A stretch of DNA of 64,000 nucleotides. Origin: Orbilia blumenaviensis. Its lineage: Eukaryota > Ascomycota > Orbiliomycetes > Orbiliales > Orbiliaceae. The translations under genes were made by a program, and so were the position numbers. Below the pieces are notes generated by a model, which made no database searches, was not told the DNA's origin, and worked only from the letters and a program-made list of their open reading frames with translations. The stretch spans positions 186,001 to 250,000 of the forward strand of contig JAVHNS010000003.1 in NCBI GenBank assembly GCA_036872755.1. The letters are read 5' to 3'. Of this stretch, positions 1 through 64,000 are shown piece after piece (the first letter of the stretch is position 1; the number at the start of each line of letters is the position of its first letter).

Positions 1-733
1 CGCTGTAAGTTACACAAGGTTAAAGGCTCATTCAATTTCCACCCAAGCCAACGAGTCATGATAAATTTAAACTAGTTATTCAGTGTAATAATCGTTGTAC
101 TATGGGTATTTGTCTCTATACGTACTTTAGAGCTGTCTTTCATGGAAAATCTAGTATATTCGCCCTGCGCAGAACCATATTTAGAAAAAGATGCGGAAGG
201 TGGGGTGTGTCGAGGATAATGCGTAACTAGGGGCAGACTCCTGGAATGGGAGTTCAATTGCCTGACTGTTGTTTTTTAATGGTTTACTTTTTATGTATGA
301 CGTTTATGGACTCTGTAGACGCAATTGCCGTCTGTATATATTCTTCTTTCAATAATACAATAGAATACCTCATTTCGACGTTAACAAACCCCTCTTCGCA
401 ATGCACCTCTACGCCTACTATACTGTGATCTAGTCTCGTAGTAACTGTGATAATGGAGAGAAATCGCAAGAAAACGCGTTGTGTTGTAGCCTTCCTAAAG
501 AAGAAAAAAGAAATATACGGTTTCCCAAAAAAAGATGCCTGCAAAAAAAAAAAAGAGTGAAAGGAAAGCAAGCTCTGAATCATAGCATGTCAGAGTTGAG
601 GGAGCTCAACCCACCAAACAAACAAAAAGCTATCACCATCCCACTTTGAATTCTGGGTCTTCAACCCTGATGAGCTTTACCCCTCCATATTTTTACCATC
701 GGAAATCTACCATCTTTGATGCCGCAAGCTTAA
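1..733. other. Upstream region of JJJ1, no gene seen
   Basis: Only short overlapping frames lacking domain sense are present. The A-rich stretch around 480-560 and the region just before 734 probably hold the promoter and 5' leader of the J-protein gene. The window edge cuts off whatever lies further left. Confidence 0.5.
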
Positions 734-2771
734 ATGGGCGCTCAGCAATCCACCCAAGAAGACTCTCCGACAGCTCCCCGTTCTGCCATGAAAGAAGATT
801 TCTACACCCTTCTTGGGGTGGATCGTAACGCCGACCAGGATGAGTTAGTCGGTGCCTATATGCCCCTTCTTCTTTAGATAAAAAAAAAGAAGCTTAATAT
901 GCTCTCTATACGTTTGCTAAATATAAATGTATGATATATGTATATATCGCATATATTATGATACTACAGAATAAAAAAAGCATACCGAAAGAAAGCGCTA
1001 GAGCTACACCCCGATAAAAACGTCAATAACGTCGAAGCCGCCACCAAACTATTCTCCGAGGTTCAGGCGGCGTACGAAGTCCTCAGTGACCCACAGGAGC
1101 GCGCATGGTACGACTCGCATAAGGACCAGATCCTCCGGGAGGATGGCGACGACCCTTCATCGTCTTCCGCTGCTGCTCGCCCCGCAGATGTTACCATAAC
1201 TACCCAGGAACTGCTGAAGCAGTTTTCTTTATTCTCATCTCGGATGGACAAGTCGGACTCGAATCCTAAAGGTTTCTATTCTATCGCTTCAAAGATATTT
1301 TCCACGATCGCAAGTGAGGAAGAATCTGCCGCTGCCGAGCTGAATGAAGATGCGCCTTTCTATCCTTCCTTCGGAAACTCGAAATCTGATTACCAGAACG
1401 ACGTTCGGGCCTTCTATAACATCTGGACGGGGTTCTCTACAATGAAGTCATTCTCCTGGGAGGATAGATACAGATATCGAGATGCACCGGATAGGAGGGT
1501 GAAGCGGCTCATGGAGAAGGAGAATAAGAAATTTAGAGACACTGCTATCAAGGAGTTTAACGACACCGTCAAGGTTATTTCAGTCCTCCATTTTGACCCC
1601 GTTAAATATGTGCTTGGGGTATGTTTTTTTCTCCCTATATTCTTATATACTAACCGCGTGGCGCTTGCCTTCATCTAGCAATTTGTATTGTACATTCGAA
1701 AACGCGACCCACGCTACCTGCCAAACTTCCAATCCGAAGAGGAACGTGACGCCGCCGCCCGGGAAGCTTCAAAGGACCAATCCCGTCGCGCAAGACTCGA
1801 GAATGCTGCAAAAGTAGCTGCATACAAGGAAGCCGATTGGTCGAAACCGAAGGAGATGTATGACGACGAAACAGACGAGGAGGACGAAGATGATGACGAG
1901 CCTGATGTTGAGTTCGAATGTGTCGCTTGTAATAAAACCTTCAAGACCGAGAACCAGATGGAAATGCATGAGAAGAGTAAAAAGCATATCAAAATGGTGC
2001 AGAGTATAAAACGGCAGATGCGGAAGGATGATGCCGCTTTGGATCTGGATGACGGGTCGAAATCGAAATCGAAAGCGAAAAAGAAGAAAGCCAAGAACAC
2101 CAAATATTTCGATGAGGAAGATGAAGAAGACAAGGAAGAGGACGATGATAATGATAGTACAGAGAATACCCCCCAATATCTGGAGGATGATGAAGAAGAT
2201 GATGCCGATGAAGGTGCTTCAGAGGAACTACCTTCCAAACCAATAGCTGGAAATGATAAGAAGAAGAACAAAAGGAACAAGAATAAGAACAATAAGAAGA
2301 CACCAGCCGACCTCGAAGAATCAGATGACTCGCTCGCTAAGGATGCACAAAAAATGCGCATAGGAGAAGGTGAAGAACCAGAAGAAAATGATAATGGCGA
2401 CAACGATGATGATGATGATGATGATGAAGAAGAAGGCGAGAAGAAAATGCTGAATGAAGATATCGTCGAAAGCGACCTCAAACCTCAGAAATCTAAACCC
2501 AAGAAAGCCAGACGCAGAGCTGCAAAGCAGTCGAAACCGGAACCACAAGAGGCAAGTAATGACTTATTATACACATGAAAATAAGAACAGAAAAAGAAAA
2601 CTCCAGCCTAGCGAGAATGTTCCGCTAACCATCCAGTGTAATAACTTACAGCCTCAAAATAAATGCGGTGTCTGTAACGAGAGTTTTGACTCGCGTACAA
2701 AGCTATTCCAGCATATTCGGAATGAGAACCATGCTGCCGCCATCCAAACGAAGAAAAATAAAAGACAGTAG
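734..2771 (+). CDS. JJJ1: JJJ1-type J-domain protein with two C2H2 zinc fingers (pre-60S ribosome maturation)
   Basis: Four exons: 734-843, 970-1618, 1679-2551 and 2652-2771, giving 583 aa; yeast Jjj1 is about 590 aa. The J-domain spans roughly residues 20-85, with the HPD triad at 50-52 split from the domain start by intron 1 ([16 protein letters not shown] lies at the start of exon 2). The long middle region holds a charged helical stretch. A first C2H2 finger (CVACNKTF...H-x5-H) starts near residue 334. A Lys/Asp/Glu-rich linker follows, and a second finger (CGVCNESF) is encoded by the last exon. In yeast, Jjj1 stimulates the Hsp70 Ssa and with Rei1 releases Arx1 from cytoplasmic pre-60S particles; the same role is inferred here. 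Intron 3 uses a GC donor (AG/GCAAGT) and the frame is kept only with that donor. It converges on the NYN gene 229 bp away. Confidence 0.93.
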
Positions 2772-3000
2772 CAGCGCGATGATCCAAGGAGGAAATTGAA
2801 AAAGATAAAATATGCCGTTCATGTAATGCTGATTCGTAAGTGTGTAAAAGGAGCCGCTAAACGTGATATCAATATCAAGAAAGGAAGAATGCGAACTCCC
2901 CCCCAATAATTGGCGTGGTTACGGAGTTTCGTGTGCGTATGTGCGTGAAAACGAGAAATATGAAGGTTGCCGGCAATTTTGGGATCCCGATACATCAAGG

Positions 3001-4231
3001 CTACTGCATTAGATCCAAGAGAAAGCCATCGAGCGGGATGATGCGAAACTGAGGGCAAACAAGCTTTTTCCATGATTTACTCAAGGTGCGCTTGAATGCG
3101 ATAACCTCTACATTCCACCCTTTCTCCAGGGCCCGTTCGACAGACTTAAAAAATCCTTCGGAGAACTGGGTGATGTTTCCATCTCCAGTAGCAAGAACAA
3201 TAGTAGATGGCTCACAGTCGACCAAAGATTCTAATATTTTCATAATTAGAACCTCATCGACCGCTTGCTCCCCTGTACGTTTCCGAGACTCGGGTTCTGA
3301 GGCATAGCCCCGGTTCGTCTTGTTTAACGTAGAGTCCTGCATCTCCTTGGGAATCCTCTGTAAAATGCTAACTTCGTAGTTTAGGTCTCGAGCTTCGGAC
3401 TTTAGCTCATTGTTCCTGGTTGATCCGACGAGGACTTTTTTGGCAGCGGGTCGCCCTCTTTCGAGGATTAGCGCTAGGGTTTTGAAAGAAATATGTCGAA
3501 TGTGGTGATTATTTTGGGGCGAAGAACGACGCGACTTCTTAGAGTCGACAGCCTGCTTGACACTGTCGTAAAATCCAATTGAGATCTATATTTTCAGTTT
3601 GAAGGTTTATAAGCCGGATGATTCTAGAGAAAGGACGGGAGAAAGGATTTCTTGTTACATTGGAATAGTCAACGAAGACATGGATAGCAGTATTTTGTGG
3701 CCGCTTCATGTTCCTGTCCAGGTCTTTAAGACTCTGGAGGAACCCGGTTCTTCGTTGGATGGCGGACAGAGCTGCAGCGGCTGCCGGCTCCTTAGCCGGT
3801 GACCGTTTCCGTGCCTTTTTCTGGGCAGCAGGATTGGCCGACTGGGTTTTGGGATGGATTGACTTGTGTGGGGCTTTCGATAAAGCTACGCCGGGTTCGC
3901 CGTCATCGATTTTCATCGAATCGGCGGACAAGATGTCAAGGAACGGGTTCCGCCTCCCCGTTGGTTGGGTGGCCTCCTGGTCAGAAAGGAAGCCTGTAAG
4001 GGGAGTATCGAGGGACAACCTCGGTGTGATGGTTTTCGCGATAGTGGTTGCCGATTCCGGGCTAGAGGGGGGTGATGAGGAGGAAGGCGAGGAAGAGGAA
4101 GAGGACGAGGGTGAGGGTGAGCCGGAAGATGGATGATACCAAGAGAGGGATCGGAGAAGCTCTATGGCACATGAGAGATCAAAGGGGCTCCTATCATCGT
4201 TTGGATGGGGAGGATTGAGCATCTTGTCCAT
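3001..4231 (-). CDS. NYN-domain (PIN-like) putative ribonuclease
   Basis: Two exons, 4231-3659 and 3585-3001, encode 385 aa. The N-terminal half is low complexity: a Ser/Pro run at residues 35-65, then a basic Ala/Lys stretch. The NYN fold starts at VDYSN (187-191), and exon 2 continues it as ISIGFYDSVKQ. Further on are DEVLIMKIL and the LATGDGN loop, followed by a G-x-N-VEVIAFK strand. The Asp residues in VDYSN, DEVL and TGDGN match the metal-binding acidic set of NYN/LabA-MARF1 type nucleases, so RNA cleavage is a reasonable inference. The specific substrate is unknown. The gene shares its upstream region (4232-5895) with F-box gene 1, transcribed the other way. The intron sits inside the first NYN strand, and the phase 0 junction restores the motif, which supports the model. 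Confidence 0.86.
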
Positions 4232-4606
4232 GATGTCGATGGAGATCGGGAGGAGAAGGGTAGTGTAGATGTTGAAGTCATGAAGCCATTCGATTTGAAG
4301 TTGTGGTAGGAGGAAAGATGTCGTTGATTCATCCAGATCTGAAGGGCATGGGAGCTGGTCGGCTACTCGTTACTAAGGAACTGGGTTCTGGACGGGGAAG
4401 CAGGGATCAAGGTCTTGGCTCGTCCCGTTGCCAGATTATTTTTGTGTTGTGCTTGGCATGGTCTCATTGGCTTGGCAGCATTTACCAAAAGTGCACGCCC
4501 CAACATGGCAACACAGCAACGCGACAACACATCGTCATCTCGGAATCTTAGCCATTCCTCATTCTAGCGCAGGATCCAAATCCAAATGACCAGACGGAGA
4601 GAGAGG

Positions 4607-4640
<34 letters not shown>

Positions 4641-5895
4641 AGGTGCAGCGAAAGTAAAGCGAATCTACGTCAAAGCCTGTCTCGAATCCAGTTCTTCACT
4701 GCATAATCATCGGCGAGACTGCTTAGCTGCTAGTTGCACATACATCTGCAGCTGCAGGAATCGGTTCAGATTTTAATACGGAAATGCACGAGGATAGTGT
4801 GTCTATACAGGCCGGGATACTCTGTAGTCGTATATCCGCTTCTCTACTCATGGATGCACTGTATTACTATGGACTCATCCACAACACCAGCCAACGTGAC
4901 TTATAGTGGCAGCGGGGTCAAATAAGTACTTGACTCATCCATCCATCTCCAACAAAACTAAAATACTCGTGTTCAATCCAATCGAGTACCAACTTAAGCA
5001 ACAATATCCCCTCCTCAACCGCCTGGTTGAGTAACTACCCCGGCAGGAGACTTAAGCGTGGCAAGTATACGTAAAGTACGGCGCGGAACACGACATGGCA
5101 GCACATATGACAGGCTGCCGATGAGAGAGATAGTTTTCTGCCAGTGGCCCCAAAAAAACAACAGCGTGGACAACGTTATCTTCTCGCTCGGCCTTTTTTC
5201 TTCCGTTTATTCTTCCTCGTCTCCGATCATCATCATCTTTTCTTGTATCTATGACCAGAACCGAAGGCAATCCGGGAATTTCAAATAGCGGTCCGGTATC
5301 AAACGTCGAGCCCAAGTCTCCGGATCCCACACCGCTGGAGATTCAATTCAGCCTTGCCGTCGCCTAACCTGATCCTAGCCTGCCTGCCAGCACCCGCTAC
5401 AGGCCACACCAGATCCAGTCGAAGTTCCTAGTCAAGTTGCGCGTAGCAATATAGTCAGTTCACTGCAACTCGATTTGTGCTTAACCACTTCAACGCTGCG
5501 GTCCCAACGTCTCGATAACGAGCAAGGTAGCAATTGGATTGGTGCTAAGGACTATTGCATATATCATCGAGTCTTTTTTTTTTTTTTTTCAGCATTTCGT
5601 CTGCTGCCCAAACCTTTTCACCAGGCCAGGCACTTTTTACGCCTTTCTCGCTTCTACCCGCTAGAAACATCCAACTGAATCCTTCTGTTGGTCGCTGTGC
5701 TCCTTTGAGCTTGGCGTTCACCACAGCCTTCTATCAATATCTCGAGCCCTGAAGAAACATCAACTTTCCCACCAAATCTCCCCATTCAAGGCTTCAGAGG
5801 ATTTATGCACCTAAATCACCGAGAGTTTGGTTTGAAATACTCGTAGGCCAATCAATCAGTCTACAAAAGGAAAGCAAACCATAAGCATTCAAGCA
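4232..5895. other. Divergent intergenic region with poly(A) tract and pyrimidine-rich leader
   Basis: It lies between the NYN gene (-) and F-box gene 1 (+). It contains a 32-nt A run (4607-4638) and a T-rich tract near 5573-5590 that probably belongs to the F-box 1 promoter or leader. No convincing coding frame was seen. Confidence 0.5.
4607..4638. repeat. Poly(A) homopolymer, 32 nt
   Basis: An uninterrupted A run. No coding sequence or target-site duplication is recognisable on its 5' side, so it is scored as a simple homopolymer and not as a retrotransposon tail. Confidence 0.9.
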
Positions 5896-6568
5896 ATGGA
5901 AATCATGGCTGCTACCTCAAGCATCGAGAACCCGGTCAACTCATTCAAAATACCGATCCGAACTTCGCCAGCCGGGGCTGGTGATCTCCCCTTAGAACTT
6001 CACCAACAGATTCTCTCCTATCTTCCCTGGAGGGACCAGCTCAACTGCGAACATGTCTGCAGAGCCTGGCGCGAGGACCTCCGCGGTCGAATTTCAAAAC
6101 CGCGTGCTACCGTCGCTCCCTGGCTTCCACAGCAGGACTTTGACATCAGCTTCTACGATGTATTGACAGTCCATACGCTTGTCACTAACGGTAAAGCATT
6201 TGCTTTCAAATGTCGTGAAGGATTCAGATTGTTCGATGGAGCTAATGTCGTCACGGATTCTGTCTTCCGCGAACTTGGAGGCAATTTATCTGATATGCCT
6301 GTCGAGGCTATTCCATGCATCTATTCGTTCAATTTTATCGAGAAGACCGGTAAAGGAAAGGATGCCAAGTTCCTGGAGCTTCCAGTGGCCAATCTCTCTT
6401 TCTTGAACGATATGCTTGTCACCCCTGCCTTCGTCGAAGAAGATGAAATCAAGACGTTATACGTTAGTTTCAACCTCCAAGAGCTAGCCCCGGTCGAAGA
6501 TAAGGAAAGCGATCCTGCTGATGCCTCGGACGACGAAATGGTGACGGAGGGGAATGGAAGTGGCGACA

Positions 6569-6611
<43 letters not shown>

Positions 6612-7095
6612 CGGCGGCGATGACGGCGACAATGACGATGACGATGGAGACAGCGACAGCGATGACGGCGGAGACGAAAATAACTGCCCGCCTAGAAAAT
6701 TCATCACATCAAGCCGTTTCACAACAGATGTTAACCTCAATCCAGACGGGGGTAGCACCACCATATACTATCGACTCACTCTTGGGTCTCTCCTCATCAA
6801 GATGCGTGAACACCTTCTCAAACAACTATATATCGCTCAAAATATTGACCCTGACAATGCAACCTATCCTGAGGATCTAGGGGTTGAGGAAATAATGCAA
6901 CTCGACAAGGAGCGGTTGGCTCAAAGAAAAGAGTATGATAATGGTACTGTCATCATCGAACAACTTCAGTTCGTTAGATGCCGCGAGACCCAGGCGTTGA
7001 GTATTACTTTCAACGGCATGATCCTCACAGACGAAGCTTTTCAGCCTCTCAAGGCTTCCAATAGTGACGTTGGTGGGGTGTCGAGCCAAGCCTAA
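5896..7095 (+). CDS. F-box protein 1, with a poly-Asp tract
   Basis: A single exon of 399 aa starting at ATG 5896; a second Met at codon 4 is the alternative start. The F-box is at residues 30-62 (DLPLELHQQILSYLPW, DQL, then VCRAW), the Skp1-binding signature of SCF ubiquitin-ligase receptors. Downstream it carries the plan shared by the F-box genes of this window: a FLNDM motif in place of FLDEP (LPVANLSFLND), then a TLGSLLIKM helix motif. Between these lies an acidic insert with about 14 consecutive Asp residues encoded by (GAT)13, absent from the paralogues. F-box proteins deliver substrates to SCF; the C-terminal part would choose the substrate, which cannot be predicted. It is convergent with F-box gene 2. 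Confidence 0.88.
6571..6609 (+). repeat. (GAT)13 trinucleotide repeat coding poly-Asp
   Basis: Thirteen perfect GAT units lie in frame inside F-box gene 1. They are followed by interrupted GAC/GGC/GAT units that extend the acidic tract. The uniform codon choice indicates recent slippage expansion; length polymorphism would keep the frame. Confidence 0.95.
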
Positions 7096-8271
7096 TTATC
7101 GGACGTCACTAAAGCCTCTAAGCCTCTCTTCAATGCCTGTAGTTTTGCCCATTCACCAAAGCATTTGTTTCCTTTTCTTTACTCGATATTATTTATCCAA
7201 TGAGGCTTTTATCCTTAATTTCTTTCTTTATTATTTTTCTGTTTTTCTTTTGGTTTTTTGTCGTCTTTTTTTTCGTATCCTGCCGGCGAACAGGCCGTTA
7301 AGACAATGTGCTTTCAAAGGCTGGAGCTGTTGCCGCAGAACCTTCCCATTTCCCCCTCTCTTACTTAACATCCTTTATAAAAACCTTACGGCAGAACCAT
7401 TCGATTGTCTCGGTGTGTGTGCCCACACGGTATAGAGGCATTCGTGAGCCTAATAGTACGGTTTACTGCGTCGGGGCGCTTTGTCGTGTCTGATTCTCGT
7501 CGTGTCTGATTCACAAGTTAGTGTTAGACTTAAATTTCTCGTCTCTCCTTCTTTTTCAGATTATTCTCTCCAAAGGAAGTTTTCTTTGAGGGTTACTAAC
7601 GCAATGGAATCTATTCGAATCAAAATTTCCCCCCTGGTTATCACCATGGCGATATCATATTTATGACACGCGATTTCAAAAGTGACAAATTTGGTCCCGG
7701 CTGGTGGTCACAGGTATGAAGATGTGGCAACTAGATAAGGCACGCACCCGCCTCGCAGCCCTTTGTCTAGTGACCCACATACCTAAGGCGCTGCTTATAA
7801 ATATTTAACTGAAATAAACGGAAAGTTTGAACTTTAAAAACCCGAGCAAAAGGAGCAAAAAAAAGTTCATAGGAAGATAGTATATTCTATAACTGAATAG
7901 CGAAGTCCAACAAATAAACAAAGATGCTCCAAGATATGAAAAGGATGTATAGGTACATGTAACTAAATATGAAGGTAAGCGCGCCCGCAAATGATATCGA
8001 AGAAAAAAAGAAATCACAATATAATAATACATAGTCGCTAAGCTTATAAGGTAATAATAAGCAATTATTAACGGATCCTGGTAAGAAAAAGTTGCGCCTT
8101 CCGCCTCCTGATTCTTTACGTCGAATTCGAACGAAAACAACATGTCTATGAAATGATACTCTATTCCTAAATCCCACCTTGATTGTGGATTAAGCGTAAA
8201 GAAAAATAGCCCCATATTTAACCAATTCAGCCCGCGGCCCGAAATAAATGCTCTAGATCTGTTGGAGGTAT
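7096..8271. other. Convergent 3' intergenic region
   Basis: It lies between the stops of F-box 1 (+) and F-box 2 (-). It is T-rich then A-rich, as expected for opposing 3' untranslated regions. The frames here are short and overlap on both strands. No gene seen. Confidence 0.5.
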
Positions 8272-9288
8272 TCAAAAAATTGCGAAAAGTACCACCCCAT
8301 GGTCTTGTGAATCGTCAGGATGCCCCAGGCCGGTCTCTCGTAGTTCGTTTCCGAGTCTCAAAATACGATCCCCGAAACTCTCGGGAATTATGATCCAGAC
8401 ATCCAAATACCACCCCTCTGCAGGATGAGACCCGTCAAAGGCTTCGCGAAAGTCGATACAGAAGTCAGCGACCGAGATCCCAGCCCCGCGAAGCTGCAAC
8501 TTTACAACACTCAAAATTGCGTTGGTCCAGGCTCCGACAGTTGAATTCTTTGGAAGTGCAACCCTTTCCCAGACACTGAACTCGGGCTGTTTGATCTTCC
8601 GTTGGTAATCGTGACCGAAACTAAGGTACATCCGGATAGCATCGTGGTCGGTTTTATTATCGAGCTGAGATACTATAGTCGTGGACCCGGCACCAACTCT
8701 TGGCTCGCCTCGTGCATCTTCTCCCAAGACCCCTTGCGCCTGCCATCCTTCCTCTCCTCTCTCTTCTACTGCTTGTTCTGCTTCCTCTTCTTGCACGCGA
8801 GTGATATGACCAGGATCTGCTTTATTTCTAACCAGCTTAATAGCTTGCGCTTGAGACCTATAACTGAATTTCGAACTAACAGCCATACCTTGCACCCGTT
8901 TCGCTAGCTGCGCAGACCACCAACCGAATCCGTAAATCGGTGAGAACATCGGATCTCTAGCGATTACATCCGAGAGATCAATATAATCAAAGTTGTCTGT
9001 TCTATACAGATGATTGACGATAGCCCCGTCCTTAACTTTACAGCGGCCGTTCCCCTTAGGGGAGATATCAAAGAATCTGTGGACGATAGGGAAATGAATG
9101 TATGGATGTCTTCCGCGGTAGTATCTTGCTGTGCGAAACATTTCGTGTCTTCTTAAGAAACGACGCCAAAGGGAGCAAGTTCTGTATAGACTCGACTGGC
9201 TGCCCATATCCGTGAGATAAGAGAGACATTCCAACTGAATCTCCGTTGGGAGGGAAGTGATCGAGCGGTGGGACGCTGTACCCGACAT
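8272..9288 (-). CDS. F-box protein 2
   Basis: A single exon of 338 aa from ATG 9288. The F-box at residues 11-48 (LPTEIQLECLSYL, then TCSLWRRFL) is diverged in the middle (DMGSQSSLYR) where paralogues have DQ. After it come the ARYYRG...VHRFFD segment, a KVKDGAIV strand, DLSDVIARDP (a degenerate FLDEP position) and STVGAWTNAIL (the TVR-type motif) near residues 255-265, then DFCIDFREAFDG. An Ala/Glu/Gly-rich insert (about residues 167-190, EEEAEQAVEERGEEG) looks like an exonised low-complexity segment or an unspliced intron. An alternative is a small intron there, but no donor/acceptor pair was clearly better. Role inferred: SCF substrate receptor. Confidence 0.82.
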   Translation of the reverse strand: MSGTASHRSITSLPTEIQLECLSYLTDMGSQSSLYRTCSLWRRFLRRHEMFRTARYYRGRHPYIHFPIVHRFFDISPKGNGRCKVKDGAIVNHLYRTDNFDYIDLSDVIARDPMFSPIYGFGWWSAQLAKRVQGMAVSSKFSYRSQAQAIKLVRNKADPGHITRVQEEEAEQAVEERGEEGWQAQGVLGEDARGEPRVGAGSTTIVSQLDNKTDHDAIRMYLSFGHDYQRKIKQPEFSVWERVALPKNSTVGAWTNAILSVVKLQLRGAGISVADFCIDFREAFDGSHPAEGWYLDVWIIIPESFGDRILRLGNELRETGLGHPDDSQDHGVVLFAIF

Positions 9289-12079
9289 CCTTAATTTGTC
9301 CTTTCCGAGCCTACAAGGCTTCTGTCAAACTTTGGTGCACTTGCTTTGGCGGGTATCGAGATGCAAATATGTTATCTGTCTTCTCGCAATGTCAGAACTA
9401 GTTATTTGAGAGTATGAAAGTGAAGATAGAAGCACTTGGAGTCAACTGAGTAAAGAAAAATTGAAAGGGAAAGGGATATTGAAAGGGAGAGGAGAAGTAT
9501 TCAGATCGCTGTTTAGACTGGCCTCGTAAGTTCAGGCTCTTGTTGTCATCTTTTAAAGGGGCTGCATGTTCGTTTGAATCGGAAGATCGCAAAGAGTTCG
9601 TTCCTCGATACGCCTTAGAGATCAATCATCTACGTTACACATGTGCGTACACACAAGTTCTTCAAAAGTTTTGTGTTAAAACAAGTCCATTTAGATTGCC
9701 CAAGCAGTTGAACAAGGGTATCGGGGAGCCCCTCTTTCTTGTGCGACATTAACTATCAGCCTCGTCCGTACACATGTATACAGGAATTTCGTTGATACTC
9801 GCGATATCGAGATACCTCTCCACATCTCAAAAATATTTCATTGCGATAAATGTAGTCAAGTCCGATCCAGTCGTTATCTATCATTTGCTTGTAGGCACAA
9901 TGCAAGATCTAGCTAGGTACACATCTATTCCATCTTAATCATGCTTGCAGGAATACTAAGTTCCCGGGAAACTGCATATTTCGTAACCCCCTGGATAAAC
10001 CTCTCAGCTCCGTTAGCGCACCATCCTCTTTAGTTACATAGGCCACATTCTCTTTGTTCTCAAGCCATCCCGCTAGACCCTTCCGATACCCCATCGCACC
10101 GAGTTACTCGGATTAGCAGGGCTCTGCGATCAATGAATATGATACGTATTCATTCAGTGGCGCAAATTCGGCCGTTCAGCCTACGACCTACATACTCGCC
10201 TTAATGACAACCTTCGCTAAGTTGTAAGTAAGCACAAAACTTGTATACATGCACAGTTGTAACAATTCGTGGGATGTGCTGCGCATCCTGCATCCGCGCT
10301 CAATTAACCCGGGAAAAGACTCCAACCTGACATAACTAAGTTCCACACGTTTTTGTCTTTAATTGATATATCCTATTCGTCCGTTGCCTGATGAACCTTG
10401 GTTAGTTCGTCCGAAGTTAACGCTCGATTACTTGGACGGGAAACTGTCTGATCGATCCCGACCCGCATGAAAGTTTGTGTCAACGCACTCCTCCAACGTG
10501 AACCCGAGCGGCCGAGCTCATACAATTTAAAATTTAAATGCGGTTACCCGGATAGCTATATAGATGAACGAGATAAGAATCGGTCGTGAATAACTGCATC
10601 AAATATTTTGTAGCTAGCTGCACACTCATGCTTACATGTGCTCATTCCCACGAACAGCCAGATTGTGCGGTTAGAAGAGTTGGTCTGCTATAGGCAAGTT
10701 AACTCTAGCCGCAACACATAGTAGAAGGGTACAATATTGATAGCCTCGAATCTAGGTGGACATGCATACGAAAGTATCTTAGAATAATCTTGTAGTAGAC
10801 CAGTTGTAATACTTCTCAGGCTATTCGTCATTTTGTACCTCCCCTGCGCATGCGCCAGACGACTCCGATTTTTCAATTCTTCTGTTTCGTTTCCTCGAAA
10901 TCAGCGATGGGTGGGTGACACGCACAAGGTACCCTTGTTCTCGGATTGTATGTGTTATACAACGAGGAACCCCCAAAGTACCTACTAAGACAGATTCACG
11001 AGTTTGCGTGCTCCTTTACCTTCACGATATTTGATTAATATTGGGAATAATTGGCCTCGTAACCAGCCTCGGACGGGTCACTTCGTGGAACCAGGTGTTG
11101 AACAGAAAGCATTCCCGTCCGATGAGCTCATGTCCTGGCCATCACCTGGCCGCATACCCACCGTGTTGCTTCAGAAGAGGGACTCGAAGGCGACCCACCT
11201 AGAATTTTCAACGTACCCTTCCGATGCCAAATGTGCATGAGAAATGCGGCTCTGACATATCCCGCAGAGCTCAAGACAAACGTAAGCCTCCCATACAGTT
11301 TCACGGTGGCTCTCTTTTCAATATCAACTGGGATCCACTAGACTATGGTACTTACATATATTAGTCCTTTCGGAGATCGTTCTTCCGATTCCAGCAGCCC
11401 GCGAAGGCTACTAGCGAACTATGTGCAGATTTGTTTTTCTATGCGTGCCCGCTGAATCACATGCTGTGGTCGGGGGCGTGTTCTCCTTGATTAGGCTAAA
11501 CTGGTTTTAAAGTTTTAACTTTGCTCATAAGAATATCAGAGCCTGACCTTAACAGTATTCCGTGTCAATTGTAAACTAGTCTGATTGCTTCAACTCCGTT
11601 GTTTGCTTACATATGGATCACCCCAGTCAGAACAAGTTATTTGTTCTAGTCAGTTATATCCTTATAAAGGTCTAGGCCTGCGTAACCCAAGTCAAGCATA
11701 TTTTCTTTATCATCTAGTACGTCGAGCCTGAAAATTAGAAATACAATGTCGGTTGCATCGTGCTAATGGCAAATCGAAGAGCATTTAATATTTCTATGCA
11801 GATATATAATGAACCGCACTAACTGGAAGGTAAGCGCGGGCCTTGCTGTCTGAGGTGCTAAAGGTGCTAAAGACGTTGAAATTGTTGTATTTTGGAGCCA
11901 AGTTTCGTCAGATGTAACTACTAAAGCTGTCTATGAGCACAAGCCCACGGAGTCTGGACGTAAGAGAATGGTTCAGTTTTCGCTGTGTAGAGAGGAGAGT
12001 ATATATCCTGAACGAGAAGTGTATCGGATACACTAGGGGCATGGACTAAGGGAGCTTCAAAGAGGCTGGGTGACAACAC
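9289..12079. other. Gene-poor, stop-rich region (left part)
   Basis: About 2.8 kb with no frame that makes domain sense on either strand. The first few hundred bases hold the promoter of F-box gene 2. The rest is rich in TA dinucleotides by eye and broken by stops, and is continuous in character with the ankyrin pseudogene region to its right. Confidence 0.5.
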
Positions 12080-12740
12080 TTGGTAGCGGTGCAGAGATGG
12101 GGGATGGTTCGTAAAGGCCAGGCACCTCTAGCAATCGCCGCGGAAAATGGAGGTGAGGATGTAGCGAAGTTGCTCTTAGATAAAGGTATAGATATTGGGG
12201 CTAGGAATAGTGAGGGCCTAACGCCTCTAGACCTGACGGTCGTCGTGAACGGTGGATATATAAGAGATGGTGAAGTTACTACTAGATAAAGGCGCAGATC
12301 CAGAAGCAAAGGATGACAGGGGACGAGCCCTCTGATTCCGACGGTAACCGCGGACGATCGGTGGGCACGCGGGATGGTAGAACTTCTGCTGGATAAAGGC
12401 GCGAATATAGAGGCAAGGTACGACAGGGACCAAACAGCCGCCGTGTACTACAAATGTGTGGAAATGGTCAAATTCCTTTGGATATAGGCGCGAATATAGA
12501 AGCGAGGGATGGCGATGGTAGAACTGTGTTAGTCGTCGCTGGGGCTCACGAGAGTCCGGTGGGACAACAATATTTAACGCTGTGAGGAGCGGCACATTCG
12601 GTGCTGGGACAACAATTGAGCTGCCAGTGAAGAAGGGTGCACATGCCGAGGTGATGAATAACTTGGGGATATCACCGTTATCGATCGCCATTAGTGATGC
12701 AGGTAATGAGAATACGAAGGCGGTACTACTCTAGTTCAAC
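12080..12740 (+). pseudogene. Decayed ankyrin-repeat gene fragment
   Basis: Ankyrin repeat remnants occur in several frames of the + strand: APLAIAAENGGEDVAKLLLD and KGIDIGARNSEGLTPLDL in one frame, then EMVKLLLDKGADPEAKDD after a shift near 12260-12270, MVELLLDKGANIEAR after another, and GANIEARDGDGRTVL near 12490-12525. Each piece has the LLLDKGA(D/N) and G.TPL ankyrin core, but stops and frameshifts separate them, so no long product is possible. It may be the remains of an ankyrin-tailed receptor gene like the one at 18-24 kb, but no NACHT remnant was found beside it. The upstream and downstream limits are approximate. Confidence 0.75.
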
Positions 12741-14690
12741 TCTGTAGCCTGTCTGAGTATTTAGATATGTTGCATCTACCAGATAGAGAATTTACTAGTT
12801 TAAATGATTACCATTGCTTTATGTACCAATTGCTGTCTAAAGTAACGTTATAAGGCCCAGGCCCACGATTGTGTAACGGATTGCATAGGGCACAGGGTTA
12901 AATATTAGTATTAATCAAATAAACAATTTCTGTTCTACCAGTGCGCTAGTTCTAAAGCTATCACATGTATGCATCTAGATCTATCTAGTTATATACTCAC
13001 TTAAGAAATGCTGACTTCTGAATCAACTTCGATCCCAGAGACCGATAGTAACATCCTAGATATACCTCTGGATGGCTACATAGCTATGACAACTATAATA
13101 GGTATATGCACTTTTGCGGTGAGATTTCCAAATAGTCTAGATCAATGCTACCCGTCTACATAACTGCAATACTATATACATTCTAACGTTTCAGGGGTTG
13201 GACTTGCAATTGGCCAACTGACGAATATGATCTGATTAGCTGTCTACAAGCTTGATACAACCAGCTAGGAATAACTTTAAATTCTTGAGTTTCAATTATT
13301 CAACGTTAACAATTGTGCGGAAAGGTCGGATAGTCGCGAAGCAATAAATCATTGGCTAACTATTGGGAATTACATGTACTGTGCAGCGGCAAGCTACCAA
13401 AAGGTGCCCTCTAGCATCCAAAAAGCGATTCATTTTTCCTCCTTTCTTAATTTTAACTTTTTAATTAGTATTATAATCTAGTGGTACAGTATGAACACTC
13501 TGGACCATCCTAGGTAGTTGAGCTCCTGTTATCGGTATATATATCATGACATATCAGCTAATACTAGCAATGATGTGTCAGCGATTAATTGCTACAGCGT
13601 TATTTGCAACGACTGAGTAGTTCATGATGACATTGTGTAGCGCCATCATTGAATATTGGACAAATGCAACAGTTAACGACCAGCGCTCCACTAATGTTAG
13701 CTGGTAGTTTAACATCAAAAGTTAAGCACGCCTGAAAAGCTCTCTCATAGTGGGATACCGTGTGAAATTTTCCAAATTTTTTATGGACCCCTTGGCCTGG
13801 AAGTAATTTTTTAAGGTCGCTTTGATATGCCTTAAATTGAGAATTAAGAATCGGAGCCCCAGTCTAGTTAGGGTCCGACTGTTGTCTGATATCCAGCTCA
13901 GAAAACGCGCCCTTCCCCTCTTCGGTAGGTGGGTTGTACCGTTATGGGTACAATGGTGTTAACGACCAGGAAGACGGACAGGCCGGTGTGTGGGGGCAGC
14001 CTGGGTATACCAGTAGTTTACTGGTTATTGTCGGAGAGCCGGGGCAAGCAGCGAGCATGGCAACAACCAATCCCTGCCCTGGTAATTTGGGCATCTCGGG
14101 TTATCAGGTCCTATTTTCGAGCGTTCAACCTCTTGGCCCAGAACGAGGCGAAAAAGTTAAAACATGCCAACAATACAACTCATGTTCAGGAAAGAAAAAA
14201 ACCCAATTCACTCATCTACTGACATCTATCGGAACCGGACCTGGTCAGCGTGAACAGGATGTTATGAGAAATGGAAAACAATCCTTCAACGATCCTTTGT
14301 GGTTCAATTTACTAACCCTATTCCAGTCGGGTCTACGAGGTGATAATATATATTTAATCGTATCATCAGAGACTGGTAAATCAGCGCTGCTTCAAAATAT
14401 ATAGCCAAGTTCCGCCCAGAATATACAAGACCAAAAAGAGCCGTTCTTGGCACATATGAGCCTCTGCCGCCTAGAGAAGAATACGAGATCCAATTGCAGA
14501 ATTTTGCGAGTTAAGCCCAGGTTATCGTCGTTAGCTACCACTGTCGACGAGATAACCCTTGATCGGGCTTCATATGTAACATTCTTCTAGGAGCTGCTAC
14601 TATCATGTACCTGGTCCGATTGATTCAATGGGCCAGGGGCATTGGGAGTGGACTGATATTCAGCAGCAGAAACTCAGATTCGATGCAAAA
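12741..14690. other. Gene-poor, AT-rich region (right part)
   Basis: No supported gene. 12750-13900 is strongly AT-rich with frequent TA dinucleotides and stop codons in all frames, resembling sequence eroded by repeat-induced point mutation. 13930-14404 has less eroded composition and one 150-codon open frame of no recognisable family, with no good ATG near its beginning. Confidence 0.45.
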
Positions 14691-14707
14691 TATAAAAGTA
14701 TATAAAG
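14691..14707 (+). promoter_or_regulatory. TATA-like element upstream of the Hce2-like gene
   Basis: TATAAAAG followed three bases later by TATAAAG lies about 120-135 bp before the ATG at 14827. The spacing suits a core promoter with a short CT-rich leader (14750-14810). Confidence 0.45.
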
Positions 14708-14826
14708 CAGTACAATCGCCATTGTCATGAAGGAGACTTGATCAATTGGAAAGCATCCACCATCCTCTCAATCCCTCTTCTCCTCCTCCTATTCTTCTTC
14801 TCTTGCAAGAGTCGCAATTGGATAAA

Positions 14827-15560
14827 ATGCGCTTTTTTTCCGTTCTCGCCGCGACCTCTGTCGTCGTGAGCGGCGTTCTTGCGATGCCTTTCGCAAATAA
14901 CGGCGAGGCTCCGGTCTCCATGGATTCCTCCAATCTAGTCCCGCAGAACTACACAGCTTCTGACGGTGTTACCTACGAGATCGTAAGATAACTAAACCTG
15001 GCCTTGTCCTCCATATTTTATTGTTATACGAAACTAACACCTCATAGTGGGTTGATGCTGGATTCCTTGAACATAGTGAAAAGGAAAAGCGTCAAACTGG
15101 GCCTGCGAATCTCCCTTCACCTGCATCCCGTTACCCTCCTGAGTGGAAGAGTAAGGACACCAACCAAAACAAGTGTCGCCACAGCTCTTTCACCGGTGAT
15201 ACTGGCCCTCACGCCCCTACGACTGGCCGATGCAAGGCTATCCAAGAATGGGCACGCACCAACAAAGGCTACTGGGCCATCGGCTGGAAGTCCCTCACAC
15301 CAAACAAGTATCGTGCTCTTCTCCGCAGCCGCGCAAGTGGTACGACCCAGTGTCTCTTCGGAGTCTACCACACTGCTTGGGAAGTGCGCATTGGCAATTC
15401 AGACATCTATGACCTTATCAAGGACTCCTTGGCTAAGTATAGCCGTCAATACAATGGTGTTTGGAGGGTCCGATCCTGGGGCCGTGCCGATTGTGATGGA
15501 GATCTCGTCCAGAATGGCTCGGCAGAGTTGAGGTGGTGGATGTCTGAGACTTTCTCATAA
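14827..15560 (+). CDS. Secreted Hce2-like (Ecp2-effector family) protein
   Basis: Two exons, 14827-14982 and 15048-15560, encode 222 aa. Residues 1-20 form a signal peptide (MRFFSVLAATSVVVSGVLA). A propeptide follows, with a dibasic KR site (EKEKR) near residue 67 typical of Kex2 cleavage. The mature part has four Cys (in NKCRH, GRCKA, TQCLF, ADCDG) and the run IGNSDIYDLIKDS, then a W/G-rich end with ELRWWM. This order matches the Hce2 domain of the Ecp2 effector / putative necrosis-inducing factor family. Members are secreted by many fungi and some act on plant cells; whether this one is toxic is unknown. It stands alone as an intact gene in a decayed stretch. Family assignment is from memory of the domain pattern. 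Confidence 0.7.
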
Positions 15561-15590
15561 ACAATTAATTAATTGATACGGCAATACTTG

Positions 15591-15631
15591 TAGTGAGCCT
15601 GCTAGCTTGCTACAATATAGCAGGCTCACTA
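15591..15631. repeat. Perfect inverted repeat, 13-bp arms
   Basis: The arm TAGTGAGCCTGCT (15591-15603) is matched by its exact reverse complement at 15619-15631, with a 15-nt spacer. It begins 31 bp after the stop of the secreted-protein gene, so it would form a hairpin in its 3' untranslated region. It could also be the trace of a small inverted-repeat element. Confidence 0.85.
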
Positions 15632-17780
15632 ATATATAGATATCGCTATCTCGCTATTATACTGGTTATTGTAATGTAAAGACGGGGTCGGCGGTCATGT
15701 AAAATACTTTAAAAATGATCAAAATTGGTCTCGTAAATCGTTGAGGCTGGTTTACGAGACTAATCAAAATCACTTTGTAATAAATAGTCATACTTCCCAT
15801 TCAAAAAGGTTGAAAAGAATTTTGATCTAGTTACTTATAAGCTGTTATTCACCTAGCGAAAAATAATTTTGCGGCACTGCGATGCTATAACACTATCTTA
15901 ACATCCCACAGGTACCAACAGCTAGCCTTCAGGTTTGTGAACCTACCTTCCTAACTGGCCTACACCAGTACAAAGCTTTTGTAATTTGGTACCAATAGCC
16001 GACACGGCGTGTCATTGTAGTGTGGTAGCAGTGAAACCAACACCCAGACGGGCAACCGCATAAACGAATGAAAATTATATTATGCATGAATTCCTTATAG
16101 AAAAATTAGGGTTTCGATTCCGAAATTCCTTTGGGCCCCTATTATCGATCTGCATAGTCGACATCGTAGCTCGGTTCAATATGTTTCTCGGTTCATCATG
16201 CGCAATTAATCGTATACGCGTAGACAATTTAAGTGATGTGGAGCCGCACATGCATGCCATCCGTACCTCCGGCAGAGCTCCGGCCGGATCAACTGTGTGA
16301 GACATGTCGACATGCATGTATCGCTGCTTTCTATTGGTTGATCTCCCAATGCGCGTGATTGGCGCGTTTTAATTTGTGGAGACCTCGGATTATCGTGACA
16401 TTACTCAGGCGGTATTTGCTTGCAGTAGGCCAGGGTTCATTTTTTACCTTTCCGAGGCTAAGCATTAATAAGACCCATGGACCCACACTTGCTTGGTAAC
16501 AGCTCAACGTCCAAGGCGGGAAGGAGGATGAAACCCAGGCCAGGTTTAAGTGCCCGGCCGGTCGAGCTCCGGCCCTAGATCGATATCCACACGCGATTGC
16601 TGATCAAATCCGTACCTGGTAGGCAACCCAAATCTAAAAATTCGCCATCTATATATATATACTAGTCGCCACCAGAATTAGAACCAATAGCTCTGTCTTA
16701 CCTGACTAGTTTTACCTGACTAAAGGCTTGAAGAGCGAAAGCATGGTAATACTTCCTAATAACACAAATAATACTAAAATAATCGGCAATTGCGCAAAGG
16801 ATATATGTATCACAAAGCTTCCGGAGCACACCAATTCCAATGAAACCCCACGACCCGTCCAGAAATCTAACGCTTTGCAGAAAGAACTGATGCTAAACGG
16901 AAAACCTTAAAACCTTAATAAATTTAAGATTAATATTTACTAAAATTAAGTACCCAATCTACAAGAGTGTTAATATATCCGGCAAAAGGGTGCAAGGCGG
17001 ACTCGTAAGCCAGACTCCACGAAACGGTTCTGGCAAAAAGCGATCTGACGAAAAAACAATTTACATGCATATATGGTTAGAGTGCGCTGGCACAGCCAAG
17101 TTGGATTTCCTGTAAAGGGCTTTCATTTTCGGCCAACGATCTAAGCCTCCAATGTAACAAGTTATACCATGTTAGTTAATTTGGTTATAAGGAATATTAA
17201 CATATTGGGTCAGTATTAAACCACTGCCTAACAATAATACATACACATACTATATAATAGGTCGACCTTTCTCGTGCCCAACGATGATCCTAGTTAGTGG
17301 CTTAATCAACTAGCTAGTAGCTAGTAGCTAATTGATCATTGGTACTTTCCCGAGGAGTACCAACATTAATATTTCATCAAGATTGTTAATTGTTATGATA
17401 CTGATACCGATCGAGACCCAGATACTAGCAACACATCATCGCCAAAATAACACAGCACAACCTTTCGACCTCGTGTTGTCTGATTCCAACAACGAGACCA
17501 GCACAAACCTGCATCTCAGCGTCGTGCGTCAAGATATTCCAAGAAGGGTTTGCGCAAATCAACGTGTATATATATAAGCATCCACTTCGAAGACTGTGAT
17601 TAAATATTCCGGATACAGGTAGCAAACTGTGATACAGGCGAAGATCCATCTGGACTAGATTGGGGCTCCGGAGCTCGAGCGCTCGAGTTTGAAACCCACT
17701 ACTTATAGTGACAGTAGAAAATAAATATGTGCACTACCATGTGATCAACAAGTCTCCTCATAACAGCCATAGCCCAGTAG
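15632..17780. other. Gene-poor, AT-rich intergenic region
   Basis: About 2.1 kb without a supported gene. It shows short direct repeats of CTAGTAG near 17311-17331 and a 14-bp palindrome (CTCGAGCGCTCGAG) near 17674. Stops are frequent on both strands. It ends at the 3' end of the NLR-like gene. Confidence 0.45.
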
Positions 17781-20700
17781 TTATTTTTCATCGGGCTTAT
17801 TTATCAACGGTTCGAACCCATCTATGAGACTTTCGTTCCATATCCAGTGCGGATCGTTTGCAGGCTCGAATTGAAATGGCTCCGCACCAAAATTGAATCT
17901 TAAGCCATTATAGCCCCATCCAAAAATGCAAACGGGAAAATACCGGCCAGGTAATATTTTTACCACCTGTTTTATCACCCCATCACATGTTTGAAACATT
18001 ATATTTTGGAGCGGGTCTATACCGCACCCAAAGTATTGGGTCTCCTGGTCCAGCCGAAGCTGATCCTGATAAATTACCTTGGAAAGCCCCGCCCCGTATT
18101 CCTTAGAATGAACGCGCACACGTTCTGGATATACAGTTATAGAAAATCCATGTTGTGGATGCAATGTCTCGAAACCTATGTCTAACTGGAAGGGGTGAGA
18201 AGAGCCGCTAGAACAATATAGTATTTTAGTATCACATATAATTTTCTACTTTATCTTGGTGAATATGTAGACACCCTGAGTATCGACAATTAGAAAAGTA
18301 TAAATCACTTACTAGAAGTCTATATCACCTCTTTTATCAGGGACTTTTGGAAGATTCTTGTCTACAACATCTTGGCCCGACATTGGCTTCCACATCCGCA
18401 CCTCGAAGTAGAAAGGATTCCCCGGGGGGACTGGGCAATCTGCGTAAACCTTGGTACAATTATAACAACAATCAACTTTTTCGTAGATGCTATTGCATAT
18501 ATCGAGTTGGAGCGGTGGAATTTGATCGATGAGGTTCTCTAGAGGCACAACCTTCGTCAGCGATCGATCTGGATGTTAGTGCTGATCGAAATCGCTAACT
18601 CCGATACTATGAATAGCTAGATTTACAGATTGGATCTAGCTTTGGGATACAATAATATACATTCTAGTTTCGCGGGTTCCAAAAACGATGAAAAAAAGTC
18701 GGCAGGGTGGTTCAAACCTGGTAAATGGAACTCTAGACCATCTTCTGATGGCCCGGCAAAATTCTTCGCTAATCGTCCAATGCGTGAAGGCCTCGCAAAA
18801 GCCTCTGAGGGCGAAATCTCCCGTTCAGTTATTCGTAAAACATCGAACATCGCCTCCCGTTTGAGATGAGTTAGTAAGTCAACCAAAGTCCAACCGAACT
18901 CGTCGCGGAATGGCGCCTTATATCGACGAGAAATTTCTTGAAGATCAAGATATCCTTTATCTAGTAAGTAATCCCAGCGGTACAAACTCACTGGACCCGG
19001 ATTGAACATCTCTGTTTCAAACATATCAAGTGAAACTGGCGCTGTGCAGCCTAGGAGATCGTTGAAGATTTGTTTTGCTTCGGAAAGTGTGGGAATTGAA
19101 TTTTGGTCATCCGAACCTAGATCTCCTAGCTGTGGCATCTCCCCACGACATACGACAAAGGAAAATACCCAACTAGCAAAGCCCAGGAGGGAAACCCCCC
19201 TTGGTGACTTCCACGATGTGATGTTAGGTTGAATGGCCAAGATTTCTTTGACAGCTCGGGAGTTGTTGCTGGCAATCGCGGTTTCTATAGGGATGTAGTA
19301 GTCATTGTTAACCTGGAGTAGCAATTGTTGGATGACCTTAATGTGAATGGCGTAACGTAGAAGCGTTGCGATAACCTTGCTAAAGAATCGAGCCGACTCT
19401 TCTACTGTTGAGGCCATCCACCCACCAGAAAATGATCTAATTTCCGCAGCTTCGTGTAGGATATTGCTAGACCTCTCGTCCATAAAGAGCTCTATTTCGT
19501 TTTGAGAAACATCTGGGGAACCCTGTGATATCTTCCCCAGTGCCAAATATTCCCCAACGAAAAACTCGACAAGGTGAATTTTCTGTGCCACCACCGCGTC
19601 AAACAAGGGCGTTATTTTATTCCTTGCCTGTTTTGCGCAATCGACGCCGGCCCCTACTAAGACTGTAGCGATTTCAAGCTCGATTTTTTGGTCACTAGCA
19701 TCAATCCAATCCCGGAACCGGCCCTGAGCAAGCAGATGGAGACAATTATAGCCATACAGGTCGTCGTCGTGAGGGTCAGCCCCAAAATCAAGAAGCAGTC
19801 GAACAGCCTCTACCCAGTATCCTTGAACTGCAAGCCCCAAAGCACTTGCGTTCAATTTGTTCCGTATATTTATGAGATCATCGTCGCCGGACCGTCTCAT
19901 ATTCAACATTGTTGTGGAAATTTCAAGAACGGCGTTGATCTTTTTACTGTCGTTCGGCCTCCTTTTCCCCCTGAATAAGTAATGGATAGGCGTATTTCCA
20001 TTATTGTCCGTGATGTAGATGTTCCATCTCCCAGAAAGGCACAGCAACTTGAAGAAATCGAGGTCCCCAATGCACGCAGCTAGGTGTAGAAGGGTCGCAC
20101 CGTCTTGAAGACGCAATTCCTCGAGGTTTTTCGTCCTGGGAATGAGGAGTGCGGCAGACTGGAGCATTGACTGGATGGTTTCATCCTTAAAATTGCGCCC
20201 CCAGCGTATTAGGTCATATAAAATGGACACTAGAGGTAGTTCCAGGCAGTCACGATAACCCTTCCTTCTCTTGGTGTCAGGCCTTGATAGACCCATTCCC
20301 ATATTCTCAGGATTGGCGCCATATTCGATTAACTTCTGGACAGTCTGGGGGTGTGCTGCAGCGAGGTATAATGGCAGTCGACCATAAGGATCGGGCACAT
20401 CGAGCAATGATGTTCGATTTTTCAAAAAGTAATTGCCTAATAGCTCTTTGAAGTTAGCCATCAACATGGGTTCATCATCTTCATACTTTTTGCAAAAGTC
20501 GTCTGCTTTCTCTAGGTACGAAGGTAATAATTCATTCCATCGAGTCTTTTCAACCTCTTGGCAGAACCAGAATCTGTATACACGTGGGTCACTGCTCCGG
20601 GATTTAAAAAGCCCTACCCAGGCGGCAATGACATCTGTAGGCAAATTTGAACACACCCATTCTGTAAAAGCTACTCTCAGGGCCCCGTTCGAGTCTTCTG

Positions 20701-23700
20701 TGATTTTGGTAGAAGCCCCGTCCAGAACACTTGTTAGCTCTTCACAGCTAAGGCTTTGGAACAACGCTGCAGGGCGAATGTTTGGCGTTCCAGGCTTCAA
20801 CCAGTGGTCCTCCGTTAGGAAGTCCCCAACTCGTTTTTTAAGAGCGGCTTCACTTCTGATAGTGTCTGGTGGGGTTGGAATAATTGAGATAGGTACCTCT
20901 CCTTTCTCTACCCGTATTATGTAATCAACCATAAGATGGAGGCCATAACTACAGGCTACGTGTATGGGTTTTTGGAATAGATGCTGTAGATGTGACCTCT
21001 GTTTTTCTTCCCAGATATGCGCAGGTGCCGCGTATTTGAGGGCGTATTCAGGGATATTGAGAACCTGAACCCTCCATTTTTGAAAGTTTTCCGGTCTGAT
21101 GAAGATAGAAAGCCGAGTCAATAACTCAAACCATCTACTATCATATATGCTTTCATAATTCCACCATGTCTGTAGGGTTTTGATATGATCATTCCAATGT
21201 CGAATTTCGTATCTGAGTTTGGGAGGCAGTCCTAAGCTCTCTGCATTATATTCATCTTCATACCATGGCCCTTCCGGATACGGCATGTATTTATTCTGAA
21301 ATGAGGGACTATTGAGTGCGCGTACTAGATAACGCCCCCTATGTTAGCTACAAATAACTGGAAAAATATAGATTACCCGGAAATATCGAACGGAAAGTTT
21401 TACAGCTGAAGTGTCAGTCAACGCCTACTCGGGGAACTTACAAATGTCGACTGCGAGGGACATCTGTGCGTCTCGCTTCACGAAAAGTTCGTTTAGGCTG
21501 TCACCGTACTGTACAAACGAAGCTGTATCGCGCATCAATTTCCTTCCTTCCTAAGTCAAAATTCATGCGTATAGAAACAATTTTTACGTACGAGTGAGAG
21601 TAAACTTGAAGACTGTGTTTCCTCTTTGATCGCGAGACCTTTCAAACCCACGGGATTCCAAAATTTTAGACTTCGAAACCAGGTCTTCTTGAACCCACTC
21701 GCGAATGGAGATGTCAACGCTGACCAACCCAGTTGTTCTGTCGAATTTCAGGAAATCGCGGCCAGCATTTTCGATGTGGTAAATCATATCCTTAACATCC
21801 GGATCTTCATATGGATCATTTGCGATGAGGTCCATAATTTCCTCGTCATACCCTAAGCTTTTCGGTGCTTCTTCCGAGTATTCCCCTCCATCAAGCCTAA
21901 GGACTCGTGGCGAACTATCTTGAAGTCCCCTTTTGTAGATTTCGCGATAATGGTCCGAGACCTCAATTATCGTTATTCCAGCAACGCTCCAAACGACCCA
22001 TTTGAGAAATACAACCATAAATTCTTGCTCATCCGGAGTCAGTGACTCAAGACTAGCCCTGTATATATCGCCAATGGTAGCAGGTAGTCGCTGGATCCTT
22101 GTCTCCAGTGGCTCCTTTGATGGTTGTTGGAGGCTCGCTAGAATCAACCTGCCGTATAAATCAGCCTATGCCTCCCACGACTATTTCAGAAGAAACTACT
22201 CTGTCACCTTGCAATAGTAAAATCACCTCTAGCTTTCTGGTGTATGATTCTCACGATTCTCATAAGTTCCTTATCGAAGTATTTTGGGAACCGTTCACGA
22301 TTGATCCTTCGATTCAAGGCAGCACCGGCTTCGTGTCGTAGATATTCTTCTAGATCAGTTGAATTCTTTTCTGGCGTTATGTCGATGATTTTAAGCTCAT
22401 CTGGCTGTCCTGGGAGCTCCTCAAGAATATTGATAGTATCTCTAGCCGAAAATATGACCCTGATATTGTCTGGATTCTCTTGGACGATTGATAAGAGATG
22501 TTGTCCTAGATTTTGCTCTCGCCGGTCCTTGCATTCGTCTAGCGCGTCTACAAAAAGGTATACCCGCTGCTTGATAAGTCCAGCAACTAATCTGATAGTA
22601 CCACATAGGGAAGCAAGGCTAGAAAAAAAGCCGTCAGAACTGAAGGTATTCCCCGAATCCTTGAAACCTGGGTTTATGATATCAATTGCTTGGGCTAGTG
22701 TCGTCAAATCGTTTCTTAACTGGTCACTATCCAGCAATTGGTATAGCAGGGACTCCAGCCCGGTCCGCGACTGTTGTATATCTTGCTCCCCCTTTTTAAA
22801 GAAGAAGTGGCAGATAAGAGGATTTTCGGCACTGAGAGCTCTCGAAACACTCATCATCGCGACAGATTTACCATGCCCGCGAGGTCCTCTTATATATAGG
22901 ATGTTGGTTTTATTAGACTGGCTTTTCCAATCCATATATGCCTGCTCCCGGAACAGCCAGCCAGCCACGAATCTGCCGTTGCGTTGTTTCATTATCCTTG
23001 TGAGGTTATCATTAAGTGTTTTGATATGGGCCTTGTGGGTCTCCGAAATTCTAATTCTTTCTTTTTTGTGGTCAAGTTCATCAAGAAGCGCTTGTCTATT
23101 AACGGCGTCGATTAACTCGCTACTAATGGATGCAAAGTCTAGTTTCATTGCTGAGATTAGTTGCAACAGTTCCTATCAGAGCATCTTAAGCTTGATCGAT
23201 AGTCGCGCGTGTGACCTTTTACTTACTTCGAACTCCCTCTAATATTTGCTCCAGTTTGGTTCCAGTTCCTAATTACGATCATTTCAAAAGAAGGTTAAAC
23301 ATATCCCCAAGGATCTTCTTATTATAAGTTGGTAACAGGTATACTGACTAAGACTTTCGTTGAGCAACGAATCCTCAAAGTGAATCTGTACCAATTTTAC
23401 TACATCTTGGTACTTCTCCAGTAGAGTATCCACTTTCTGTTGCAGTTCTTTTGTGAAAAGATCCTTCAAAGTAGATCCCAGCCCTAGAAACCACATATTA
23501 TAAAAACGTTAAACAGAGCCTGCAGATTTGAGGGGAGGAATTGCCAACAACTTTTCATCCTATTCTGATCGAAGTATGGCTTGGCGGCCCAAAGAAAATC
23601 CAGAACGTTGAATACAAGCTCTGGAATATCTGAATCCCACATCTTGAACTTGGATGCATTTTCAAGATCGTCGGGGCGCGGTGGGCCCATCCGAGCTTCC

Positions 23701-24243
23701 CATCTAATACAATCAATGATGATGTTCGCAATACTATCACAGGTGCCGCATATCAAAAGTTGCGTCTGCAATTTCGCATTTCCGATCTTCACATCAAAAC
23801 ATGATGTTGTTAGCCGGATGCTCGGGCTGTACTCTCTCTAGGTCTATACCTAGGTAATAACCCCAAATTTTGTGAAAATACGCAACAATACTGACCTGAA
23901 CTAACGAACTAACACCAAACCAAACCATTGAGACACTCTCTGGTGCGCAATTTATGAAAGCATCCCCTGCTGTCTTCAGCATGCCGAGGGTGTCCCATAG
24001 TCGTGAAGCATTGTTAACCTTTGTATCTGCTTTATCACCTATTTCTTTGCATATTTGTTCGAGGTTGTTGACGTTTGTGCCTTGGAGAAACCTCTGAAAT
24101 TCCGCTTTTTTAGTGGGTACGTTTTGACAAGTTGCAGCATACTTTCCAACAAACTTCCCACGGGCTTCTTCAAATCCCTGAGACAGTGTTTTCCTCCCGA
24201 TCGGTGCATTCAAACCACTCGAATCCAGATTTTTAGTCGACAT
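17781..24243 (-). CDS. NOD-like-receptor-type STAND protein: N-terminal domain, NACHT, ankyrin repeats, C-terminal SPRY
   Basis: Eleven exons: 24243-23896, 23786-23552, 23483-23349, 23268-23227 (42 nt), 23150-22208, 22148-21588, 21542-21442, 21405-21377 (29 nt), 21295-18661, 18568-18313, 18207-17781. All phases close, giving 1903 aa. The N-terminal 250 residues are an unassigned domain (ESVSMVWFGVSSLVQ, CDSIANIIIDCIRWEARM). NACHT has Walker A GPRGHGKS near 342-349 and Walker B VYLFVDALDEC near 450-460. Ankyrin-type repeats follow in exon 9 (for example GATLLHLAACIGDLDFF and NNGNTPIHYLF). The tail is a SPRY domain (FYFEVRMW, IGFETLHP, YFGCGIDPLQNIMFQTCDG, NFGAEPFQFE). Fungal NLR-type proteins are linked to non-self recognition and cell death; that role is inferred. 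A second acceptor for exon 7 (21546) would also fit with a different exon 6 donor. Confidence 0.85.
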
Positions 24244-25547
24244 TCTGACGCCAGTCAAGATTGATGGTATCTCCCTCTTCCTTGTAATAAGCTAGAATTA
24301 TATTTGGGAAGACTAAGTGTGCATAAAAATATATAGATATATTAACACAGGTAACCCCGCTTCTTTTGAAGCTGTGCCGCATAGTTGCTTAAGTGCTCCA
24401 GTTCGATTATTGGCAATAAACAGAAAGACACCGACGGATACCCTGGCCAACGTAGTAGCGCAGTTGCGAAATCGCGAAAACGATGGGGAAGCCCTTGGGA
24501 GGTGGCTCGAGCCCAAGTTGATTAAGTCTAGAGTAAGCGAACACCAACAGGCAAAATCCGCAGACCTTTCATGAAAATAATTCCGTAGCTTATTATAGAT
24601 TTTCTTGCAGGGCTTAAGCTTGCCGCGATCCAACCCAAATATTTAAGGGAACACAATTGTGGTTTATACCTAGTCTCGTAGTATGTTTATACTTACCTAA
24701 CGACGGATGGTGATCAATTAAAACTCATGATGTATCGAAATAAACGGTTTCCAATCTAGCCACTGGCTACAACGAGACCACCGGCTACCAAAGCTAACGA
24801 GGCTTATCAAAGCGACTCGACTGCATCGTTTGTGTGTTGATTGTTGGAGAATTCTCAGTCTTGTGCGCAACACAGATATAATTACGCCCTATTGTCGAAC
24901 ATCCAATGCCCAGAACCGGAGCCAGGGCCGGATCAAGCTGATTACAAGTAACGATGATCAAATCCAACACTCTCCTAGAATGTTGGAAAGGGCTCTATAG
25001 TTGAGGGCTTTGACTCATATCGTTGATAAATTCGGTGCGGTGATGTCGGATAAATATAGATGCAAATCTATCTACGTGACGCAATGCAGTGAACATGCGG
25101 GCGCTGCACTTTAAATGTGCTCGAGCTTCTTGGGATCTCCCACACACGTGGATCCTTCGGGCTCTATGAAGTACTATACATATCCTAAAATCCAGGAGCT
25201 GAGCTGACCAATAGTCGATAATTCAAACCGGGACCGAGGCTAATTCAAACCATCTCCGATATAATATCGACACCTCAATACAATTCAATTTCACATGAAT
25301 AATCGAATTCCACATCGACATCACAACGCCAATGAATGTCAATCGCGGACAAGTTGCATTTTGGAAGGCTGCATCGAAGGAAACTTAACTTTGAATTTCG
25401 ACAGCCTTGAAATTAATCGTATGGAACATTCCAACCAGCTCCATCCCAAAACCCAGATATAAACCGGAAATCCGGACTCGAGGCACCGTATCATACGGTG
25501 GAAGCAAAGCCTCAGGGGGGAAAGTACCAATTGAAATCGATCAAAAT
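24244..25547. other. Divergent intergenic region (NLR-like gene / F-box 3)
   Basis: It separates the start of the NLR-like gene (-) from F-box gene 3 (+), so it should contain both promoters. The 25400-25547 part is open in frame with F-box 3 (SYGGSKASGG...) but lacks an upstream ATG. Nothing else was recognised. Confidence 0.45.
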
Positions 25548-26288
25548 ATGTCCGCCAGAGACAATTCTGCAAACCCATATGCGGATGCATACATCACGGC
25601 CGCGATATTCCACCTTCCCACCGAAATTCACATACAGATCCTTTCAAACCTAAATTCCTTCGTTGACCAAGTCAGCGCCAGCCAAACATGCATTCTCTGG
25701 AACTCAATAATTCACACTCCTTCGCTACTCCAAACCCGCTATGACACTGTTCCAGAGGCGGAGGGGTCAATACCCGGCCCAAAAATCCATAAATTCTTCG
25801 ACACGTCGAATCCCATAACCTGTGTTTTTACAGACGGGGTGGTAACATCGATCACTGTTAAATCCGGGGCTTCCGGTAGTCCTATATCAGTGGCTTCTTT
25901 CCTCAACGAGCCTCTTATAAAACACCCCACGAGCGTACAAAAACCACAGCCTATCTGGGATAGATTCCGACTCTTGCTCCACTCGGTGTCACGCGGGGCA
26001 TTCACCATCCACCAACAGTTATCCTACCGTATCTTCCCATGTAAGAACCCAACTATTCAGGATTGGATCGCTGGAATCCGTGGGCAGCGGAACGCGGCTT
26101 TGGAGAGTCAGGCGGATTTTGCTCCGGACCCTTGGACGCAGACCTTTTGTATTAGTATATCTGGCTTGGAGCCTTGGTCCTTAAATCAGACCTATTACTG
26201 GCAGCGTATTGTAGAACCGACTACTCGGTTGGAAGATGAGCGTTGTCATTTGGTGGTTAATTTAGAGTATGATCATCAAGCCATGTAG
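25548..26288 (+). CDS. F-box protein 3
   Basis: A single exon of 246 aa from ATG 25548, the first ATG in the frame. The F-box is at residues 21-58 (FHLPTEIHIQILSNL, DQVSASQTCILW). The family plan follows: TRYDTV...KIHKFFD at 63-85, VFTDGVV strand at 93-100, SVASFLNEP (FLDEP motif) at 114-122, then NPTIQDWIAGI (TVR-type motif) near 165-175. The remainder, ending in a W/Y-rich segment, is short. Expected to act as a receptor subunit of an SCF ubiquitin ligase; substrate unknown. Its promoter lies in the region shared with the NLR-like gene. Confidence 0.85.
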   Translation: MSARDNSANPYADAYITAAIFHLPTEIHIQILSNLNSFVDQVSASQTCILWNSIIHTPSLLQTRYDTVPEAEGSIPGPKIHKFFDTSNPITCVFTDGVVTSITVKSGASGSPISVASFLNEPLIKHPTSVQKPQPIWDRFRLLLHSVSRGAFTIHQQLSYRIFPCKNPTIQDWIAGIRGQRNAALESQADFAPDPWTQTFCISISGLEPWSLNQTYYWQRIVEPTTRLEDERCHLVVNLEYDHQAM

Positions 26289-27470
26289 ACATCTTTAATC
26301 GAAATGGAGTACACTAGGAACAACAAGATACTTTGACTTAATGCTTCTTCGTCTATACCTAAAGTCTAGTTATGAGACTGTACACCTAATGTCTTTTTAG
26401 TAGCACAAAGTGGGGGATAACCGGGTAAACTTAACATCAACGGTCAAGATTATACCTATCACTTAATTATAGCCCTAGCAGGGAAAATTGACATATAAAT
26501 CATCAGCCATTTCTCATGGCTAGGCCCAGGATTAATTTTATATCGATACCGAGTGAATAATCCCGAAAAACCTTAAATTTTATCCCTATATTAGTGTTTA
26601 TGTATACGTCCCATTAAGATTAAGGTTTCGTTCACGACAATATCACATTAAAAAGGCCCTACAATAAAAAGGAGTCTGTAGCAAAACTTCGACCTCACGT
26701 CATCTCTCCTCTTAATCCCCACTCTTTTAACGACTACCGTTCCCAACCAATACCATGCTCATCCGATTTGAGACCCACTCTCGCCCTTATCGCAGACTAG
26801 CTTAAACGGCAGTATGCCCTTGGAAATAGATGTACCTCTTCTCTCTTTTTCACCGATAGAAAAATAAGCAATTGTATTTAGTCTTTCCCTTGTGATGAAC
26901 AGCCTGCATAGGACACATATAAGCGACGATGAGCCCGGTGAAAAAAAAAGAAAAAAAGTGATCAATACAATGAAAAAAGGAAAAAGGGTGGTATATGATT
27001 ATATGACAGGTCGTGGGAAAAGATGCGGGAGTAAGGGGTTTTTGTAGGAGGTATTTTGGAGCCTCTTCTTCTTCGTCGAGTGCTGCTTCTATTATATATG
27101 ATAAGAGAATGAACTAGGAGGCGCGGCGGGATTCGAAGGGGGAAAATGAGAAAAACAGCACCGAAGCGAGAGATGGGACGGGGCTCCGGGAGCAGATTTG
27201 GGGGTCGGTTTTTGACTATAAACCCACCACCAATCATCATCTACTCCTTAGAGTGGAAGGAAGAAAAGGAAGAAAAGTCTTCAATTTCATCGTTGTCGAA
27301 GTAGTGTGAGAAGAGGGAAGTGAGAGTGAGAGTGAGAGTGAGAGTGAAAGGTTGAGAGTAATTTTGAATCTCCGCCAAATGGGACTGATAAAAAGGAAAA
27401 AAGGTGGAAAAAGAGTAAAAGCACATGTAACGCCTCCATTTTGCTGACAGACAACTTTCATCATCCCTCT
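26289..27470. other. Convergent 3' intergenic region (F-box 3 / RPS8)
   Basis: AT-rich in the left two thirds. The right third is purine-rich on the + strand and probably includes the RPS8 3' untranslated region. It contains a (TGAGAG) microsatellite. The open frames here (for example 26962-27464 on the - strand) are low complexity and are not credited. Confidence 0.45.
27321..27350. repeat. (TGAGAG)4 plus one variant unit
   Basis: Four perfect TGAGAG units plus TGAAAG, within about 150 bp beyond the RPS8 stop, so probably in or near the RPS8 3' untranslated region. Confidence 0.85.
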
Positions 27471-28079
27471 CTACTTCCTCAATGCCCTCTGGTAGAATGC
27501 CAACTCCTCTCCTTCCAGAACGTAACCGTCAACTCGGCCGCTCTGGCCCGGTCTCGACGAAACGCAAGCGTACAGTCTACCGGCAGCGAACTGGGACTCG
27601 AGAGAGCTCTCGACCTTGGCGGACTTCTGCCTGGCAGCCAATTTCCTCTCAACGGACTTGCTCTTTGGGACCTTCTCTTCCTCAGTCTTTGAGGCAGCAG
27701 CACCCTTCTTCTTTCCAACGGTCTGGCCGTAGTGGGCCTCATACCACTGCCTGAATGGAGCAGCATCGATCTGGACAATGGCGGCCTTGGTCAAGGTGTT
27801 GGTACGGACGAGTTCGTTGTTCGACGGGTGGTAGACGACACCGATGACACGGGTCTTCTTGGCGATTCCCTCAGATCCCCAGGAGAAGTTACCGGATTCG
27901 AGACGGATGGCACGATACTTGGTGTTTCCTCCACGGGTACGGACGAGATGGATACGCTTGGCTCCGATACGGGTGTTGGTGTACTGACGTCCAAGCTCGA
28001 AGGCACGCTTCTTGCGGAACTGGGCGCGTTTGGCACCGGTAGCATTGCGCTTGTGACGGGAGTCGCGAGAGATACCCAT
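27471..28079 (-). CDS. RPS8: 40S ribosomal protein S8 (eS8)
   Basis: A single coding exon of 202 aa (yeast eS8 is 200 aa), near identical in the parts I recall: it begins [20 protein letters not shown] and contains [19 protein letters not shown] and the [12 protein letters not shown] loop. It is a structural protein of the small ribosomal subunit, assembled in the nucleolus. Codon use is strongly biased toward C-ending codons, as expected for a very highly expressed gene and unlike the neighbouring F-box genes. A 5' untranslated-region intron is likely: acceptor TTTCCAG just before position 28093 with a pyrimidine tract, and donor AAG/GTACGA at 28269. SFH5 lies upstream on the same strand. 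Confidence 0.97.
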
Positions 28080-28093
28080 TTTGATGATGTGTT

Positions 28094-28269
28094 CTGGAAA
28101 GAAAGAAAAAGGTGGTTGTTAGTTTCTTGTGGTTGGCCTTTTTTTTTTTCCCTCCTCTCAAGTATTGAATTTGAGATGAAATCGATAAATTGTCAAGACG
28201 TTGATGTTCGATGACAGGTTTCGAAAAAGCACAATTTTCGGACAGGAATTGGAGTAAAAAGTATCGTAC
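28094..28269 (-). other. Probable 5' UTR intron of RPS8
   Basis: On the - strand the sequence reads AAG/GTACGA at 28270-28264 and ends in a long pyrimidine tract with TTTCCAG at 28094, 14 bp upstream of the ATG. A CTAAC branch-like sequence precedes the pyrimidine tract. Introns in the leader are common in fungal ribosomal protein genes; this one is an inference from splice signals. Confidence 0.6.
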
Positions 28270-29036
28270 CTTAGTCGGAGGACTTGGTTATCGACGGTTA
28301 TAAGACGGGAGATTGGTCGGGGATTTGGAGGGGTTTGTCGTGAAGTCGTGAAGTCGTCGTCGAAGGGTGGTGAATGTCGATATGTGTGAGGCAGCCCGGC
28401 TAGCCAAATTTTGTTTGGCTTTGCCCACAGCAAACCGATCTGACCGCGCCACAGTCCGCGCCACAAGAGGGTTACAACCCTCAGCGTTTCTTCAGCAATC
28501 AAATATGCCAAGACAGTGGCTGGAATACCGCCACACCTCAAGGCTCTGATCCCGTATTTCTAATACCTCACCGTACCTAGGCATGTTATATGTTTTATTC
28601 GTCTTTGGTCAATAGACGGCACTGTGGCCAGCGGCTTGCATTGGATTTCCCATTCTTTAAAAGACGTCAGAGGCAGTCATCAGAGCTATAGCTATATCGC
28701 TAACATGTTATAACAGAGCATGTGCATAGCACCAGCGACAACGAGAATCTATCCAGTCACCGCAGAAAGAAACCAGGAACTCGCTATGCTAACTTTCAAC
28801 AAAAAAAAAGGCTGGAACAGCAGAAGGAGAATGATTGCAAAGGAAAGGAAGAAAAGACAGGTCGTTGAAGCATTGAGCAGTCAGATGCCATACGTATAAT
28901 GTAGCACCCTTGAGTGTATTAGTCGTGATTAATAAAGTAAAAGTATCAGTTGTCTGATGTGCGATTGCGAAAACAAAACAGACGCGAGGCATAAAAGAAA
29001 AAATGTATACGGGGATGAAGGCACAAGATAGCTCGT
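28270..29036. other. RPS8 upstream / SFH5 3' region
   Basis: It contains the presumed RPS8 first (non-coding) exon and promoter and the SFH5 3' untranslated region. No further gene seen. Confidence 0.45.
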
Positions 29037-30254
29037 TTAAGCGCCAGGAGCTGGAGCTGGAGCGGCAGCGGCAGTCTCCTGAGTAGCCGTCGGAGCAGGA
29101 GCCTCAGTTTCAGTCGCGGTTTCTACAGCTGGAGCAGCAGACAACCTGACCGGATCCCCAAGTTCCTTAAGATCTTTGGCACCCTTTCCGCCATAAACCT
29201 CCGGAATCGACTCTCCAAGCTCTGCAGCCAACTCTTTCCCGTAGCTGAGCACTCTAAACTTCTTAACGGTAGCCTCTGGCAATACGAGGGTGGTAGCCTT
29301 GTACAGCCATCCCATGAGAAGTGGCACGTTCACGAAGAACTTGCGGCTGAGCATCTCCGGGTAGTAGTCGCGGAAAACAGCGATGGTAGCCTTGGAGGCA
29401 GCTTTAGCATCTGGGTCCATTCTAAGGAAAGAAACATCAAGATAATCGTGGACCTGGATGATTTGGTAAGGATCAACCCCCTTGTTGAAGTCTGGAATTG
29501 GCTTCGTCGCGTTCGGGAGGTCGAGCTTGGCAATAGCTGCCTCCATTAACGCGACACGCCAGCTCAAGAAGCTACACAGCAACTTTTATCAGAAACTGGG
29601 TTTTCTCATAAAAATAAAGGCGGAGACTTTGGCAACATACCTATCAAGGTTGGCAAAGGTCTTCTTATAGTCCTTGACGGCACCGTAGATATTCCAGGTC
29701 AAGACCTCGCCGGTCCCTGGAATAACTTGGACATATCCCAACCCTTCGTAAGCAGAACGGTCATGCTCGGCAGCGAGGGACTCCAAAGGTTTCTTATCGG
29801 CTCTCCAAGCCAGAGAAGCAGAGAGCTGATCAACCGCTTTGTCCACGTTGTCGCTATTAGCGCGAAGGAACTTCTGAAGGATCAGAAGAGTGCCAAACGT
29901 CGGTTCGGTGGAATTCTCGACATAAGTGAGCTGGACACCATAGACTTCGTTATGCTTTCCCTTCTCGAAGATCTCGGGAAGACGTCTGTAGAGAGCAGCA
30001 AGATTCGGAGAAATCGTTCCCCATTGAGTATTCGTAAGCTCCGGGAGAGCTGGAGCGGTTTCTTCAACGGCAGGACCATCAGCCTTGGCGGGTTCGGCTT
30101 GAGCAGTGGTCTCCTCGGCCTTTGGAACTGGGGCTGGTGCAGGTGTCTCGACGGGCTGGTCCGGAGTCGGGGACTCGATCTTTTCGGTTTTGGTCGGTTC
30201 GACGTCAGTCGCAGCTGCAACAGGAGGCTCGGCAGGCTTGATTGTTTCGGTCAT
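29037..30254 (-). CDS. SFH5: SFH5-type phosphatidylinositol transfer protein (CRAL-TRIO/Sec14 family)
   Basis: Two exons, 30254-29641 and 29571-29037, encode 382 aa. The first 75 residues are Pro/Ala/Glu-rich and disordered. The CRAL-TRIO N-terminal part follows (LLILQKFLRANSDNVDKAVDQL, SLAWR), then the lipid-binding lobe with YVQVIPGTGEVLTWNIYG, FLSWRVALMEAA, VDPYQIIQVHDYLDVSF and FFVNVPLLMGWLY. The order and the FLxWRVxLME signature fit Sfh5, a Sec14 homologue that exchanges phosphatidylinositol between membranes; yeast Sfh5 also binds heme. The end is again Ala/Pro-rich, longer than in yeast (294 aa), which accounts for the size difference. The intron junction (phase 2) restores FLSWR. The gene is upstream of RPS8 on the same strand with its own promoter region. 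Confidence 0.92.
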
Positions 30255-32038
30255 CTTGTCGTATGAGATAAACCTAAAAAAAAAGGGTCGCTGAAATTAG
30301 GGGACACCGGTCAGCTTTCTGCCACCGAGGCAAGCAAGCAAACTTTAAATCTTGAAGCCCTTTCGCAACCCTGCTCTGAGCTGAGCTGAGACCTATAGCT
30401 CTAAACCATCGCTATAGACCTGCCTTTTGGATGTGTCGACGGATCAGATTAGATTACGCGACTTAGATGCAGGTTTCTGGTTTAGCGATTGGCCCCAACG
30501 GCCAGGCAAATGCAGAGCCGGTTCCTGGCCAAAGTGCAAAAAAAGACAGCCACCAACAGCTAGGTTCAAAGCTGCTGCCGCAAACACGAAACCGAAGAAA
30601 GAGCCTCCGAAGGAGAAAAACTGGTAACTTACAGACTATACGTTTAGATCTTGATATCAGGTATCAGAGACCAATATTAGATTTCGAGTATCGGTCGATG
30701 GACTTTGATGGAGGAGAAGGAAGAGGAAGAGCCCAGCCATCTGCAGCCCAAAGAAGGTTTTAATAACGGGGCTTCCCCTCCGTAGCCCTGCTGCTGTGCC
30801 AGCAGCTGCCATGCCTGCCCTGACTTGACCTGGCCTGACCGGCGCGGGAAATCGCTCGCTTGGGACGATCATCCAACACATTTCGCTTCGTCCAAGAACC
30901 GTTAGATTGCTAGGCTAAGTTCAGACTTTGGGGAGTGGGACGACCTTGCGTCGGTGTGGTCTGATTCATATATCTCGGGGCTGGTGTCAGGGGATGAGAA
31001 GTATTAAAATGCACGGCTTGAGAGTCAGAGAGCGGGGGATGTTGTGTAGGTTCTTTTGGTCAGTTAACGTTAGGCTCAATTGATCAAAGGAGTTGTAAGA
31101 ATTTACTAATAGAATTGACGAAGCCAGTCACTTGGAATTATGTCTTCAATTCATATGGATTCGCATTTGCACTTGTCCGCGGAATAGTCGGAATAACTAA
31201 GGATACGCATATGACTGCATGTATAATGCGTACCGTACGGCGACACACTCAACAGTTCCACCTACGTCACAGGCTGCGTGACGAGTATCTACCAGCTATG
31301 CATATGCGGTTCTTATATCCGAGCAAACAATTATATTGACATTGAAGAGACGTGACGACGGGGGGAACAAACGAATGAATTGACGGGTATTTGGATGCAT
31401 ATGAGCGAGGAACTACCCGGAATAACCAAAATATTGCCTTCTTGGATTCCCTAGCTCAAACCGAATCCCTTATACTACCTATTACTTATAAGGACTTAAG
31501 TTTAAGGAAAGTAGCACCGGGATTATAAAATAGTGATAGGAGGAAAGGAGAAAAGTAATACACAATGAGAAATCAGCTGGATGAGAAATGAAATCGAACC
31601 GTGTCGCCATGCCTTTACTTTTAAGAACCGCCGAATAATTTTGCACAAAAGGAAAAAAAGAACACCCTACGGAGGTATAGAGAAAGAAATCTTTAGAAAC
31701 AAAAGAAAGCGAGATCTTGAAAACGAAAGATGATGCTAGGGGATCATGGAAACAAGGATAAGCATAAGGGTAACAGCTACCGGAAGAAAGAGGGGGTGTT
31801 GGGAAACGCGTTTGAGGGAAAAAGATAATGAGAAACAAGCAGCATGCATTGTAGCGCTAGTTGACCCAATGAATGCATATATCGAAAAGACCACCAACCG
31901 AACACGGCAGGCCTGGTGCCGTTAACAAGATAAATATCACAAAGTACGAAGAGAAGAAAACGAAGGATGGGAAGATACACAAAGAAAAAGAAGAAGGCAT
32001 AGCAAAAGCAGAGAAGCCGGAAGCCGGGTTTCTTTTGC
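30255..32038. other. SFH5 promoter region and methyltransferase 3' region
   Basis: 1.8 kb. The left part should hold the SFH5 promoter. 31480-32038 is A-rich on the + strand and probably includes the 3' untranslated region of the methyltransferase gene. Short frames such as 30427-30763 (+) show no domain sense. Confidence 0.45.
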
Positions 32039-34008
32039 TTAATTTGCCCTAGGTCTTTGGCGCCCCGCCTGCCCGTGGCGTCCAGAAGACCCACGTTGCT
32101 CACCATCATCGCTATCATCCTCGTCATCGCCCTGTTCCTCTTGTTCTTCAAGAATTGATGCACAGTCTGTCTCGCCACCAGAATGGTCATAGGCTGGAGG
32201 ACGGATCGTCGACCCTCTGCTAGAGGGACGCGAGTCGCGGGAAGGACCAGCCTCGGGCTTGCGAGCATAGCATACATACCTATAAATTTGTTAGTAACCG
32301 TCGTATAATACTCTCCTATTCGGTTAGATCGGATGCCGGTGTCTGCTTACATTCTGAAGTACGAATGAATCTTCTTGGTTTTCATCTCTGTCTTAACCCT
32401 ATCCATCAAGCTTTCGAGATCCTCAACAGACATCTTGAGAAATTCGGAATATTAGCTTTCCATGCACATTGAGCAACAACAAAAAAAACCAATTGGAATG
32501 ACGTACCCCGTAGTATTTGGTCAAGAGATGCAAACTAAAGCCATCACAAGCACTGAGCATATTGGCCAGGTTGTAACTTCCTAGTGCCTTCTCGTACTTG
32601 TCCTTCGGCCAAGGTCCGATAGGTAGCTTGAAAACTTTCTGAGTTACCTCTTCAAACCCAGCCGCTTCGCACCAGTCTTTGACACGGCCTGCAACATCGA
32701 ACGAAGTTCCAGCACGTTCACAAGCGATTCTCATAATGCCGACCCAGTATCTGACAGCTGCATCATCTGGCAAACTGCCGTCATCACATTGAAATTCGAC
32801 GACAGTTTCGACAGACTCCCACCATCCGCCGGGTTTCAAGGTGCTGCGATCAAACCATTTTAGTGTTTGGATTAGTCGGGAAACGGGGACAATCCTTACT
32901 GAAAAACTTTACGGAGCAATTGATCCCAATTTGTAACACTGCCATACAAGGCTCGGCCATGTATGAAGTCAAAGTGATCTTGAGGGTGGACCCACTCGTC
33001 GTTGAAATCGTCGATTTCAAACTGGACGTTAGGAGGTACGCTGAGTTGAAACACATTCATTAGACTCAGCTTGTTTGCAAGGAACCAATCAGAATTGATT
33101 GGCCAGCATAATACTCACTATGTTGGTTGGATTGGCGATAAGTCATTACCAATGATTTCACATTGTGGGTATTGACTTGCATGACGCATGTTAGATCTCG
33201 ATTACTTGCTTGCCTCCCGGGGGAGGGTACAAAACAACGTCAACAAGGGGCTCACTGTGCCATATCCATGGGCCAGATACCATTCCCTGTTCCCAAATCT
33301 AAGACTTTCTATGCGGGAAGTTAGCAAGGGTGCATGATTACGCACATGCGGGGGAGCCAATGAATCCCCAAACTCACCAGGCGCGGGGCCTCCTTGTCAA
33401 GCGGTGCCAGAAACAGCTCTCCATTTAATCTCAAGGTGTAGACAAGATGGCTACGTATTTTCCGCCAAATTAGTCAAAGCGCGATCACAAGACCCTCTCG
33501 CTAAAGCATGTCGTCTACAGTGACAGCCCACCGGAAACGAGAGGATGAATGGTCACCGTAAACCAAACAAAAAAAAAGGAACCTACAATATTTCTTCTTG
33601 GTTCTGTTGAGCCTGTATAATGCCACGTTTGTTAGCCAACACTGCACCGTATAAGGCTGAAGCATGGTGAACCGCCCATCCGGGATAACCGAGGGACCCG
33701 ACCTCACGCCAGGCGGCTTGCGTGTGGGTGTGTGAGTGTGCATGGCAGGACCCGAAACATTCCAAATGGAACGTTTTGTTGAAGGAAAAAAACTTCACAT
33801 AGTTCTGCAACCGCACCAGATAACAGAGAAGGGAGAAGAAAAAAAAAACACAATCGGCTAGGGAGATCATACCTCATCGTTCGGCGCCCAATAGGATCCT
33901 GAGCCCGAGTGACCATGATAAGCGTGGTATCTTCGTCCATTTTCGTATCTATAATCTGTAGAAGCAATTCGAATCGAGATGCCGGTCCACGTCAGTCGGG
34001 AATTCACA

Positions 34009-34043
<35 letters not shown>

Positions 34044-34826
34044 AGAGTCGAGATTTGAAACATTTCAAGCCTGGAGGTACCGATGGATACGGTGGGGACA
34101 AGCGGGCATGTGGGGGTCTCTGGTCACAGTATCCCTTCACAATCATCACGGAGGCAAAAGACAGCGGCCTACGTGCCGGCACCATGGTATCAATTGGCCA
34201 GAAATGGATATATAAAAACCCTTACCTGTAATCTGAGACGCTAACGAAGCAGCAGTACTCGTGCTAAACGCCGGGGCAGGAAACGAAATAACAATCAGCA
34301 CATGTCCAACAGAATTGCGCCAGCCCGTCAATTGGCCTTGCATGCAAAGAAAGGAAAAAAAACCCGTTAGGTGGGTGTGTGGCACAAATGCAGAATGGCG
34401 ATATAAGTCCCGCGAGTTTGGGACCCGTCTACCAGGTGCCCGATAAGACAATGTCATTGTCCTTCCCCAAACACGTCAAGTGTTGTCCTAAAGGGAGGGT
34501 TTTGCCTTACATGCCGCCCTCATCGAAGTAGTGGTCGTAGTCGGTATCGTCGCTCTAATGCAGCCGCAAGCCACCGGAAAACGCGGGTAAAAAGTGATTA
34601 GTAGCCGTTCCGTGAAGAGACTATGCATCGAACCATTTGAGAGTAATGAATTTGTTGCCTCTCAATGAATCCCATGACGGAATGGGCCGTTATGAAGTAT
34701 CACCAAGTGAGTGGTGCAGGCGAGAAGGGGTCGCGAGAGAGGGACCTGGCCCCGGGAGAGGGCACTCACATCGACGAGAATTGCATCAGCGTGATAGATT
34801 GATGGAGCCGGACTCGACATCTTCAT
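32039..34826 (-). CDS. LaeA/TAM-type SAM-dependent methyltransferase
   Basis: Twelve exons: 34826-34770, 34554-34511, 34263-34226, 33955-33873, 33612-33587, 33450-33378, 33308-33256, 33196-33119, 33040-32900, 32843-32507, 32433-32351, 32279-32039; phases close to 417 aa. The N-terminal part has YRYENGRRYHAYHG (47-60), the usual entry motif of this fungal family, and APNDE. SAM-binding motif I is VLDLGTGNGIW (about 109-119). IIGNDLSPIQPT, FIHGRALYGSV and LKPGGWWE follow in family order. The C terminus adds KIHSYFRM, YARKPEAG and an acidic tail. Relatives include LaeA, a nuclear regulator of secondary metabolism, and many uncharacterised paralogues; it is more likely a paralogue than LaeA itself. 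No secondary-metabolite gene lies beside it. A second ATG two codons downstream could be the start. Confidence 0.9.
34005..34044. repeat. (CA)n followed by 23-nt poly(A), inside a methyltransferase intron
   Basis: A CA dinucleotide run merging into an uninterrupted A run at 34022-34044. It lies within intron 3 of the methyltransferase gene (34225-33956); on the transcript it reads as a long pyrimidine tract a few tens of bases before the acceptor. Confidence 0.9.
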
Positions 34827-35596
34827 GGATCGAATAAACTCCAGAAACCTTCAACGGCCTAGAGAATCTGAAAAAGCGCGGAGGATATTTTGCAGGAACC
34901 AAAGTTTCGGGATTTGGGATGATTATGTGAGTTGTGGTTGCCGACCCGGCAATCTGGTTGAGCAGGTGGCCCTTCCGTTTTAAAGGGTCACCACAGAAAG
35001 CAAAACCCGAAACCAGATTCCAGAAATTAGCAACAACCAAGAGACAGCGGCGCGAAATAGGAAGGGAAAACTGGGCGTCAGCTTCGAGGCCCAAGATCCC
35101 GATGGTTTGGTTAAGGAGGGGGGCGACCAGAGAGAAAAACCGGAGCCGAAATTAACGAGACTTCCACCCGCTCAAAGGTTCAGAAATCGACTTTTCACGC
35201 AGGCTGCTGGGCTCGAGCACGGGAAGGATGGTTCGATAGTTAGTTAGCGGAGAACAACTGGAGGAGGAAAGACGAGTGGAGAAAAGAACATTTAAAGTTC
35301 TGCTTGCTAGTGCGCAGTGGTTCCGACGATATAAAAGACAGTCCGCCCGTCAATGGCCAGCTAACTACATAGGACCAGACTTGTTGGTTCAGCACGGACA
35401 GGACTGGCCACAGCGAACTAGGTTCTACTCTCATGAGCGGGAAACACCGAGCAATGAGAGGAAGACTGCTGTCTGAGGTATGTATGGATGTATGTACGGA
35501 TGTAATGTATGTACTGTGCGTGGGATAATGTCCTCTCTTCAGGCACGAGCAAGCAGTATAGGCACACGTATTAGCCCATCCAATAACCCCTCCGAT

Positions 35597-35631
<35 letters not shown>

Positions 35632-37652
35632 CCTTTCTTCAATGTTAGTTGCTGTCACATCGCCGGCAGGAGGATTAAACCCCGGCGGGTATTGTAAGTC
35701 CGATTTAAACCTGAGAAAAACAAGAATATTGAATCAGGCTATCGCAATGGAAAGAATTTTCCCCGCATATGGAATGGCTCGCCTTTAGAGATAAGACGCC
35801 AGTATCGATTAGAAAAGTCTCATAGACTCCCCTTGCCCATTGCCCAAGAGCTGCCCAAAGGTTTGCTAGAGTGGCTAACTAATGAGAAGGCAATGGAGAC
35901 CCAGAAGGGGAAGGGTGTCGTCCAGCCGTCCAGCCCAGAGATTGCACTCGAATCTCGAGCCCCTGCAAGTTGAAGTGCTGCCCTTGGTCGGGAAGGATAT
36001 CCGCATCTGGGCGTTCCCTCTCTTTTTTGTTCTTTTCCATGAGGGAAAAAGCAAGACGAAGCCTTAAGGGCTATCGGTTAAGGGTCGGTTTGGTGACCAG
36101 ACTGGCAGTATCACACCCTTCTTCAGGGCCAGGTCGTTTGCGAATTCGAATTCTGGTAAACGGCTGCAAATCATAGGGATTATTAATCACGGGACAGGAA
36201 CAATGCTATTGTCTACATCTGCAACCCCGGTACGGTACGGAGTACGGTGTGGTAGCGGTATGATGGTATGTGCTGAAGATTGTGAAGCCAACTGCATATT
36301 TTAGCCTGCATACATCCGGTTAGCCAGAGAAACTGAGCAGTCTGAGCCCTTGCCCAGAAGAATATTCGAATCCCGCTTCGGGGGGGGGGGGACAACTGGA
36401 TGGGAGGCTTCTCCGTGCATACCTTCGAAAAGTTCCATGAGCTCAGAGAACCATCGGTTTCGCGAACTCGGAAGCTCTGGTGGTCTTTGTTTAACGTTTG
36501 TCAGCCAGCTTTGAACTTATGGTCGACCTGCCTGTTCGATCCTAGCCAGGCAGCATCCCAATTTCGGTGTCGCCTCGTCTGCCAGCTGTCAAACGGCCAA
36601 GCATCCGTCGGTTCCAATTTGCATGTTTGCATTGTCGAGGGCACGGATTCTTTGAAGAAATACAAATTTAAATTTATCTCGCTCGAGGCCAAGGCGACCC
36701 AATCATGTGTTCAAAAGGCCATTGGGTTCCTAGCTTAGCCATGCTGAGCGCTGAATCGAAATCGAATCTAACATTGGTACAAGCGATAGCCCGGGGGTAC
36801 ATATGTATACTTGATACTCATACGGCACATTGCAGAGACGATCTGATGTATGTAGGTAAGTATCTATGTAAGTTATGCCCTCTTAATTCCCTTCCTCTTC
36901 CTCTTTCTCTTAAAGTTCCTCTTGCTTCTCCTTCCCTAAGCTGACCAATTCGATTCCTCTGCCCTTGCTCGACGGGGCACTGCCCATCGAATGATCTTAT
37001 GAATCGGAGGCATCTCCGTCCATGCATCCAACACCGAAGATCCCTTCTCAGTGGCCCTCGTCCGGCTTCCAAGTCCGGATCAAGAACCAAAGTCGCTCAT
37101 CAAATCGTCAACCAAGCAAGCCCAGGAGTCTTACATTTTGGTATCACAAACATTTCAGGGTGTAGAGGAGAACATTCACTCGTTTGCATGTGTCTCATGG
37201 AATTTGCATTGTCGCAATTGCTATCCACTCATTGCTGATGTCTATCCATCAAGCCATGATGCATGAGATTTTTCGTGCCAGGCCCAGCTTAGTGGTCTGC
37301 CAATGACGTTCAACACAAATCCGGAATGAAGGTTGCGGTGTTCTGTTCCGCCCCTGGTCTGAGAGCCGAGGGGCTGAAGCATTGTGGTGCCGCTTTAGTG
37401 CAAAGGATCTAGCTTTGGACGGCTTGAGAATACTCCAACTTAAGGGTGTCGTCGACCTGCTGGTCGTATCGAGAAGCCATCAATCTTCAGGCTAGTCAAA
37501 GCGTTCATTCACAAGGTTTTCCGGTTTTCCGGTTTCCAGAAGCTGGTAGACCGAAGACCAGGCTGTATTCGCAGGGCGCGCATGCAATTTACAGGATCCG
37601 GATCCCAGCCAGCTACATTATCTAGGCCTATGTGGATTCTAACCCCAGCACG
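34827..37652. other. Intergenic region, no gene seen
   Basis: 2.8 kb between the methyltransferase start (-) and F-box 4 (+). It contains a 34-nt T run (35598-35631) and a G run near 36380-36391. Frames of 60-110 codons exist but overlap on both strands and match no family. It should contain both promoters. Confidence 0.45.
35598..35631. repeat. Poly(T) homopolymer, 34 nt
   Basis: An uninterrupted T run in the intergenic region; followed by TCCTTTCTTC. No associated element recognised. Confidence 0.9.
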
Positions 37653-38630
37653 ATGAACCGACTGAGCATCATCCGTGGTCACGGCCATAGCCCAAATGTC
37701 GATCCGAAGACCGATATATCTAGCCTACCTCTCGAACTTCATGCAGAGATACTAAGTTCGTTAGGCCATTGGATCCACTATCTCGTTGCATCCCAAGTTT
37801 GCCGGGCTTGGCGTGAACTTCTCAAGAAACATCGTGACCCCTCGGTATATTATCAAGAAGTCTACGTCGTCACCCCACAACCAAGGCTGTTTAACAGGTA
37901 TTCCCCCCATTCACACTCCGTACTCGCTTGCCACCTCGAAAGTACTAAGTAGTAATTAATTAATTAATCGTATTCATAATATAGTAGATCGCGCCTACCA
38001 GGTCGTACCTTTGGGGATGGGCGTCACCTTCTTTTCCAAGAATGCTCGATTGCCTACCGCCGCTGTCCCATTACCAAAGAGCGGCAGATAAAGCTAGCTC
38101 CAACAAAAGACCTTGGATTCTATGATGACCACGCCCTCTGCTACTTTCCTACCCGTGCGGAAAGGCCCAAGTTTTATGACTTCAACTACTTTTCTTTACT
38201 CTCCCATAAAATTGCAACCGATGGCGAATCGCGTCCTTACAAAATTAATCCGTCATGTGTTCTCGGGTTCCGCCAGATGTGCCTTAAAAGAAAGATACCA
38301 ATGCTGGACGATAATAATGAATACATGGTCCTCGGTGCTGTTCTCGACCTCATCCTCGATACTTATAAGCAATGCTTTGAGTTTAGCTGCACCAGCTGTG
38401 CGAATAAATTCGATGCGAAAAACCAGAGAAGGTACCACTTAAACGGTGATGAAAAATACGACGGTATTGATACCGAAAGTTGGGATTTTGGGGACTGGGA
38501 GAAAGCTGGATACGAAGAGTTCGCAAAACAATGCAACGAATTCGGCGTCATTATACAAGAACAGGAGAAGCATAGTAGACCAGGGCTTATCTTTCTAAGA
38601 GTTTGCCCTGGAGACAGTTGGGCATGGTAA
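37653..38630 (+). CDS. F-box protein 4, with CxxC insert
   Basis: Two exons, 37653-37897 and 37985-38630, encode 296 aa. The start is the first ATG of the frame (37653). The F-box is at residues 22-57 (DISSLPLELHAEILSSL, then VASQVCRAWRELL). The intron (phase 2) falls after the PQPRLFN segment that corresponds to the RY...H part of paralogues. The second exon has YMVLGAVLDLIL (position of the TVR helix motif) followed by FSCTSCANKF, a Cys-x2-Cys pair, then a Trp/Asp/Glu-rich stretch (TESWDFGDWEKAG). The FLDEP motif is not recognisable, so this is one of the most diverged members. First of three F-box genes in tandem. Role inferred: SCF substrate receptor. Confidence 0.8.
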
Positions 38631-39227
38631 TGTTAACATTTTTGGCACCAACTGCCTTTCACCTATCATGATATCATCAGATTGGCCTATATGCTTGGGT
38701 ATCGACAGGTGCCCTAAAATGCATATATAGCTAGCCATAATGCAGTATTATATTTGCCTTTGTTACAATTTAAACCTCACCTAATAATCTCACTAAGCAA
38801 TAAGGATTATTTTTTCTAACCTGCCACGTGCCTACCTACCATAACATATCCATTGATCAATGCATCCGGTTTTGGTTTGGTCCTTCAGTCTGGGCGCGCT
38901 GAGCTGGGCCAGTGGCGCGAGTACACGCCATGGATCCTCAGGTTAGCTTCGGGACCCAACCAGGCCTTAATTTCAGCCCGAAAACCTTTGGCCATAAACT
39001 CCGCCTTACAGAAATCGCCAGCCTCGGGCATGAACCATTCGGTGGAGGCTACCAAAATCTATATACCTACCCCAACCTCACACAGAGAGGTATGGGGACC
39101 TACCCAATCCTAAATTTTCGCCAATGTAATGCGATTCCCCTGAGATTCAATCGATCTTGACCCGACTTTGCCTGGTCTCATTGAATTTACCTATCTGATA
39201 CATACGTCCATACAACACACCTCAACA
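38631..39227 (+). other. Intergenic region between F-box 4 and F-box 5
   Basis: Same-strand spacer containing the F-box 4 3' end and the F-box 5 promoter. No other gene seen. Confidence 0.45.
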
Positions 39228-40265
39228 ATGTCACAACAACAGGCGCCTACGGGAGTGCGCTCACTTCCCGTCGAACTTCATATCATGATTCTTTCATATC
39301 TCTCATACCTCGATCATATAGCCTGCGAAGCTGTATTGCCTGTATGGTACGACCTAGTCACCGATCCTGCCACATTTTCACGGCGCTACACTCGATCTAA
39401 ATTACGGTATACAATGACACACCCGGACGAGCGATATTTAATACATGGTCTTATTCGGGATTGTTATTTTTTTGTTCATTCGGTGCCCGAGTCCAAACGG
39501 GCCGTAGAAAACCCGGGTTCAATGACAGTTACAATTATACCTATAACATCGGTTAGCTCCAACGAAGCAGATCAATATCCCAGCAACCTATATTTCTTAG
39601 ACAAAAACCAGTTTGGATCTCGTCTAATTTCTAGTATACCGGGTGCAATGACATTTACAGATCCTCCATTCCTTGATGATGCGGTTTGGTGCGACGCTCG
39701 TGGCCTGTCGCCTGAAGAGGAGCCGGAGTGTGATATTTGGTTTTATCCGATAGGTTGTAGCCACCGCTTGCCATCAATCGTGACAACGGTCCACGGTTTC
39801 ACCATCAGAAATATGCTTTCAAGGTGCATCTCTAACGCAAAGAAGGCGTCAGAGATAATGGCAAATGGCTGTAGCAAATGCTGGAATGCCCGCAAGGACA
39901 AATCTGCCGAACAACTCGCGAATGATTTTAATTTACAGCCTGTATACATTCGGCGAGCCCATCTCCGAGGCTGGACATATCGGAACCCGAGCAAAGACTG
40001 GATGGGGATGTTTGCATTTGAGAGATATTTTGTCAATGTCCAAGATCTGGATGATGGAGAGATCTGTGGCAAAATAGTCAAGCCCTGGCATTGGACGTCG
40101 TTTTGGAATCAAATAATCTACGACGGTGACAGTTGGGTACCGACGAGTGAAGGAACGAGCTGTATCATTTTTGGAGTCGATGATCTCAAGCATAAGCAAA
40201 ATGTTGTGGAAGGGACTCGGGAAGGTTATTTCTGGTGGCGTGGGAGGACGAGAACGGGGGAATGA
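39228..40265 (+). CDS. F-box protein 5
   Basis: A single exon of 345 aa from ATG 39228. The F-box is at residues 11-43 (SLPVELHIMILSYLSYLDHIACE, ending in the diverged AVLPVWYDL). Next come SRRYTRS and YLIHGLIRD (the RY...H segment, 51-78), TFTDPPFLDDAVW (FLDEP motif) and GFTIRNMLSRCISNA (TVR motif). Then NGCSKCW, a Cys-x2-Cys pair like that of F-box 4, and a C-terminal half rich in Trp (WTYRNPSKDW, KPWHWTSFW, GYFWWRGR) not seen at this density in the others. Product inferred to be an SCF receptor subunit. It follows F-box 4 on the same strand. Confidence 0.85.
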   Translation: MSQQQAPTGVRSLPVELHIMILSYLSYLDHIACEAVLPVWYDLVTDPATFSRRYTRSKLRYTMTHPDERYLIHGLIRDCYFFVHSVPESKRAVENPGSMTVTIIPITSVSSNEADQYPSNLYFLDKNQFGSRLISSIPGAMTFTDPPFLDDAVWCDARGLSPEEEPECDIWFYPIGCSHRLPSIVTTVHGFTIRNMLSRCISNAKKASEIMANGCSKCWNARKDKSAEQLANDFNLQPVYIRRAHLRGWTYRNPSKDWMGMFAFERYFVNVQDLDDGEICGKIVKPWHWTSFWNQIIYDGDSWVPTSEGTSCIIFGVDDLKHKQNVVEGTREGYFWWRGRTRTGE

Positions 40266-40812
40266 GTATGACCTCTATAACAGCCATATTTGATTTCAAG
40301 CCGTCTAGTTTCTAGTTGATACTATTGTCTTAGTGAGTGCAATGCAGAGTCTCTTGTTTAGCACTAACCCTGCCTTGGCTAGCTATTTAACCTTAATTTA
40401 TGTGAGTAGCTTCGAAATATATAATCTTAATTTCACTTAATAGAATACATCTTCGAGACGAGTATTATGAGTTTTAGCCTACATTTAGAATAGCCAACTG
40501 CAACTACCGGCAGTCAGAGACCTTGACCATACGTAAGATCCGCGCGGACGCTTAGCGAGCACGTCCTGGATTGACGAGGCTCTTTACGTAAGACTGTCGA
40601 CAGTCACTTCTGCAAAGTTTCTATCGGCGAATATCCTATGCAATATCTAAGGTATTTCATATAACTTCCCATGGCCTTGTTTCTTCAAGCTGTCTCGTTA
40701 CCAGGCAAGCTCAGTGACTCGGAGTCTCAAGTTTTGATAAGGTCGACATCATAATAATCCAACAATTTCAACACAAGACCTCCAAGGCGGTTCACTTCAG
40801 CATTCAGATACA
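40266..40812 (+). other. Intergenic region between F-box 5 and F-box 6
   Basis: Same-strand spacer with AT-rich 3' sequence on the left and a presumed promoter/leader for F-box 6 on the right. No gene seen. Confidence 0.45.
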
Positions 40813-41604
40813 ATGCCTATAAGCACCATCCCCACGGAGCTACTTACTCACATTTTTTCCTTCCTCCCCTGGCAAGACCATCTAACCGCATCCCAAGTTT
40901 GCCGTCTGTGGTATTCCATCTTTCTCTCTCCACCCATAAAGTCGAACCGCTATGTCCTAGTAGACCCCCAAACCACCCTTTGCCCTCGAATGCACAATCT
41001 TTTCTGGGACATCGGCCTCGAGTGCACCGTCAATGTCTTCACCGGAGATGTTTCCAAAATTATCTTTGTTCTGAATGAGAACGAAGGAATCCAAGACGAC
41101 CAGGATCGGGCAGAGGCAACAGTTGATCTAACTAAAAGCGAAATCATCGAGGAGCGGCTCCTCCATTTCCATGGATGGAGGTACGAAGATAATATAAAAG
41201 ATCAACAATGGAAAATGGGGGTTTGCATCATGTGGAATCAACTAGGCTACGAATATGGTAGTCAGAAAGACCGCCAGTTCTATAGACAGGATTGGTTTCA
41301 ATTCGTCCGAGGAGATGGCGAGGCAGGCGAGGCAAGCGAGGCCCCTGATGAAATTGTGCGCGGCGAAGTGGACCTAGATATCTCGGTTAAAGGATTCATT
41401 AGTGTTCTTGCGAAACATGTCCTTAAATTCGATGCACTGAAGACACAGGGAAAGCCTGAGATGAGGCTTAGACTAGGGATGTACGATCGAATGGGAATTG
41501 TTGTTATACGGAATGTGCGGGAGGCTTCGAAGGTTTTTGATCTTAGCCTGGATCTATTCGATGGAATCCATACCGATAAGGATCGAAAGTGGATCAGCGA
41601 GTAG
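40813..41604 (+). CDS. F-box protein 6
   Basis: A single exon of 263 aa from ATG 40813. The F-box begins almost at the N terminus (STIPTELLTHIFSFLPWQDH, then TASQVCRLWYSIFL, residues 4-38) and is close to the consensus. SNRYVLVDPQTT...PRMHNLFWD (45-66) is the RY...H segment, followed by ECTVNVFTGDV. The FLDEP motif is weak or absent; the TVR-type motif is DISVKGFISVLAKHV near residues 195-210, followed by a short beta-rich tail (EMRLRLGMYDRMGIVVI). Its 3' end converges on the MFS transporter gene 237 bp away. Role inferred as for the other F-box genes. Confidence 0.86.
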   Translation: MPISTIPTELLTHIFSFLPWQDHLTASQVCRLWYSIFLSPPIKSNRYVLVDPQTTLCPRMHNLFWDIGLECTVNVFTGDVSKIIFVLNENEGIQDDQDRAEATVDLTKSEIIEERLLHFHGWRYEDNIKDQQWKMGVCIMWNQLGYEYGSQKDRQFYRQDWFQFVRGDGEAGEASEAPDEIVRGEVDLDISVKGFISVLAKHVLKFDALKTQGKPEMRLRLGMYDRMGIVVIRNVREASKVFDLSLDLFDGIHTDKDRKWISE

Positions 41605-41841
41605 TCACTCTGATGTGATCTGATCGCAGCCCAGGGCGGAAACCATATATCTCACGGCGGAGCAACTGCATACATAGATCAAGAGGAATAATGATAATAT
41701 TAATATTGATGTAATATATATCTACGAGCACCGTAAGCGTCGAGAAAAGTCATTAAACGCCTACCCTTAAACCCAAAAATATGATAGTTCCCCAAACGCC
41801 CCTGAATCTCTTTTTAAAAGTGTGCATAAGCCACTGAAATT

Positions 41842-44152
41842 TCAATGAGCAAACCGAAAATCTCTTCGCTTATTCCCCGAATCCGTTGTGGTCTCTAAAT
41901 AGTGTATTTTTTCGTTCATACTCATCGCATCCCACACCTTATCCCGTGAGCGATTCCTCCAAAGATAGTAGCATTTCGCAAGGCAGTACACAACAACATT
42001 CATGCAACAGATAGCAATTAATTGTTTATTTCCTCGTCGGTCTATGAAAGTCTCATGTTTAGCGCCAACCTTACTAGTGTAATGTAGTTCATGTAATAGT
42101 TGATCGGAACTTACATTCGGGTTTGTCGTCGTCACGGTAGATATTAGAATACACCACCCGGGCAAGCTGCACCATCATATTATAAAGCGCGGCCGACACG
42201 GCTCGAGTACGGACGGAATTTGAGTTTCGGTTCGCCCAACCAACATGCATTGCGTGCGCTGAGGTGTGAATGTTAGAAATGATGATAACTTGGAGGTTTG
42301 GGGATAAGGGTACCCACGAGACGGGAATGACAGCAAGACAGTCAAGATTGCAAAAATAGACCAGTTCCAATGGTGGGCTGACTGCCTCCGTAGTAAAGCT
42401 AGGGCAATCAAGTTCGGCAAGTACCATAGCTGTGTTACGATCCCAAACGCTGCTCTTTCATTCCATGCAACGGAAAGCCACGTTAATATAAGCATCTGGA
42501 TAACAATAAAAATTAGTAAAATCTATATATATTATTATTTCTAAGATTGTTTCTTAATTACCGTAATGGCTCCGAAAAATTGCGACGGGATCGAAAGCAA
42601 GTTTGAATCAAAAGTACTGAATCCCAAGTTCCTTAGATTCAACGTCAGATACTGATCCGGCGGGCCCGATGGCAACTCCCAGAGCAATCCGAAAATATAA
42701 ATCGGCCAAATATCAAAGTCGCATAGCGACTTCCATAGTAGTTTTAATGTAAGCCCTTGTCGATTGTGCATCTCCCCTTTCGATGGGTCGTCTCGAATAA
42801 TTCGGTTGACCATAATAGTCTCCTCACGCTCGTTGAACCAGCCGCTGGGACGGTACCATGATTTGGTTTGGGTGGGTGAAGCTGGCATGAAGAATGCAGA
42901 AAAGATTCCAATAGAGAACATTATGGCGCCTTCGGCAAGGAAAAGCCAGCGCCATCCTTCATGGCCTTGGTGACCGCGAAGCCGTAGAATTCCAAAAGCG
43001 ATTATTGGGGCGACGATGTCGGTGAAGCGACGAGTGCACCAAAAAATTGCAAGGCGAAAGGGGAGTTCTGTATTTTTGTAAAAGTAGGTGAGGAACCTAG
43101 GGGCAGGTGGGCAAATTAGTTTCCAGTGGTCGCAATTTGCTTTTAGTATTATGCGTTATCGCGACCGGTTAAGATGTGAAAACTTACAAAACAACCTTCA
43201 TTTAGAAATCGACATTAGCAAACAGACGCCTTAAGATATGTAAATATTGGCAACGGTGCATACCTCAGGAATAAATCCACCTTGGAGAAGCCCCAGTAGA
43301 CATCTGCAAACAAGAAAGGACGTTCTGCCGGATAGAAAGAATTGAGCTCCAGAAACGATAGCCCACGAACACATTAGAAATGGAAGCCATCTATCAACTC
43401 CAATCCGTTTACTGATTATTTGAGAAGGCAGTTCAGCACTTAGAAATGATAACTGGAAAACGGTGTTGCCCATGTTATAGTCATTTGTGGTCAGATTTAG
43501 ATCCGGGAGGAAGTTATCAGTATTAGCCTGAGCAAGATTTCCGCGGCCTAGATACAGAATCGGTTGTGTTAGATTGCATTGTAATCAATATTGTCAACAA
43601 GCAGGGAACTATTATAGAGTCCAATTCAGCCAACGTACCCAAATCTAAGCCAAAGAAAGCAATACAAGCCCACGCCATAATTTTCCAGTCAAGTCTATTG
43701 ATTAATGGCTTTCCGAAGCGATGTTAATTAGACCTCCTTTTCGAGGTATCGATAGTTAGATGTCATTTTTGAAGACTTACCAACTCTTCTCTCCAAGTCC
43801 ATCGGGCGTCGGGGTCGAATCGATGCAAATTCTCCCATTGCGGATGCGGTTCAAAGAATTTTGCTGTTGCAGGATCATCATAAACCGAGGGCTGTGTCGC
43901 AACTCTGTCTAATTCTTCATCGCTCAACCCTCTTCGAAAGAAAGTAAGAAACGGCAACTGTGGTGCATCTTGTCGAACGAGAGCCTGTCGCCGTAAGATA
44001 CGTTCCCTGGCAGCCTCAAGGTCCTTTTTTGATCTCGATGTCAATTCCGTTATTTCGATATTACTTCGGTACTCGGTGGGTGACTCTGTAGGTGTCAGGG
44101 CGGTGAACGTCGTGTCCTTGGTGTCCTCGGATGATGAACGCCTTTGCGCCAT
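41842..44152 (-). CDS. MFS transporter, Dal5-like anion:cation symporter (ACS) family
   Basis: Eight exons: 44152-43781, 43708-43639, 43547-43264, 43195-43188 (8 nt), 43096-42562, 42495-42318, 42258-42115, 42041-41842; all phases close to 596 aa. The N-terminal 120 residues are cytosolic and charged. Family landmarks in order: [114 protein letters not shown] and a C-terminal [13 protein letters not shown]. These match the allantoate/nicotinate permease group (Dal5, Tna1, Seo1), plasma-membrane importers of small organic anions; the substrate is not predictable. The exon 6/7 donor (C/GTGGGT) is weak but is the only one found that keeps the conserved HAMHVGW in frame. Confidence 0.9.
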
Positions 44153-47100
44153 ATTTAAAAGACAAACTAGCCAGTAGAGGCTACTCTTACTGTGAAAATG
44201 CCGTCGGGACTAGGTTACCGAAACATTCGTTCTCTCGGTATCCATAAAGATGGAATAGAGTTATCAGTGGACCTCATATTTGTGCGACCCCATCCTTTCA
44301 AATATACAGCTGTGTGGAGAAGCTCGAAAGGCATCAGGAGAATCATGGTCCCCACTCTTGAGTCTCAGGGAAATGGCGTGCTGGATCCCACGAAAGGGAA
44401 AGCAAGCATTAAGTTGTCTGCCTCTCAGTCGGGTTGCCCAAATTTGAACCTGCTGCACTTTTAAGACAGGAATTCAAATGTCTTGGGAAAACAGGGAAAA
44501 CGTTCGCGAGAGGAAAGTGGCCGGATGTGCAGGTTCCAAACGGCCGGGTTGTGTCTATCAATTCCCCTTAATTGATTTGTGCCCTAACGACACTCATACC
44601 AGTGTTCTTAGCTAAGGGACTTCATGCTGCGCAGGCTCACGTGTGTTCTCATTGGTTTTGAAGGTTGTCAAAGGTCTAGGTGAGACAGGCATCTTCCATG
44701 GACTGGAGAGGCTAGTTCCATAGAGAGTGTGATCGGCTATCTCAGGAAACAGCTTGTACCCCCACATGTGATCTGAACTTCTAGATCCTATGTCTGCAAA
44801 GTAATATCCATATCACGGCACATTTAAGCTCGTCTTGGGTCGAGGACCCTTGAAGGCTTCTCTGTGCGAAGGAAAAATATTTAAAAACTGTTTCTGGCGG
44901 CATGTTTTAATTTCCAGTCCCAGATTTTGGGTAATGAACCTCTCAGCTCGCCTGATGCTGTACCGTGCGCTTTGAAAACAAGGACATTGATACGAAAAGG
45001 AAACGAAACTTCAAGTGTTCCAACGTTCGATGTCGTCTTCCAACAACGAAATCACGTCAGCTAGGTTGGATGAGGTTGGATGGTTTGGATGCCAAGCAAG
45101 CGCCACAGATTTAGTGCATGGGGACCATGTCATTAGGCCTCTGGAGCCTCGCTAGCATCCTAGCTCCCGCATACGATGGGAACCGCACACATGGGGGTGA
45201 ATGGGTTTGAAAGTGGTCTTCCGATATTTTGTATGATACTTCAGTCGGTTTAAACGTTCGTTGAAACGGCGTTTGAGGGGAGGAGAAAGATTTCTATTAT
45301 CAAATATTCGGCAAACCAAAGATGACGAGCTTGCGGCTAACCTCTCAATCATGCCACAGTCTGGGGATATTGCGAAACATGGTACGGGCTATAGCATCGA
45401 TATTCAAAGCTTGAGGGTGAAGCTAAGTAGTTGTGGTGCGCCGGTGGCTGTTGCCGTGCCGTCGACGAACTAGCTCCCCACGCCGAAACAAATCTGCATA
45501 AAGACACTTTGGTATGCTAAACGAATCCGGAACTTACGTATGTAGAGTGGACTGCAAGCTAGAGGCTATTTCCTGCTATTTTCTTATTTGGTAGTCGCGT
45601 GCATGCATATTGTCGGACGGGGATCCGAGATATCGATCTGCAGGATATCGGATCCGTCATGAGGGGCTAAGCTAAGGGTCTCTAGAGGTCTTAGCCTTAG
45701 GACCATATACTAGGAAACCGGATGGGTTAATCTTCCAGCAGATGATAAGCTTTTCGGAATACCGCAGCTTGCATTCTATGTAGAGCTTCTAGCTTACCCT
45801 GAATGTACATAATATCCGACGATCCAACTGGCTTGCTTTTAACATCACGATGGCACACGTACTATGCACACCTGTGCCATTACATGAGTACTAGATCAAT
45901 ATTGTATTAGTTGAACCAGGTTAGGCCTACTGTGACTGTTTTATATCCTGCGGTAAATGCGTGCAACCAGACGTTGCAAGGGTGGAAAAATTCCATCAGC
46001 CACTGACCTGCAGGCCTACCGCTGCTGTGGTCAGACCCGATAATACGGTTAGGACTTACTGGCCCCCAACCCCCACTAATCTCTACTTTTGTTTTCTAAT
46101 TTTTGTGCGGGGTGGGGTCTCATCTCTAAGACTCCAGTCATCGTATTTGAGGATGCTTGGTAACGAAACAGACCACTTATAGTTCTCATCTACCCATTAT
46201 CATGTCCTGGACCCCCCGCGCATTGAATATATTGCGCCCAACATTGCAATATTATCCTCGGCGCTTTTACTGTTCAGATAATGGTAGCCAGATTCACTAT
46301 ATTATTTGTGAGATACACAGCGAGGGGTTCTTGATCAGTTGAGCATTTGGAGGCAGGCAGACAAAGGGTCCGAGTATCGTACGTATTAGTCATGGGATAA
46401 TATAGTTTGAAGGGTCGAGGCTCTCCCCATATAATAGAGAGTCGAATCTAGCGGGATAATATAGATTACCAAAGTTATTTCCGGTATCTCAAATAATCCA
46501 TCACATCTCAGAACACTCCAACCGCCAAGTGAGGCTGGGAGTTGTTCATGCTGATGTTGGTTCCCACCTTTCTGGAGAGGATAGCAACTTTGAGAGAGAT
46601 GGGATATGTAACATATGTGGTATCAAAGTAGTACGAGCCTTTACAATGCAGCTGATCTTGAAGTTAAGCTCTCGTGGAAAGAACGGTAATTTGGTGTGTT
46701 ATGGGACTGGTTCGGAGCGTTTGCATCGTGGGATTCAAAAGTTTTGAGTGTGGGATATTTTACGCTAGCAAAAAGGTGCAGCTCGTTCAACTTAGCTTGA
46801 TTCATTTGAGTACGCGGAAATGACAGGTTATGAATGGATGATCCATGGATCATTTGTTCGTGTAAATAAAATTTGTTTGTCTTGTTAATGAGATCTTGCA
46901 TTTTCACAAAAATAATTTCCCTATTCACCACGCGTGCACGTACGATTAGTCCAAGAGGTTCTATTAGAAAGTTGTAGCCATCCAGTAGGTAGGAGAAAGG
47001 CAAGGACATAAAAGGTGAAATTCACCTGCTACCATTCGGCACGTAACAAGGGCGGGCTAGCATACGCGGTTACCCAGGCTGTCTATCCAGCCTTTTTACC

Positions 47101-47461
47101 CCAAAGACTACATCTATCTGGCCTGCCTACCCGGTTTTTTACCGATCTGCCTACTAGTTTTTCGATTTATTTAATTTTCTCTTTAAGGTATTAGTGAGCT
47201 AGTCGTCTGGTTGAGAGCTGGTTTATACGTCGGCTGGCGTATTCAGCCCGGCTTGGGGTTTGTGTTTTAAGAAGGTGAATTTTACCTGTTCATGTCCTTG
47301 GATTTCTCGTTCATTTGCTATTAAACTAACATTACTGTCATGGCGGCATATTGTGGCCCAATATTCTTGTTTATTTCACAGGGCCAGTTCTATCTCGCGT
47401 ATTGACTCCTGTAAATGCGCGAATCGAATGATGCATTACAATGCAGAGCGCCTAATCATGC
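44153..47461. other. Intergenic region, no gene seen
   Basis: 3.3 kb between the MFS transporter (-) and the 3' end of the DUF2470 gene (-). Short overlapping frames of 60-120 codons without family resemblance. The first few hundred bases should contain the transporter promoter; 47030-47260 is pyrimidine-rich and repetitive in flavour (CTGCCTACC-like words). Confidence 0.45.
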
Positions 47462-48157
47462 TTAATGGTCCTTCTTTCCATTCTTCTTGCTCTGCCTCTT
47501 CACCATTCTCTTCCACTTGTTTAGTGCGTAGTATCCATGAATTGCCACATCCACGGTCCATAGCGCTGCCGTCCCAGTATCGATACCAGGTACCTCCCAG
47601 AACTTGCCTAATACCCCGAAGCAGAACCATAGGGTCTCCCCAATATGGCAAAGGACCAATACCCAGTAACCCCACCAGGCCTGTTTGTACATCGCATCCG
47701 CTATCCCCGGGTAGTCCTTCAGGATCGTTGAGTAGACGAGCCCTCCGGGTTGCAGTGTAGAAGGGTTGAAGAGAAGATACATGCATGACAGCATAGTGAA
47801 TAGGAGGGTCCATTCCCCAACACCGCGTGGTGGGAGGTAGACAGGTCTGATAGAAACCATATCACGATCCACTCTCAAGGCCGCTTCTGCCTGTTTTGTC
47901 ATGTCCACTAGGCGAACACGTGAATCGGAGAGGGAATCCATCGGTGGGTTGAAGGGTATGTCTTTGGAGACACCATCGATAGTGACTGTCAGATGTGTAG
48001 TCTGGATGTCGGAGAGTCGGACATCTGCGGGGTCAGACGGTAGCAAGAGAGTTTTAGGATAGGATAGGCGGTGGATGAGATACAATTTCGAGTCGTAGAC
48101 ATGATCTTTATTCATGTGGTTGAGGATTCGGGTGCGGACTGCATCCTCAGAAGCCAT
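47462..48157 (-). CDS. DUF2470 domain integral membrane protein
   Basis: A single exon of 231 aa from ATG 48157; the frame continues upstream but without another ATG. Residues 6-95 form a DUF2470 domain (TRILNHMNKDHVYDSKLYL is its signature start; LSDIQTTHLTVTI and RDMVSIRPVYLPP follow), related to the heme-utilisation/FMN-binding split-barrel fold. The C-terminal half has three or four hydrophobic segments (EWTLLFTMLSCMYLLF, WWGYWVLVLCHIGETLWFCF, AALWTVDVAIHGYYAL) and a basic Lys-rich tail resembling an ER-type cytosolic tail. This two-part arrangement is widespread in ascomycetes, with no assigned function known to me. A cytosolic N-terminal domain on an ER or organelle membrane is inferred. 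Confidence 0.85.
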   Translation of the reverse strand: MASEDAVRTRILNHMNKDHVYDSKLYLIHRLSYPKTLLLPSDPADVRLSDIQTTHLTVTIDGVSKDIPFNPPMDSLSDSRVRLVDMTKQAEAALRVDRDMVSIRPVYLPPRGVGEWTLLFTMLSCMYLLFNPSTLQPGGLVYSTILKDYPGIADAMYKQAWWGYWVLVLCHIGETLWFCFGVLGKFWEVPGIDTGTAALWTVDVAIHGYYALNKWKRMVKRQSKKNGKKDH

Positions 48158-49769
48158 CTTGGCGCGTGGTTTCGACGAATACCCGTGAGGTCTAGGCCCA
48201 GTAAACTTCAAGAGTAACTAAAGCAGACCTACCTAACCGTGTAGATAGGCAGATGGAGATGGCAAGTCGATGGCATTCGGCAGGATGGTCATGTAATTGC
48301 ATGTAAGGCCGACATCGGGGTCACGGTCATATGTCAACGGTGAGGGTTTTCGCTTAAGACTCGGCACATGAAAATGCCAACAGCCCCGCCCGCGGCCCCC
48401 ACCCAGCGTCAAGTTGACCTCGTCGGTGTTGCCAGTGTTGGAATATTGGGAAAGCAAATGTGTTGCAGGTGCCTGTGTTGCAGGATCACCAGAGCCATGA
48501 AGAGCACGATGGTAAAAGGGATAGCCCAGAGCTGATTAGACCGCAGTCTCCCAACGAGACCAGTGCGACCCCGCCTGATAAGTTAATTAATGCGACCTAA
48601 CGGACCATTAGGTTAGCTAGATTAGCTATGCCCTGATGGTGACCGGTGGAAGTTATATATTAACTTGACCCCAGGGTTCACGAGACCAATTCATGATATT
48701 CATGAGCTTGATCGATTTAGTCTTTACATCGCAACGTCGTCGGGTGCGGATCGGCCCATTTGTACAATGCAAGGCTACATAGTATTAATACTTAGGTATT
48801 CGCATATATATGCATATATGCGACTGGTCCCTATACACGGAGAATTCAGAGACAAAACTGATGCAGGGCTAATCGTTTTCGAAGCGAGGGGAAGCTTAAC
48901 GAGGGTTGCTATGTTGCATGCATACATGCATCGAGCCTTACTCCGTACTCGAACACGAATATTTTGCACCAGAACTGCCGTGCAGTGTAGAGGACCTAAA
49001 ATCACATTCTCGATTTAGATCTAGTCGGAAGTCCTTGTCTTACATCGAAACCTAGGTTTAAATAACAATGCTATCGGTAATTATGATGCTGCACACCGGT
49101 CCTGGCGCGTGCCAAGTCTGATACCGCAACGTGAAAACTGTCTGACATCGAGACTATTCCAATCCGAGACGTCAACCAACTTCCCATTTAGGAATACTGT
49201 CGGAACGCTGTCTATGAGACAACAGATATTCTAGAAGGTTGAGCACACCCAGATGATAAACGAGGACAGTATGGACGGGTGAGTTTCCTAGCTCCACAAG
49301 GTTGGGCCAGACGTTTTGAGTTATGAGTTTCTCGCATTTCGATTTCAAATCCCCTGCGATAAGGATTGGCGTCAATGCATTATTGATATCGATGATATAT
49401 CCGCGATCCAGTGGGATTGATTCACAAGTGGAGCAGTGGATCATGCGTGTTAGCGAAATTCAGTAAAACTATATAAAGATCCCATGTACTACGTAATTGG
49501 CGCCGGGTTATTCAATAATCATCACTCAAAGTTATCCTGGGTTCAAACCCTACCGAAGTAGCTGGCCTACAAAAAAGTGCTGGCACTTATCCACCAAAAC
49601 CTCTAGATATTGAAATCTGTTTTACTACTTGAATATATATATCCATAATATTTAATTAGTATTCGATACAAAAACCGGCAAATATTGATACCATCCGGTC
49701 TCGTAAACCAGCCTCATATCACCTCAATTTTTAATCTTTCAGACGTCAGCTTTCCTACCTTCTACAGAA
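48158..49769. other. Intergenic region with a possible ankyrin trace
   Basis: No supported gene. A 90-codon frame on the - strand (49444-49172) contains NALTPILIAGDLKSKCEKLI and SPVHTVLVYHLGVLNLLEYL, which look like two worn ankyrin repeats, but it is short and isolated. Confidence 0.4.
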
Positions 49770-49964
49770 ATGCCATCGGTCTCGAAATTCATCTCTCTTT
49801 TTCGCTCCTCTTCGCCATCTCGCACAGGGCAAAAAGCCAAGAGTCGCCGGTCATCCAAGTCTTCCACTAAGAAATCTGTTTGGAAAAGCGATTATCGGGA
49901 TGAATCAGTCTGTCCGACTTGCTGTGACGAGTACTGTTCTTGCTCTACAAGCTTGTACGATTGA
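49770..49964 (+). CDS. Possible small Cys-rich protein, 64 aa
   Basis: ATG 49770 opens a 64-codon frame: a Ser/Lys-rich basic N-terminal two thirds (MPSVSKFISLFRSSSP...), then a compact Cys cluster SVCPTCCDEYCSCSTS near the end. There is no signal peptide. Composition is unlike the neighbouring eroded DNA, and the C-x2-CC-x3-C-x-C spacing could bind a metal. No homologue is known to me; it may be a chance frame. Confidence 0.35.
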   Translation: MPSVSKFISLFRSSSPSRTGQKAKSRRSSKSSTKKSVWKSDYRDESVCPTCCDEYCSCSTSLYD

Positions 49965-50782
49965 ACGTCTTGCCCGATCAGCTTGATCATCTGATCCATA
50001 TACACGAGCATGGTTTTCTTACGCAGAGGCCTGAACACTACAGATCAACCACGGAATAAGTCTGCTGATCTTTAAAGCAACCAACTTCTTCAACTACACT
50101 ATGCTCAAGTCTATTGGTTTTTAATGAAATTTACGGGAGCAGAAGTCGAAATTTTAATTTGATTTTATAAACTAACGAAAGATAATACTTTAATGAGCGT
50201 GGGGGAGCAATGTACATATATAGACGCGACGAATATACTTTAATTGGACCAGGTTAAGGAATAACCTAGTTCTTTGGTGTTCAATTTGCGTAAGAAGTAA
50301 CGGGTTAAAAACTGGTTGAAGATAGATTATCGTGAGAGGCTATATAAGTGGAATGATTTCAAATAAGAAATTCGGTTTTATAGATAGATGGTTTAGGTAT
50401 ATCTGTATCCACATATATATATTCAAAAGTATACCAATTAATTTCATTACACGGGTGTAAGTAGTTTAGAGTTCTGATTATATTGTATGACAGGTGTCTG
50501 TTCTGCGAGACAAGTTTACAAATAGTGCCTACAATTTCTAAGGGTACGTCTCGATGAATTCGCTTACAAGCACACGATTAGTTATCTGCTAGCTTCTACG
50601 ACAACTAACTTTCATGACATACCTGGTCAGCAAATTTCGACTCAACTCCTGACATCTAAGCTTATCACATCATAACCACCTCTTCAAAGAGATGGCTGAC
50701 TCAATTTAAACTAAAATTCATCAGTATTGCAATTGAAAGACAAAATCGAGAAATTCGATCGTTAGCTTCATGAACAATACGG
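49965..50782. other. AT-rich intergenic region
   Basis: No gene seen. The last hundred bases probably hold eroded upstream sequence of the F-box pseudogene. Confidence 0.45.
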
Positions 50783-51355
50783 CCACACCTCCCCATCGAA
50801 GACCAAATATGTGCCGCCGGAGTTGCGAAAGGTGGAACAGTATCTTTCTCTTCAAGTAAATGCAAAGATCACGATACGGTCCTAGCTCTGAATGTCCCGT
50901 CCAATGTTTGTATTGCTTGATTCCAACAAGATCTCAACCCTTCTGCTACGATTGTAAAGATAATGGCTCTCGAGACTACTTCCTCAAAGGGCGCCATTTG
51001 GAGGATACAAATCTGGTCCCAGACGAATCTCTCTTCTCATCTGTGGCTTGGAACGGCGAAGACCTATTAGATGAGTTGAAAGCTGGTCTATATAAGAACA
51101 TATTCACAGTCTCTTATCGCAGCTGGCGCGGAGCCAAATACTATGGAGAAAGTTTTACAGTTCGGCTATTCCTTGAAATGCTGCTAAAGCCAGTTCTTGA
51201 TGCCGGGGAAAATAGGAAGCCCAATTTCAATGATGTTCTCGCTATTTTCGATACCCAAGCGCATCCCTTGCACAAGTCGAGCTTAGTATTGTTCCTTTTT
51301 GTTTTTCGGGAGAATATTTTGGTCAAACTCCAACCACTCTCTATACTGCTCCTCT
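50783..51355 (+). pseudogene. F-box family pseudogene, frameshifted and truncated
   Basis: The F-box is recognisable as HLPIEDQICAAGV in one frame (50786-50824), continuing as CERWNSIFLFK in another, so one base is missing near 50822. A TAA stop at 50857-50859 follows, then MQRSRYGPS, which aligns with the QKMRY segment directly after the F-box in F-box 8. The frame then stays open: a Cys cluster (CPVQCLYC, FCYDC) and GESFTVRLFLEMLLKPV, the family TVR motif, at about 51153-51200. From about 51283 it runs antisense into the tail of intact F-box 7 and resemblance is lost. It is an inactivated paralogue; the truncation point coincides with the end of the opposing gene. Confidence 0.78.
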
Positions 51356-52050
51356 GACCTTTTGACAACCATGCCGGCAAATACATGGCTGGTAACGAAG
51401 GCTGGTAGAGGCTTTCTCTCGCGATCGAATTTTGTCAGCTCATACAAGGAAAACACCACCTCCTGAAGCGAATCCGTTTGTACTCCACCCTCCTCCATAT
51501 AGAATTGTGCATTTTTGACAAACCCGTGGATGAGATCTTTGACCGTTGTGGTGTTTGGGCACTCAATATCTTGTAGGCCACTAGTTCTGGCCTCGTAAAA
51601 GATACACATGCTTCCTGTGATCCCTAGTTCTGTTTCGCCAAAGTATTCGGGGTCCCTGCTATCGAGAAATCCAACTGGCGGCTCGTCAAGAAACGCGCTA
51701 TTGGAAATGTCTTTCGTGTTGTAATGTGAGGTTTTATCGTCGTCATTTTCGGTCCGTCTGTGCGTGAACGACAGCCTGTAGCATTGAACGGTCCCATTTT
51801 GGACTGTGCAGCTTAACCTATATTTATCTGCTGGTAATAGGAGCTTATGAGTGGGAGGAAGTGCCCCGTTCTTCTCGCTAGATTTGTATCTCCCCAACTG
51901 AGCGGGCCTTGTGAGGAGGAGGTCGCGCCAGAGAGAACATGTTTCTGCTGCTACTATTTGGTCCCTGATTTCGAATAGGTATGATAAAATATGAGAGTGA
52001 AGCTCAGAAGGGAGATTAAGAATCGACATAGTTCTCAACGCCAAATCCAT
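51283..52050 (-). CDS. F-box protein 7
   Basis: A single exon of 255 aa from ATG 52050; a second Met (codon 8) sits just before the F-box. The F-box is at residues 9-45 (SILNLPSELHSHILSYLFEI, DQIVAAETCSLWRDLL). This member shows the family plan most clearly: GRYKSSEKNG...THKLLL (53-72), SCTVQNGTVQCYRL strand pair (80-93), DISNSAFLDEPPVGF (114-128) and NTTTVKDLIHGFVKNA (166-181). The tail is Lys/Glu-rich and short. It is tail to tail with, and overlaps, the F-box pseudogene on the other strand. Role inferred: SCF substrate receptor of unknown target. Confidence 0.88.
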   Translation of the reverse strand: MDLALRTMSILNLPSELHSHILSYLFEIRDQIVAAETCSLWRDLLLTRPAQLGRYKSSEKNGALPPTHKLLLPADKYRLSCTVQNGTVQCYRLSFTHRRTENDDDKTSHYNTKDISNSAFLDEPPVGFLDSRDPEYFGETELGITGSMCIFYEARTSGLQDIECPNTTTVKDLIHGFVKNAQFYMEEGGVQTDSLQEVVFSLYELTKFDRERKPLPAFVTSHVFAGMVVKRSEEQYREWLEFDQNILPKNKKEQY

Positions 52051-53993
52051 TGGCAGAACAAATTTACGGCAACAAAGTGTCTGCTAAGTTTGGGTTAGAG
52101 GAAGGGCAAGGATTTATCGAATTTGCAGTTCAGTTTTGGTAGAATCAATTAGCTATTAGGCTGGGCCGAGCTGAAAGAGGTCAAAATACGTTGAACCCAC
52201 AAAACACACAAACGCACACCGAACTTTTAAGCGAGATCTTGGCATAATGGAACTCTGGCATAAGTATGTTAATTTAGCATACTTATGCCAACTTATTCCC
52301 ATTGGATTTTTTTTTTTTTTAAAAGAAATTGCCAGCCAGCCTGCACAGCTACTGGCACGACTAAATCAGAGTGTCAACGAGGCCGGCTGCCAGATTTCTA
52401 TTATACCAAGATCTCGCTTAAAAGTTCAGAGTGTGTGTGTTTCTGGGTTCAGTGTGTTCTGAGTACACTAAGCACGCAGCGTTAAGACAATGTAACAGCT
52501 CGATGCCTTACTATCATAAGTTCAGGAGATTTAAAACCAGGATAGGATCTTATGCGCGCAAATGGAAGGTATAACAAGCATCGTTTATCCCGCAAGAAGA
52601 ATGAGGGAAAAAAAGAAGGGTATTCGACCAGGAGGACGCGACCGAGGCCAGGACATGTCAACCCGACCCATGCCAAGATGAAGGTGCTGTGAAAGGGCCA
52701 AAAAATACCACCACAACACAACTTTTGTTGTCTAACACCAGCCGCGGTGCATGTCCCGCACAAATGTCGATTCCAAGTTCTTTTTGCGGCCCTTTATAGT
52801 CTCGGTCTCAGACGCCGAGGCCTTTTACAGATTCTTCCCATCTAGGAGTATTTAAATCTAGAACAACCTCCAATGTGATCGAGGATATCACAATATAGAC
52901 TACGTTTTCTGCAGGAAGAGCAAATTAGTCCCTAGAATTTCTGAAAACGTAAGAGAATTGTCAAGTAATTCGGCGCGATGATCCTATGATAAACTTGCTA
53001 CGTATTCCCTTACCGTATATCATATAAATATTCTACATGCTCGCCATTCAAAATCTCCTCTACCAAATGGATTGCCATTTATTATTGCTATTAGTGCTGT
53101 CTTAGAGCGCCTCAATGTTAGAGCTAGCATGACAACTCGTTTGAGTATTAACGACCAATACAATGGGTTTTTATAGCAAATGATATCCCAGAACGTGGAA
53201 ATATATACTAACAACCTTCTCAGCTACCTAAAACTCCGAAAACCTCCAAGGTGAAAGAAACTTCCAGAGATATCAGAAGGCCTCTAGCCGCATCTCAGAC
53301 CGCCCAAGGCGCTATATATCAAAAGTGTTGTCCTTCCATTGGTAGAGTCGCACTTCGGGGCTGGCGCCCAAACGCCCCTCACGGCTGAGATTTACCGCTT
53401 CTGGAACTCGGTTCACGATACCAGCTGAGGTAGGATTTTGAGTTAAAGGACAGCTGAAATTCAAAAAAGCTTAATCAAGGTGAGTGCGCAGCTGATTTCG
53501 CTTAGCCGGTAATTTTACTGCTTCGCATTGCGGAATAGATGTTTAATCCAATGACGGATGATCACAATTTCCATTCCTATTTTAGTTGGGATTCTAAATA
53601 CCATGCTCGATGGGGTTGTGCCTCAACGATAGCAGAGGGGACTTTCAGGCAGACACATTGTCCAACATACGTATAAGTCTAGTAAAGTGTCCACGGGTTC
53701 CATTGCTTCGATAGAGCATAAATAAGCCTCGACGTCCACTCTCATAACTCCTTCATCCTCTCCAAAGAGATATCATCAGTAGAAGACCCTACCCCTCGAA
53801 CTTAGATACCATTGTTTCTTCTCCGAAACACTCAAACCAACTTCAATTATCTTACCACCTCACCAGTCTCGGTCCTCACCTCACCAAGTCAGTGTTATAT
53901 CAAAATATCCCGTTTCCCATGTCTTCATGATTTCATATGAAAGTAGTGTGACTAATTATGAACCAACAAAAATAGAAATTTATTACAGCAGCA
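52051..53993. other. Intergenic region containing a palindrome
   Basis: Upstream region of F-box 7 on the left (with the 52256-52290 inverted repeat about 200 bp before its ATG) and a presumed promoter/leader of a possible small gene on the right (53700-53990). No larger gene seen. Confidence 0.45.
52256..52290. repeat. Perfect inverted repeat, 13-bp arms
   Basis: TGGCATAAGTATG (52256-52268) and its exact reverse complement (52278-52290) flank a 9-nt AT-rich spacer. It is about 205 bp upstream of the F-box 7 start codon. Possible dyad for a regulator or a cruciform; no known site is recognised. Confidence 0.88.
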
Positions 53994-54323
53994 ATGTCGC
54001 TCATGATGGAAGGCTCCGACTTCACCAACGAGTTCACAAATTCGGATGTCACCCTTTTGTCCATCTACGAAGGATCTTTAACCGTGCGAAAAGGATCAAG
54101 CTCCTCTGCTTACATCAACATCAGTGGCATTTCTTTCGCATCGGGCAAGTTTAAGGGTCAGACTTGGTATCTCCCAGATCAACCTCACGCAAGACATCAG
54201 AGAGTTACACATGCCAGCGTCCGTGAGGAATCGGATCATCCTGTATTTACATACCATTCCGAAGTTATGAGCAATGAGGTTCCGATGACCTCAACCCCGC
54301 CCCGGATGCCCTGGGAACATTGA
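53994..54323 (+). CDS. Possible small protein, 109 aa, unknown
   Basis: ATG 53994 opens a 109-codon frame: an acidic/Ser-rich start (MSLMMEGSDFTNEFTNSD), a VTLLSIYEGSLTVRKGSSS strand-like stretch, then a His/Pro-rich tail. Six bases before the ATG is TTTATTACAG, a good splice acceptor, suggesting a spliced 5' leader, and there is a CATAAATA element near 53717. No family is recognised and there is no signal peptide. The coding case rests on frame length, position and the upstream signals only. Confidence 0.4.
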   Translation: MSLMMEGSDFTNEFTNSDVTLLSIYEGSLTVRKGSSSSAYINISGISFASGKFKGQTWYLPDQPHARHQRVTHASVREESDHPVFTYHSEVMSNEVPMTSTPPRMPWEH

Positions 54324-55093
54324 GCTTTCCAATTACAATGGAGCCCGTTGGTTTTATAAAACTTTTATTTTAAGGTATGGCGCCCGAAGATCTAGAGTAA
54401 CCTCCTAATAATCTTACTTAGTATTCTATACTAATTGAAATTGATTACCAAGGTCCCGTATTAGGTGGAATAGCAATTGCAAGTATAGTTTTTATATATC
54501 ATATACGCTTACGTCTTTATGTCCATTGTTTTTATGTATTTAGCTATGGTTAAGTTGCGCAGATAGCGATGCAGCCAAATATTGACTTCGCGGGTTGTCA
54601 TATATACGTTCAGAAATTCCACGCTAGATAACCCTAGACACCTAGCTTGCGCCGATGCCTATATCCTAGCTCTACGGTAGTTAGCATTATTACACTATTA
54701 AAAATTCATAATTCCTTGTGTACGTTAACAGATGAAAGGTACCAAAACATTGAATTAGAGGATATGTTATATGTGTTTTGTGTTAAAATGTTGTATTTTT
54801 GCGTGCGTTTTTGGATAGTCAGAGTCACACTGCACTTGTACTTGCCTGGGATTAGATTCCAGCGTTCGCATCCAAAAATATTAGCAATCGGTCAATCATA
54901 TTTATCACTGGTTAGTCTAACTTCATAATCAGCTGCATACCCGCAGCCTTCCTAACCTTTCAGATACCGGAAACCCTTGACTAGAATCTCTTGTCGGCGT
55001 CTTGGCGTCTCTACTACGGTGCGCTAGCCAGTTACTCAAACGCCAGCAAGAATATATCAAATATCCGCACCAGTATATTTTAACCTAGTGAAA
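54324..55093. other. Intergenic region
   Basis: AT-rich 3' sequence followed by the presumed promoter of F-box 8. No gene seen. Confidence 0.45.
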
Positions 55094-55963
55094 ATGGCGA
55101 CGATACTTACTCTCCCCGTCGAACTCCAAGCACATATTTTCTCTTTCCTCTCCTTTTGCGACCAGGTACCAGCGAGTCGAGTCTGCCGCTTATGGGAAAA
55201 CATCTTCTTAAATCCTCAATTCCAAAAGATGAGATATACTGGTCTCGCCGACAACAAATTATTCGGCATTCATCGATACTTTATTGGTGATTACCACAAT
55301 TCCATTTCTTTCAGTTGTGAAATCAATCAGGACGACAGCAAGATTTCCAAGTTTCTCATCATACGCCCCAGTTACGAAGTCGTAGGGTTAGGTTCGGACG
55401 GGTATATCCGAGAACTCGTCGCGGATATTTCCGATAGTCCGATTCTAGATGAACCATTCTTCTCGCCATTTGTTGATATGGAAGCTGTTCGCGCTGGAGC
55501 CGCGAAAGGGATCCCTCAAATTTCACAGTTGTCACTGGATGGGGTAGATGGAAGTGATGTCGACAAAGAGATTCGCTCGGACCAAGAGCAGCTTCGGGGT
55601 TTTCTCAGAATGAAGCAAAAACGGATTACGGTCGGTATCTGGGTCGCAACCCCCTCGGAAGGCATGATCGTTGAGAACGAATTTTCCTATTCACCTTGTG
55701 AAGGAGCAACAGTTCGGCAGACCATGCAGAGGGTCTGGGGTCTGCTATTTCCGATGATTCGAGAATCAACAATAGAGTTTGTGGCACCGTTCCAGATCGA
55801 CTTTGACGGATTCTATTGCCCTACTGGTGATTACCTAATGGTTGTCTTGAGGAATGGTGTTTACAAATCTCGGAAGGACCATCACTCGGGGCTGAAAACG
55901 CCTGTTATATTAGAAGACGAGGGAAAATGGGGTTCACTTGTAGAATTGATAGGTGATTTCTAG
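55094..55963 (+). CDS. F-box protein 8
   Basis: A single exon of 289 aa from ATG 55094. The F-box starts at residue 5 (LTLPVELQAHIFSFLSF, DQVPASRVCRLWENIFL, to 39). QKMRYTGLADN...GIHRYFIGD (45-66) is the RY...H segment. DISDSPILDEPFFSPF (111-126) is the FLDEP motif, GATVRQTMQRVWGLL (204-218) the TVR motif, followed by FQIDFDGFY, a strand with an FDG turn that recurs in F-box 10 as VKFDGIR. The even spacing of these pieces makes it, with F-box 7, the best template for the family. Inferred SCF substrate receptor. It is followed on the same strand by the thiolase-like gene, with a separate promoter region between. Confidence 0.88.
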   Translation: MATILTLPVELQAHIFSFLSFCDQVPASRVCRLWENIFLNPQFQKMRYTGLADNKLFGIHRYFIGDYHNSISFSCEINQDDSKISKFLIIRPSYEVVGLGSDGYIRELVADISDSPILDEPFFSPFVDMEAVRAGAAKGIPQISQLSLDGVDGSDVDKEIRSDQEQLRGFLRMKQKRITVGIWVATPSEGMIVENEFSYSPCEGATVRQTMQRVWGLLFPMIRESTIEFVAPFQIDFDGFYCPTGDYLMVVLRNGVYKSRKDHHSGLKTPVILEDEGKWGSLVELIGDF

Positions 55964-56813
55964 GATATTAGTGTCAACCGCATGGGGTCGTGTAGATATT
56001 CTCGTGTTGTCTCCCACTAAAGAACGAGCGCAAAGCCCAAGACTGGGCTCACATATAGTTTTTTCTTTTTTTTTTTTTCACTGATCAGTTTCAACGACAC
56101 CATGAAACCCTGCTGGATCTCTTTGGCCCCATTGTTCATATGTATAACTCTAATGTAATCATGTTGCATGATAACTGTACATGTGTTTGTCTCGGTTGAA
56201 GTGCTAGGCGGCAAAGTCTCTAGGTCCACAGCTGAGGGAGTATGCCTCCTCAAATTATTGCTGAACCTACGGTATTCGTAGGTTATAAATATGATAACCT
56301 TCCTTCGGTGTATATATTTATGTTAGAAAATTGGGAAGAGCTTAGTAGGGGCTTTATAGGAACATCGAAGCTACACCAATTCTGTGTTGTCAATGCTCGC
56401 AATGTTGGATATTTTGCCAGAGTGCCCACTGCAGGACCGATGCCCATAGATTGCTGGCGTCAGAATTAATTTCTTACGCTGAACTAACTGCGATTAGTCG
56501 CAATTCCTGTCTTACCAAGAACTCCTGCCACACGGTTCCACTTGGGAAGCTCGTTGTACTAGGAACTTCACGTGAAGGCGGCCTAACGTTCGCAAGCTTT
56601 ACCTGGTAAGCGGCCGCATGGTTGTTAGGCCTCGGCTTAAATCCCATGGCTTCCTGGCTTATAAACCCGGTTCTAAAGTTCGGAATCTCACGCGACAGGA
56701 GCCAAAAGGTAATACGGGGTAAATACTCCTTTTTTTGTTTTTAAAATATTAATGTTTCTTCGTTTTACTTTTTTGTTGGATTTTTGAAAGGCCGATCGTC
56801 GTAGTGATTTATA
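55964..56813. other. Intergenic region
   Basis: F-box 8 3' end and promoter of the thiolase-like gene. A 75-codon frame at 56242-56469 (+) has an ATG but no family resemblance and is not credited. Confidence 0.45.
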
Positions 56814-58695
56814 ATGGCGCCAGCAGTACCTATCATTATCGGTGTAGCCGACGTCATCAATCGGTCAACAAGGATTGAAGATGCAAAGGAACCAGCTGAC
56901 TTAATGCATCAAGCGATTCTGGATGCGATTAAAGATACCGAGTCACCTAAATCTGAGTTATTAAGAGCGAACATCGATAGTATAGACGCGGTGAATACAT
57001 GGACATGGCCATACCCCGACCTTCCTGGTCTTCTCGCGGAGAAATTAAGGGTAAATCCGTCGCATAAGCATATCAGTATCCATGGTGGAAACCAACCAGG
57101 GTTTTTGTTTGACGAAGCGGCAAGACGAATATCAAAAAGACAAGCTAAAGTTGCTGTTGTAACTGGTGGTGAAGCGCTTGCTTCTTGTAAGAATGAATTC
57201 GTACCTACAAACAGAGAATTTAGTATACTAACCCCTAAATGATAGTGGGAGCATGTGCTGCGGCGGGAAAACTTCCACCACCAGGGTGGTCACCATCTGC
57301 TGCAGAAGTCTCTGGAGTCCCGTCGCCCACGACAAGGGATTTGGGAAGCGGTAGGTTTTAAAAATCCATTTTGCGGCGCTTGAGCCTTTGCTTAATGGCC
57401 AATGATCCTGTAGATCTTGGAGCCCTGCATGATATAGGCGCACCAATCCATATCTATCCTCTCTATGAAAACGGATATCGTGCCTATCGAAACCAATCCA
57501 TTAGCGACAATAATAAAGAATCCTCTAGAATATACGGTAACTTCGCTAAGATTTCAGAGAAGCACCCATATTCCTGGAATTTTGGAAAGAGTATGAGTGA
57601 GGAAATGATCGGGACAGTTAGCAAAAAGAATCGGATGATCTGTTTCCCATGTAAGAGCAAAATATATGATGATTTAAAGCATGCAGGCTAATATAACTTT
57701 TAGATCCTTTGTTAATGAACGCCTTCAACAGCGTGAATCTAGCAGGTGCAGTGATTCTTACCTCAACGGAATTTGCAAAGGAGCTTGGTGTTCCGGAAGC
57801 CAAATGGATATATGCCCTTGGTGGCGCCGGGACACAGGATAGCACCTATTGTATGTATAAAGATAGTCATTTCCAAGCATACAAATCTGAGGATCGCATG
57901 CTAACCACGTTCGAAACTGAAAGTCTGGCTAAGGCCGAACTACCATTCCTCCCCAGCAATCACACAATCCCTCGACGCTGCATTGCGAGTCAGCAACCTC
58001 TCAACAGTAGATATCGATGTCTACGACCTTTATAGCTGCTTTCCAATTGTACCCAAGATAGCGGGACACCATCTCGGCCTTGATGTTGTTAGCCCTCCTA
58101 AACCGATAACCGTGCTGGGGGGCCTAACTTCATTCGGTGGTGCAGGAAACAATTATGCCATGCACGCTATAACAGAAATTACCCGCCAGTTGCGTTCTGG
58201 AAAGGGCTCAACAGGCTTGATACTTGCGAACGGAGGCTCTGCAACATATGAGCATGTAATCTGTATCTCCAGCCGACCAAGGCCTATTGAGTCACCTTAC
58301 CCTACCTCTCCACCTCTACCGGTTTTCACAGAGGTATCATGTCCTCCTGTGGATGAGACCCCAGAAGGCGAGGCTGTTATTGAGGTATGCCATGCTCCAC
58401 TTAGAAGCCCGTACTAATAGTCGTAATGTTAATACCGGTTTTATCACAGACGTACACAGTGGCCTTCCATCGCTCCGGCGAGCCAGAAATGGCATATATT
58501 GTAGGAAGACTAACGAAGAATAACCATCGATTTGTTGCAAACCATGCAGACAAGCAGACTTTAAAGCAGCTTTGTAGTACCGCTGAAGAGCCGATTGGGA
58601 AAGCCGGGTGGGTGTCTTGTGATACGAGCGGCGAGAAGGGAGCAGTGGGACGATGTTATTTCGCATTGCAGAAAAAGGATGTTTCGAAGCTTTAG
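56814..58695 (+). CDS. Thiolase-like protein, type 1 (TLP1-like), with added C-terminal domain
   Basis: Six exons: 56814-57186, 57246-57350, 57414-57650, 57704-57850, 57924-58384, 58450-58695; phases close to 522 aa. Recognisable blocks: IIIGVADVINRS, NTWTWPYPDLPGLLAEKL, HGGNQPGFLFDEAARRIS (90-107), VAVVTGGEALAS, IGAPIHIYPLYENGYRA, ICFPYPLLMNAFNSVNLAGA, DLYSCFPIVPKIAGHHLGL and LGGLTSFGGAGNNYAMHA (352-369). The last exon is a separate domain (TYTVAFHRSGEPEMAYIVGR, GWVSCD) like the extra C-terminal domain of TLP1 proteins. The thiolase nucleophilic Cys position reads GGNQP and the usual GHP loop reads GGAGNN, so ordinary thiolase chemistry is unlikely. Such proteins are often labelled acetyl-CoA acetyltransferase by homology. 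A peroxisomal or cytosolic CoA-ester role is only a guess; the C terminus (SKL) is a perfect PTS1 peroxisomal signal. Confidence 0.9.
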
Positions 58696-59423
58696 TTTAG
58701 TCTTGGAGATATTGCTAGTGATATTTCGGAGATATCTGTTTTAGTAGGACTACCACCATATCAGTGCCATGAGTGTATGTCGGGTATTTGTGAAGTTTTA
58801 TTTGGGGCAATTTTGGCACAAATTTGGGGGTATAAATGCCAATAAAATATCAGAGACAACCCCCGTTTTTCTGTGATTTTATCTTCTCTGTATCTGGTTT
58901 GTGGCACGTTGCACCGATAAAGAGGCCCCTCTGCCGAAGAATAGGCCTAATGGCCCATGATTCGATGCTCATGTGGAGGTTAATGGCGGACCAAGCAAGT
59001 GTATCAGATACCAAGACTTGTGCTGCATCTCCAACTTGCATCCGGGCCTGGAAGGGCCCTGGCCGCGATGTACGAACAGCATAGAAACCCTGGTAAAACT
59101 TGAACCTGTTCTTTATTCTTCGATCTAGCAGGTTCGAAAGCGCTAAGGTGCGATGCCCTTATAACTATCTAGGTTTCACTAGTTCCATAGATGTGTTAGA
59201 ATAGAATGATAAGCCGTTAAAGGCGTTGTAGTTTTGTGGGACCGTTAATTCGTGAACGCATAACTATGCTAAGTGTGATAAAACCGAAAAGGCCTATCCT
59301 AAACGCGAAGACGTGTTTGAAGTAAGAAACGGCCAGGAATGCTATTCGTGAAACAGGCGTCGAAAGACCAGTTGAATGCGCATGCTAGTAGGAAAATGAT
59401 GAGCACTATTGAAAACCCTCCAC
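58696..59423. other. Convergent 3' intergenic region
   Basis: It lies between the thiolase-like gene (+) and F-box 9 (-). Short frames only; no gene seen. Confidence 0.45.
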
Positions 59424-60812
59424 TTAATAACAGATCTCCCACACCCAATCACTCACAGGTGTCAAAGCCACGTGCATATGGTCCATCTTAGTATCTTTCC
59501 TCCATTCCCTCATATACCAAAACCCTTTCTCCTGATATTGAGCTAATAACTCCCTTTCCTTAACAACAATCTGACTGATATTAAGTGGCCTCCGAAATCC
59601 ATTGTCCATGTCCCAGTCACCATCGTAGTCAACCCCAGTAATCCATTTTTGAAACACGTTTTTTCCATTCCAACGTTCGTTTTGTTCGAGGGCAGTATCT
59701 TCGTACCAATGACGTGGCGATTCTAGTTTCCCCATAACGGCTAAGAGGAAGCTACCTAGGTCCCATGGGCGGTAATATTTGAGACTTTTACCGAAGGCGA
59801 CGCGGGCGTGAGGAGAGCTAAGAGCGCGGCCGAAAAGGGTAGGCTGGAGAGGCCCACTAGGGAAAGGGACCGGAAGTGATGGAGCGACAACTTGGGCTGT
59901 ATTAGCGGTAGAGAAGCGCCCGCCAATCTTGAAGGAAAATTCATTTCTTAGGGGCTCTGGATCGAATTCAATGGTAATACTAGGAACATCGATACGACCA
60001 CTGAAAGAAGTGCTGGTGTAGACCGCGATTGGGTCGTTGAGGAACGTTAAGTTGGCGAGTTTGAAGCGTCGAGGCCGTTCGTAAGGATTAGCGGGGAAAT
60101 ATGTTGACATCAGCTCTACAGAGCATCGTGTGCCCGGAATCTGGCGGAAGGCGAAGTTTCCATCCTGGAGGAGGCGATGGATAAGAATCTTTGGTTTTTC
60201 AAGTTGGAGTGGTGGAGGTATTTTGTCTTCGGGCCGGGTCCGTTTCGGGTTGGCAGGTTTCTTCCTATCTGGTTCATTGGCCTTGATTCCGGTAAAGCAT
60301 GAATCGTTGATAGTCGTATAACGAAAGCCAGCACAATCTCGCCGAATTATCGTCCGCCAGGTCGTACACACGCGTTCGCATACAAGCTGGTCGACGAACG
60401 ATACATACTTAAGGATCTCGGCGTGCATTTCTGCTGGCAGGCAGGTAATATCCGTCCTCTTGCCTGGGATTTGACGAAACCATTGCCCGGGAGGTCCTTT
60501 GGCTATGATCTCCCTCTCGAGCTCGGCGAGGGTCTGAGTAGGGATTCGTAGGGATGGGTACTCTTCAAGTGGCTTCGCTTCGAGCTCAAATAGAAAGTAG
60601 TGATTCTGGGTTGGTGACCCTGGTTTTGCTGGTCCTTGGACTGTGTTCGAGTCATAGTCGTGGTCAATGGTGTCTGGGACCGGTATTAGGGACGAGTAGC
60701 GAAGCTCAGCTGGTTTCCCGGACCCCTCAGGAGGAATTAGGCTACTGAAGCTGGAAGCCTTCTGGGAAGATAGCGCCCGTTTCGATGCCCCGTCGGTGTC
60801 CATGGCAGACAT
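59424..60812 (-). CDS. F-box protein 9, with long N-terminal extension
   Basis: A single exon of 462 aa from ATG 60812, the only ATG in the upstream part of the frame. Residues 1-115 are a Ser/Pro-rich extension absent from the other members. The F-box is at 119-157 (TDITCLPAEMHAEILKYVSF, DQLVCERVCTTWRTII). GFRYTTINDS and KILIHRLLQDGNFAF form the RY...H segment, split by a Pro/Lys-rich insert (DRKKPANPKRTRPEDK). KLANLTFLNDPIAVY is the FLDEP motif and PWDLGSFLLAVMGKL the TVR position. FRQIPG occurs twice, before the F-box and after the RY...H segment, which may reflect an internal duplication. The end is Trp-rich. Inferred SCF substrate receptor. Confidence 0.85.
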   Translation of the reverse strand: MSAMDTDGASKRALSSQKASSFSSLIPPEGSGKPAELRYSSLIPVPDTIDHDYDSNTVQGPAKPGSPTQNHYFLFELEAKPLEEYPSLRIPTQTLAELEREIIAKGPPGQWFRQIPGKRTDITCLPAEMHAEILKYVSFVDQLVCERVCTTWRTIIRRDCAGFRYTTINDSCFTGIKANEPDRKKPANPKRTRPEDKIPPPLQLEKPKILIHRLLQDGNFAFRQIPGTRCSVELMSTYFPANPYERPRRFKLANLTFLNDPIAVYTSTSFSGRIDVPSITIEFDPEPLRNEFSFKIGGRFSTANTAQVVAPSLPVPFPSGPLQPTLFGRALSSPHARVAFGKSLKYYRPWDLGSFLLAVMGKLESPRHWYEDTALEQNERWNGKNVFQKWITGVDYDGDWDMDNGFRRPLNISQIVVKERELLAQYQEKGFWYMREWRKDTKMDHMHVALTPVSDWVWEICY

Positions 60813-62508
60813 TAGGTATATATTCTTCAGGAATGTAGGGACAGATACCACGTGCGATATAGCTTCCACGGAATCTATATAAATCGGTTTAGTAAAGTCT
60901 CTAATTGTAATCAAAAACGAGAATCTTTAGTATTTAGGGGATTCTTCAAGAAACAACTAGGGGGATATATACCTTTTTGACTGTGTAGAAGCTTGCCGTA
61001 GCCTAGATTGACGTTCTGTTAATTGTTTGCTTGTAGCAAATGGAGATAGCTGGCTGGTTAATCGTCCCAGAAACGCAAAGTTAGGAGGTCGGATTCGAGA
61101 TGAATGTGGAAAATGTGATGTGACTAATGAATCGATGGCGATGATGATGATGATGATAATGACAGTTATGCATGGAAGATGGGCAAGAAGTACTGTCGTG
61201 TGATGAAGGCGGATTGAGCCCTGTCAAGGGAAGCCGCAGATATCTGTAGCTGGCCGTCATTTCAGTGGAAGAAGCCGTGGCCTTGTGTAACACGCAGTTT
61301 TGTGTTGTTGGTGTTGTCGATGTGCACGAAGCTGCCAGAACAACACATCTGCCCCGATGATCCCTCTTTCCGTTCCAGCCGCCGTACGGAAGGGCCAGAG
61401 CTTTAAAGCAGTATCTTAGCTTGGCTTAGAGCTTCACGGTCGGGAAGCTTAGAGGGCACATAATAAAGCTCGAGAGCGACCTGAATATCTTGCGGCATGG
61501 CATCGATCTCTAGGCAGATAACAGGCGGAATCTCCAGGTAGTGCTGCTGGCTCCATGGCCATGGATGCGGACGCTGGATGGCTGGCTAGTTGACTGGCTT
61601 GACAGAGCTGACCGGATTCGATTCCGTATACGCGTAGGGAGGTAGGTACCTAGATAGTAGCTACTCGGGAGGACGAATTCAGGAGACAAGGATTGATCAT
61701 GAAGCTGAAACAGGTCGAAATCGCTGAAAGGATGCTGGATACTAATTATAAGGACCAACTGAATCGATATCAAAACTCAGTATGCAATTGTTGCCACATA
61801 TAGCCACACTTACCTGACAGATTTCCCGTCGCTGCCCAAACAAGCCTTTGTATGACTCGTCCACCAGAATCCGATCTAAATGTCGTACTGAAAGGTGCTC
61901 GAGGTCGAAATGTTGGCTGTTGGAATCGACGCGGGTGGCAGGCGATTTTAAGGTCGTCTCAGCAGGATCCAAGTCGACCAGGCTGGTTCTACAAGAAAAA
62001 GCACTGGCTGTGGGGCTGCACCAACAATGCCAGCCCAACGAGGCTGCCCTGCCACAATGGCCTCCAATTCAGCTTAAGAGGTGCAAGGATCAACGGGAAG
62101 CCGCAGTTTCTGGTTTAAAGTTTCGACCATTTTTGGCCGGGTAGCTCGCCTTTGAACTTCGAAACTCTCGCGAGCCGTGTGGGTCCCGAGATCCGGACCT
62201 ACATATAAAGTGTGTAGCCTGGAATATATACTCGCGATTATGTGAAAATGCTTAACCAGTTTGTGAATTACTTAAGAGAAGGATACATCAAGATATAGAC
62301 AGTGCTAGAAAGAATATTCTAAGAAATATATGTGTACATGTAATATAAATTATGAGTTAAAATGGTAAAACGCCAAATTCGTTGCGAAAAATCAGCATCA
62401 TAGCACCATTGTAAGTAACCCCGACTCGAGCTCCACCAAACAAACAGCCTATCCCGATTAATCCTGTAAATTAATGGAAGAATTCTAGAACGTTATCCAG
62501 TTTCGTTC
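60813..62508. other. Intergenic region
   Basis: F-box 9 promoter on the left and F-box 10 3' end on the right. A GAT/ATC microsatellite lies near 61133-61156. An 88-codon frame at 61852-62118 (+) and an overlapping antisense frame have no family resemblance. Confidence 0.45.
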
Positions 62509-63558
62509 TCAAGCCCCGAAGGGAAACGGTTCCTCTTCCACCCAATTTACCCCCTGGTATATCTCTAATTCGATCCTGCCCCCTGTTTCAAAGTCGAAAA
62601 ACCCATGTGATATATACTTCATATACTCCTGTATCCTTATACCGTCGAACTTTACAAAGAAAACCTCGCCTCCTTCCTTTAAATCCGGTTCCAATCTCTT
62701 AATAGTAGTTACCGACTGCGTAATAGCCCTAATAAGCTGGCGAATAGTGATCGGATTGTCCGGCTCGAAATCCAGCTCTGAGAGTCGTCGTAAGTACTTC
62801 TCGGTTCCCATCCGCGGATTGTATGGGCTTGTTCTCCTTGCAGATTTGAAACTCTCAAATCCCCGGCCATATATGATATCCGTATCACACATCGGGGTGT
62901 TGAATATTCTTTCATTCCAATGCCAATCTGCATTCAACTGAATTGCAAACCGCCCTCTCTCGCTGAAAAAAATTTCTTCTCTTTCGTCATCGCTATCAAT
63001 CGAATCCTCGGAGCTACTTTCGTGATCTATCGATAGCTCAGGCAGTAGCAAGCTCCCCTTACGCCCTCCCAAAGGGTTTGGGCGCAAATGGAGATCCTTG
63101 TTCCCAATGAGGAAAAACCCCTGTGGCGCTGACCCCCTATGTAAGGAGGTGTGTTTATTTTGAGGTCCGACGGTGATGAAAAATCCAATAGAGTGTTCAG
63201 CTTCATGCATAAACCTATGAAGGAGAACTGTAGGATTTCGATTCAGGATGATATCTTGTGATATGATTCTTACGGAATCGTCTTCCTCGCCTTCGTCTGT
63301 TGATATGCTAACGGTGATCTGGGCCGAAGCCATACTGAAGTCGCGTATTAGTCGCGTATCATGCCGACTCTTGAATTTCTTCATATTTGTCGGTTCAGGA
63401 AGTTGTTGATTTGAGATATATCGCCTATTGTGGGCTTTTGACTTTGCAAGATAGTCCTTCCAGCGACGGCATACCTGCGAGCAGGAGGTAGTTTCTGTCC
63501 AATCGACCTCGTCGAGGACTTTGAATTCGATTTCGAGTGGAAGGTTCTCGTAACCCAT
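62509..63558 (-). CDS. F-box protein 10
   Basis: A single exon of 349 aa from ATG 63558; the frame runs further upstream without an ATG. The F-box is at residues 3-37 (YENLPLEIEFKVLDEVDW, SCSQVCRRWKDYL). NRRYISNQQLPEP...TRLIRDFS (44-72) is the RY...H-like segment. A strand with acidic turn (ITVSISTDEGEEDD) and IISQDIILNRNPTV, a worn FLDEP position, follow. A Ser/Asp/Glu-rich insert lies near residues 185-205 (HESSSEDSIDSDDEREEI). PITIRQLIRAITQSV is the TVR motif and FVKFDGIRIQEY the FDG strand. The start of the next gene to the right, if any, lies outside the window. Inferred SCF substrate receptor. Confidence 0.86.
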   Translation of the reverse strand: MGYENLPLEIEFKVLDEVDWTETTSCSQVCRRWKDYLAKSKAHNRRYISNQQLPEPTNMKKFKSRHDTRLIRDFSMASAQITVSISTDEGEEDDSVRIISQDIILNRNPTVLLHRFMHEAEHSIGFFITVGPQNKHTSLHRGSAPQGFFLIGNKDLHLRPNPLGGRKGSLLLPELSIDHESSSEDSIDSDDEREEIFFSERGRFAIQLNADWHWNERIFNTPMCDTDIIYGRGFESFKSARRTSPYNPRMGTEKYLRRLSELDFEPDNPITIRQLIRAITQSVTTIKRLEPDLKEGGEVFFVKFDGIRIQEYMKYISHGFFDFETGGRIELEIYQGVNWVEEEPFPFGA

Positions 63559-64000
63559 GTTGGTGATTGTTGGAAAATTCGACGTTACAGTCCCGACGAC
63601 CTGGTTTTTGGGTGCAACTTTGAACGAACAATACACTTTGTTAAACCGGCGGGAGTACAGTCGCCTTTAAAGGATTCGTCGTTGGGGGCGAGCGACTTAA
63701 GCAAGAAACGTTCACAGCACGGTACACCTGTTCCGTGAGCGCTGCAGCAAGCCCGAATCGGATTCCGAATGCAATCAGAGTGTCGTGTAACCACCTTTAT
63801 GAACCTCGAAGCCCTCTTTTTTTTCGAACTTGTCTGCGAGGCCCAGGAATTTGGAAATACAGATTCCGGGGAAAGGCTTAAATGGACCGGCATGTTGCAT
63901 ACTCTGCCGTCTCCTTGGTATTTATCGTTTCCCTTACTGCGCATTCTTGAGAGGTAGGGTCGAAACGGGCACAGGTGACACCGCATGATTGGAAACCCTT
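63559..64000. other. Upstream region of F-box 10, window edge
   Basis: Presumed promoter of F-box 10. A 133-codon Cys-rich frame on the - strand (63986-63585) overlaps the F-box 10 leader in another frame and shows no family resemblance. Confidence 0.4.

What the first reader, a model, noticed from the sequence alone, without database searches (positions are those of the whole stretch)
5896..63558. Ten F-box genes plus a pseudogene share an apparently unnamed C-terminal domain
Seen in the sequence: after the F-box, the members keep four pieces in the same order. (1) An RY...H-hydrophobic-hydrophobic segment, e.g. GRYKSS..THKLLL, MRYTGL..IHRYF, TRYDTV..IHKFF, FRYTTI..LIHRLL, NRYVLV..MHNLF. (2) A strand such as TVQNGTVQCY or VFTDGVVTSI. 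(3) A FLDEP-like motif: ISNSAFLDEP, ISDSPILDEP, SVASFLNEP, LANLTFLNDP, VANLSFLND, TDPPFLDD. (4) A TVR-type helix: TVKDLIHGF, TVRQTMQRV, TIRQLIRAI, TIRNMLSRC, TIQDWIAGI, TVRLFLEML, STVGAWTNA, SVKGFISVL. Overall identity is low, so this would be missed by a pairwise search that only reports the F-box. Inference: a lineage-expanded family of SCF receptors with a common, fast-diverging target-binding domain, probably local duplication followed by dispersal and inversion.
Basis: partly seen in the sequence, partly recalled or inferred. Interest (0 to 1): 0.82.

Follow-up and report, generated by a model that had tools for sequence, protein, structure and literature searches.

The report
Fast-diverging F-box family in nematode-trapping fungi
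Most of the ten F-box genes in this stretch of a nematode-trapping fungus's genome share, behind the F-box, an unnamed and quickly changing domain that probably picks proteins for destruction; the family is real, but it resembles F-box expansions already known from worms.

Summary
The observation largely holds. The window (Orbilia blumenaviensis, contig 3, from 186 kb off a telomere) has ten F-box loci. A C-terminal profile seeded with seven sequences of one outside gene, and grown by E-value on non-window sequence only, ranks 8 of 10 window C-termini above at least 99.2% of their own shuffles; 0 of 44 other F-box C-termini reach p<0.05. The gene at 5896 joins only with a wider, hand-picked profile; 37653 never joins. 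Two genes found by C-terminus alone carry F-boxes by the family's profile, though Pfam sees one weakly and the other not at all. No Pfam or PDB-sequence relative of the domain was found. The seed gene's C-terminus is 72-83% identical in five species, so the domain is constrained there, while family paralogues are at noise level pairwise. Recent local duplication is not supported. Best reading: SCF substrate receptors with a private, quickly diverging target-binding domain. F-box expansion in these fungi is already in print; Caenorhabditis FBA2/FTH families are a close parallel. A remote link to DUF6699 is possible, unproven.

The parts
5896..7095 (+). F-box gene; TVHTLV 6166-6183, FLNDM 6400-6414; long aspartate run; C-terminal membership uncertain
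   Evidence: Pfam F-box-like 35.1 bits; hand-picked profile 1 of 600 shuffles, E-value-grown profile 151 of 1000; motifs
8272..9288 (-). F-box gene; RYYRG 9112-9126, VHRFF 9070-9084, ARDPMFSP 8938-8961 (weak motif 3), STVGAWTNA 8518-8544
   Evidence: profile 4 of 1000 shuffles
25548..26288 (+). F-box gene; RYDTV 25737-25751, IHKFF 25785-25799, VFTDGVVTSI 25824-25853, FLNEP 25899-25913, TIQDWIAGI 26052-26078
   Evidence: profile 0 of 1000 shuffles
37653..38630 (+). F-box gene with a proposed 87-nt GT..AG intron at 37898-37984; C-terminus not shown to belong to the family
   Evidence: F-box 29.4 bits in the first exon; intron proposed; profile 691 of 1000 shuffles
39228..40265 (+). F-box gene; RYTMT 39405-39419, IHGLI 39441-39455, FLDDA 39669-39683, TIRNMLSRC 39801-39827
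   Evidence: profile 2 of 1000 shuffles, 52 of 1000 in the untrimmed version
40813..41604 (+). F-box gene; RYVLV 40948-40962, MHNLF 40990-41004, VNVFTGDVSKI 41029-41061, SVKGFISVL 41383-41409; motif 3 not found by pattern
   Evidence: profile 8 of 1000 shuffles
50806..51357 (+).
   Evidence: E 0.051; p 0.008, 0.187, 0.005 in three profile versions; no Pfam match
51283..52050 (-). F-box gene; RYKSS 51877-51891, THKLLL 51835-51852, TVQNGTVQCY 51778-51807, FLDEP 51679-51693, TVKDLIHGF 51520-51546
   Evidence: profile 0 of 1000; C-terminal relative at C1:112375-112905, 35%, E 5.4e-11
55094..55963 (+). F-box gene; RYTGL 55232-55246, IHRYF 55268-55282, ILDEP 55442-55456, TVRQTMQRV 55709-55735
   Evidence: profile 0 of 1000; one outside homologue at E<=1e-3, Arthrobotrys megalospora, 41%
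59424..60812 (-). F-box gene; RYTTI 60309-60323, IHRLL 60168-60182, FLNDP 60030-60044; motif 4 not found by pattern
   Evidence: profile 8 of 1000
62509..63558 (-). F-box gene; RYISN 63409-63423, TRLIRDF 63337-63357, ILNRNP 63232-63249 (weak motif 3), TIRQLIRAI 62722-62748
   Evidence: profile 3 of 1000; paired with the gene at C3:265 kb in the tree

Best explanation
Eight (possibly nine) of the ten genes belong to one F-box family of Orbiliaceae, with at least 15 further members in this genome (7 loci recruited by E-value, 7 more at p<0.01, and the gene at C1:112 kb). The N-terminal F-box should bind Skp1 and dock the protein on a Cullin-1 ubiquitin ligase. The shared C-terminal domain (short strands holding RY, H and C...G, a strand ending in FLDEP, a loop that tolerates insertions, then a TVR helix and further strands) would bind the target. 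Its frame motifs are kept while the rest diverges almost to noise, as expected if each paralogue recognises a different or changing protein. Shown: the F-box, the common domain, and constraint on it in one conserved member. Inferred: Skp1 binding, target binding and ubiquitylation. Target unknown.
For: F-box at all ten loci. C-terminal profile grown without window sequence: 8 of 10 window members, 0 of 44 controls at p<0.05; the five best of 396 window ORFs are all family genes. Two genes outside the 148-match F-box list were found by C-terminus alone: L034:2-823:- (the 1 of 506 background ORFs recruited, with 0 of 1,600 shuffles and 0 of 46 other F-box C-termini; the 1 of 413) and C1:112375-112905. 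Their N-termini score 43.9 and 34.3 bits on the family F-box profile, 0 of 2,000 shuffles each, and the C-terminus of the second scores 20-24 bits on the E-value-grown profiles, 0 of 1,000 shuffles. Core members against the rest by profile-profile: probability 96%, E 3.9e-9 over 70 columns from RY to FLDEP; the rest were picked by eye. The conserved member C13:1077194 has a C-terminus 72-83% identical in five species, F-box 71-76%; R70, Y71, H85, G102, F129, L130 and T183 are among the invariant columns of 10 aligned sequences. Model of that member: ten-residue blocks from 31 to 140 average pLDDT 60-93, the TVR helix 181-210 63-85. Ten F-box loci in 64 kb against 0.22 expected from 148 in 42.46 Mb (arithmetic).
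Against: Six of the eight supported window genes score only 0.9 to 8.3 bits; 5896 and 37653 fail. The seed is not wholly independent: the conserved member was first noticed by its motifs, and its orthologues were fetched with a profile that held three window genes. Of 19 hand-picked outside members left to test, 9 reach p<0.05 and 10 do not. Pfam sees no F-box in the C1:112 kb gene and only a weak one (E 0.024, under the cut-off) in L034:2-823. No fold is established: mean pLDDT 60.6, residues 141-170 and 218-279 under 50, no clear PDB match beyond the F-box; no window member was modelled. No expression, Skp1 or target data.
Confidence: 0.6

Rival explanations
1. The shared C-terminal domain is a far-diverged form of the named but uncharacterised fungal domain DUF6699 (PF20415), so it is not a new domain family.
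For: By recall, DUF6699 has a proline-containing motif followed by a TV-type helix, the same order. One F-box protein of this genome outside the hand-picked family (L032:2819-3661) matches DUF6699 at E 2.9e-4; 13 of the 14 rows of its orthologue alignment match at E<=10, best 3.8e-5; a hand-picked member, L054:1301-1981, matches at E 0.013.
Against: The scores seen (21.5, 20.9 and 16.1 bits) lie below the curated cut-off of 24.1. The two matches among the 37 ORFs are L032 and L054, so none of the nine window genes there matches; nor does any of 13 C-termini scanned alone. Profile-profile comparison with the L032 group gives probabilities of 0.2, 0.3 and 1.1% (P 0.27, 0.18, 0.051) over 17-25 columns at the TV helix, only slightly above control pairs at 0.0-0.2%. 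L054 does not pass the family profile (p 0.12). The L032 model is too poor to compare (mean pLDDT 55). A six-frame search of the genome with PF20415 found nothing, and nothing in the control genomes either, so it decides nothing.
Confidence: 0.25
2. There is no common domain: the motifs are chance resemblances picked by eye among low-identity sequences.
For: Pairwise C-terminal identity is near that of shuffles (median 19% against 18%); a profile of nine window C-termini hardly separates outside members from decoys; four single C-terminal searches of the genome found only themselves.
Against: Profile grown without window sequence, with own-shuffle and other-F-box controls; two genes found by C-terminus alone that carry F-boxes by the family profile; motifs kept in orthologues of other species.
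Confidence: 0.04
3. A few members (like C13:1077194) are working receptors and the rest are relaxed, drifting copies, so the divergence reflects loss of function and not choice of target.
For: Extreme divergence; motif 3 or 4 not found by pattern in 40813 and 60812; an acidic run inserted in 5896; a probable decayed fragment at 50806-51357; one outside homologue of 55094 at E<=1e-3, while the L032 query found 13 other clusters.
Against: Nine of ten window genes keep single open frames of 246-462 residues; motifs survive while the rest is scrambled.
Confidence: 0.2

Closest known systems
Caenorhabditis F-box families with FBA2 or FTH C-terminal domain
   Same: N-terminal F-box plus a divergent lineage-private C-terminal region taken to bind substrate, large expansion, C-termini under less constraint than F-boxes (PMC8665587, passages seen)
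   Different: No FTH or FBA2 match in the nine window genes scanned whole; those families grew largely by tandem duplication, which the tree here does not show; smaller numbers here
F-box as an expanded Pfam family in nematode-trapping fungi
   Same: Same class of fungi; F-box is a row in Table 2, on expanded Pfam families, of PMC3828140 (passages seen)
   Different: The passages seen count F-boxes and mention no C-terminal domain; supplementary tables were not read
DUF6699 (PF20415), fungal domain of unknown function
   Same: Order of motif and TV-type helix (recalled); two F-box proteins of this genome match it weakly
   Different: No window gene matches; profile comparison near controls
F-box proteins with LRR or WD40 C-termini
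   Same: SCF receptor layout
   Different: No LRR or WD40 match in the nine window genes scanned whole; such-looking genes of this genome were among the negative controls

Membership tests
F-box proteins (PF12937/PF00646) | F-box motif over the curated score | tested here: met
   All ten loci are over the PF12937 cut-off in the genome search. In single-protein scans 6 of 9 whole proteins are over it and 9288, 39228 and 63558 are just under (22.5-23.6 of 24.3); the first exon of 37653 is over it (29.4)
SCF substrate receptors | Binding to Skp1 and ubiquitylation of a target | not testable with these tools
   Inferred from the F-box only
One common C-terminal domain family | A profile without window sequence finds the window members above their own shuffles and above other F-box C-termini | tested here: met
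   8 of 10 window genes, 0 of 44 controls; not met for 5896 and 37653
One common C-terminal domain family | Same predicted fold in different members | not tested
   One family member was modelled; the second and last job went to the L032 group
DUF6699 (PF20415) | Match over the curated cut-off of 24.1 bits | tested here: not met
   None of nine window genes matches at E<=10; the best score seen is 21.5 bits, in an F-box protein outside the family
Caenorhabditis FBA2/FTH F-box families | FTH or FBA2 domain behind the F-box | tested here: not met
   No such match at E<=0.1 in the nine window genes scanned whole or in the second exon of 37653
Known solved folds | C-terminal region matches a PDB fold | tested here: inconclusive

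The most novel reading that the evidence does not exclude
The family is a private recognition arsenal of nematode-trapping fungi: SCF receptors whose C-terminal domain keeps a fixed frame and varies its loops to mark foreign or selfish proteins (mycoviruses, transposons, non-self alleles, or proteins from captured nematodes) for destruction, with one conserved member kept for a housekeeping target.
Probability: 0.1. Interest if true: 0.7.

Novelty: new member of a known kind. Interest (0 to 1): 0.42.

Why it matters
The genome search listed 148 F-box matches; how many have a named C-terminal domain was not counted. Showing that a good number share one hidden domain turns a set of F-box hypothetical proteins into one family with a conserved reference member (C13:1077194; P0019-P0024) on which structure, Skp1 binding and targets can be tested. 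If the loops prove to be under diversifying selection, it would be a fungal parallel to the F-box expansions of worms.

Tried and rejected
A profile from nine window C-termini: little separation from decoys. DUF6699 as the domain's identity: guessed from motif order, then matched by L032 and L054 but by no window gene; profile comparison and model gave no support; the genome search with PF20415 was empty everywhere and decides nothing. Recent local duplication: not supported by the tree. C-terminal searches of the own genome with 25548, 40813, 60812 and L067 found only themselves. PDB sequence search with the C-terminal profile: one antibody chain at E 0.14. In the fold comparison no family beyond the F-box stood out. 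The recalled idea that broad Pezizomycotina F-box families carry the same domain was not tested. That I found the domain nowhere in print rests on paper searches; of the papers listed I saw passages of PMC3828140 and PMC8665587, and of the rest only listings.
Full report
Where it is. The window is bases 186,001-250,000 of contig 3 of a 42.46 Mb, 23-contig genome. A protein identical to a fetched one and lying on a contig of the same length (3,689,394) is named TWF730 of Orbilia blumenaviensis, an ascomycete of the Orbiliaceae, whose relatives trap nematodes. Contig 3 carries TTAGGG repeats at both ends, so the window begins 186 kb from a telomere. Between the F-box genes lie a DnaJ/zuotin-like piece and a zinc-finger piece (962-2578), an ankyrin-repeat protein, ribosomal protein S8e (27474-28118), a weak CRAL-TRIO match below its cut-off, a DUF2470 protein and a thiolase-like piece.

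Check of the observation. The PF12937 search listed 148 matches in the genome, ten in the window, about 45 times the mean density by simple arithmetic. Pfam showed no C-terminal domain in the nine window genes scanned whole or in the second exon of 37653 at E<=0.1, apart from two sub-threshold matches to the acidic run of 5896. Pairwise, the C-termini of the 34 hand-picked members are no more alike than shuffled ones (median 19% against 18%, 561 pairs; F-box 33%), so profiles have to decide.

Profile tests. A profile of 25 hand-picked outside members finds three window genes at E 1.3e-6, 1.9e-5 and 7.6e-4, then mixes with decoys. Since picking by motif is circular, a second line was run: the seed was seven sequences of one outside gene (its own annotated protein, five named species, one unnamed source), iterated at E<=0.02. 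This seed is not wholly free of choice: the gene was noticed by its motifs, and its orthologues were fetched with an eight-sequence profile that held three window genes. With the window in the database it recruited the genes at 51283-52050, 55094, 40813 and 63558, eight outside F-box ORFs including the seed gene's own locus, and one of 506 background ORFs; none of 46 other F-box C-termini and none of 1,600 shuffles. With the window left out it recruited seven non-window sequences, one of them the seed's own locus and one the same background ORF. After trimming that ORF to its C-terminus, the 14-sequence profile puts 8 of 10 window C-termini above at least 992 of 1,000 own shuffles, with 0 of 44 control F-box C-termini at p<0.05; without that ORF the eight range from 0 to 12 of 1,000. 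5896 and 37653 fail in all three versions. The untrimmed version was weaker for 39228 (52 of 1,000), and 2 of 44 controls fell under 0.05. Of 19 hand-picked outside members not in the profile, 9 reach p<0.05, so my eye was too generous for the rest, or they have drifted too far. A 34-sequence profile that includes hand-picked members gives 9 of 10, with 2 of 44 controls under 0.05. Among 396 window ORFs the 14-sequence profile's five best are family genes; below that members mix with others.

Two finds by C-terminus alone. The background ORF, L034:2-823:-, is not on the F-box list; it reads as an F-box gene with RY, H and a VDEP motif, its end cut by the locus edge. The C-terminus of the 51283-52050 gene, searched alone, found one other place, C1:112375-112905, 35% over residues 12-193, E 5.4e-11, also not on that list; its 258-residue frame shows RYQPTG, IHNLFF, CVVKDGAVT, FLDEP and TVRDFL in order. 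Pfam sees only a weak F-box in the first (E 0.024) and none in the second. A profile of the 34 family F-boxes, which holds neither, scores their N-termini 43.9 and 34.3 bits, 0 of 2,000 shuffles each; the second's C-terminus scores 20-24 bits on the E-value-grown profiles. Four other C-terminal searches found only themselves, which shows how far most members have drifted.

The pseudogene. Profile p-values are 0.008, 0.187 and 0.005 in three versions, and Pfam finds nothing. A decayed copy is plausible, not shown.

Conservation and turnover. C13:1077194 has orthologues in five named Arthrobotrys/Orbilia species; its C-terminus (72-83%) is as conserved as its F-box (71-76%), so the domain is under selection there. 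The window gene 55094 has one outside homologue at E<=1e-3, in A. megalospora, with 57% F-box and 34% C-terminal identity, while that species' versions of C13:1077194 and of the L032 gene show 77% and 61% in their C-termini. The tree joins the pair (99/96), but true orthology is not proven.

History. In a tree of 39 sequences (124 columns; 4 of 36 inner branches starred, 25 open) window and neighbouring genes are spread among genome-wide members: 8 label changes against a shuffled mean of 10.2, with 39 and 47 of 500 shuffles as low. One local pair, 63558 with the gene at C3:265 kb, is starred but flagged as long branches meeting. Recent local duplication is not shown; old local duplication is not excluded.

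Fold. An AlphaFold2 model of C13:1077194 with 21 sequences has mean pLDDT 60.6: F-box and the strands from RY to FLDD at block means of 60-93, the TVR helix 63-85, the loop 141-170 and the tail 218-279 under 50. PDB comparison finds the F-box; the rest shows only weak likeness to ATP-grasp-type subdomains, within chance. No window member was modelled.

Link to a named domain. The order of motifs recalled DUF6699. One F-box protein outside the family (L032) and its orthologues match it weakly (13 of 14 rows, best 3.8e-5), and one hand-picked member, L054, at E 0.013. Window genes do not, and the profile comparison is only slightly above controls. I keep this as a rival at 0.25.

Function. The simplest reading is an SCF substrate receptor family: F-box for Skp1, C-terminal domain for the target. 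That is inference from the F-box. The nearest parallel is the Caenorhabditis FBA2/FTH families (PMC8665587, passages). F-box is a row among expanded Pfam families of nematode-trapping fungi (PMC3828140, passages). What is new here is the hidden common domain, not the expansion.

Noticed in passing
L032:2819-3661: F-box protein (its annotated version P0005 has two F-box stretches) with a weak DUF6699 match, found in 13 other Orbiliaceae protein clusters; 13 of 14 aligned rows match DUF6699.
   Followed up: partly
L034:2-823: A further F-box family gene next to C5:1242517, missed by the genome F-box list and found by its C-terminus.
   Followed up: yes
L072:254-1030: F-box family gene at C1:112 kb, near a telomere end, the closest C-terminal relative found for the window gene at 51283-52050; Pfam does not see its F-box.
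   Followed up: yes
L017, L020, L037, L049: A separate, much better conserved F-box family of this genome, with mutual C-terminal E-values down to 2.4e-70; LRR-like by eye only; among the controls.
   Followed up: no
window:5896-7095: Long aspartate run inside the C-terminal region; L029 has a long serine run before its TVR motif, so this loop seems to tolerate repeats.
   Followed up: no
   Followed up: no
window:18626-21343: Ankyrin-repeat protein of 906 residues among the F-box genes.
   Followed up: no
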